This document shows, one piece after another, positions 1 through 39,130 of a stretch of DNA of 39,130 nt; position 1 is the first letter of the stretch; the number at the start of each line of letters is the position of its first letter. The position numbers were made by a program, and so were the translations under genes. This DNA comes from Acidobacteriota bacterium (GTDB lineage: Bacteria > Actinomycetota > Acidimicrobiia > Spongiisociales > UBA11373), in the NCBI GenBank assembly GCA_022571885.1, contig JACZWZ010000006.1, positions 1 through 39,130 of the forward strand. Reading direction: 5' to 3'. Under the pieces are notes generated by a model, which made no database searches, had not been told where the DNA came from, and saw only the letters and a program-made list of their open reading frames with translations.

Positions 1-426
1 CAGGTCCTCCACCGCGCCGTCGCCGGGCACGAAAGCTCTCGGCCACGCCTCGGCCAGCGGCTCCAACACGAATCGGCGCTCCGTCAGTCGGGGGTGGGGC
101 ACCCGCAACCCCGGTGCGTCGAATTCGGCGTTGCCATAGAGGAGGATGTCGAGATCGATCAGGCGCGGACCCCACCGTTGGCGGCGCCGACGCCCCGCAT
201 CCCGTTCTATGGCGAGACACCGCTCCAACAACGGCGTCGGCCCGAGCACCGTCCGGAGGATCACCACCGCGTTCAGGTAGTCGGGTTGATCGGGGCCGAT
301 GGGAGCCGTCTCCCAAATTGCCGAGTGAGCGACCACCGTGCCCACGGCTCCGAGCGCCGAGACCGCTAGACGCAATTGACCTAAGCGTCCTCCTACATTC
401 GAGCCCAGACCTACGGCGACTTGCGT
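1..426 (-). CDS. folK: 2-amino-4-hydroxy-6-hydroxymethyldihydropteridine pyrophosphokinase (HPPK), 3' end truncated by the window edge; no ATG/GTG/TTG start
   Basis: Hand translation of the minus strand: TQVAVGLGSNVGGRLGQLRLAVSALGAVGTVVAHSAIWETAPIGPDQPDYLNAVVILRTV...RRRQRWGPRLIDLDILLYGNAEFDAPGLRVPHPRLTERRFVLEPLAEAWP. HPPK hallmarks GSN, RWGPRxIDLDILLYG and PHPRLxxRxFVLxPL. Not in the supplied ORF list. Confidence 0.9.
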
Positions 427-427
427 C

Positions 428-907
428 TCAGGCTCCTGCCTCTGCAGGGATGATCGCCCGGGCCTCGGGACCCAGGGGACGCTTGAGGATCTCCTGGATG
501 GCCGCTATCGCAACGATTGGATCGTCGATGAGACCGCTGTGGACGAGGTAGCCCGCCAGAACGCCTGCGACTGCGTCGTCAATGATGTCTCTGTGAAGCA
601 GCAGGACCTCGTCCGCCGACGAGAGCGCCAGGTCCATCGCATCAAAGACCCTCCGAACCGGTTCGGGGTCGAGATCCAGCAGCGGCTCGTGGTAGCCCAT
701 CAACTCGGATTCCTCATACGACGCCATGTTCTGGTTGCCGTCGAGAAGGGAGAGAATGCAGGTGATACCCGCATTCTTGAGCCAGGTGATCTCCTCCTCA
801 CGACGAACACGTCTGTGCTGAAAACCGTAGCCACCGACCCGCTCAGAAACCGCCAATCGGCCCTGAATCACCCAGGTGAAGTTGCGAGGTTCTAAGCCCG
901 TCATCAC
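428..907 (-). CDS. Dual-specificity-phosphatase-like protein with degenerate catalytic loop
   Basis: 159 aa; DSP-like start (NFTWVIQGRLAVSERV...), but the expected HCxxGxxRT loop reads LLHRDIIDDAVAGVLAGYLV. Sits between folP and folK. Confidence 0.55.
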   Translation of the reverse strand: MMTGLEPRNFTWVIQGRLAVSERVGGYGFQHRRVRREEEITWLKNAGITCILSLLDGNQNMASYEESELMGYHEPLLDLDPEPVRRVFDAMDLALSSADEVLLLHRDIIDDAVAGVLAGYLVHSGLIDDPIVAIAAIQEILKRPLGPEARAIIPAEAGA

Positions 908-1767
908 AATCCTCGCACGATAGCGTCGGCCACGCGCACCGTCTGCAGTGCCATGACCACGTTGTGTGACCGAATGATCGAGGCCCCAGACGCCACCGCC
1001 AGCACCTGCGCTGCGGCCGAGGCCGGATCGCGTTCCTCGGGCGCGATCGAACCGAGGATGCCCGCGATGAAGGACTTGCGTGAGGCGCCCACCAGAACCG
1101 GATGACCGGTCTGCGCGATGCGAGCGACCCCGAGCGAGAGGAGATCGACATTGTGACCGAGCGACTTGCCGAACCCAATGCCGGGATCCAGGCAGATCGA
1201 TTCCCGGCGCACCCCGGCCTCGATGGCAGAGGCGGCGGCACCCTCCAAGTACCGGGCCACATCCTCCACCACATCTTCGTACCGGGGATCCTCTTGCATC
1301 GTTCGAGGCTCACCCTGCATATGCATCAGCACTAAACCTGCACCGGTGGCGGCGGCCAGATCCACCATCGCCGGATCACCGAGCGCGGTGACGTCGTTGA
1401 CGATCGATGCGCCGACGTCGAGTGCCGCCGCCGCCACTTCGGCCTTCGAAGTGTCCACTGAGACCACCACATCCTGTGCGACCAGCGCAGCCACACCCGG
1501 AACGACCCGGCCGATTTCGGTGTCGACGGTGACCGAGTCCGCACCGGGCCGGGTCGACTCACCGCCGACATCGACTACATCGGCTCCACCGGCGTGGAGT
1601 TCTAGACCATGCGAGATCGCAGCATCCACGTCGAGAAACCGGCCTCCATCCGAAAACGAATCTGGGGTCACGTTGAGGACACCCATCACCAGTGTGTGCT
1701 CGCGGTCCGAGAGGCCGTGTTCCCCGACCCGCCAATCGATCGGTCGGTGCGGACGACGGACCGTCAG
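904..1767 (-). CDS. folP: Dihydropteroate synthase (start uncertain; listed ORF is over-extended into ftsH)
   Basis: [52 protein letters not shown] and GASRKSFI motifs. Confidence 0.93.
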
Positions 1768-3683
1768 GAGGGCGGAACCTCTTCGGTGGATGCCTTCACA
1801 GCAGTCACCGGCGATTCCGCCACCTTGCTGTCCGGTGCCTGGATCCGCATCGACCCATCGATGGCATGCTTCCACTTGGGCACGTCGACAAAGATCTCGC
1901 GGACATCGTCGGCGTTGAGGGTCTCTCGGTCGATGAGAGCGGCGGCAATTCTTGCCAGCGCCTCTGAGTGAGTGGTCAGGATCGTACGCGCCTCCTCATG
2001 AGCCTGGTTGATCAGGTACCGAACCTCCTCATCGATGATCGAGGCCACATCGTCGGAGTAATCCTGTTGCCGGTTGTAGTCACGTCCCAGGAACACCTCA
2101 CCGGCCGGTTGGCCGTACTTCATCGGACCCAACCGATCGCTCATCCCGTATTCCATCACCATCCGGCGAGCGAGCTCGGTCGCCTGCTCGATGTCGTTGG
2201 AGGCCCCGGTCGTCGGGTCGAGGAACACGATCTCTTCGGCCGTCCGCCCGCCGAGCATCATCGCCAGCTTGTCAACCATCTCGCTACGCCGCAGGTAGTT
2301 ACGGTCTTCGAGCGGAAGCGCCATGGTGTATCCGCCGGCCCGACCTCGCGGGATGATCGTCACCTTGTGAATCGGGTCGGCGTTGGGAAGGGCGAATCCC
2401 ACGAGGGCGTGCCCACCCTCGTGGTAGGCGGTGATCTCCTTCTCCTCATCGGACATCACTCTGCTGCGGCGCTCGGGCCCCGCGATCACGCGATCAACAG
2501 CCTCTTCGAGTTCGGCCATGCCGATGACGTCACGATCGCGACGGGCCGCCAACAGTGCCGCCTCGTTGATGGCATTGGCCAGATCCGCACCGGTGAACCC
2601 GGGCGTCTGGCGGGCCAGGACCTCTAGATCGATATCGTCGGCAAGCGGCTTGCCCTTGGCGTGTACCTTGAGAATGGCGTGGCGTCCCTTGATGTCGGGA
2701 CGATCGAGCACGACATGACGATCGAAGCGGCCCGGTCGCAACAAAGCAGGATCGAGGATGTCGGGACGGTTGGTGGCGGCGATGAGGATCACCCCGGTCT
2801 TGACGTCGAAGCCGTCCATCTCCACCAGGAGCTGGTTCAGGGTTTGCTCGCGTTCATCGTGCCCGCCACCGAGCCCGGCACCACGGTGGCGGCCTACGGC
2901 GTCGATCTCGTCGACAAAGATGATGGCGGGAGCCTGCGCCTTGGCTTGCTCGAAGAGATCGCGCACCCGACTGGCTCCGACGCCGACGAACATCTCGACG
3001 AAGTCGGAACCGGAGATCGAAAAGAATGGAACGCCCGCCTCACCGGCGACCGCACGTGCCAACAGAGTCTTCCCGGTTCCGGGAGGTCCATACAGCAGCA
3101 CACCCTTGGGAATCTTGGCCCCCATTGCCCGGAACTTCTGCGGCTTGGTAAGGAAATCTTTGATCTCCTCTAGTTCTTCAACAGCCTCTTCGGCTCCGGC
3201 AACGTCCTTGAACGTCACCTTCGGCATGTCACGGCTCACCTGCTTCGCTTTTGCCTTGCCGAAGGACATGACGCGATTCCCGCCGCCCTGGAGCCGCATG
3301 ATGACGAAGATGAACACCCCGAAGATAAGGATGTACGGGAGGATCGTTCCCAGGAACCACTGCAGCAGCGTTGGATTCTCCGAATCGGTGTTCACGGTCA
3401 CCCCGTTGTCCAGCAGCAAAGCGGTGAGGTCTCCCTCATAGCCTTCGGGGAATGTCGTCTCGAAACTCGAAGTGCCGGATGGGCCGCTGAGTTCGCCTTC
3501 GACGACGTTCGACTGCTGCTTGATCACGACCGAGGTGATCAGTCCCCCGCGAACGTTCGCCTGCAACTGGTCGAGCGACAGATCGGTGGGAGAAGACGCC
3601 GTGCCGAGGAAGGCGTTCACTATTGTCACGCCCACCGTGATGACGATCAGATAGACGAGCATCGTCCGAACGGTGCGACTCAC
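1764..3683 (-). CDS. ftsH: ATP-dependent zinc metalloprotease FtsH
   Basis: 639 aa; N-terminal TM segments, [23 protein letters not shown] Walker A, AAA SRH, HEGGH zinc site. Confidence 0.97.
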
Positions 3684-3744
3684 GATTCTCCTTCGGCGCG
3701 GCGGCGCCTGTTCGATTGCGAAACAATATTATCGACGTGACGGA

Positions 3745-3772
3745 AGTATGGGGAAAGCAGTTTTTCTGTCAG
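3745..3772 (-). promoter_or_regulatory. Candidate sigma70-type promoter for ftsH
   Basis: Minus strand CTGACA-N16-CATACT; a second possible -10 (GATAAT) lies at 3728-3733. Confidence 0.4.
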
Positions 3773-3795
3773 CTTGCAGCGTGGCGGAGGAGCCC

Positions 3796-3975
3796 CCAGT
3801 CACCGGTCACCAGTCGCCAGCAACAAGGTGCCGCAGAACCCCAACTGGAGATCGAATCGGTATAAGCACTGATGTCGGGGCAGCGGCCTCGCAACGCTCG
3901 GTGGATTGCAGAGCTATCCGGCCCCGATCAGGCTTCCGCCGCGTTCTGACTGGAGACTGGAGACTGGAGACTGAG
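3796..3975. repeat. Inverted element with CC-N5 heptad arms (word CCAGTCN)
   Basis: Left arm 3796-3820 CCAGTCA CCGGTCA CCAGTCG CCAG; right arm 3946-3975 CTGACTGGAGACTGGAGACTGGAGACTGAG (reverse complement = CCAGTCT repeats). Confidence 0.85.
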
Positions 3976-3976
3976 A

Positions 3977-4498
3977 TCATTCCTCCTCCATCACTGCGAT
4001 GTATGGGAGGTTTCGATATTTTCCGACCAGATCGAGCCCATATCCGATGACGAACTCCGGAGGGATCTCGAAACCCGTATACCTGACGTCGATCGGAACC
4101 CGCTGCAGACCGGACTTCAGCAACAGCGTCGCTATCTCGAGCGATGCCGGCTCTCGAACCTCCAGATTGCGCCGTAGATAATCGAGCGTCAAACCGCTGT
4201 CGATTATGTCCTCCACGATCAGCACGTGGCGGCCTGCTATCTCCTGGTCTAGGTCCTTGAGGATCCGCACGACACCCGAAGTCTGGGTGGCGGCCCCGTA
4301 GGACGACACTGCCATGAAGTCGATCTCGACCGGTAGCGCGATATTGCGCGCCAGGTCGGCCATCACCATGAACGCGCCCTTGAGAACCGCCACCAGCAGC
4401 AGATCCTTGCCCTCGTAATCTGCGGTGATCTCGGCGCCCATCTCGACCAGACGCTGCTGAATCTCTTCTTCACTGACAAGCGTCCTGCCGATTTTCAA
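3977..4498 (-). CDS. hpt: Hypoxanthine phosphoribosyltransferase (TTG start overlapping tilS stop, TTGA)
   Basis: VLIVEDIIDSGLTLDYL PRPP motif, FVIGYGLDLVGKYRNLPYI C-terminus. Confidence 0.92.
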   Translation of the reverse strand: MKIGRTLVSEEEIQQRLVEMGAEITADYEGKDLLLVAVLKGAFMVMADLARNIALPVEIDFMAVSSYGAATQTSGVVRILKDLDQEIAGRHVLIVEDIIDSGLTLDYLRRNLEVREPASLEIATLLLKSGLQRVPIDVRYTGFEIPPEFVIGYGLDLVGKYRNLPYIAVMEEE

Positions 4499-5772
4499 TT
4501 GGTCCTCCTCGCCCGCACCGTGATCAGCGGAGGTTCGACTGCCGACGGAGCGGCTCTTACTCCTGCGAGCCAGGCAATTGTCCCATCTGCCTCGACCACC
4601 GGCCACCTCGGTCGAACCCGAAGCGGGACGCCGGCCTCCGCCAAGGCATCACCGACACGCTTGGAGCCTCCCGCGATGGCGATGCGCTCATTGGGCATCG
4701 CCGCCCTGACCACCAGGCGGCTCGGAAGAGGAATCGTCACACTGAACCGCCCGATGGACCGGGACCCGGCTTCGACGCTCAGTACCCAATCCCCGAATCC
4801 GACTTCACTACCCACCTCCACCTCTGATGCCGGCGGGATGGCGGGTTCGTCGGCGACGAGCACCACCCACGGTCCCTCACGGTGGATATCGACGGCACCC
4901 CCAATGGTGACCGCCGAGTCGTTCACCGCGTCCAGAACTGCTGCGATCTCGAATGCGGTCCCGGCGTACGGACCACGCACCTCCCGCAATGCCCGCCGCG
5001 CAACGCGAGCGGCTATCGCTGCCGGGAGGGTGGCGAGAACGGCGGCCGGGACCGCGACCGCCCCATCGCGATGGATCACCGGCACTCTGGCGGCCCGACT
5101 CTCGAGCACTTCGTCGTCTGCCGCCGCACTCGACGCCAGCCGACCCAACGCCTCCACCAATCGCGGGTTGAACCGATGTGCCAGCGCCGGGATGGTCTCG
5201 TGTCGGATGCGGTTTCTACGCACCCTCGCGTCGGAGTTCTGCGGATCGTCGACAAAGGGCAAGCCCAGCTCCTCGGCAAGGAATCGAGTATCCGAACGGG
5301 CCACATCCAGCAGCAGCCTCATGATCCGGCCCCGAGTCGGAGGGATACCGCTCAGACCGGCGGCACCGGTGCCTCGGAGCACGTTCCCGAGCACAGTCTC
5401 GGCCTGATCGTCGAGCGTGTGGCCGGTGAGGATGACCTCGTTCTTTGCCGCCGCAGCCTCCAGCGCCGCATAGCGGGTCTGGCGGAGGGCAGTCTCCGAG
5501 GATGAAGACGGGTGGGCCACAACGATCTCATGGCGTAATCCGATCATCGCCGCGATGGCCGTCGCCGCATCCATGAGCTCATCCGACCCGGGCAGACCGT
5601 GATCCACGCTGACTGCCCGAACCCGTTTCGTACTCTGCGAGACGGCCCAGGCAAGTACCGCGCTGTCCGCTCCCCCGCTCAACGCCACGATCACCGGAGC
5701 TTGGGGAAGTCGCTCTCGGACCCGCGCCAGCAAGGCAGCGGTATCCGCGCCTACCCCACGCGGGTCAGCCAC
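4495..5772 (-). CDS. tilS: tRNA(Ile)-lysidine synthase
   Basis: VIVALSGGADSAVLAWAV PP-loop, GHTLDDQAETVLGNVLRGTGAAGLSGI. Confidence 0.93.
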   Translation of the reverse strand: MADPRGVGADTAALLARVRERLPQAPVIVALSGGADSAVLAWAVSQSTKRVRAVSVDHGLPGSDELMDAATAIAAMIGLRHEIVVAHPSSSSETALRQTRYAALEAAAAKNEVILTGHTLDDQAETVLGNVLRGTGAAGLSGIPPTRGRIMRLLLDVARSDTRFLAEELGLPFVDDPQNSDARVRRNRIRHETIPALAHRFNPRLVEALGRLASSAAADDEVLESRAARVPVIHRDGAVAVPAAVLATLPAAIAARVARRALREVRGPYAGTAFEIAAVLDAVNDSAVTIGGAVDIHREGPWVVLVADEPAIPPASEVEVGSEVGFGDWVLSVEAGSRSIGRFSVTIPLPSRLVVRAAMPNERIAIAGGSKRVGDALAEAGVPLRVRPRWPVVEADGTIAWLAGVRAAPSAVEPPLITVRARRTN

Positions 5773-6779
5773 CGGTCAGGATCTCTGATCTCGTCGAGCG
5801 TCGGAAGGGCGTCGGGGCCACTCCAGGCGGCATCGAGGGCGCCAAATCCGGCCCGGCGTTCCACGGCGAGGATGAACCGCTCGCCCTGCTCATACTGCTT
5901 CATCTTCATCTCGAGGCCGGTGAGCCTCAGAAACGCCGTCATGCGCGGATCCTTGCGGCGCATCTTGAGCACACGGGCCATCCGGTCCTGAGTCACCAGC
6001 ACGCGTGCCCCGATTCGATCCATCACCACGTGGCCGTGACCTTCGAGCAGCGACATGAGCGCCTGGACCCGGTCGATGAGGTCACGCTGGCCGGGAGTAG
6101 CGAGGAAGCCCATCAGGCCGCGCTCGTCGATCAACGGACGACCCTCTCGTGCTGCGGAGCGCATCTCGTCTCGAATCCGCTGGATCCGCCCCGACTCGGG
6201 GACAGAGGTCTCGACCAGACCCTCAACCAGATCGAGGAAGTACTGCTTGAGCCATGGGACACCGGTGAATTGGAGTCGGTGGGTGCACTCATGAAGTGCG
6301 ACCCAAAACCGGAACTCGTCGGGACGGAATTCGTTCTTCCGTTCCATGTCGAGGACATTGACGCCGACGAACATCACCGTGTCCCCGTCCCCACCGTCCT
6401 CCGACGGAAGCACCAGTTCGTATTGGCCGAGTACCCGTTTCGCCAACACACCGACGAGCGCACCCACCTCGGCCCCCATCAGCCTCGACGTCATCCGCTG
6501 ACCGAAACCGGAACTCTTGAGCCGCGCCTCCGCCGGAGCCAGCAAGGTCCCAAAGCTCTTCAGATTCGTCTCTGCCCATTGGCGGCGGGTCACCACTGCG
6601 ACCTTGGGGTCACCCACCCAATCGAGGCCGGTCTCGGCAGACGCCAGCTCGGCGGCGCGGGCAACAAGGTCGGCGGCGCGATGTCCGAATTGCCGGAAGT
6701 GGTAGGTCGTCTCCAGGGGATGAGAGCCACTGAGCCGCCCGGCTACTCGGGCGGCAAGCGTCCAATCGACCCCACTCAC
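5751..6779 (-). CDS. DUF2342-type zinc-dependent metalloprotease / F420-associated family protein
   Basis: 342 aa with FWVALHECTHRLQFTGVPWL (HExxH); position next to tilS as in mycobacteria. Confidence 0.8.
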   Translation of the reverse strand: MSGVDWTLAARVAGRLSGSHPLETTYHFRQFGHRAADLVARAAELASAETGLDWVGDPKVAVVTRRQWAETNLKSFGTLLAPAEARLKSSGFGQRMTSRLMGAEVGALVGVLAKRVLGQYELVLPSEDGGDGDTVMFVGVNVLDMERKNEFRPDEFRFWVALHECTHRLQFTGVPWLKQYFLDLVEGLVETSVPESGRIQRIRDEMRSAAREGRPLIDERGLMGFLATPGQRDLIDRVQALMSLLEGHGHVVMDRIGARVLVTQDRMARVLKMRRKDPRMTAFLRLTGLEMKMKQYEQGERFILAVERRAGFGALDAAWSGPDALPTLDEIRDPDRWLTRVG

Positions 6780-7036
6780 GGTGACACGCGGTAGCGACCC
6801 CGAATCCGCACGGCGTACCCAAGAGCGATACCAAGGATGGCGATACCGGTGGCTCCGGCCAGGGCCGGGACCAAGAACCGGAAGGTCCAGGCATCTTCGT
6901 CGACCGTCGGCTGATCGTCTACGAGCACAACGGCCGGAGCGCTGTCACCGGTTAGCTCCTCCTGGGCGATCGCAGGGACAATGCCGAGTACGAAGAGCAC
7001 CAAAAAGGTCGCAACCAGAAACCGAAGGCGATACAT
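6776..7036 (-). CDS. Small secreted/membrane protein of unknown function
   Basis: 86 aa, N-terminal signal/TM helix plus C-terminal TM helix (FLVPALAGATGIAILGIALGYAV). Confidence 0.55.
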   Translation of the reverse strand: MYRLRFLVATFLVLFVLGIVPAIAQEELTGDSAPAVVLVDDQPTVDEDAWTFRFLVPALAGATGIAILGIALGYAVRIRGRYRVSP

Positions 7037-7080
7037 GAGCGTCAGGTTACCCGCCGGAATGCCAGCTTCGGATCGGAGAC

Positions 7081-7272
7081 CTAAGACTCCGGGGCGACCC
7101 GACCGCGTAGACGGGGAAAACGAGTGGGGGCGTGGGCGTAGCAGTGATCCCGCTTGTTGTAGCTGGAGAGGCGGGTGGTGCAGGACTTCTCAATGCACAC
7201 ACGAACGCCCTCATGCTTCTTGGGAGCACGAAGCTTCCCTTGGACCCGGTTGCCCTTCATGATTTCAGACAT
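7081..7272 (-). CDS. Small Cys/His-rich protein, putative metal binding
   Basis: [58 protein letters not shown]-x4-C-x12-C-x2-H spacing. Start chosen at the internal Met. Confidence 0.6.
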   Translation of the reverse strand: MSEIMKGNRVQGKLRAPKKHEGVRVCIEKSCTTRLSSYNKRDHCYAHAPTRFPRLRGRVAPES

Positions 7273-7540
7273 CTGAACCTCCTGCAGTCGGGTCGACCGA
7301 CGTATCGGTAGGGCCATTCTGACGTATGAACGTCGTTAAGCGAGCCATCAGTTCCTCGGGCATGTCGTCCACACAGTCCTCGCGAATCCTCTGCTGTAGC
7401 TTCGACTCGAATGAAAACCCATCTGTGCACGGCGGACAGCGCCGCAGATGGCGCTGAATCCGCCAGCTTCGATAGCGGCCGATCTCGCCATCGAGATAGT
7501 GGTAGACCTTCACCTGGGCCTTGTGACAGTCTGACTTCAT
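7265..7540 (-). CDS. RsrA-like zinc-dependent anti-sigma factor
   Basis: [20 protein letters not shown]...[13 protein letters not shown]-x3-C-x2-C ZAS motif; ATGA overlap with the upstream sigma gene. Confidence 0.85.
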
Positions 7541-8109
7541 GAGCCTGTTCCGATGCCTCGTTCTTCTGCCACCCGCCACAACGCACGCTGTAACTGCTTT
7601 CTTCCCCGATGAAGTCTGCTCATCACGGTGCCGATCGGGACATCCATGATCTCTGCGATCTCCTTGTAGGAGAACCCTTCTACATCGGCCAGTAGCACCG
7701 GCAGTCTGAAGTTCTCCGGGAGGGCCTCCACCGCCCCCTTGATGTCGGAATCGACGAACTGATCGAGGGCTTCCTCCTCCGCCGAACGTGAAGCTCCACC
7801 GGTACCGGTTTCACCCAGTCGCTTGAACAGATAGAGGTCCTCGAGTTCTCCGAGTTCGACTTCGGAGGGACGGCGAGCCTTCTGCCGGTACCTGTTGATG
7901 AACGTGTTGGTGAGAATTCGGTACAGCCACGCCTTGAGGTTGGTTCCGGCCTTGAAGGTGTGATATCCGCGAAATGCCTTGAGCAAGGCCTCTTGGAGCA
8001 CGTCTTGGGCATCCGCCGGATTGCGGGTCATCCGCAACGCAGCCGAATACAGCTGGGGGATGAACTCCCGGATGTCGGCTTCGAACGTGGCCTGATCAGC
8101 CACAGGCAC
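7537..8109 (-). CDS. ECF RNA polymerase sigma factor, SigR/SigH type (start uncertain)
   Basis: [42 protein letters not shown] and [28 protein letters not shown]. Confidence 0.92.
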
Positions 8110-8162
8110 CACCCCTGGTGTGTCAGATGGTCGACAAGGGTAGGGGGAAGTCGTTGGTCGTC

Positions 8163-8242
8163 GGTCACCTGTCACCAGTCGCCAGTCGCCACTCACCAGT
8201 CAGACGATCCCACGATCTGGCTGGCGACTGGAGGCTCGACCG
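8163..8242. repeat. Inverted element with CC-N5 heptad arms (word CCAGTCN)
   Basis: GGTCACCTGTCACCAGTCGCCAGTCGCCACTCACCAGTCAG ... CTGGCTGGCGACTGGAGGCTCGACCGC. Confidence 0.8.
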
Positions 8243-8340
8243 CCCCGGAGACAAAATGAGGTTAGGCGCGTGATGACACCTCTCACAGAGCGACGTCTGA
8301 AGCTGGAGACTCCTTGCCGGGGACTACGATTCCGGCCGTC

Positions 8341-8415
8341 GCCGGGGTAGCTCAGGGGTAGAGCAGCTCACTCGTAATGAGCAGGTCTGGGGTTCGAATC
8401 CCCACCTCGGCTCCA
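8341..8415 (+). tRNA. tRNA-Thr (anticodon CGT), CCA encoded
   Basis: GCCGGGG acceptor / CCTCGGC; anticodon arm GCTCA-CTCGTAA-TGAGC; T arm TGGGG-TTCGAAT-CCCCA; followed by TCCA. Confidence 0.95.
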
Positions 8416-8612
8416 ATCACCTGAGGCATCTGGGCGATTGAGCATCTTCTGTGACCCAGACATGACACACGAGGCTCTGCATGAACGGCTCGATGCACAA
8501 GATCGGCGTCGAGAAGGGTAGGGGTCTTGGCTGGTACATGGATCAACCCGCCGTGATTTCATCCAGCCAGAATGCGGGAGGATTCTGCACTTGCCCACAC
8601 CAATTACAGATC

Positions 8613-8668
8613 GGAGTCTGCAGGTCTGGAGTCTGGAAGTTTCCCAGCTCCTGACTCCTGCCTACAGG
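8613..8668. repeat. Inverted element with heptad arms (words GGAGTCT / CCTGACT)
   Basis: GGAGTCTGCAGGTCTGGAGTCTGGAAG TTTC CCAGCTCCTGACTCCTGCCTACAGG. Confidence 0.65.
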
Positions 8669-8970
8669 CCCGACGCCCGCGAGTCGCCCTGAGGGTAGAC
8701 GACCTTGGATTCGGGATCGTTGAAGGCGACCGATGGCTCCGCCAGACGTAATTCCATAAAGGTGCAACCCGGGTAGGCCGGGTCCTCATACAGCTCGGCG
8801 ATGACGTCGTCGGGCAGCAGTTCGGCGATGCGCAGCATCTCGGCACGATCGGCGGGGTGAGTCCCGACGAACTTGACCTCGCCCTCGACATCGACGCGCT
8901 CCACCAGGCCGGCGGCCACCTCGCGGCGCCACGACCTCCTCGAACGCCCCTCCCGGAACATTGGCGGCAT
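8662..8970 (-). CDS. Hypothetical protein
   Basis: 102 aa ORF (MPPMFREGRSRRSWRREVAAGLVERVDVEGEVKFVG...); no family recognised. Confidence 0.45.
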   Translation of the reverse strand: MPPMFREGRSRRSWRREVAAGLVERVDVEGEVKFVGTHPADRAEMLRIAELLPDDVIAELYEDPAYPGCTFMELRLAEPSVAFNDPESKVVYPQGDSRASGL

Positions 8971-9042
8971 GGGTCACCTCAGAAGATACGGCAATCGAAT
9001 CGTATGACGCGATACCGCAGATGTTGGGGATTGTCCCACGAA

Positions 9043-9109
9043 GTCACCAGTCACCAGTCACCAGTCACCAATCTTGCTCGATCTTGCTGGAGACTGGAGA
9101 CTCGACCGC
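9043..9109. repeat. Inverted element with CC-N5 heptad arms (CCAGTCA x4)
   Basis: GTCACCAGTCACCAGTCACCAGTCACCAATC ... TGCTGGAGACTGGAGACTCGACCGC. Confidence 0.85.
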
Positions 9110-9193
9110 ACGCAACCAATGGCGCGATAGGCGCGTCCGCTTACATCCGGCGCGACGGTGCCTGGAATTGGAGACTTCCTGACGGCTCTGTCG

Positions 9194-10348
9194 TCAGGAT
9201 CTCGGTACTTCGTTCCAGGGAAGCTCTTTGTCGACCCGGGGTTCACCGGGAAGCCCGAGCACCCGCTCACCGAGGATCGACTTCATGATCTCAGAGGTGC
9301 CGCCCTCGATGGAGTTGCCGCGGGATCGGAGAAAGCCCTTCCGTGGATCCGTTATCTCCCGAAACGTATCGGGTCGGGTCATCTCGTAACTGTCGTAGAG
9401 CATCCCTTCGGCGCCCATGAGTTCGACCGCGAATTCGAAGATCTCCTTGTTGATCTCGGCATACGCCAGCTTTGCGGTAGATCCCTCAGGCCCCGGGGTC
9501 CCCACCTTGCGATTGTCCCGGGCCCGGGCATTGGTGAGGCGCGCCGCTTCGGCGTCGACCCACAGGCGCATCAGACGATCCCGCTGAGCATCGTCGCCGC
9601 CGCGCTCCTTCCACACTTGCACTGCGATCCCGATCGGACCGGCGCCACGCGGCGGGACGGCCCCACCAATTGCCACCCGTTCGTTCATGAGCGTGGTCAA
9701 GGAGACCCGCCATCCGTCTCCCACCTCCCCAATGAGGTTCTCGTGGGGAATGCTGGCGTCGGTGAAGTAGACCTCGTTGAACTCGGCCTCGCCGGTGATC
9801 TGGCGAAGTGGACGAACCTCGACACCCTCACCGTGCATATCGACGATGAAGTACGACATCCCCTGGTGCTTCGGGACATCGGGATCAGACCTCACCACGA
9901 GCATGCCCCACTTGGAGACGTGGGCGAGCGTGGTCCACGCCTTCTGTCCGTTGATGATCCACTCGTCACCATCGCGAACCGCCTTGCATGCAAGCGCAGC
10001 CATGTCGGACCCGGCGCCGGGCTCGGAGAACATCTGACACCAGATCTCCTCGGTGCTGAACATCGGGCGAAGCCAGCGCCGCTGTTGCTCCTCGGTACCG
10101 TGAGCCAGCAGCACGTGGGACCCCATTCCGACACCGAGCGGATTGTGCTGGGCCGGATTGGGAGCACCTGCCTCCTGCATCCGATCTTCGACAATTCCCT
10201 GGAGACCTCGAGACAGCTCCAGGCCTCCCAATCCCTTCGGATACCAGACCCAGGCGAGGCCGGCATCGAAACGGGCACCCAGAAATTCGACGACGTCACC
10301 CTTGGGATCGTGATCCGCCAGCAGACGGTCGATTGCCTCCTCCACCAC
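9194..10348 (-). CDS. Acyl-CoA dehydrogenase (start may be slightly upstream)
   Basis: WCQMFSEPGAGSDMAALACKAVRDGDEWIINGQKAWTT and SIEGGTSEIMKSILGERVLGLP. Confidence 0.93.
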   Translation of the reverse strand: MVEEAIDRLLADHDPKGDVVEFLGARFDAGLAWVWYPKGLGGLELSRGLQGIVEDRMQEAGAPNPAQHNPLGVGMGSHVLLAHGTEEQQRRWLRPMFSTEEIWCQMFSEPGAGSDMAALACKAVRDGDEWIINGQKAWTTLAHVSKWGMLVVRSDPDVPKHQGMSYFIVDMHGEGVEVRPLRQITGEAEFNEVYFTDASIPHENLIGEVGDGWRVSLTTLMNERVAIGGAVPPRGAGPIGIAVQVWKERGGDDAQRDRLMRLWVDAEAARLTNARARDNRKVGTPGPEGSTAKLAYAEINKEIFEFAVELMGAEGMLYDSYEMTRPDTFREITDPRKGFLRSRGNSIEGGTSEIMKSILGERVLGLPGEPRVDKELPWNEVPRS

Positions 10349-10505
10349 GGCGCGGCCCTCGGTGGGGCTGGAGTGATCGGTGATCGGAACTTCCTCCTAC
10401 TGGGCCAGCAGCGATTGTGCCACACCAAATCGCACCCGGGCTCGGTCTCTGCCTGGATCCACCGGTCTGGCCGGTGGATGTGAAGGTGGGCCACCGAGGG
10501 CAACA

Positions 10506-10614
10506 CTTCCCGTGCCACGTCTCCCGCTTCCCGAACGTTGTTTCCGTAGCTGCTGTGGCGCTTGAAGCTACCGGGACTCGCTTCGGGGAACGGACCGCGG
10601 ACAACGGACGGCGG
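10506..10614. repeat. Intergenic element with CC-N5 / N5-GG heptads
   Basis: Left CTTCCCGTGCCACGTCTCCCGCTTCCCGAACGTTGTTTCCG; right GGACCGC GGACAAC GGACGGC GG (10592-10614). Confidence 0.65.
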
Positions 10615-10648
10615 TGTCGACCGATCCACCACCTGTCGGCGCGGACTC

Positions 10649-11566
10649 TCACTTGCCGAACGCCGCCCGCAGCCCGTCGTCGATGTCGGGGTGCTCGAAT
10701 TCAAAGCCGGATTCGAGCAACACACCCGGAGTGACCCGCTGGCCCTCCAGGACCAGGGCATCGGCCAGTTCCGAGCCGAGCAGGAGCCGCAGAGCAAAAC
10801 CTGGCAGCGGTAGAACAGCGGGGCGGTGCAACACCCGCCCCAACGCCCTGGTGAAGTCGCGGTTGGTCACCGGGTTGGGCGCCACCAGGTTGACCGGTCC
10901 TGCCACCTCGGTGTCGAGCAGGTGGAGGATGGCGCGTACCTCGTCGCCGAGCGATATCCACGACCACCACTGCCCACCACCGCCGACGGGACCGCCCAAC
11001 CCCCAACGGAAAGGGCTGATCCAGCGCGGTCCGAATGGTGCCAGAAGCCGACCGAGGGCTCCCCCGGCCATGCTCAGCACGATCCCGGAACGGAGCTGAA
11101 CCACCCTGATGCCGGCCTGAATCGCAGGGTCGGTGGCAGCCTCCCAGGCAACGCATAGGTCGGCGAGGAAGCCCGATCCCGAAGTCGACGCCTCGTTGAG
11201 AATCGATTCGGCACCATCGCCGTAATAGCCGACCGCAGAGGCATTGACCACCACGGCGGGAAGATGCTCCAGTGCGGCGATGGTGTCGGCCAACAACCGG
11301 GTGGGGTAGATCCGGCTATCCCACAGCAGTTGCTTCTCCGCCTCGGTCCATCGCTTCTCCCCGATCCTGCGACCGGCGAGGTTGACCACGGCATCGAAAC
11401 CCTCGACTGCCTTCGCCTCGATGGTGCCTGCCGCAGGGTCCCACGCAACCCCATCGCCGTGCGACTGGGGGCGCAGCAGCCGAACCACCTCATCGCCGCG
11501 GCCGGCCAAGGCCTCTACCAGCGCCTCGCCGATCACGCCGCTCGAACCCGCTACCAGCACCCTCAT
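10649..11566 (-). CDS. TIGR01777-type NAD-dependent epimerase/dehydratase
   Basis: MRVLVAGSSGVIGEALVEALAGRGDEVVRLLRP, NLAGRRIGEKRWTEAEKQLLWDSRI, ASAVGYYGDGAESILNE. Confidence 0.9.
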   Translation of the reverse strand: MRVLVAGSSGVIGEALVEALAGRGDEVVRLLRPQSHGDGVAWDPAAGTIEAKAVEGFDAVVNLAGRRIGEKRWTEAEKQLLWDSRIYPTRLLADTIAALEHLPAVVVNASAVGYYGDGAESILNEASTSGSGFLADLCVAWEAATDPAIQAGIRVVQLRSGIVLSMAGGALGRLLAPFGPRWISPFRWGLGGPVGGGGQWWSWISLGDEVRAILHLLDTEVAGPVNLVAPNPVTNRDFTRALGRVLHRPAVLPLPGFALRLLLGSELADALVLEGQRVTPGVLLESGFEFEHPDIDDGLRAAFGK

Positions 11567-11595
11567 GGCAGGCCAGAGTAGAGACTGCCCGCCTA

Positions 11596-11732
11596 CTCAG
11601 TACCCAGTAGCCAGTACCAGGCCTGGTTGCGAGCGAGGCGATCGACGTACCTACCGCGATCGGGTCTTCTTGCCGGGCGAGTTCCCAGTAGCCAAGGCCT
11701 GTCTGACTGGCTACTGGTTACTGGCTACTGAG
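11596..11732. repeat. Inverted element with CC-N5 heptad arms (word CCAGTAN) around a GATCGACGTACC core
   Basis: CTCAGTACCCAGTAGCCAGTACCAGG ... GATCGACGTACC (11640-11651) ... GACTGGCTACTGGTTACTGGCTACTGAG. Confidence 0.85.
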
Positions 11733-11766
11733 ACGCGGTGTCCCGCTGTGAACGATGTCGGGTGTG

Positions 11767-12400
11767 TTACCTGTTCCGCAGCGCGGCATCTATGCGTGCC
11801 GTCCACTCGCCGGTCATTGCTCCCACCGGGTCGGGTTCCCCGTCGAATGCATCCGGGTGAAGCGGCTCACAGATCTCGACATGAATCGCAGCCCGCGAGA
11901 TCCGTCTCGCTCCCCGACCCATGGCGAGATCGGAACCTGCCACCGCTATCGGGACCAGCGGCACGCCGGCCCGCAACGCCAACCAGGCAGCACCCCGCTT
12001 GGGGGGCCGCTCCCCCCAGGCCCACACCCGCACCCCCTCCGGAAACAGCCCAACGGTCCCGCCCGCCGCCAGCTCGGCCAAGGCCAGCTTGAGAGGTCCG
12101 AAAGGGATCCGTGTCCGGGTCATCGGAATCGCTCCAAGCCACGTGGTCATTACGTCGAAGAACCGCGAATTCCCAAAGAGCTCGTCTACGGCGAGGTATC
12201 GGACGGGTCGCTTCACGGCTGCTGCCGCCATCACCGGGTCGAGGTGGGAAAAGTGATTCACCGCCAACACGACAGGACCCGATGGAAGCGGCGGTCCCGA
12301 ATCTGACAGCGGGAACCAGACACGGAACAGCAGGCGCCCCGGCGGCGTCGCCAGCCGCCAAGCTGCCGCGCCGCCGAACGGGAAGCCGGTTTCAGTTCGG
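11767..12400 (-). CDS. PlsC-like 1-acylglycerol-3-phosphate acyltransferase (start uncertain)
   Basis: VVLAVNHFSHLDPVMAA (HX4D) and GLFPEGVRVWAWGE (FPEG box). The listed 376-aa ORF reads through the holB region in the wrong frame at its N-terminus. Confidence 0.8.
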
Positions 12401-13453
12401 CGTCGCAAGTTCAGAAAAGAGCGCGGCAAATGCCAGCTCGGCGCGCTGGTTGGCTTCGAGAGCATCGACCGTGGCCAGTACCCGGCGAGCCCGCTGCACG
12501 GCATCGCGCGCCGAGACATCGGCCAGATCCGCCCCCGCAACGTCTCGATTCCGGATCGAACCACCGTGCTGGGCTGCCGCCGCGTCCCGATACCACGACG
12601 CCAGGACTTCGAGTCCTGCGACGTGCAGCGCCGACACGGCGCGTTTGCGCTCCCGCTCATGTCGCTCCTTGAGGCGCCGAGCCATGAGATCACCGAGATC
12701 GGCGGCGGCCTCGGCATCCTGGCGATCCACCAGGCCTCGCAGCAGCGGCTCCACCGCCCCGACCAGTTCGCCGGCCAGCCGAAAGGCGGTCCCCGGCTCC
12801 GGATCCAGCCTGGTCGGTATGCCCAACCAGGCGGAGCGGAAGGTCGCCACCTCCGGCTGAGTGGCCAGCAACAGTGCGATCCCCGGTCTCCCCCCACTGG
12901 TAATGGCCGCTTGATCGGCCTGAGATTGGTCTACGCCACGACTGACCAGAGCCCCGGTGATCTCCTCCTCGGGCACCCGCGAGAACAACACGATTCTCGA
13001 CCTGCTGGCCACGGTCGGAGGGAGGTCGTCTGGGGAGTCGGCAACCAGAATGAAGGTCGTCGTATCCGTCGGCTCTTCGAGGGTCTTGAGCAGCGTGTTG
13101 GCAGCCTGGTCGTTCATCGCCCCGGCTTCTTCAAACAGAAAGACCTTGCGTTGTCCTTCTACCGGAGCCAGAACGGCTCGCGCCACGGTCGCACGAGCTT
13201 GCTCGACCGTGAGTGACGTCGCTCCCTCGGGCTCCACCAGAACCAGATCCGGGTGGACACCCGACAACACTCGCGCAATGCAGGGCGCGTCGTCCCCACA
13301 CAACAGCAGCGCCGCAAAGCGTCGCGCCACCGTCGCCTTGCCGACCCCGGACGGCCCCACGAAAAGGTAGGTCTGCGTCGGGCGTCCGGCCTCGACCGCC
13401 AGCAAGTCGATAACGAGACCGTGGCCCACCACGTCATCGAAGAGCTTCACCAC
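12392..13453 (-). CDS. holB: DNA polymerase III delta' subunit
   Basis: TYLFVGPSGVGKATVARRFAALLL, FEEAGAMNDQAANTLLKTLEEPTDTTTFILVADSPDDLPPTVASRS. Confidence 0.9.
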   Translation of the reverse strand: MVKLFDDVVGHGLVIDLLAVEAGRPTQTYLFVGPSGVGKATVARRFAALLLCGDDAPCIARVLSGVHPDLVLVEPEGATSLTVEQARATVARAVLAPVEGQRKVFLFEEAGAMNDQAANTLLKTLEEPTDTTTFILVADSPDDLPPTVASRSRIVLFSRVPEEEITGALVSRGVDQSQADQAAITSGGRPGIALLLATQPEVATFRSAWLGIPTRLDPEPGTAFRLAGELVGAVEPLLRGLVDRQDAEAAADLGDLMARRLKERHERERKRAVSALHVAGLEVLASWYRDAAAAQHGGSIRNRDVAGADLADVSARDAVQRARRVLATVDALEANQRAELAFAALFSELATPN

Positions 13454-14049
13454 CGCTCCCCAAGCGCAGCCAGCGACCGCTTGACGACCTCGTCGACACC
13501 GAGATCGGCGTCGATGACTACGAAACGATCCGGTTCGGCTGCGGCCATCTGGTCGTAGGCCGACGCCACGCTCACCTGGAGATCGATCCCCTCGACACTG
13601 ATCCGGTCCGCCTCATCCTCACGGGCCAGACCTCGTTCCGGGGCGACCCGCAGCAGGATCACCGTGTCCGGCCACACTCCTTGTAGGCCCGCCTCATTCA
13701 CTCGGCGAACTTGGTCCATACCGAGACCGCGTCCGGCACCCTGGTAGGCCAGAGACGAGTACACGCATCGGTCGGACACAACGGTCTTGTCTGCCTCGAG
13801 CGCCGGTCCGACGATCTCGGCTGCGAGTTGGGACCTGGCCGCGGCAAACAGCAAGGCCTCGGCCCACAGCTCTGGGTGCGAATCTGTTCCCAGCAGGATC
13901 TGGCGAACCGCTTCTCCCGTCCTGGTCCCGCCCGGCTCGCGCACATGGACCACCGTGTGACCGATCTCCATCAGCCGATCGGCCACCAATCGGGCGATGG
14001 TCGACTTTCCGGCCCCGTCCACCCCCTCGAATGCGACGTATCTAGACAT
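13447..14049 (-). CDS. tmk: Thymidylate kinase
   Basis: MSRYVAFEGVDGAGKSTIARLVADRL, VREPGGTRTGEAVRQILL, DRCVYSSLAYQGAGRGLG. Confidence 0.95.
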   Translation of the reverse strand: MSRYVAFEGVDGAGKSTIARLVADRLMEIGHTVVHVREPGGTRTGEAVRQILLGTDSHPELWAEALLFAAARSQLAAEIVGPALEADKTVVSDRCVYSSLAYQGAGRGLGMDQVRRVNEAGLQGVWPDTVILLRVAPERGLAREDEADRISVEGIDLQVSVASAYDQMAAAEPDRFVVIDADLGVDEVVKRSLAALGERW

Positions 14050-15461
14050 CAGTCCACATCTTCGACTCTGTCGAGCTCGGCCGTGTCTTCGCCGCCCGCA
14101 ACAGACTTCCGGTACTTGCGGAAGGCCTCGGCCGCCGCCTGGACGGGGGGACGCTCATCCATCTGGCCCATCGACACCAGAGTCTTGCGCACACTCCACA
14201 ACCCGCTCAGACCAGATGTGATCATCAAGAGCCCTCCACCGAGCAGCACCACCCTGGATCCCTCGGAGAGAAGGCCGGGGATCTTCTCGTTGAATAGTGT
14301 GGCCGCAGGGAGCGCGAACGCCATCGCCGACAGGAGTCCGACTCTCATGAACCCAAAGAGGGCGGCGAAGGTGCGCCCGCGAATCTCGTCCTCGGTCTGC
14401 TCGTGCAGATGGGCGAAACCGAGAACGTAGGCGGAACCGGCCCCAAACCCCATCAGCACCATCCAACTGACGGCGCCGATGATGGTCTGTACGAACGCCG
14501 TCGACGCCAAGGCGGCGCCGGTCACCAGGAGAGCGAACCCGAACAGCACGTCCTTGTGTTCGAACCGGGGACCGAAGATCGTCACGGTCACGATTCCCAG
14601 ACCGGCTCCCATCCCGAACCCGGTCAGAAGAGCCGGAAAACCGCTCGAACCGGCGAGTAGCACATCGGCGGCGAACGGCTTGCCGAGTACCACGATGATC
14701 CCGCCGCCGGCCAGAGCCACCGTCATCGACAGCACCACCGGACGGATCCGAGGATGCGAAGCCACGAAGACAAACCCTTCCTTGATGTCACGGAACGGTC
14801 CCCGAAGGTCGCGTCGACCGCGCTCTCTCGGCTGGCGTCTCCGTCTTTGAGTTCTGGGCAGCGTGGTGAGGATGAGTCCGGAGAGCACATAGGTGCCGCA
14901 GTCGACCAGGAAGGCGAGTCCTTCGTGGGTGCCGGGGAGGAATCCCCACAGGGTCACCGTCGCCGCGAACGGCGTCACCAGAAGGAAGATCGCAGCACCG
15001 ATCGGGAACGTCCCATATGCTGCGCTCAGTGAGAGGCTGTTGGCCTGAACGAGCTCATTCCTGCGCACCAGGGTGGGGACCGTGGCCTCTTTCGCCGGCT
15101 GGAACACCAGGGTGAGGGCCTCGAGCAGCAAGCTCACCACCACCAAATACCGAATCGACTGGGCAAAGGCGAGACTGAGAACGAGAGCACCGCGACCGAA
15201 CTCGGTGAACAGCATCACATACTTCCGGTTGAGCCGATCGGCCACCACACCGCCGATGGCCGCAAAGAAAAGACCCGGCACCATCCGGGCCGACAGGGCC
15301 AGCACGATGCCACTGCTGCCGGCAATCTCCTCGGCGAGCGAAAGGGTCGCCAGGATCGAAACCCAGTCGCCGGTGCTGCTGACCAGCCCGGCCTTCCACA
15401 GGCGAGAAAACGGCCCCGAAGTCATCAGGGCCCAAGCCGATCGTGGTGGCGCTTCGGTCAC
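14049..15461 (-). CDS. MFS transporter
   Basis: Multiple TM helices; GVVADRLNRKYVMLFTEFGRG. Start taken at GTG 15461 (VTEAPPRSAW). Confidence 0.85.
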   Translation of the reverse strand: MTEAPPRSAWALMTSGPFSRLWKAGLVSSTGDWVSILATLSLAEEIAGSSGIVLALSARMVPGLFFAAIGGVVADRLNRKYVMLFTEFGRGALVLSLAFAQSIRYLVVVSLLLEALTLVFQPAKEATVPTLVRRNELVQANSLSLSAAYGTFPIGAAIFLLVTPFAATVTLWGFLPGTHEGLAFLVDCGTYVLSGLILTTLPRTQRRRRQPRERGRRDLRGPFRDIKEGFVFVASHPRIRPVVLSMTVALAGGGIIVVLGKPFAADVLLAGSSGFPALLTGFGMGAGLGIVTVTIFGPRFEHKDVLFGFALLVTGAALASTAFVQTIIGAVSWMVLMGFGAGSAYVLGFAHLHEQTEDEIRGRTFAALFGFMRVGLLSAMAFALPAATLFNEKIPGLLSEGSRVVLLGGGLLMITSGLSGLWSVRKTLVSMGQMDERPPVQAAAEAFRKYRKSVAGGEDTAELDRVEDVD

Positions 15462-15542
15462 GACAGCGAGGCTATCACCGGAGCCAGACCTGATTGCGAT
15501 TGGGGTGATCGACGTCTCGGCGGTGTGCCGCCACACGCGCCC

Positions 15543-15886
15543 GTCGAGTCATCCGTTCCAGCGTGGCCGTGTAGCGGTGTAGTCGACGTACCCACCGTTG
15601 CCTCGTTCACGTGCCGTCGAGTTTCCCGTACCAGGCGTGGCCGGGCAACAGAGTGATCGACGTACCCACCGAGATCGCGATCAGGTGCGAGCGAGTTTTC
15701 CGTCCCAGGCGTGACCGCCTTGCGGAGCGATCGACGTACCACCGTGCGCTCGTCCCGGTGCGGGCGAGTTTCCCGTACCAAGCGTGGCCGGGCAACGGAG
15801 TGATCGACGTACCCAACGTGGTCTCGTCCAGGTGCCATCGAGTTTCCCGTTTCTCGCATGACGCGTCGATTCGGGAAACGGGAAAC
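15543..15886. repeat. Degenerate 73-74 bp tandem repeat array ending in a strong hairpin
   Basis: CGAG-anchored units begin at 15545, 15618, 15692, 15765 and 15839 (spacing 73, 74, 73, 74). Consensus CGAGTTTCCCGTACCAGGCGTGGCCGGGCAACAGAGTGATCGACGTACCCACCG...CAGGTGC. Terminal IR 15842-15856 / 15872-15886. Confidence 0.9.
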
Positions 15887-15921
15887 GACCTCCTGCGGTG
15901 CAGCGCCGGAGCCGGCCCGAG

Positions 15922-18510
15922 CTATTTGCTCTCCTCCACCTTCTTACAGGGCTTCACCTTCTTGCCCTGCGCTTCGAGCTTCGCTCGCCGCTGGCGAAGG
16001 AGGTCCACGGCGCGTTCGATGTCGATCTTCTCGACCGAATCCTCCTTGCGCAACGATGCGTTGACTCCCCCATCGGTGACGTACGGGCCGAAGCGGCCAT
16101 CCTTGACAACCACTGCACAGCCGGTGTCGGGGTCGATTCCGAGTTCACGCAGTGGCGCCGAAGCGGTCTGCCCGCGGCCCTGCTTTGGCTGCCTGAAGAG
16201 GTGCAACGCCTCCTCCAGAGTGACCGTGAACAACTGCTCCTCTGTCTCTAGGCTGCGGCTGTCCTTCCCCTTCTTGAGGTAGGGACCGTATCGGCCGTTG
16301 AGTGCCTGGATCTCCTCCTTGGAATCGGGATCCTCTCCCACGGCCCGCGGTAGCGACAGAAGTGTGAGGGCCGCCTCGAGGGTGATCGTGTCGAGCGCCA
16401 TCGACTTGAACAGCGACGCACTCCTGGGCTTGCCCTTCTCGTCATCCTCGAGCGCCAATTGAACGTACGGCCCGTAACGGCCCGTCCTGGCCAGCACTAG
16501 ACGGCCCGACTCCGGATCGGTTCCCAATTCGCGGTCGCCCGATGGCGCAGCCAGCAACTCCTCCGCCACCTCGAGGGTCAACTCGTCGGGAGGCATGTCA
16601 TCTGGGACGCTGGCCCGCTCCTCACCCCGCTGTAGATAGGGCCCGTACTTGCCGGTCCGAAGCTCGAGACCATCCCCTCCATCGAACGGAATGGTGTTGA
16701 TGTCTCGCGCGTCGGCCTTGTCCAGGGCCTCCGCCACCGTCTCGAGCAGACCCGAGTGACCGTTGCCAAAGTAGAACTGGGCAAGGTAGGGAACCATCTC
16801 GCGATCGCCACCGGCGATCTCGTCGAGATCCTCTTCCATTCGCGCAGTGAATCCGTAGTCCACTAGATCTCCGAAGTGGCGCTCGAGCAGACGGACGGTC
16901 GCAATCGCGATAAAGGTGGGCACCAGCGCCGCACCCTTCTTCCAGACGTAGCCACGGTCCTGAATCGTGGTGATGATCGAGGCGTAGGTCGATGGGCGAC
17001 CTATCCCCAGTTCCTCGAGGCGCTTGACCAACGACGCCTCGGTGTAGCGAGCCGGTGGCTTGGTGGAGTGGCCCTTTGGTTCGAGTTTCTCGATCGAGGC
17101 CGTGTCGCCCTCGGCCATGGCCGGCAACCGACGCTCCTGATCCTCGAGGTCGGCGTCCGGGTCGTCTGAGCCTTCGACGTACGCCCGCAGGAAACCGGGA
17201 AACAAGATGATCTTGCCGGAGGTGGCGAACTCGGCGTCGCGTCCCGACGAGGCGGCACCCCCCAAACGCACTTGAACGCCCTCACCCTTGGCATCGGCCA
17301 TTTGAGACGCAATGGTTCTTTTCCAGATCAGGTCGTACAGACGCGCCTCGTCCTTCTCCACGGCACGCGCCACGACCTCAGGGGTGCGGAACTCATCACC
17401 CGCCGGCCGGATCGCCTCGTGGGCCTCCTGGGCATTCTTGACCTTTGACTTGTAGACCCGCGGCGATGCCGGGACGTAGTCGACGCCGTAGAGATCCCTG
17501 ATCTGGCTCCGGGCCGCCGACACCGCGGTCTCGGAGAGCGAGGTGCTGTCCGTCCGCATGTACGTGATGTATCCGTTCTCGTACAGCCTCTGGGCGGTTC
17601 GCATCGTGCGCTGGGACGAGAATCGCAGCTTGCGACCGGCTTCCTGCTGCAGCGTCGAAGTGCGAAACGGGGCGTAAGGCTTGCGGGTGAACGGCTTACG
17701 GTCGAGGCTGCGCACACTGAAGTCGCTGTCCGCCAGTTCGTCGGCCAACGTCGTAGCAGCGGTCTGATCGAGAACGACGAAGCCAGACCCTTTCGGCTTG
17801 CCGTCGGATCCGAAGTCCTTGCCGGCAGCCACTCGCTCTCCGTCGACCGCGACCAGTGAAGCGGTGAACACCCCGTCGGCGACACCAAACGTCCCCTCGA
17901 TGTCCCAAAACCCGGCCGGGTGAAAGTTCCGTCGCTCCCGTTCGCGCTCCACCACGATCCGGATCGCAGGGCTCTGGACGCGGCCCGCCGAGAGTTTGGG
18001 CTTCACCAGACGCCACAGGACGGGCGACACCTCGTAACCGACGAGCCGATCCAGGATGCGGCGCGTCTCCTGGGCATCAACCAGTCTGCGATCGAGTTCT
18101 CGGGGGGTGTCGACGGCGCGACGGATGGCGTCGGCCGTTATCTCGTGAAACACCATCCGCTTCACCGGCACTCGCGGCGACAGCACCTCCAATAGGTGCC
18201 ACGCGATCGACTCGCCTTCACGATCCTCATCTGTTGCCAGGTACAACTCGTCCGCCTGGCTGAGCAGCTTCTTGAGCTTCGTGACCTGCGATTTCTTGTC
18301 GGCCGGAATTATGTAGAGCGGTTTGAAATCATTCTCGGTGTCGACGCCAAGACGCGCCCAGGCCTCGCCCTTGTACGATGCCGGAATGTCGGATGCCCGG
18401 CGCGGCAGGTCTCTCACGTGCCCTATCGAGGACTCCACCACATAGCCCTTACCGAGGTATCCGGCAATGGTCCTAGCTTTGGCTGGCGACTCGACGATGA
18501 CGAGTTTCAT
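15922..18510 (-). CDS. topA: DNA topoisomerase I (actinobacterial type with C-terminal GPYxxxG repeats)
   Basis: MKLVIVESPAKARTIAGYLGKGYVVESSIGHVRDLP; ITYMRTDSTSLS; repeated GKYGPYLQRG, GRYGPYVQ, GRYGPYLKKG, GRFGPYVTDG. Confidence 0.97.
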   Translation of the reverse strand: MKLVIVESPAKARTIAGYLGKGYVVESSIGHVRDLPRRASDIPASYKGEAWARLGVDTENDFKPLYIIPADKKSQVTKLKKLLSQADELYLATDEDREGESIAWHLLEVLSPRVPVKRMVFHEITADAIRRAVDTPRELDRRLVDAQETRRILDRLVGYEVSPVLWRLVKPKLSAGRVQSPAIRIVVERERERRNFHPAGFWDIEGTFGVADGVFTASLVAVDGERVAAGKDFGSDGKPKGSGFVVLDQTAATTLADELADSDFSVRSLDRKPFTRKPYAPFRTSTLQQEAGRKLRFSSQRTMRTAQRLYENGYITYMRTDSTSLSETAVSAARSQIRDLYGVDYVPASPRVYKSKVKNAQEAHEAIRPAGDEFRTPEVVARAVEKDEARLYDLIWKRTIASQMADAKGEGVQVRLGGAASSGRDAEFATSGKIILFPGFLRAYVEGSDDPDADLEDQERRLPAMAEGDTASIEKLEPKGHSTKPPARYTEASLVKRLEELGIGRPSTYASIITTIQDRGYVWKKGAALVPTFIAIATVRLLERHFGDLVDYGFTARMEEDLDEIAGGDREMVPYLAQFYFGNGHSGLLETVAEALDKADARDINTIPFDGGDGLELRTGKYGPYLQRGEERASVPDDMPPDELTLEVAEELLAAPSGDRELGTDPESGRLVLARTGRYGPYVQLALEDDEKGKPRSASLFKSMALDTITLEAALTLLSLPRAVGEDPDSKEEIQALNGRYGPYLKKGKDSRSLETEEQLFTVTLEEALHLFRQPKQGRGQTASAPLRELGIDPDTGCAVVVKDGRFGPYVTDGGVNASLRKEDSVEKIDIERAVDLLRQRRAKLEAQGKKVKPCKKVEESK

Positions 18511-18560
18511 TTACTAACAATCCTGAGATGAGAGCGACCGGATCAACCCGGCCCTTTTTA

Positions 18561-18590
18561 GGTTTACGACGAATTGGGTCGGTTTGTCAA
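18561..18590 (-). promoter_or_regulatory. Candidate topA promoter
   Basis: Minus strand TTGACA-N18-TAAACC about 50 nt upstream of topA ATG. Confidence 0.45.
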
Positions 18591-18603
18591 GCACCAAACT
18601 TGA

Positions 18604-19671
18604 TCACCCATTCCCGACCGCTCCCTCAAACCCGGCTGCAAAGCGCGCCGCAACCGTCGGCCAGGAGTACCTGCTTCCCGCCCGGTCGGCACCGGCCGAA
18701 CCCATCTCATGACGCAGTTGCGGATTCACGACCAACCGCCGCAAGGCCGCGACCAAGGCGTCGTCGTGGTCGACCACGAACCCGGTCGTTCCCGGCGCTA
18801 CCGTCTCCGGCGCTCCCCCCGAAGCGCCCGCCACAACCGGCAAGCCGGACGCAGCAGCCTCGAGGAACACCACACCAAAACCTTCGGCCTCGAGTCCAAA
18901 CCAGCGGGATCGGCACGGCATCGCGAAAATGTGCATCTGGCGGTACAGATCCGGTAGCTCCGAGAACACAACGCCGACCTCGAAGCGGGTCGGTACCCCG
19001 AGACGGTCGGCCAGCGACCGCAGCCGACGCTCGTCTCGACCCTTGCCGACCAGAAGCGCCTGCACGTCGAGGCCCTCGGCTCGCAGCTCGGCGCACGCCC
19101 TGAGTACCCGAGCCTGCCCCTTGCGCGGAACAAACCTGCTCACGCAGCCGACCACGACCGGTGGGCTTGTGGGCGTCTCTCCGGACGAGAAGGCCGGCGC
19201 AACCCCAGCCCCGATGACTTCGACCGAACGTTTCGTCAACCGCTCCACCTTGCGACGCGTGAACTCGGAAACGGCAAACAACACATCGGCTCTCTTCAGG
19301 GGATATCGAATCAACTGCCTGCTCACCGGGAAAGCCGCCGGAATGGTGATCTCGGCGCCATGACATACGACGCCGTAAGGGACTCCGGTCCGGCTTCGGA
19401 GGCGCGGGCCCAGGTGCGCCAATGGGTGCGGCGCACCGAACAGAATCACATCGGGCTCGAACTCGGCGATATTGGATTCGATCCACCGCCGCACCCGCGG
19501 CGTCGGCCACATGAACCGGCGTCGATCGCGGATGATCTCTGCGCCGTCATCACGGTGGCGCGGCGCCAGAACCCGAACCGGACCGTCGATGGCATCAACC
19601 AGTCCCGCCAGATACTGCTGGATCCCGCCGGGGCGAGGCGGATAGTCGTTGGTGATCAACAGCACCCGCAT
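18604..19671 (-). CDS. Glycosyltransferase, group 1 / GT4 (PimB'-like)
   Basis: MRVLLITNDYPPRPGGIQQYLAGL ... GCVSRFVPRKGQARVL ... EAEGFGVVFLEAAASGLPVVAGASGGAPETV. Start corrected to internal ATG 19671. Confidence 0.9.
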   Translation of the reverse strand: MRVLLITNDYPPRPGGIQQYLAGLVDAIDGPVRVLAPRHRDDGAEIIRDRRRFMWPTPRVRRWIESNIAEFEPDVILFGAPHPLAHLGPRLRSRTGVPYGVVCHGAEITIPAAFPVSRQLIRYPLKRADVLFAVSEFTRRKVERLTKRSVEVIGAGVAPAFSSGETPTSPPVVVGCVSRFVPRKGQARVLRACAELRAEGLDVQALLVGKGRDERRLRSLADRLGVPTRFEVGVVFSELPDLYRQMHIFAMPCRSRWFGLEAEGFGVVFLEAAASGLPVVAGASGGAPETVAPGTTGFVVDHDDALVAALRRLVVNPQLRHEMGSAGADRAGSRYSWPTVAARFAAGFEGAVGNG

Positions 19672-19678
19672 CAGGCCA

Positions 19679-19729
19679 GGAGGCTGCTGAGTGATGCCGT
19701 TACTGACATGCATTGCTCAGCGGGATCCC
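19679..19729. repeat. Short member of the GCTGAGCAA intergenic repeat family
   Basis: GGAGGCTGCTGAGTGATGCCGTTACTGACATGCATTGCTCAGCGGGATCCC; ends match both ends of the 28410-28574 element. Confidence 0.7.
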
Positions 19730-20946
19730 GAGAGGTTGTAGTTCAGGAGCACCGGAGCCCCGCCTTCGAAACGGATGTGTGTAACGCTGGTGTTGCCGGG
19801 GATCGACATCTTGCGCCAACCCGCCCACTCGATTCCCATCACGCGAGAGGCGAGTGCCCAAATTGCGCCACCGTGCGTGAAGAGGCCCAGCCGATGTGTG
19901 GGGTTCTGCTCGGCCAGCTTGCGAATCTGAGACTCCATACGCTTACCGGCTTCGGCAAAGGTCTCTCCGGTCTCACCTCGAGGAAGGTCGACCCCGTCTC
20001 TAAACACCCGGTGCCACTCGGTGGGAAATCTCTTGCCGATCTCCGTAGTCGTGAGCCCCTCCCACGCCCCGAAGTCGATCTCGATCAGTCCCTCGGCAAG
20101 ATCGACCGTGAGATCGAACGGCTCGGCGAACGCGGCCGCAGTCCTGCGAGTTCGCTCCAGAGGTGAAGAGAAGATCCTGGTGATGCCGTTGAATCGTGTC
20201 GCCAATTCAGCCCCTTGGCGCAGGCCGTGTTCGGTCAGTGGACCGTCGGTACGACCGTGCCACCTGCCCTCGACATTGGCCTGTGTCTCACCGTGCCGGA
20301 TGAGGGCGATCGGCATCCCTTGCTCGTCCTCATCGCCGGTCACAACCGAGGCATGTCTGGCGTCGTTGAGCACCTGCAGGTGAAACTCGTCCTCGCCGGC
20401 GACGACCTCGGTTACAGCCGCATTGAGAATGCGGGAGATCGGCCACGGACGCTTGTCCCGGAAGCCGAGGCGAGCCGAAAGGGCAACATGGATCACGCCG
20501 CCGTGAGCCATGACCAGCACCCGGCTGCCGGTGGGGGTCTCAGATACCAGGCGCTGGAGTGCGCCATCGATCCGACGCCCGAACTCGACCCATGACTCAC
20601 CACCACCCATGGCAACATCTCGATCGCCCGAACGCAATCGGTTGATCTCGTCGGGGAATTGCGCCTGCACCTCGGTCCGGGTCAGACCCTCCCAGTCGCC
20701 AATGTCCATCTCGCGCCACGACGAATCCGCCACCGGCTCCAGTCCGGCCAACTCCGAGGTCTCCATGGTGCGACGCAGGTCACTCGAGAGGACGACATCG
20801 AAATGTTTCGCCTCCAAACGAACCTTGAGCGATGCCGCTTGTTTCCGTCCAATCTCAGACAGCGCGGCGTCGCCCTGACCCTGCCAAATGGAGGAGGCGT
20901 TGGCAACGGTCTCGCCATGCCGGACAAAGGTGATTTCGATGCTCAA
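19717..20946 (-). CDS. Tandem two-domain histidine phosphatase (phosphoglycerate mutase family); TTG start proposed
   Basis: Two RHGE modules: VRHGETVANASSIWQGQGDAALSEIGRKQA and IRHGETQANVEGRWHGRTDGPLTEHGLRQG, each with a downstream H-G-G motif. Confidence 0.85.
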   Translation of the reverse strand: MSIEITFVRHGETVANASSIWQGQGDAALSEIGRKQAASLKVRLEAKHFDVVLSSDLRRTMETSELAGLEPVADSSWREMDIGDWEGLTRTEVQAQFPDEINRLRSGDRDVAMGGGESWVEFGRRIDGALQRLVSETPTGSRVLVMAHGGVIHVALSARLGFRDKRPWPISRILNAAVTEVVAGEDEFHLQVLNDARHASVVTGDEDEQGMPIALIRHGETQANVEGRWHGRTDGPLTEHGLRQGAELATRFNGITRIFSSPLERTRRTAAAFAEPFDLTVDLAEGLIEIDFGAWEGLTTTEIGKRFPTEWHRVFRDGVDLPRGETGETFAEAGKRMESQIRKLAEQNPTHRLGLFTHGGAIWALASRVMGIEWAGWRKMSIPGNTSVTHIRFEGGAPVLLNYNLSGSR

Positions 20947-20985
20947 CGGTCCTCTAGCGACGGGGCGCCGTAGGGTATACCCACC

Positions 20986-21204
20986 ATGGGAACCTTCATC
21001 CTGGCAGCAGCCCAAACGACCGACGACGGCATCTACCTGCCCGGAGGTGGTGGCTCGACGGTGGTCTGGGTGATCTTCATCGCCCTCATCGCCGGCCTCT
21101 ACTGGACCGTCTCCCGTACTCGCCGCCGGGCCGAGCAGGAGTTTTGGGAGAGGAAGAGGAGCGAGAAAGAGCGGGATACGGGAGATCGGCCACCTCGTTC
21201 CTGA
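20986..21204 (+). CDS. Small single-pass membrane protein
   Basis: 72 aa: MGTFILAAAQTTDDGIYLPGGGGSTVVWVIFIALIAGLYWTVSRTRRRAEQEFWERKRSEKERD; divergent to the phosphatase gene. Confidence 0.6.
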   Translation: MGTFILAAAQTTDDGIYLPGGGGSTVVWVIFIALIAGLYWTVSRTRRRAEQEFWERKRSEKERDTGDRPPRS

Positions 21205-21208
21205 GGTT

Positions 21209-21410
21209 CGTTTCCCATTCCAGACCGAGCCTGCGACAACAGCCCTTGACGAATGAAGCGGCGGCCCGTAGGAGCCCTGGTCGAGTTTCCCGCTTCCCGA
21301 ACAGAAGTGAGGACGGCACTCGGGATACGGGGAACCCGACGGGTGTCCGCCGCGGCTCGGAGAAGCCCGTCGAGCCTCCGAGAGCCAGACCCGGTCTGGA
21401 ACGGGAAACG
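21209..21410. repeat. Nested inverted repeat element
   Basis: Outer arms 21209-21226 CGTTTCCCATTCCAGACC / 21393-21410 GGTCTGGAACGGGAAACG (17/18). Inner arms 21285-21300 / 21320-21335 (13/16). Confidence 0.9.
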
Positions 21411-21418
21411 GTTCCCGC

Positions 21419-21448
21419 TTGACGCACGACCCCCTGCAGTCCCATACT
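21419..21448 (+). promoter_or_regulatory. Sigma70-like promoter upstream of leader ORF
   Basis: TTGACG (21419-21424) - N18 - CATACT (21443-21448). Confidence 0.6.
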
Positions 21449-21459
21449 CTCGGCTCCAC

Positions 21460-21498
21460 ATGACCATCTTCCGTCACACAACCATCATTATTTCTTAG
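21460..21498 (+). CDS. Thr/Ile-rich leader peptide MTIFRHTTIIIS, putative attenuator leader
   Basis: ATG ACC ATC TTC CGT CAC ACA ACC ATC ATT ATT TCT TAG: 4 Ile and 3 Thr in 12 codons, upstream of an Ile-pathway gene. Confidence 0.8.
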   Translation: MTIFRHTTIIIS

Positions 21499-21554
21499 GG
21501 GTCGGCGCAACGCGCCCGACCCCTCTCCCAAACCTCCGCCCCCGGCGGGGGTTT
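21497..21554 (+). promoter_or_regulatory. Two GC-rich hairpins of a putative transcription attenuator
   Basis: H1 AGGGGTCGG-CGC/AAC/GCGCCCGACCCCT (21497-21524, 12 bp with one bulge); H2 CCCCC/GGC/GGGGG (21539-21551) flanked by AAA...TTT, then a short T-rich stretch. Confidence 0.7.
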
Positions 21555-21573
21555 CCCATTTTCGAGGAGTCAT

Positions 21574-23151
21574 ATGTCTGGACGAGTGGAGATCTACGAC
21601 ACCACCCTGCGTGATGGCACGCAAAGCGAAGGGCTGTCGCCGACCGTTGGCGACAAACTGCGCGTCGCCTCCCTGCTCGACCGCCTCGGAGTGGATTTCA
21701 TCGAAGGTGGCTGGCCGGGGGCCAACCCCAAGGACGACGAGTTCTTTGAGCGAGCCAAGACAGAGCTCGAACTCAACACCGCCACGCTGGTTGCGTTCGG
21801 ATCGACCCGACGTCCCGAACGACGGCCGGAGCGAGACCAGGGACTCGCCCACTTGCTGAGCGCCGACACCGAGGTCGTGTGCATCGTCGGCAAATCATGG
21901 GATCAGCATGTGCTCCACGCTCTCAACACCTCGCTGGAAGAGGGCGTCGCCATGGTGACCGAATCGATCGAATACCTCCGCTCGGAAGGACGAACGGTGT
22001 TCTTCGACGCCGAGCATCTCTTCGACGGGTACAGAGAAAACCCCGAATTCGCATTGTCGGTTCTGGCCGCGGCCGCGGCCGCCGGTGCCGAGCGGGTGGT
22101 GCTGTGCGACACCAACGGCGGCACCCTCCCCCGCCAAGCGACCGCCGTGGTACGTGAACTGAAGGACAGGATCGATGTCCCACTAGGAGTTCACTTCCAC
22201 GACGACGGAGCGTGTGCCGTCGCCAACTCATTGGCCGCAGTCGAAGCCGGTGCGTTCCAGGTTCAGGGATGCATGAATGGGTACGGGGAGCGGACCGGCA
22301 ACGCCGACCTGTGTTCGGTCATACCCAACCTCGTCCTCAAGATGGGCCGCCGCGCCCTCACCGGCGGCGGTATCGACCATCTCCACGCGATCGCTCACCA
22401 GATCGCCGAAGTCATGGACTCTCCGATCGAACCTCGGCGCCCCTACGTCGGTACCTCCGCCTTCGCCCACAAGGCCGGACTCCACACGTCGGGACTGGCA
22501 AGGCTGCCGGGCGCATACGAGCACATCGACCCCGCACTGGTCGGCAACACCGCCAAACAGCTGTTCAGCGAACTGATGGGGCGGGCAACGCTGCTTCGAG
22601 CCGCCGCCACCAGGGGTTGGGACCTGGACCAGGAACTGGCCCAGACCATCGTCGACCAGGTCAAGGAGCTGGAGCACCTCGGCTACCAGTTCGAGGCCGC
22701 CGATGGATCCTTTGAGCTGCTGGTGAGACGAGCGATGGGTACCGACGGCGGCTACTTCGCCCTGAAGTCGTTGCTGGTGACAATCAACGCCGACGGTCGG
22801 CACAACGCCTCCGCCACCGCGACGTTGCGGTTGGAGATCGACGGCGAGGACATCGAACTCGCCCGGGCCGGTGATGGTCCGGTTCACGCCATGGATGAAG
22901 TTCTGAGAGCCGCGCTCAGTTCCCACTACCCGGAGGTCGAATCGCTCCGTCTCACCGACTACAAGGTGCGGGACCTCGACTCCTCGGACGGCACCGCCGC
23001 CCGGGTCCGAGTACTGATCGAGACCTCGGACGGTGAATCCACCTGGGGCACCGTCGGAGTCCATCAGAACATCATCGAGGCTTCGTGGGAGGCACTCAGT
23101 GATGGGATAAGAGTGGGGCTCTTGAGAGCAACCGCAAACGGGTCGAGCTGA
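21574..23151 (+). CDS. cimA: (R)-citramalate synthase / alpha-isopropylmalate synthase family
   Basis: VEIYDTTLRDGTQSEGLSPTVGDKLRVASLLDRLGVDFIEGGWPGANPKDDEFF and HFHDDGACAVANSLAAVEAGAFQVQGCMNGYGERTGNADL; 525 aa with C-terminal regulatory domain. Confidence 0.92.
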   Translation: MSGRVEIYDTTLRDGTQSEGLSPTVGDKLRVASLLDRLGVDFIEGGWPGANPKDDEFFERAKTELELNTATLVAFGSTRRPERRPERDQGLAHLLSADTEVVCIVGKSWDQHVLHALNTSLEEGVAMVTESIEYLRSEGRTVFFDAEHLFDGYRENPEFALSVLAAAAAAGAERVVLCDTNGGTLPRQATAVVRELKDRIDVPLGVHFHDDGACAVANSLAAVEAGAFQVQGCMNGYGERTGNADLCSVIPNLVLKMGRRALTGGGIDHLHAIAHQIAEVMDSPIEPRRPYVGTSAFAHKAGLHTSGLARLPGAYEHIDPALVGNTAKQLFSELMGRATLLRAAATRGWDLDQELAQTIVDQVKELEHLGYQFEAADGSFELLVRRAMGTDGGYFALKSLLVTINADGRHNASATATLRLEIDGEDIELARAGDGPVHAMDEVLRAALSSHYPEVESLRLTDYKVRDLDSSDGTAARVRVLIETSDGESTWGTVGVHQNIIEASWEALSDGIRVGLLRATANGSS

Positions 23152-23163
23152 GGCGGGAGTGCT

Positions 23164-23363
23164 CGTTTCCCGTTCCGGACCGGGCATCGTACCGATGTGA
23201 TCGACGCGTTGACCGGGACCGCACCATCGCTCCGTCGAGTTATCCGTTGTCCGAGTATTTGCCCGGCTCTTGCAGAAAACGGACAACTCGACCAGAACTC
23301 AAACGGGAGGCGGCTGGATACGTCGATCACTGCTGGCGCAGACTCGGGTTTGGGACGGAAAAC
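23164..23363. repeat. Nested inverted element between convergent genes
   Basis: Outer head-to-head units CGTTTCCCGTTCC...TGATCGACG (23164-23206) and reverse complement of GTTTTCCGTCCCA...GTGATCGACGTATCC (23316-23363). Inner IR TCGAGTTATCCGTTGTC (23235-23251) / GAAAACGGACAACTCGA (23275-23291), 15/17. Confidence 0.85.
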
Positions 23364-23391
23364 ATCCCCACAAGAGAGTCGCTCTAGTGCT

Positions 23392-25446
23392 CTAGATAAA
23401 CGCTGACGCGAAGATCAGACTCACGATCGTCATAACCTTGATCACGATGTTCATGGCAGGTCCCGACGTGTCCTTGAACGGATCGCCGATGGTGTCGCCG
23501 ACCACGGCAGCCTTGTGGGCATCGCTGCCCTTGCCCCCATGGGCGCCGGCTTCGATGAATTTCTTGGCATTGTCCCAGGCACCTCCGGCATTGGCCATGA
23601 AGATGGCGAGCAAGAAGCCGGTGACAAGAGCCCCGGCAAGGAAGCCGCCCAGGGCTTGGACGTCGATGAAGCCGATCGTGAGTGGGAGCGCAATGGCCAG
23701 AGCGCCCGGAATGACCATCTCCCGCAGAGCCGACGCCGTGCTGATGTCGACGCACCTGGTGTAGTCGGGCTTGGCCGACGGATCGCCCTCTCTCAGGCCC
23801 GGGATCTCGCGGAACTGGCGCCGTACTTCTTCGATCATCTCGTTGGCAGCCCGTCCGACGGCCTTGATCGTCAAGGCTGCAAACAAAAACGGGAACATGG
23901 CACCCAGGAACAGGCCGATCGTGGTCTCTACCTGGAGAATGTCGATAGCCTCGAGATTCACAGCCCGGCTGAAGGTGAAGAACAAAGCCAGAGCCGTGAT
24001 CGCAGCCGATGCTATGGCAAAACCCTTGGCGATCGCCGCGGTCGTGTTGCCGAGGGAGTCGAGGGCATCGGTGGCCTCTCGCACCTCGGCTGGAAGGTGC
24101 GCCATCTCGGCGATCCCGCCGGCGTTGTCGGCGATCGGCCCGTAAGCGTCGACAGATATGGTGATACCCAGCGTTGACAGCACGCCGATCGCGGCCACCG
24201 CGATCCCGTAGATTCCGCCGTCCGAAAACGCCAACTCGCCGGCCCAATGGGCACCACCAATTCCGGCCGCAACCACGATCACCGAGTAAGCGGCAGAGCG
24301 CATCCCGTCGGCGATTCCGGCCAGGGCCACCGTCGCCGCACCGGTCTCGGCTTGCTGGGCGATCTCCTTGACGGGTCGGAACTGGTCGCTGGTGAATACC
24401 TCAGAAATCCGCCCGATGATCAGACCGACACCGAGGCCGATGGTGACGGCGAAGAACAGACCGAAGGCGTTGTCGACTCCTTCGATGTCGCCGAATATCA
24501 GAATCGACAGCCCGAGAACGGCCAGAACCGTGAGGGCCGCCGACACATAGGTGCCCCGATTGAGTGCCGCGGCCAGCTTGTTGCCGGTCGGACGCACGAA
24601 GAACGAACCGATGATCGAGGCGAACATGCCGACCGCAGCAATCGCCAACGGGAAGACAATCGCCTCTGCTTGGAAGTCACGACCAATGAACACGATGGCG
24701 GCAAAGGCGATCGGAGCAATGAGCGAACCGACGTAGGACTCGAAGAGATCCGCGCCCATGCCGGCGACGTCCCCGACGTTGTCACCGACAAGGTCGGCGA
24801 TCACGGCCGGGTTGCGGGGATCGTCCTCCGGGATGCCTGCTTCGATCTTGCCCACCAAGTCCGCGCCGATATCGGCAGCCTTGGTGTAGATCCCTCCGCC
24901 AACGCGGGCGAACAACGCAATCGACGAGCCGCCGAGACCGACAGCGGTGAGCACACTGAACGCATCATCGACCTCGAGCCATTTCACAAAAACGAGAAAT
25001 GCCAGCCCGAGCCCGGCTAGACCGAGTCCGGCGACGGTGAATCCCATCACGGCACCGCCACGAAAGGCCAATGGGAGCGCCTGGCGAACCCCGCCGACCC
25101 GGGCCGCTTCGGCAGTGCGGGCGTTGGCTGCAGTGGCAATCCGCATTCCGATGAATCCGGCCAGGGCCGAAAGCGCGGCTCCGAACACATAGGCGATCGC
25201 GCCCCAAGGGCGGCCGTAGTCCAGCAGGACGAAGATCAGCGCCGCCATGAGCGCCACAAACACCGCGACCCACGAGTACTCGCGCCTGAGGAAGGCCATG
25301 GCACCTTCACGGATCGCAGCAGACAACTCCTTCATACGATCGTTGCCCTGAGGGGCCGCCATCACTTGCCTGGAAAACACCAGGGCGAGCAGCAGCCCGG
25401 CGATGCCTGCGCCGACGGCTATGTACAACCAAAGATCGGGGTCCAC
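23392..25446 (-). CDS. hppA: Membrane-bound ion-translocating pyrophosphatase, K+-dependent-type signature
   Basis: GGGIYTKAADIGADLVGKIEAGIPEDDPRNPAVIADLVGDNVGDVAGMGADLFESYVG; GNTTAAIAKGFAIASAA. Confidence 0.96.
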   Translation of the reverse strand: MDPDLWLYIAVGAGIAGLLLALVFSRQVMAAPQGNDRMKELSAAIREGAMAFLRREYSWVAVFVALMAALIFVLLDYGRPWGAIAYVFGAALSALAGFIGMRIATAANARTAEAARVGGVRQALPLAFRGGAVMGFTVAGLGLAGLGLAFLVFVKWLEVDDAFSVLTAVGLGGSSIALFARVGGGIYTKAADIGADLVGKIEAGIPEDDPRNPAVIADLVGDNVGDVAGMGADLFESYVGSLIAPIAFAAIVFIGRDFQAEAIVFPLAIAAVGMFASIIGSFFVRPTGNKLAAALNRGTYVSAALTVLAVLGLSILIFGDIEGVDNAFGLFFAVTIGLGVGLIIGRISEVFTSDQFRPVKEIAQQAETGAATVALAGIADGMRSAAYSVIVVAAGIGGAHWAGELAFSDGGIYGIAVAAIGVLSTLGITISVDAYGPIADNAGGIAEMAHLPAEVREATDALDSLGNTTAAIAKGFAIASAAITALALFFTFSRAVNLEAIDILQVETTIGLFLGAMFPFLFAALTIKAVGRAANEMIEEVRRQFREIPGLREGDPSAKPDYTRCVDISTASALREMVIPGALAIALPLTIGFIDVQALGGFLAGALVTGFLLAIFMANAGGAWDNAKKFIEAGAHGGKGSDAHKAAVVGDTIGDPFKDTSGPAMNIVIKVMTIVSLIFASAFI

Positions 25447-25481
25447 GAGTACACCTCAGGTCGAATCGAAGAACGGCCGGG

Positions 25482-25487
25482 AGTATA
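25482..25487 (-). promoter_or_regulatory. Candidate -10 box (TATACT) of hppA
   Basis: Minus strand TATACT; the corresponding -35 position falls within the GTTAGGC heptad arm. Confidence 0.45.
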
Positions 25488-25497
25488 GGAAGCCGGA

Positions 25498-25566
25498 GTT
25501 AGGCGTTAGGCGTTAGGCGTTAGGAAGAATCTGCTCTGCCTAATCCCTAATGCCTAGTACCTAATA
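25498..25566. repeat. Inverted element with heptad arms (GTTAGGC x4 / CCTAATN x4)
   Basis: GTTAGGCGTTAGGCGTTAGGCGTTAGG - 13 nt - GCCTAATCCCTAATGCCTAGTACCTAATA. Confidence 0.9.
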
Positions 25567-25573
25567 TTTGCCC

Positions 25574-26743
25574 TCAGATCAACCTCCCTGCGTGCTCATG
25601 CAGCGGATTCCCGTCGATGACCCGCTGCGGGCCGAGTCGTGACAGGTCGAGGACAGGATCGCGCTCCAGAATCAGCTCCGCCAGATAGCGACCCACGGCG
25701 TGGCATTGCTGAAACCCATGCCCTGAGAACCCGGTGCACACATAGAGCCCGCCGATCTCAGGCCACTCCCCGATGATGGCGTTGCCGTCGAGTGTGTTGA
25801 CCGCGTAGAGCCCGGCCCAAGACCCGGCAATGTCGAGTTGGTCGAAGGCGGGAAAGTGTTCGATGAGTTCCGGCCAGATCCGGTCGAAGAACTTGCTGCG
25901 CCGAACCGTGAAATCGAACCCGATGAGGTCATCGGGAAGCGACCAGGCGACGAGGAACTTCCCGTCCCCCTCGGGGAGCACGTACAACCCCGACGGCAGG
26001 AACACGCTCGGAAGATCACCCTCCCACTCCAGGTGGCTGTCGACGATGAACACATTCCGCATGAAGGGCAGCACCGGGAGGTCGACACCGATGCCGGCCA
26101 GCAGCGGTGGACTCCAGGCACCGGCGCAGTTGACGACGACGGGCGCCCTGAACTCCTCTCCGGAGACCAGACACACACCAACCATGCGGTCACCGTCACA
26201 AATCAACTCGGCAACCTCACCCTCCACGAAATCGGCGCCCATCTCGACGGCGCGCTGCCGATAGCCGCGGAGCACCGCGTTCGGATCGACCGAGCCATCG
26301 CCAGGTCCGAAGGTCCCGCCGATGTAATGAGGTCCGGCGAAAATGGGCCACCGGGCTGCGATCTCGGGTTCATCGATCCAACCGACATCGCAACCCAATG
26401 CCTGCTGCGCCTCCATCCCTGCCAGGGCGTCGGCCCGGTGCTCGAGATCGGCCAGGAACAGATTGCCCTGATGCCGGGCACCGGGCTCGGGCCGATACCC
26501 GCCGACCTCCATATCGTCGGCAAAGGTCGCCAGCACGTCGAATGCATACTGGGAGATCCGGATATTCTCTTCGAGGTTGAACTGGATACGGACGTTGCCG
26601 TCCGAGAGAACCGTCGAGGATCGGGCATAGGTCGAATCACGCTCGACGACCGCCACCGAAACCGCCGGATCCATCGACTTCAGGTAGTAGGCGACGGCGC
26701 TGCCCATCACCGCACCACCCACGATCAGCACGTCACGGTTCAT
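25574..26743 (-). CDS. FAD-dependent oxidoreductase (DAO family)
   Basis: DVLIVGGAVMGSAVAYYL dinucleotide fold; GLYVCTGFSGHGFQQCHAVGRYLAELI C-terminus. Confidence 0.9.
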   Translation of the reverse strand: MNRDVLIVGGAVMGSAVAYYLKSMDPAVSVAVVERDSTYARSSTVLSDGNVRIQFNLEENIRISQYAFDVLATFADDMEVGGYRPEPGARHQGNLFLADLEHRADALAGMEAQQALGCDVGWIDEPEIAARWPIFAGPHYIGGTFGPGDGSVDPNAVLRGYRQRAVEMGADFVEGEVAELICDGDRMVGVCLVSGEEFRAPVVVNCAGAWSPPLLAGIGVDLPVLPFMRNVFIVDSHLEWEGDLPSVFLPSGLYVLPEGDGKFLVAWSLPDDLIGFDFTVRRSKFFDRIWPELIEHFPAFDQLDIAGSWAGLYAVNTLDGNAIIGEWPEIGGLYVCTGFSGHGFQQCHAVGRYLAELILERDPVLDLSRLGPQRVIDGNPLHEHAGRLI

Positions 26744-26859
26744 GTGGCAGGGATTCTCGCGGCAAGTCCTGAGTTCGGGGCCAGGAGTCGGAAGTTCCAG
26801 GCTGAGCCTGGGTGAGCACGGGGGCCACGCGCCTAACCACCGTGTGTAAGGAGGCCCAG

Positions 26860-26945
26860 TCGAGTTGTCCGTATTCCGTCAGCTGGCGACACTACGTCCT
26901 GAGTGTTCGAGCACCGTCGCACCGAGAACGGACAACGGACTACGG
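26860..26945. repeat. Inverted element with CC-N5 heptad arms (words CCGTTGT/CCGTATT)
   Basis: TCGAGTTGTCCGTATTCCGTC ... CGGACAACGGACTACGG, ending about 4 nt before the trkH stop. Confidence 0.75.
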
Positions 26946-26949
26946 GTTC

Positions 26950-28404
26950 TCACCGCCTCCACAACTCGCGCGTGAAGAGCAGCAGCACCGGAAACAACTC
27001 GAGGCGACCGATGATCATGATCACCGACAGCAGCCACTTACCGGCTGCGGGCACCACCGCGTAGTTCTCCGCCGGACCGACCGCTGACAGACCGGGACCG
27101 ATGTTTCCCAGCGCTGAAGCGACGGCCGAGGCCGATGTGACCAGGTCGAGATTGGTGCCGGCGATCGACTCGAAGACGGAGAAGGCCAACGTGCCCGTCA
27201 TGAACACGAACATGTACAGAAGGAAGAACGACTGGACGCTTTCGGCAATGGCATCGGGAACGGGCTGCTTCCCGAAACTCGTCACGAAGACTCCGCGCGG
27301 ATGAATGAGCCTTCGCAAGTCGGCTTTCGATCCCTGATAGAGCACCCCCAGCCGATATACCTTTACCGAGCCGGCGGTAGAACCGGCCATGCCTCCGACA
27401 AACATCAAGCCCACCACCAGGATTTGGAGCGATGACGCCCACTGACCAAAGTCGACTGTGGCGTACCCGGTGGTGGTGACGAGTGAAACGCTGGTGAACA
27501 CCCCGTTCCTAACGGTGTCGGCGATGTTCCCGCCCCAGGTGCCGATGATGATGAAGGCCGTCGCCGCCGCCAGGATTCCCGCGTAGAGCCGGAATTCGGC
27601 ATGCCTCAGATAGGTCAGTGGATCGCGAAGTCGAAGTGCGTTGAAGTGGAGTGCGAATGAGACTCCGGCGAGCACCATGAACACGATCACGATCCATTGC
27701 GCAGAGTTGTCGAAGGCGGCCATCGAGGCCGCCTTGGTGCCGAATCCGCCGGTCGACATTGTTGTAAACGCGTGGATGATCGAATCGAACACACCCATGT
27801 CGGTAAAGGAGAGCAGGGTCGCCTCGGCGACCGTGAACGCGAAATACACGAACCAGAGGCGCTTTGCCGTCTCACGAAAACGCGGGGTGAGCCGGTCCGG
27901 CAACCCTCCCGGAGACTCGGCGCGCGCCAACTGCACGCCTCCGGTACCCAACAGCGGCAAGATGGCGATCGAGAGCACGATGATCCCCATCCCGCCCATC
28001 CACTGGGTCAAGGCGCGCCACCACAGCACCCCGTGTCCCAAGGCCGCAAGATCGGGAAGAATGGAAGATCCGGTCGTGGTGATCCCGGCCGCGGTTTCGA
28101 AGAAAGCATCGGTCAGCCCGCTGACCGAACCGGTCACCAGGTACGGCAGAGTCCCGACGAATGCCATTGCGAACCAGGCCAGAGCCACCGCAGCAAATCC
28201 TTCGCGGGTAGTCATCTCCGCCGCCGGCGTGAACAAACGCCGAGCCACATCGGCCACGACAACAACCACTAGGGCCGAGATGGCAATGCCACGAGCGTCG
28301 GACCACTCGCCGTAGATCCCGGCGACGACGGCGGAACTCGCCATTGCGACTCCGGTCGCCTCGATGACCGCTGCGATTATGAAGCCGAGCCGCCGGAAGG
28401 ACAT
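26950..28404 (-). CDS. trkH: TrkH-family potassium uptake protein
   Basis: 484 aa, TTTGSSILPDL, TMSTGGFGTKAASMAAF, TTTGYATVDFGQW, MFVGGMAGSTAGSVKVYRL selectivity-filter repeats. Confidence 0.93.
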   Translation of the reverse strand: MSFRRLGFIIAAVIEATGVAMASSAVVAGIYGEWSDARGIAISALVVVVVADVARRLFTPAAEMTTREGFAAVALAWFAMAFVGTLPYLVTGSVSGLTDAFFETAAGITTTGSSILPDLAALGHGVLWWRALTQWMGGMGIIVLSIAILPLLGTGGVQLARAESPGGLPDRLTPRFRETAKRLWFVYFAFTVAEATLLSFTDMGVFDSIIHAFTTMSTGGFGTKAASMAAFDNSAQWIVIVFMVLAGVSFALHFNALRLRDPLTYLRHAEFRLYAGILAAATAFIIIGTWGGNIADTVRNGVFTSVSLVTTTGYATVDFGQWASSLQILVVGLMFVGGMAGSTAGSVKVYRLGVLYQGSKADLRRLIHPRGVFVTSFGKQPVPDAIAESVQSFFLLYMFVFMTGTLAFSVFESIAGTNLDLVTSASAVASALGNIGPGLSAVGPAENYAVVPAAGKWLLSVIMIIGRLELFPVLLLFTRELWRR

Positions 28405-28409
28405 GGGCT

Positions 28410-28574
28410 AGGAGCCTGCTGAGTGACTCTGTTGCTGAGGTCGGCGGCCAGACGCGCCAGTCGCAAGGACCTCGGCTTCGACACTCCTCCTGTAGGAATG
28501 GCGGAGCCGAGGGCATAGCGAATGGTGATGGATGGTCGTCGAGATGAGTGACATTTGTTGCTCAGCGGGCTCCT
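28410..28574. repeat. Long member of the GCTGAGCAA intergenic repeat family
   Basis: AGGAGCCTGCTGAGTGAC ... GTGACATTTGTTGCTCAGCGGGCTCCT inverted termini. Confidence 0.75.
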
Positions 28575-29901
28575 ATGCGAACAGCTTCTCGACGGAGGGG
28601 ATGGCCTCAGGAAGAGCGATGGCGATGAGTCGGTCGCCCGCTTGAATCTCAGTGGTGCCGTGCGGAATGAAGGCCTGATCGCCCCGCACGATGCCTCCCA
28701 CGATGGCCGACTTGGGGAGACCGATGTCGCGCAGAGTCCGACCGATGGCCTCCGACTCTTCGCCTACCTCGAATTCGATCGCCTCGGCGGTCGTGTCCTG
28801 GAAGGTGGCGACACTGTAGATGTGGCCGCGCCGAATGTGACGCAGGATCTCGTTGGCCGCCGCCAGACGCGTAGAAACTCCGGCATCTATCCCGTTTCCT
28901 GCGAGCAGGGAGGCGTATTCGATGCGACTGAACCTGGCAACAGTGGTCTCAGCACCAAGCGCCTTGGCAACGAGACAACCGAGGAGATTCACCTCGTCCC
29001 AGCCGGTAGCTCCAATCACGATGTCAGCAGTATCGATTCCTTCGCTCTTGAGCACATTGATGTCTGTGGGGTCGCCCTTGACTATCACCAGACGGTCGTA
29101 CTTGGCCGACAACTCGTCGCACCCGTCTGCCTCGATATCGACCAGCACGGTCGAGATGCCGGCGCGCACTAGGTTCTCGGCAGTGAGGATGGCGAGCCGG
29201 GTGGAACCGAGGATGAACACCTTCTTTGCCTTGTGCTCATCGACCCCCATCAGTTGCAGAGCTTCATGGGCAGCATTGCCGTTGGCCATGATCAGGACGT
29301 GGTCGCCGACCTCGATCTTGCTGTCGCCGCGGGCGATGAATGTGTCGCCGTTCCTGACGACGGCGCCAACGATCCACTCCCATCCGGTGACTCGCCCCCG
29401 CAACTCGCGCAGTGTGATGCCGTCGAGGAGAGACCCGGCGTGCACATAACCACCGAATAGGTTGATCTTCCCACCGGCGAATTCCACCACCTCAGATGCC
29501 CCGCCACGGAGGACCAGAAGCAGCAATTCTTTGGCTAGAGATTCGACGGGATCAATCACGACATTCACCCCATGAGCCTCGAGATCCTCTCGCAGCGTCG
29601 GGTCCTGGACCCGAGCGACCCGCTTTGGCACACCTAGTCGCTCGGCTACCTGGCTGGCCAGGATGTTGACCGCGTCCGAAGATGTCACGGCGATCATGAG
29701 TTGGGCGTCGGCAACGCGTGCATCCTCCAACGCCTTGATCGATGCCCCATTGGCAGTGATCACCAGACAGTCGACCGATTCTTGAAGCTCCCGCGCGCGT
29801 TGCGGGTCAGCCTCGATCACGACGACATCTTGGCCCTCGTACGCCAGCCGTTCGGCAAGGTACGAACCGACGGCACCGGCACCGACAATCACGATTCTCA
29901 T
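28573..29901 (-). CDS. trkA: Trk system potassium uptake protein TrkA
   Basis: MRIVIVGAGAVGSYLAERLAYEGQDVVVIEAD; second RCK domain KVFILGSTRLAILTAENLVRAG; TrkA-C domains. Confidence 0.95.
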   Translation of the reverse strand: MRIVIVGAGAVGSYLAERLAYEGQDVVVIEADPQRARELQESVDCLVITANGASIKALEDARVADAQLMIAVTSSDAVNILASQVAERLGVPKRVARVQDPTLREDLEAHGVNVVIDPVESLAKELLLLVLRGGASEVVEFAGGKINLFGGYVHAGSLLDGITLRELRGRVTGWEWIVGAVVRNGDTFIARGDSKIEVGDHVLIMANGNAAHEALQLMGVDEHKAKKVFILGSTRLAILTAENLVRAGISTVLVDIEADGCDELSAKYDRLVIVKGDPTDINVLKSEGIDTADIVIGATGWDEVNLLGCLVAKALGAETTVARFSRIEYASLLAGNGIDAGVSTRLAAANEILRHIRRGHIYSVATFQDTTAEAIEFEVGEESEAIGRTLRDIGLPKSAIVGGIVRGDQAFIPHGTTEIQAGDRLIAIALPEAIPSVEKLFA

Positions 29902-30020
29902 GACATCCCCAAGAGTGGATTGAACCGCGTCAGGTTAGAACGGCTCAAGGCGACTCCCAACCCACGGACCGGTCACACGCCGTCCTCGGGCGACGCCACG
30001 CACCGCTAGCCTCCGCCGAC

Positions 30021-31394
30021 ATGGCCGAAGTCGACAGCGAATACAGCCGCCAGCACCTGACCTGGGTGGATTCGCCGCGTTGGATTCCCTCTCGCTTCGT
30101 GCGACCGCTGACCCGATTCATCTACATCGAGTCGTCAGGCGGAATCGTTCTCCTGGTGGCAGCAATGATCGCCCTGCTGTGGGCCAATGCACCCTTTGGC
30201 GAGTCCTACGAGCGATTTTGGGAAACCCACTTCGAATTCTCGCTCGGCGGCATTCACCTCAGCGAAAGCCTGCGCGGAATCGTCAACGACGGCCTGATGG
30301 CGATCTTCTTCTTCGTGGTCGGACTCGAGATCAAGCGCGAGCTGGTAACCGGAGATCTGCGTGAACGCAAGGCAGCGTCCCTTCCTGTGATTGCCGCGCT
30401 GGGCGGAATGATCGTTCCCGCTCTCATCTACGTCTCGTTCAACGGCGCCGGAGAGGCATCCCAGGGCTGGGGAATTCCGATGGCCACCGACATCGCATTC
30501 TCCGTCGGGGTGGTCTCGCTCCTCGGTCGGCGAGTCCCGGTGGGTGCCAGGTTGTTCTTGTTGGCTGTGGCCATCGTGGATGACATCGGCGCCATCGCCG
30601 TGATCGCAGTCTTCTACACCGACACTGTCCTATTCGGCTACCTGGGGGCCGCCATCGGCGGTCTGGTCGCAGTCACGCTGGCAAACCGGGTAGGCGTCAG
30701 ATCGATGAGCTTCTATGTGCCGGTGGGGGTGGCGACCTGGTATTTCCTTCTCGAGAGTGGGGTGCACGCCACACTCGCCGGAGTAGCGCTCGGCATGTTG
30801 ACACCGGTGAGGTCGATGTACACCGATAGTGAGTACCACGATCGAGCCACCCGGATACTCGACAGATACGAGTTCGATATTGCCGCCCCCAGAGGGACCG
30901 AACGAATCGACCAGGATGCACTCGAGGTGTCGAACATCGCCCGCGAATCAGTCTCTCCGCTCCACCGAATGGAGAGCGTTCTTCACCCCTGGTCGTCGTT
31001 CGTGATCGTCCCGATCTTTGCTCTGGCCAACGCCGGAGTGCGCTTTACGGGTGTAGACGTGGTTGAGGCGGTGACCCACCCGGTGTCGCTTGGAGTGTTG
31101 TTCGGGCTCTTCGCAGGCAAGATCGTCGGGATCTCGATCTTCGCGTGGCTCGCCGTCAAGCTTCGACTCGGGGTGTTGCCTCGCTTTACCGGGTGGAAAC
31201 ACATCGTCGGGCTGGCCGCCATCGCCGGTATCGGATTCACCGTGTCCCTGTTTATCACCGGACTCGCCTTCGACAGCGCGGTTCTCGCCGACAGAGCGAA
31301 GATCGGTATCTTTATAGGCTCATTCGCCTCCGGCGTGGTCGGGACCCTGATCCTCAGGTCGATCCGGCTGGACGGAGCAGCCACATCCGACTAG
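30021..31394 (+). CDS. nhaA: Na+/H+ antiporter NhaA
   Basis: GLMAIFFFVVGLEIKRELVTGDLRERKAASLPVIAALGGMIVPALIY; GIPMATDIAFSVGVVSLLG; AIVDDIGAIAVIAVFY. Confidence 0.96.
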   Translation: MAEVDSEYSRQHLTWVDSPRWIPSRFVRPLTRFIYIESSGGIVLLVAAMIALLWANAPFGESYERFWETHFEFSLGGIHLSESLRGIVNDGLMAIFFFVVGLEIKRELVTGDLRERKAASLPVIAALGGMIVPALIYVSFNGAGEASQGWGIPMATDIAFSVGVVSLLGRRVPVGARLFLLAVAIVDDIGAIAVIAVFYTDTVLFGYLGAAIGGLVAVTLANRVGVRSMSFYVPVGVATWYFLLESGVHATLAGVALGMLTPVRSMYTDSEYHDRATRILDRYEFDIAAPRGTERIDQDALEVSNIARESVSPLHRMESVLHPWSSFVIVPIFALANAGVRFTGVDVVEAVTHPVSLGVLFGLFAGKIVGISIFAWLAVKLRLGVLPRFTGWKHIVGLAAIAGIGFTVSLFITGLAFDSAVLADRAKIGIFIGSFASGVVGTLILRSIRLDGAATSD

Positions 31395-31400
31395 CACATC

Positions 31401-32807
31401 ATGAAAGACCCAACCATGGCTCGACGACTTAGAGCGTCCGTCAATAGGCGAATGCACCGGCGCTATTCCATGGCTCTTCGCCACACGGCTCATCGCGGTG
31501 GGGCCCGGGGACCCAACCCCAGGCCACCGGGTCGGCGCCCATCGGCGCGCCCTCTTACCGCCATCATCCTCGCCCTCACCCTGATCGCAGCGGCGTGCAG
31601 CGGCGAAGCAGCTCCGCCCACGACCGTTGCCACCACTACGACCACCACCTCGCCGCCGGCGACGACGACCACCACCACTCAACCGCCAACCACCACATCG
31701 TCCACCATCCCCTATCACGCGCTGGACGTGACAATCAGCGGAGACGATGAGGCCAGTGCTGCCGTAGCGGCCCTGTACAACTGGTTCGGAGACCGCACTG
31801 CAGTAGAACCCGAGGTTCCGCAAGGATTGCTGGATCATCTGGCGACCGTCCACGCCGACGCCGATGGCATGTTCTCCGGCGAGCTGTTCTCCCAAGAAAT
31901 CGAAGACATGGGAACGGCCGGCGTCGTCGTCGTCGATGACCAGGACATCATGCTGCTCGTAGATGACGGCGACGGTTGGCGAGTCGTCGGCGCTTGGTTC
32001 GCCCAGTACGACATCGATCCGTGGTTCGGCAACCCGATCCGGTACGTGTTTGTGATCGGCACCGATGCCCGTCCCGGCCAGGACCAGCAGCACTTCCGCG
32101 CCGACAGCCTCCACATCCTCACCAGCAATATCACCGAACGCACCGGCGGCGTGCTCGGATTTCCCCGAGATACCTATGTCGAAGCTTCCTACGGAGGCGA
32201 CAAGTTCACCAACGTGAATGCACTGGTGTGGACGCTTTCCGAGAACACGATCCCCGGCCAGGACGAGATGATCGACCTGGCATCCGACCTGAGCGGGCTT
32301 CCTCTAGAGGGTTATCTGATCACCGGGTTCCTCAACTTCCAACGTCTGGTCGATGCCTTTGGCGGGGTAGGAGTGAACGTCCCCTTCGGAATGGCTGAAC
32401 CCAAGTCGCAGGCCTATCTGTCGGCAGGCCTGCAAACGCTTTTCGGGGGCGACGCGCTCGCCTTCAGCCGCAACCGGACGATCCCGGGTGGCGATTTCAC
32501 CCGGCAACTCCACGGTGGCCTCGTGATCCTGGGCGCACTCCAGGGCGTGCGGGAGCGCGATATCACAATGCTCCCGGCGCTGCTGTCGATTCTCATGGAC
32601 TTCACCTGGACCGACCTCAGCCTCGAAGATCTGCTGACGGTCGCCGCCGGCGGCTTCTTGCTCGATCCGGACAAGGTCGGCAACGACGTGCTTCCCGGAG
32701 TCGTCGTAATCCGCAATGGAGCATCAATGGTCAACCTGAGCCCCGAGGCCGAAGACATGTTTCGGGACATGGACGACGGCGCATTGACTCAACGCCAGGG
32801 TGAGTAG
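31401..32807 (+). CDS. LytR-CpsA-Psr (LCP) family protein with lipobox-like signal and Thr-rich linker
   Basis: LTAIILALTLIAAACSGEAAPPTTVATTTTTTSPPATTTTTTQPPTTTSS; FRADSLHILTSNITERTGGVLGFPRDTYVEAS; LCP core. Confidence 0.85.
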   Translation: MKDPTMARRLRASVNRRMHRRYSMALRHTAHRGGARGPNPRPPGRRPSARPLTAIILALTLIAAACSGEAAPPTTVATTTTTTSPPATTTTTTQPPTTTSSTIPYHALDVTISGDDEASAAVAALYNWFGDRTAVEPEVPQGLLDHLATVHADADGMFSGELFSQEIEDMGTAGVVVVDDQDIMLLVDDGDGWRVVGAWFAQYDIDPWFGNPIRYVFVIGTDARPGQDQQHFRADSLHILTSNITERTGGVLGFPRDTYVEASYGGDKFTNVNALVWTLSENTIPGQDEMIDLASDLSGLPLEGYLITGFLNFQRLVDAFGGVGVNVPFGMAEPKSQAYLSAGLQTLFGGDALAFSRNRTIPGGDFTRQLHGGLVILGALQGVRERDITMLPALLSILMDFTWTDLSLEDLLTVAAGGFLLDPDKVGNDVLPGVVVIRNGASMVNLSPEAEDMFRDMDDGALTQRQGE

Positions 32808-32921
32808 ACGGGTCCGACCCGACTGCCACCGCCCGTGACCAGATTCCTCCGTGGTGCGGGGTCATGACGGCGTGGATGCTCATCGTCGGCGCCGACCTGA
32901 CGGGCCGGTAGCCGAACACCG

Positions 32922-32976
32922 GCAGATCACAGATCGGACTACTCCGCATCTGCCGTCTGCCATCTGCTATCTCTGG
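32922..32976. repeat. Inverted element with heptad arms (GCAGATN / RTCTGCC)
   Basis: GCAGATCACAGATCGGA ... GCATCTGCCGTCTGCCATCTGCTATCTCTGG, ending 5 nt before the helicase ATG. Confidence 0.75.
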
Positions 32977-32981
32977 TTCCA

Positions 32982-35222
32982 ATGCGTCACATCATCGACT
33001 GGTGGCAGTCGAACCCGGAGACGGCCGAACGGATCGTCCATGTCGAGACGGTGCCGGCACGTCCCGCCGTCTTCGAGCCGGTCGACCTCGACCCGGCAGT
33101 GGCGGCTGCGCTCGGTGCTCGAGGCATCGACCGGCTGTACCGCCATCAGGCGGCGGCCATCCGGTTGATCCGCCAAGGCAACCACACCGTCATCGCCGCC
33201 GGCACCGCCTCCGGCAAATCGCTGTGCTACCAGGTTCCGATCGCCGAGGCCACAATCGAAGACAAAGCCGCTACCTCACTATTGCTGTTCCCCACCAAAG
33301 CATTGACCAGGGACCAGTTCCGGTCACTGCACGACTTCGGAGTGACCGAGATGGTGCCGGCGGTATACGACGGCGATACCGACGACGAGACCCGGGCTTG
33401 GGCACGGCGCCATGCCAATGTGATCCTCACCAACCCGGACATGCTGCACATCGGGATTCTTCCCGGGCACGGGCATTGGTCGACCTTCCTGAGACGACTC
33501 CGTTATGTGGTCGTGGACGAGGTTCATGTGCTGCGCGGCATCTTCGGGAGTCACGTCGGCAATGTGCTCCGCAGGCTCCGTCGACTGGCCCACTTCTACG
33601 GCTCCGATCCCGTCTTCATCGGCTGCTCCGCCACCATCGGCAATCCCGGAGAACTCACCTCCGAGTTGATCGGGCTCCCGGTGACCGTGGTGGAGCAAGA
33701 CACATCTCCATCAGGCGAGAAACACATCGTGATGTGGAACCCGGAGGTCGAAGACGAGGATCTCCGGCGGAGTTCACTCGCCGAGGCGACCAGAGTGTTC
33801 AGCGACCTGGTGGCACGGGATCGACACACGATCGCCTTCACTCGGAGCCGCAAGGGGACCGAGCTCATGTATCGGTGGGCCAAGGAGCGGCTCGATGACG
33901 ACCACGCCGCCCGCATCGCCCCATATCGGGCCGGATATCTCCCGGAGCAACGCCGCGAAGTCGAACGACGCCTATTCGATGGCGAGTTACTCGGGGTAAC
34001 GGCCACCAATGCCCTGGAGTTGGGTATCGATGTCGGAGGACTCGACGCCGCGGTGGTGGCGGGGTTCCCAGGAACGATCGCTTCGTTCCGTCAGCAGGCG
34101 GGCCGAGCCGGCCGCGCCACCGACGAATCGCTGGCGGTGCTGGTGGCCGGGCAGGATGCTCTCGACCAATGGTTCATGAATCACCCGGCGGCACTCTTCG
34201 AACGGCCGTCGGAAGCGGCGGTGATAAATCCGAGCAACCCTGAAATTCTCGCATCTCATCTCGGCTGCGCCGCCTACGAGATCCCGCTGGAACCCACCGA
34301 GGCACTCGAAATGTTTGGCCCTGAAGTCGAGGCGGCAGCAGCCGACCTCGTCGCCGAAGGATGGCTCCGCCCCAGAGCCGGGCGGCTCCTCTGGTCGGGA
34401 CCGCGATCCCCGGCCGGGTCCGTCGATATCCGGACCGCAAGCGGCCCCCCATACACGATCCTCGATGAGCGCGGAGAAGTTGTCGGCTCGGTGGACGAGA
34501 GCCGGGTCTTCTCCCAGACCCATCCGGGTGCCGTCTACCTGCATCAGGGTGAGTCACTCGTGGTGGAAGAGCTCGACCTGCAAGACCGAGTCGTGCGCAC
34601 CCGGCGCGGCGAGGTCGGTTACTACACCCAGCCCGATGTCGAGACCTGGGTAGACGTGCGCCGCGTCATCGGGAAAGGCACCGTTGGACGATTCCCCCAC
34701 CTGCACGGGCTGGTGGAGGTGGCGAGCCATGTCGTCGGCTTCAAGAAGAGGTCGATCCGGGACCGCTCGATGATCTCGTACCAGCCGCTCGACCTGCCGA
34801 AACGAACCTTTACCACCCAGGCCGTGTGGTTCGAGGTGCCGGATGACCTGATTCGGGATTCCGAGATCGAGGCCGCCGATCTACCGGGAACGCTGCACGC
34901 CGCCGAACATGCTTCGATCGCGATGCTCCCGCTGTTCGCCATTTGCGATCGCTGGGATGTCGGCGGTCTCTCCACCAACTATCACCCCACCATCGGCGGA
35001 GCCGTCTGGTTCATCTACGACGGCTACGCCGGGGGCGCCGGAATAGCCCCGATCGGATGGCGCAACGGCGACCGCCACCTCGGGGCCACGCTGCAAGCGT
35101 TGCGAGACTGCCCATGCGAGACGGGGTGCCCTTCATGCGTCCAATCGCCAAAGTGCGGTAATTTCAACGATCCCCTCGACAAAGCGGGGGCGATCCGATT
35201 GTTGGCGGAGGGGCTCGGCTGA
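32982..35222 (+). CDS. DEAD/DEAH-box helicase with C-terminal DUF1998 four-Cys domain (MrfA/YprA-like)
   Basis: VIAAGTASGKSLCYQVPIAEA, VVVDEVHVLRGIFGSHVGNVLRRL, QQAGRAGRATDESLAVLVAGQDALDQWF, CPCETGCPSCVQSPKCGN. Confidence 0.93.
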   Translation: MRHIIDWWQSNPETAERIVHVETVPARPAVFEPVDLDPAVAAALGARGIDRLYRHQAAAIRLIRQGNHTVIAAGTASGKSLCYQVPIAEATIEDKAATSLLLFPTKALTRDQFRSLHDFGVTEMVPAVYDGDTDDETRAWARRHANVILTNPDMLHIGILPGHGHWSTFLRRLRYVVVDEVHVLRGIFGSHVGNVLRRLRRLAHFYGSDPVFIGCSATIGNPGELTSELIGLPVTVVEQDTSPSGEKHIVMWNPEVEDEDLRRSSLAEATRVFSDLVARDRHTIAFTRSRKGTELMYRWAKERLDDDHAARIAPYRAGYLPEQRREVERRLFDGELLGVTATNALELGIDVGGLDAAVVAGFPGTIASFRQQAGRAGRATDESLAVLVAGQDALDQWFMNHPAALFERPSEAAVINPSNPEILASHLGCAAYEIPLEPTEALEMFGPEVEAAAADLVAEGWLRPRAGRLLWSGPRSPAGSVDIRTASGPPYTILDERGEVVGSVDESRVFSQTHPGAVYLHQGESLVVEELDLQDRVVRTRRGEVGYYTQPDVETWVDVRRVIGKGTVGRFPHLHGLVEVASHVVGFKKRSIRDRSMISYQPLDLPKRTFTTQAVWFEVPDDLIRDSEIEAADLPGTLHAAEHASIAMLPLFAICDRWDVGGLSTNYHPTIGGAVWFIYDGYAGGAGIAPIGWRNGDRHLGATLQALRDCPCETGCPSCVQSPKCGNFNDPLDKAGAIRLLAEGLG

Positions 35223-35281
35223 GGGGTTGTCACCGGATGAGTCGGTGGTCAACCGCCAACTAGCAGCCAATACCCAGGCAT

Positions 35282-35677
35282 TCACCCCGCTTCGAGAAGT
35301 GCGGCCGGAACGAACTCGGCCCGGCCGGTCGCCTCGATCTCGGTCATGCCCAGGACCGGTAGATCGACGCTCTTGGTCACCCGAACCTCGACCGTTCGGG
35401 AATCGAACGATTGGTCGAGTGGACAGCGACACCACACCAAGTGGGCGCCGTTGAGTCGGGCGAATCGGGCGGCCTCATCCGTGGGAGATCCTTTAGCACC
35501 GAATGGAAGGAATGTGACCGGTGCTGCCGCCAGAGCGGCAGCATCCGCCGCGGTGGTCGCGTCCAGGTGGGCTCGCATTGCCACGGCCAGGGCGGACAAC
35601 CAGACGACCAGCACCAATAACACTCCGATGGCACCGAGGACCGCTACCGCCGCCGAACCCGAATCATCGCTCGACAC
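35282..35677 (-). CDS. TadE/Rv3654c-like helicase-secretion-neighbourhood protein
   Basis: DSGSAAVAVLGAIGVLLVLVVWLSALAVAMRAHLDATTAADAAALAAA. Confidence 0.75.
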   Translation of the reverse strand: MSSDDSGSAAVAVLGAIGVLLVLVVWLSALAVAMRAHLDATTAADAAALAAAPVTFLPFGAKGSPTDEAARFARLNGAHLVWCRCPLDQSFDSRTVEVRVTKSVDLPVLGMTEIEATGRAEFVPAALLEAG

Positions 35678-36026
35678 GCATCACCGCCGACGAAGACAGT
35701 GTGACGGTGAACCCGCCAAACAACGAGGCCGCAATCGAGTGGCGAAGAGTGGCGGTGACTCGGGCGGTTCCTCCCACATGCTGCTGCCGATCGATCGATA
35801 CCCGCACCCGCGAAGCGGCGCCATCGTCGAGAGATCGCTGGACGGCGGCGATCGCTCGCTCGAGGTCGGGCGTCGTTGCGGCTTCGCGGGCACCTTCTCG
35901 CGCGGCGTGCCCCAGCTGGAGCTGAGTTCGCGCTACAACCACGACCTCCACAGAGGCGAGCAATACGAGCAGCAGCAGTGGCAGTACGAGCGCAAACTCC
36001 ACCGAGGCGCTCCCCGACTCACGCAC
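35664..36026 (-). CDS. TadE-like pseudopilin
   Basis: ESGSASVEFALVLPLLLLVLLASVEVVVVARTQLQLGHAAREGAREAA. Confidence 0.8.
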   Translation of the reverse strand: MRESGSASVEFALVLPLLLLVLLASVEVVVVARTQLQLGHAAREGAREAATTPDLERAIAAVQRSLDDGAASRVRVSIDRQQHVGGTARVTATLRHSIAASLFGGFTVTLSSSAVMRVER

Positions 36027-36180
36027 CCGCCATCCCTCTGACCCGGTTGATGACGGCAGAGAAGAAATCGGGCAACACGTCAGAGCCGGAGGCCCATGTG
36101 ATGAGGGCGACGGCCACCACGGCGGCGGCAACGATCACGAGGGCGTATTCGGCGGTGGCCTGGCCGGTATCAGAAGACAT
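36019..36180 (-). CDS. Flp-like pilin / DUF4244 protein
   Basis: MSSDTGQATAEYALVIVAAAVVAVALITWASGSDVLPDFFSAVINRVRGMAGA (53 aa), start at ATG 36180. Confidence 0.8.
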   Translation of the reverse strand: MSSDTGQATAEYALVIVAAAVVAVALITWASGSDVLPDFFSAVINRVRGMAGA

Positions 36181-36194
36181 GAGTTTCCTTTCAA

Positions 36195-36830
36195 TCAGGG
36201 GTTGAGCCGCGCCAACGAACCGACGACCGTCGGCCCCACCGTCAGCAGGACGAAGCCGGGTAGGACCAGGAGTGTCAGAGGGAGCAACAGTCGTACCGGA
36301 AGCCTCCGCGCCGCTTCGACCCGGGCGGTATGTCGCCGATGTGACTCCGTCTCGAGATAGCCTTCGAGCGCTGGGAGAGCGGAGGCACCGGAGGCGGCTG
36401 CCGCCGCCAACACCTGCGACGCGCCCGCCATGGGCCCGACATCGTCGGTCAACGCCTGTCTTGTGCCGCGATCTCTCATCGACTGCACCAGGAGGCCGAG
36501 AGCTGTTCGCGCCTCCGGCGCCGAATGCGAGAGTGCTACCCGATGCGCCGCCGCCAGGCTGAGCCCGCCGGCGAGGCCGAGCGCCACCAGCTCCGATGCC
36601 TCGAAGCACGCTTCTTTCTCGGCGTCTGCCAGACGGGAGAGTCGAGCACCCGACCGGAATCGACTGATGGCCAAGCCCAGAAACGCAGCCGCCGCCACCG
36701 GCACCGGAGCCAGGAGTCCTGCTCCAATTCCAAAGCCGACGACCGAAGAGTGCCGGAAATCGAAGTGCAGCAGCGTGTGCCGAGCAACCATCCCGATAAC
36801 GACCGGGGCGATCAAGAATCTCGCCGCAAC
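36195..36830 (-). CDS. Type II secretion system F family protein (TadC-like)
   Basis: LADAEKEACFEASELVALGLAGGLSLAAAHRVAL ... ETESHRRHTARVEAARRLPVRLLLPLTLLVLPGFVLLTVGPTVVG. Confidence 0.8.
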   Translation of the reverse strand, partial: VAARFLIAPVVIGMVARHTLLHFDFRHSSVVGFGIGAGLLAPVPVAAAAFLGLAISRFRSGARLSRLADAEKEACFEASELVALGLAGGLSLAAAHRVALSHSAPEARTALGLLVQSMRDRGTRQALTDDVGPMAGASQVLAAAAASGASALPALEGYLETESHRRHTARVEAARRLPVRLLLPLTLLVLPGFVLLTVGPTVVGSLARLNP

Positions 36831-37477
36831 ATCAGAACGACCACGGCGACACCAACCACCTGGAGACCGATCCCCAGAGCCGCGATCGGAAGCGAAGGGC
36901 CGAAGCCGATTCGACCGGTTACGACGAGCAGCGTAAACAGGCCCAGCGGGACACCGGCAACCAGCCATGCGGTCGCCCGAGCCTGCGCGGTCAAGGCCCT
37001 CCGCTCCCGGAGCAGCCGCCCCCGTTCGGCCGCACGATGAGCCAGCAGTCGCATGACGGGACCAAAGGGCGCACCGGAATCAGTCGAGATCGCCCAGGCG
37101 GCACCGGCGAGCCTCCCGTTGATGGGAAGCGCACCGGCCAACCCGGCGGCGAGACGAGAAGAGTCCAATCCAAGCAGCGCGGCGCGAGTCGCCGGCCGGG
37201 CGTCGATCGATTCCTCCCGGGCCGAAGCACGGATGACCGCAACCCGAGGTGAGGTACCGCCGTGCAATTCGGTGACCACGCCACCGAGAAAGCGGGCCTC
37301 GTCGTCCGGTGATGGCCCGCGATCAGCGAGAAAACGCTGGTAGACCACCCACACCGCCACCACCAACAGTGCGGGCAGCGGGAACCGGAAAGCCGCCACC
37401 GTGACCAGCAGCGGGAACGGAGACAGCCCGACCCACAAGATCAGACCAAGAGCGACGCTGGTGCTCACCATTCCCAC
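36812..37477 (-). CDS. Type II secretion system F family protein (TadB-like)
   Basis: LADRGPSPDDEARFLGGVVTELHGGTSPRVAVIRAS; TM segments; located between TadA and TadC. Confidence 0.78.
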   Translation of the reverse strand: MGMVSTSVALGLILWVGLSPFPLLVTVAAFRFPLPALLVVAVWVVYQRFLADRGPSPDDEARFLGGVVTELHGGTSPRVAVIRASAREESIDARPATRAALLGLDSSRLAAGLAGALPINGRLAGAAWAISTDSGAPFGPVMRLLAHRAAERGRLLRERRALTAQARATAWLVAGVPLGLFTLLVVTGRIGFGPSLPIAALGIGLQVVGVAVVVLMLRRDS

Positions 37478-38559
37478 ACCACTTCAACTGAGTCACGTAA
37501 GACTTTGGAAACCGAACGTATACGGCGAACACTCCCCGACCGCTCCACATGGATCACCGCCCCGACGGCGGCCCACAACATCCGTCGCAATGCATCGTGA
37601 GGGGCCTCACCGGAACCGGCGGCAAGCGTTTCGAGGCGCCACATTGCTCCCTCCGCATCAGAGGCGTGGACCGTCCCCATCGAACCGCTGTGTCCGGTGC
37701 TCATCGCCTGGATGAGATCGAAGGCCTCGGGACCGCGGACTTCCCCGACAATGATCCGATCTGGTCTCATCCGAAGGGCTTGACGCACCAGGTTGCGCAC
37801 CGTGATCTCACCGACTCCTTCAGCGTTCGGCGGCCGGGCCTCCAGTCGCACCACGTGCCCGTCTAGGCGCAACTCGGCCGCCTCTTCGATCGTCACTATC
37901 CGTTCGCCGGCCGGGATCAGTCGAGACAGCAGGTTGAGCAGCGTTGTCTTCCCCGACCCCGTCGCCCCGCTCACGATGAGGTTGGTCCTCTCGGCCACGA
38001 GTTGCTCGATGAGCCGCGCTCCCTCGGCATCCACTGCCTCAGCCGTAATCAGATCGGCGAGGTTCATCACGGCGGCAGTGAATCGTCGGATGGCAACCAC
38101 CGGACCATCAACTGCGGCCGGAGGAACCACCGCGTGGAGACGGGAACCGTCCGGAAGACGAGCGTCGACGGCCGGCGAAGTCCTGTCGAGACGGAGTCCG
38201 AGCGGCAGCAGCGCCCGCTCGACGGCCGCCACCACCGCTTCCGGGGTCGGGAACTCGACGTCCGTCCTGACCAGGATCCCGTTCCGCTCGATCCAGATCT
38301 CGTCGTGTGCGTTTACCAGGACGTCCGTCACCGCCGGATCTCTCAACAGCTCATCGAGAGGGCCCATCCCGATCAGTGAGTCGGTTGCCCGCCGCGCCAC
38401 CCGGCTTGAGTGAATCGGCGCCTCGAGGTCGACAGCGCGTTCTATGGCTTGCTCGAGGTCCTGACGGTGCAGCAAACCAGAGCCACCGAGGACACGGTCG
38501 ATGACGCGACTCAGTGCGCCCATCCCGTCCTCCAAACAGATCGCCAAGCGGTGATCCAT
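37465..38559 (-). CDS. TadA-like secretion ATPase
   Basis: [78 protein letters not shown]. Confidence 0.95.
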
Positions 38560-39107
38560 CGGGAACGTCCGGGCCGGCGGCCGGCCAGCAGCGCGCTAAC
38601 GGTCGCTCGACTCGGAACGGGGAGACGGACTCCCGGCGCCGGCAACTGCGCCCACCCCGGGGTCGCCTGCCAGACGGCCGGCTCGGCGGGACCTCCCAAC
38701 CAGCCGGGGACCAGAAGTCGAACCGGAACGATCGGAAACTCGGCCTGCGGAATGGGGCGAGGCGGCAGACGCAAGACAACACGATCCCAGCGCTCGAGCA
38801 GGGCGCCGACCACCTCGCCCGCAACCGACGGAGCCACGCCACCGTTGCGAAGCACCGCAACCCCCGGTCCCGGCTTCAGCTCGTCGGCAGTCGGGTCCTC
38901 GGCAACCAGATCAGCCAACGACCGCTCACCGGGGTATTCAGGTCCGTCCGGATCGAGGTCGATGACCAACGCAGGCGATGCGGCCAGCGCAGCCCCAAGA
39001 GGTGCGAGCGCGCCGAGAAGTCCATCCCCCGGCGTCCACAAGGCAATCGCCGACAATCCATCTCCTCGGCTGGGTGCCACGGCACCCTCCCACGAGGCCG
39101 GTGCCAC
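38511..39107 (-). CDS. TadZ/CpaE-like (Rv3660c-type) protein; N-terminus may extend past window
   Basis: PALVIDLDPDGPEYPGERSLADLVAED; first gene of the Tad operon by position. Confidence 0.6.
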   Translation of the reverse strand: MAPASWEGAVAPSRGDGLSAIALWTPGDGLLGALAPLGAALAASPALVIDLDPDGPEYPGERSLADLVAEDPTADELKPGPGVAVLRNGGVAPSVAGEVVGALLERWDRVVLRLPPRPIPQAEFPIVPVRLLVPGWLGGPAEPAVWQATPGWAQLPAPGVRLPVPSRATVSALLAGRRPGRSRWITAWRSVWRTGWAH

Positions 39108-39130
39108 CTCAAGAGGGTCGTTCTCTCAAC

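Follow-up and report, generated by a model that had tools for sequence, protein, structure and literature searches.

REP/REPIN elements are short intergenic palindromic repeats that occur at many loci together with RAYT transposases, and MITEs are short non-coding insertions with inverted arms. Intergenic repeats with a heptameric unit are also known, including the STRR of Calothrix, GGGGA(C/T)T of Nostoc and GGGAATC of Xanthomonas; inverted copies have been mentioned for such heptameric SSRs, and the over-representation of heptamers among bacterial SSRs, recognised since 2007, has no accepted cause (PMC4692102). In the P6b loop of the Nostoc tRNA-Leu(UAA) intron, heptads build stems of two classes (Class I TDNGATT, Class II NNTGAGT; PMC4476775), and marine Beggiatoaceae carry 169 intergenic sets of TAACTGA direct repeats, in a patchy selection of taxa and with no known mover (PMC4679880).

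We analysed a window of 39,130 nt from an uncultured actinobacterium (assembly GCA_022571885.1, contig JACZWZ010000006.1, positions 1 to 39,130, forward strand), which is collinear with the congener G001 and with G009. Genome-wide counts were taken over 830 kb of the window's genome (709 kb coding), and orthologous loci were compared in three sister genomes over a single 40-kb region and in two relatives over the window region. Period-7 repeats proved to be real and far beyond chance: intergenic DNA contains 168 period-7 stretches, compared with 1.8 in shuffles, most other periods give 0-5 intergenic stretches (multiples of 7 aside), and coding DNA holds only 8 period-7 stretches in 709 kb. 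This intergenic concentration of tandem 7-nt units is characteristic of heptameric intergenic SSRs of the STRR class, and the cyanobacterial STRR, named in an earlier note on this DNA as the nearest precedent, are the right kind of precedent. Within the window, the period scan returned nine stretches of period 7, five of period 14 and 0-2 for each of the other periods from 4 to 15. TRF and the period scan together placed arms at 3796, 3948, 8164, 8613, 9042, 9087, 11593, 11706, 15872, 25498, 25539, 26927 and 32947, and the words at 10.59, 21.29 and 23.24 kb were read directly from the sequence (Table 1). The earlier note had listed at least eleven gaps with inverted heptad arms; all the loci it cited exist, although the partner arm is weak or decayed at several (8.17, 10.6 and 32.96 kb). 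An assembly artefact is unlikely since several independent genomes show heptads, although a number of arrays are located at the ends of contigs.

Table 1. Heptad arms, hairpins and scaffold copies along the window.
Feature	Position	Strand	Evidence and remarks
Heptad C-arm CCAGTCN, ftsH/hpt gap	3791-3821	+	TRF, period scan; gap 293 vs 137 nt in G001
Facing arm (CCAGTCT)n, ending at hpt stop codon	3944-3976	-	TRF, period scan
Heptad arm CCAGTCN and variants	8156-8202	+	TRF, period scan
91-nt scaffold and proximal heptad arm, opposite the 8156-8202 arm	8219-8311	-	
Heptad hairpin GGAGTCTGCAGGTCTGGAGTCTGG / CCCAGCTCCTGACTCCTGCC	8613-8663	.	TRF
Distal heptad arm (CCAGTCA)n	9039-9075	+	TRF, period scan
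Scaffold with proximal arm (CCAGTCT)n	9085-9176	-	E=7.3e-17
Terminator-like hairpin TCCTGACGACAGAGCCGTCAGGA at acyl-CoA dehydrogenase stop codon, directly before scaffold	9177-9199	-	
Heptad arm of CCGTTGT/CCGCCGT type, acad/epimerase gap	10588-10615	-	Gap 300 vs 90 nt in G001
Heptad arm CCAGTAN	11593-11619	+	Period scan
Scaffold, CCAGTA words on both flanks	11606-11696	+	Gap 200 vs -4 nt in G001
Facing distal arm CCAGTAN	11704-11732	-	TRF, period scan
Five tandem scaffold units (~74-nt period), words TTTCCCGT	15476-15858	+	TRF
CCCGTTT hairpin terminating the five-scaffold array	15836-15892	+	Period scan; fold z=-3.5
GTCGAG-TTTCCCGCTTCCCG heptads	21280-21409	.	Includes scaffold 21321-21409 on minus strand
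Two facing scaffolds (+ 23165-23251, - 23272-23363) flanking CCGTTGT hairpin (23235-23300)	23165-23364	.	
CCTAAC/CCTAAT hairpin, G-arm first, 8-nt gap	25493-25566	.	TRF; fold z=-6.4
Arms GTCGAGTTGTCCGTATTCCG ... AACGGACAACGGACTACGG	26868-26948	.	Period scan; fold z=-0.95
Heptad arm CATCTGC/CGTCTGC, 8 nt ahead of MrfA-like helicase gene start	32946-32973	+	TRF

Neighbouring arms face one another. Of the 73 pairs formed by adjacent arms, 31 carry words that match in inverted orientation (at most 1/7 mismatches; expected 7.5 +/- 2.6, maximum 17 of 1000) and a single pair carries words that match directly, and the genome-wide system of paired heptad arms that had been proposed thus exceeds shuffled intergenic DNA in pairing as well as in number. 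Of seven hairpins in the window, six fold more stably than shuffled sequence (z -2.3 to -6.4) and the seventh scores -0.95. The C-arm comes first in all 24 opposite-facing CCAGT pairs, and the inner end CAG(T/C)CAGAA recurs at the elements. In the CCAGT arms the seventh, linker base is uniform inside an arm (0.68 vs 0.39) and yet complementary between arms less often than under random pairing (0.18 vs 0.35), so that the stems consist of 6-bp blocks separated by mismatches. This disagreement between arms contradicts continuing arm-to-arm template switching and, for the CCAGT family, the idea that copying from arm to arm is what presently maintains the arms. Arm covariation between strains, which the earlier note had proposed as a check, was not seen either at the one orthologous hairpin compared (n=1): its arms have diverged independently of each other in two sister genomes, an outcome which that note had itself named as refuting its reading.

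The vocabulary of words is specific to the genome, judging by word counts across genomes, and not to the locus. Words and scaffold are common to loci across the genome: CCAGTCN occurs at 106 places and alone makes up 82 of 221 arms, which is at odds with the proposal that words are rewritten locus by locus. The supposed constancy of CC dissolves into a composition effect, with CC/GG present in 72% of distinct words and in 74% of random heptamers. Many words coexist in the window's genome, where changes of one base connect them to one another (134 links vs 69 random, maximum 92). CCTAAYN was counted 52 times in the window's genome and never in six others, CCAGTCN is patchy (14 of 40 relatives; 4 of 297 in a sample of the phylum), and the congener G001 is nearly free of heptads (1 stretch in 137 kb). 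Heptad-rich genomes of the order include G000, G009, G004, G012, G020, G027 and G039. In the three sister genomes, at 85-90% DNA identity, AACTAGC was counted 144, 7 and 0 times and CCACTGA 3, 18 and 99 times; since sister species use different words, we infer that words spread and are replaced genome-wide quickly. The dominant words CCAGTCN, CCAGTAN and CCTAAN carry GG at most on the G strand, GGG being confined to the CCCGTT and CCCGAT families. The dominant words do not form the G-quadruplex heptad pattern (GGGNATC, with GGG in each of four or more units), and a three-tier G-quadruplex was dismissed as a common denominator because most words lack GGG.

A subset of the elements has a more elaborate architecture, in which a conserved 91-nt scaffold is combined with a proximal heptad arm, a loop and a distal heptad arm in inverted orientation. 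The scaffold is present in 99 copies in the window's genome and in none in G001 and G009. It often begins right after the stop codon and terminator-like hairpin of a gene and reads with that gene: it lies at most 40 nt behind a same-strand stop codon in 19 of 26 cases vs 2 of 14, and a stem of at least 5 bp precedes it in 19 of 40, compared with 18% of controls. At the acyl-CoA dehydrogenase gene end, G001 has another hairpin in the same position and no scaffold. The heptads on the two flanks of a scaffold match each other in 25 of 31 cases (8.4 expected), and what survives of the rewriting idea is that the same scaffold bears differing words, concordant on its two flanks, without the words being locus-specific. 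Copies have conserved blocks at fixed spacing, with the GAG of GTCGAG invariant among 37 copies, and outside these blocks the spacers are saturated (~45% identity). No covarying helix stands out in the scaffold and RNAalifold predicts 0 pairs, and a structured RNA was rejected on this ground; an Rfam scan of the window returned a single family, a tRNA. A coding origin was likewise rejected (no clearly stop-free frame, no 3-periodicity of conservation, no Pfam match above cut-off), as were word-specific scaffold subfamilies, since the core sequences show no grouping according to word (p=0.17, a test of little power at 45% identity). The word families CCTAA, TTAGTC and AATTGCT occur at heptad loci that have no known scaffold.

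Compared with empty orthologous gaps, the elements are extra DNA. Gaps that bear an element are longer than those of G001 by 76-441 nt in seven of eight cases, and element-free gaps hardly differ (p=0.008); the exception, hppase|dao, measures 127 nt here and 166 nt in G001 despite its element, so replacement also occurs. Both filled and empty sites are found in the three sister genomes. The elements sit at gene 3' ends, with arms at most 10 nt from stop codons (27% vs 9.5%) in a system that occupies 46% of convergent and 18% of divergent gaps. Neither a transposase partner nor a clean excision was found, and no target-site duplication or terminal inverted repeat was seen by eye at the compared sites, whose flanks are highly diverged. 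Y1 transposase (PF01797) was detected neither in the window's genome nor in 40 others searched alongside, with positive controls, and reverse transcriptase (PF00078, RVT_1) is absent from the window's genome, which is 92% complete so that gene absences there are not absolute, and from all heptad-rich relatives. Both enzymes commonly mobilise small hairpins, and movers of the RAYT/REP kind and those based on RT (retron, DGR, group II intron) were discarded on these grounds.

We tentatively favour the explanation, to which we give slightly less than even weight, that the elements are lineage-specific small non-coding hairpins that were inserted near gene ends, dispersed, and then homogenised arm by arm through slippage. 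A mobile or recombinational process would have spread the copies, and each array would then lengthen, shorten and become uniform by 7-nt replication slippage, a mutated heptad displacing its neighbours, a step we propose because arms are homogeneous internally. Words would drift stepwise until each genome had its own vocabulary, and insertions into promoters or coding DNA would be purged, which would produce the 3'-end bias. The same homogeneity within arms and avoidance of coding DNA and divergent gaps are compatible with a purely mutational origin, in which arrays form in situ, without any mobile element, as the polymerase slips by 7 nt and switches template from one inverted copy to the other (quasipalindrome correction), and survivors gather where they do least harm. 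Template switching is able to create and maintain hairpins (PMC8794818), and such an origin needs neither of the two missing enzymes; however, it leaves the 99-copy scaffold and the recurrence of one genome-specific word at many unlinked loci unexplained, predicts the opposite of the discordant linker base, and sits poorly with the near-absence of heptads in G001, and we consider it rather unlikely.

Dispersal, for its part, has to contend with the ~45% scaffold identity, which is odd for recent copies and would look more like that of selected sites. Also speaking against it are the failure to find a transposase partner, a target-site duplication or a clean excision, the lack of the two mover enzymes, the word families whose loci have no known scaffold, and the shorter hppase|dao gap. 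Selection is the core of another reading, namely that scaffold and hairpin form a functional 3'-UTR or terminator module serving transcription termination, mRNA stabilisation or protein binding, with words drifting under selection for pairing. The conserved blocks with their fixed spacing, the position directly after same-strand stop codons and hairpins, the convergent-gap bias and the folding of the hairpins all fit such a module; the scaffold's want of covarying helices, the ability of the same genes in G001 to manage without it, stems of 6-bp blocks with mismatched linkers that are not optimised, and the elements in divergent gaps do not, and we regard it as improbable. A dedicated trans-acting enzyme that writes heptads off a template, telomerase-like and with one word per genome, would suit the different vocabularies of the sister genomes and the patchiness of CCAGTCN, but it is very improbable given that every heptad-rich genome lacks an RVT_1 reverse transcriptase, that many words are in use at once, and that words drift by single steps, unlike the product of one fixed template. 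The boldest reading is an undescribed replicating system, whose genome-own 7-nt words stand as hairpins at tens to hundreds of gene-end loci, are swapped wholesale between close species, and are driven by a putative trans-acting mover that has neither Y1 transposase nor reverse transcriptase and recognises terminator hairpins; we think this unlikely.

The genomes described here show the heptamer effect in an extreme form, and because collinear sister species differ in their words at many loci, the origin of heptamers becomes directly testable; the scaffold and its position behind terminator-like hairpins offer a tangible starting point in the search for whatever positions the elements. Like REP/REPIN, they are short intergenic palindromic repeats at numerous loci, yet their arms are tandem heptads and no Y1_Tnp gene accompanies them here or in the 40 related genomes. 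They resemble MITEs as short non-coding insertions with inverted arms that are missing from orthologous sites in a relative, and differ from them in their internal tandem 7-nt arrays and in the lack, by eye and across highly diverged flanks, of a target-site duplication or defined terminal inverted repeat. The replacement of whole heptad-motif stems with pairing retained is reminiscent of the Nostoc intron P6b loop, which is, however, one intron locus not placed behind gene ends, as against hundreds of intergenic loci here (PMC4476775). TAACTGA of Beggiatoaceae shares the intergenic heptamers, the patchy taxonomic distribution and the want of a known mover, but is one word, in direct copies that lie upstream of start codons, with a single indirect repeat on record, whereas the arms here are inverted and lie behind stop codons (PMC4679880). 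Closest are the cyanobacterial STRR and other heptameric SSRs, with which these elements share a 7-nt tandem unit, an intergenic and genome-wide distribution, nearness to gene ends and avoidance of divergent gaps, and CCCGATT, one of the words used here, is the opposite-strand form of the Xanthomonas word GGGAATC (PMC4692102). Unlike GGG-bearing SSR heptads, most words here lack GGG, so that a three-tier G-quadruplex is not possible for them. Heptameric intergenic repeats as such are known from Nostoc, Xanthomonas and Beggiatoaceae; the variant found here is new, with dozens of words in a single genome, facing arms as hairpins, a fixed polarity of CCAGT arms, a 99-copy scaffold and genome-specific vocabularies in sister genomes.

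The period-7 arms that an earlier note had described in the window, contig C67 within a draft genome of 2.79 Mb, are real: we recovered them by TRF and an autocorrelation scan, and confirmed the weaker loci it had cited by direct reading of the sequence. Since a topoisomerase I comparison identified Actinobacteria bacterium RBG_16_68_21 as the closest named relative (73% identity), the host is an uncultured actinobacterium. We then took a repeat census of 830 kb of this genome, covering all periods, with genes predicted by a codon model whose training set was the Pfam-supported genes of the window. Intergenic DNA held 168 period-7 stretches versus 1.8 in shuffles, the comparison that the note had proposed, with 110 and 38 stretches at the multiples 14 and 21, and 0-5 each at most other periods; because the 830 kb were partly selected for carrying the heptad pattern, these densities are biased upward, an effect that touches the between-period comparison much less. 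Coding DNA gave only 8 period-7 stretches in 709 kb, and CCAGTCNCCAGTCNCCAGTC occurred in 106 places genome-wide (reversed control, 0). Several heptad arrays are found at the ends of contigs (e.g. G000:C2:74, G000:C119:29, G039:C21:3, G019:C31:5), so short-read assemblies probably break within such arrays and under-count them.

Two further claims, that each locus has its own words and that a constant CC is the rule, did not hold. The 221 arms use 72 distinct consensus words, with CCAGTCN in 82 arms and other families recurring (CCAGTAN, CCCGTTT, CCCGAYN, CCTAAYN, TTAGTCN, CATCTGC, AATTGCT), so that words belong to a vocabulary common to many loci and are not made per locus. CC/GG is found in 72% of distinct words versus 74% of random intergenic heptamers, and the valid rule is therefore the period. 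Words are joined by 134 single-substitution links versus 69 for random words of equal G+C (maximum 92 in 300 sets), as expected if they drift from each other.

Facing arms do carry complementary words, as the note had stated: 31 of 73 adjacent pairs are inverted-complementary, versus 7.5 by chance, and one is a direct copy. Hairpins of the CCAGT family have a fixed polarity, with the C-arm first in 24/24 opposite-facing pairs (4 more pairs have two G-rich arms). Within this family, the two arms tend to match at heptad position 6 (C or A; 0.78 vs 0.56, p=0.004). Linker position 7 is uniform within one arm (0.68 vs 0.39 expected) yet discordant across arms, where agreement (0.18) falls below that of permuted pairs (0.35); heptads are therefore homogenised along the arm and not copied to the partner, which in this family contradicts arm-to-arm copying as the mechanism now maintaining the arms. 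Arm boundaries recur, many arms starting with (G)AAGTC or GTCGAGTC and many closing with CAG(T/C)CAGAA.

Comparison with relatives reveals extra DNA at orthologous sites, gained in particular lineages. The window is collinear over its full length with G001, a congener, and over almost its full length with G009, of the same family. Element-bearing gaps here and in G001 measure 293/137, 300/90, 200/-4, 385/-56, 206/87, 240/143 and 223/147 nt, the sole one shorter here being 127 vs 166 nt, and element-free gaps are similar in length (757/758/781, 93/96, 119/119/131). G001 has 1 period-7 stretch in 137 kb, and G009 has 93 in 280 kb of stretches partly selected for matches. In three sister genomes (G019, G032 and G039; DNA identity 85-90%, collinear across 40 kb), one shared gap is without heptads in G019, holds degenerate TGTAGTN in G032 and has TGTAGTC facing AACTAGC in G039; a second gap shows a gain in G039 of about eight TAGTTGC units, starting at a stop codon. 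With overlapping matches inside one array counted separately, AACTAGC occupies 144 places in G039, 7 in G032 and 0 in G019 and G026, and CCACTGA 99 in G019, 18 in G032, 3 in G039 and 0 in G026; dominant words thus differ among close relatives at a constant period. CCTAAYN has 52 places in the window's genome and 0 in six others, and CCAGTCN is present in 14/40 relatives of the order and 4/297 genomes of a phylum sample.

Many arms adjoin a conserved scaffold (AGTCTCCAGTnCCAGACGTGGTCGnGC..GA.......GACGCGCCTnCC.......CG....CGTGCCGTCGAGTnnCCAGTnnCCAGC), present as copies and detected by all-against-all comparison and a profile search. A sequence-only model found at least 99 copies in the window's genome, a lower bound scored from the best first-look candidates only, and 0 in G001, G009 and most of 40 relatives; five weak matches across four other genomes are near noise. 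One scaffold accompanies several words (CCAGTC, CCAGTA, CCCGTT or CCGTTGT), and both flanks share one word family in 25/31 copies vs 8.4 expected. Core sequences showed no clustering by word, a test of low power at a core identity of about 45%, and a search of the core for a coding signal or a covarying helix yielded neither.

Elements are biased to gene ends. A stop codon is found no more than 10 nt away from 27% of the arms, compared with 9.5% when arms are placed at random in those gaps, and start codons show no comparable excess. Occupancy is 46% for convergent, 31% for tandem and 18% for divergent gaps. Where the upstream gene is on the same strand, the scaffold begins no more than 40 nt past a stop codon in 19/26 copies, vs 2/14 otherwise (p=0.0007), and a hairpin of at least 5 bp directly precedes 19/40 copies, compared with 18% for control 3' ends (p=5e-5). 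In G001, the acyl-CoA dehydrogenase gene has a hairpin of other sequence in the same place and no scaffold, so that here the hairpin is the gene's own and the element is an addition downstream of it. CCAGTCT arrays adjoin this gene's stop codon in two genera and are absent from G001, a pattern that would fit either a site inherited from a common ancestor or recurrent gain at a preferred one.

We propose that a small element may first have dispersed through the genome, and that slippage would have followed dispersal. Y1 transposase (PF01797) and reverse transcriptase (PF00078) were searched for and were absent from the window's genome, as far as a 92%-complete draft allows, and from the heptad-rich relatives. 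The main alternative is a functional 3'-end module, and the other is pure mutation. The conserved blocks of the scaffold core are closely constrained in spacing, and blocks left intact among saturated spacers speak for selection as a further force maintaining at least the scaffold. Dispersal with slippage, a 3'-end module and pure mutation are not mutually exclusive.

Other elements were also seen. An insertion of about 160 bp between trkH and trkA is missing from G001 and G009, where the gap is 7 nt and 6 nt; it has 13-bp inverted ends (GGAGCCTGCTGAG / CTCAGCGGGCTCC) with TA on its flanks and appears to be a MITE unrelated to heptads. A second palindromic family, ACTCTCCCCTTTGGGGGGAGTCAGCGAGCAAAGCGAGCTGGTGGGGGG, is dispersed and not built on heptads, and 93 intergenic segments make up its linked group. 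Insertions ending GAGGGTACTGAAA / TTTCAGCACCCTC, which occupy different gaps in the sister genomes, appear to be a further MITE family.

Locations of the CCAGTCT arrays and of other elements
Feature	Sequence	Positions
CCAGTCT array, orf102/acad gap	window	9039-9107
CCAGTCT array, orf102/acad gap	L231 (G009)	
trkH/trkA insertion	window	28411-28571
ACTCTCCCCTTTGGGGGGAGTCAGCGAGCAAAGCGAGCTGGTGGGGGG palindromic family	L036	2053-2584
ACTCTCCCCTTTGGGGGGAGTCAGCGAGCAAAGCGAGCTGGTGGGGGG palindromic family	L090	15302-15850
ACTCTCCCCTTTGGGGGGAGTCAGCGAGCAAAGCGAGCTGGTGGGGGG palindromic family	L047	14288-14850
ACTCTCCCCTTTGGGGGGAGTCAGCGAGCAAAGCGAGCTGGTGGGGGG palindromic family	others	
GAGGGTACTGAAA / TTTCAGCACCCTC insertions, topA region, sites D and H	L235/L236 (G019)	

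In the open-licence literature we found no description of the multi-word hairpin form, the scaffold or genome-specific vocabularies. The class of heptameric intergenic repeats is already known, given its precedents: TAACTGA repeats are patchily distributed over phyla (PMC4679880), the Nostoc tRNA-Leu intron contains a stem of heptads in which one motif class is swapped wholesale for another (PMC4476775), and polymerase slippage has been proposed for the Xanthomonas and Nostoc repeats, which share with the present elements a preference for gene ends and an avoidance of divergent gaps (PMC4692102).
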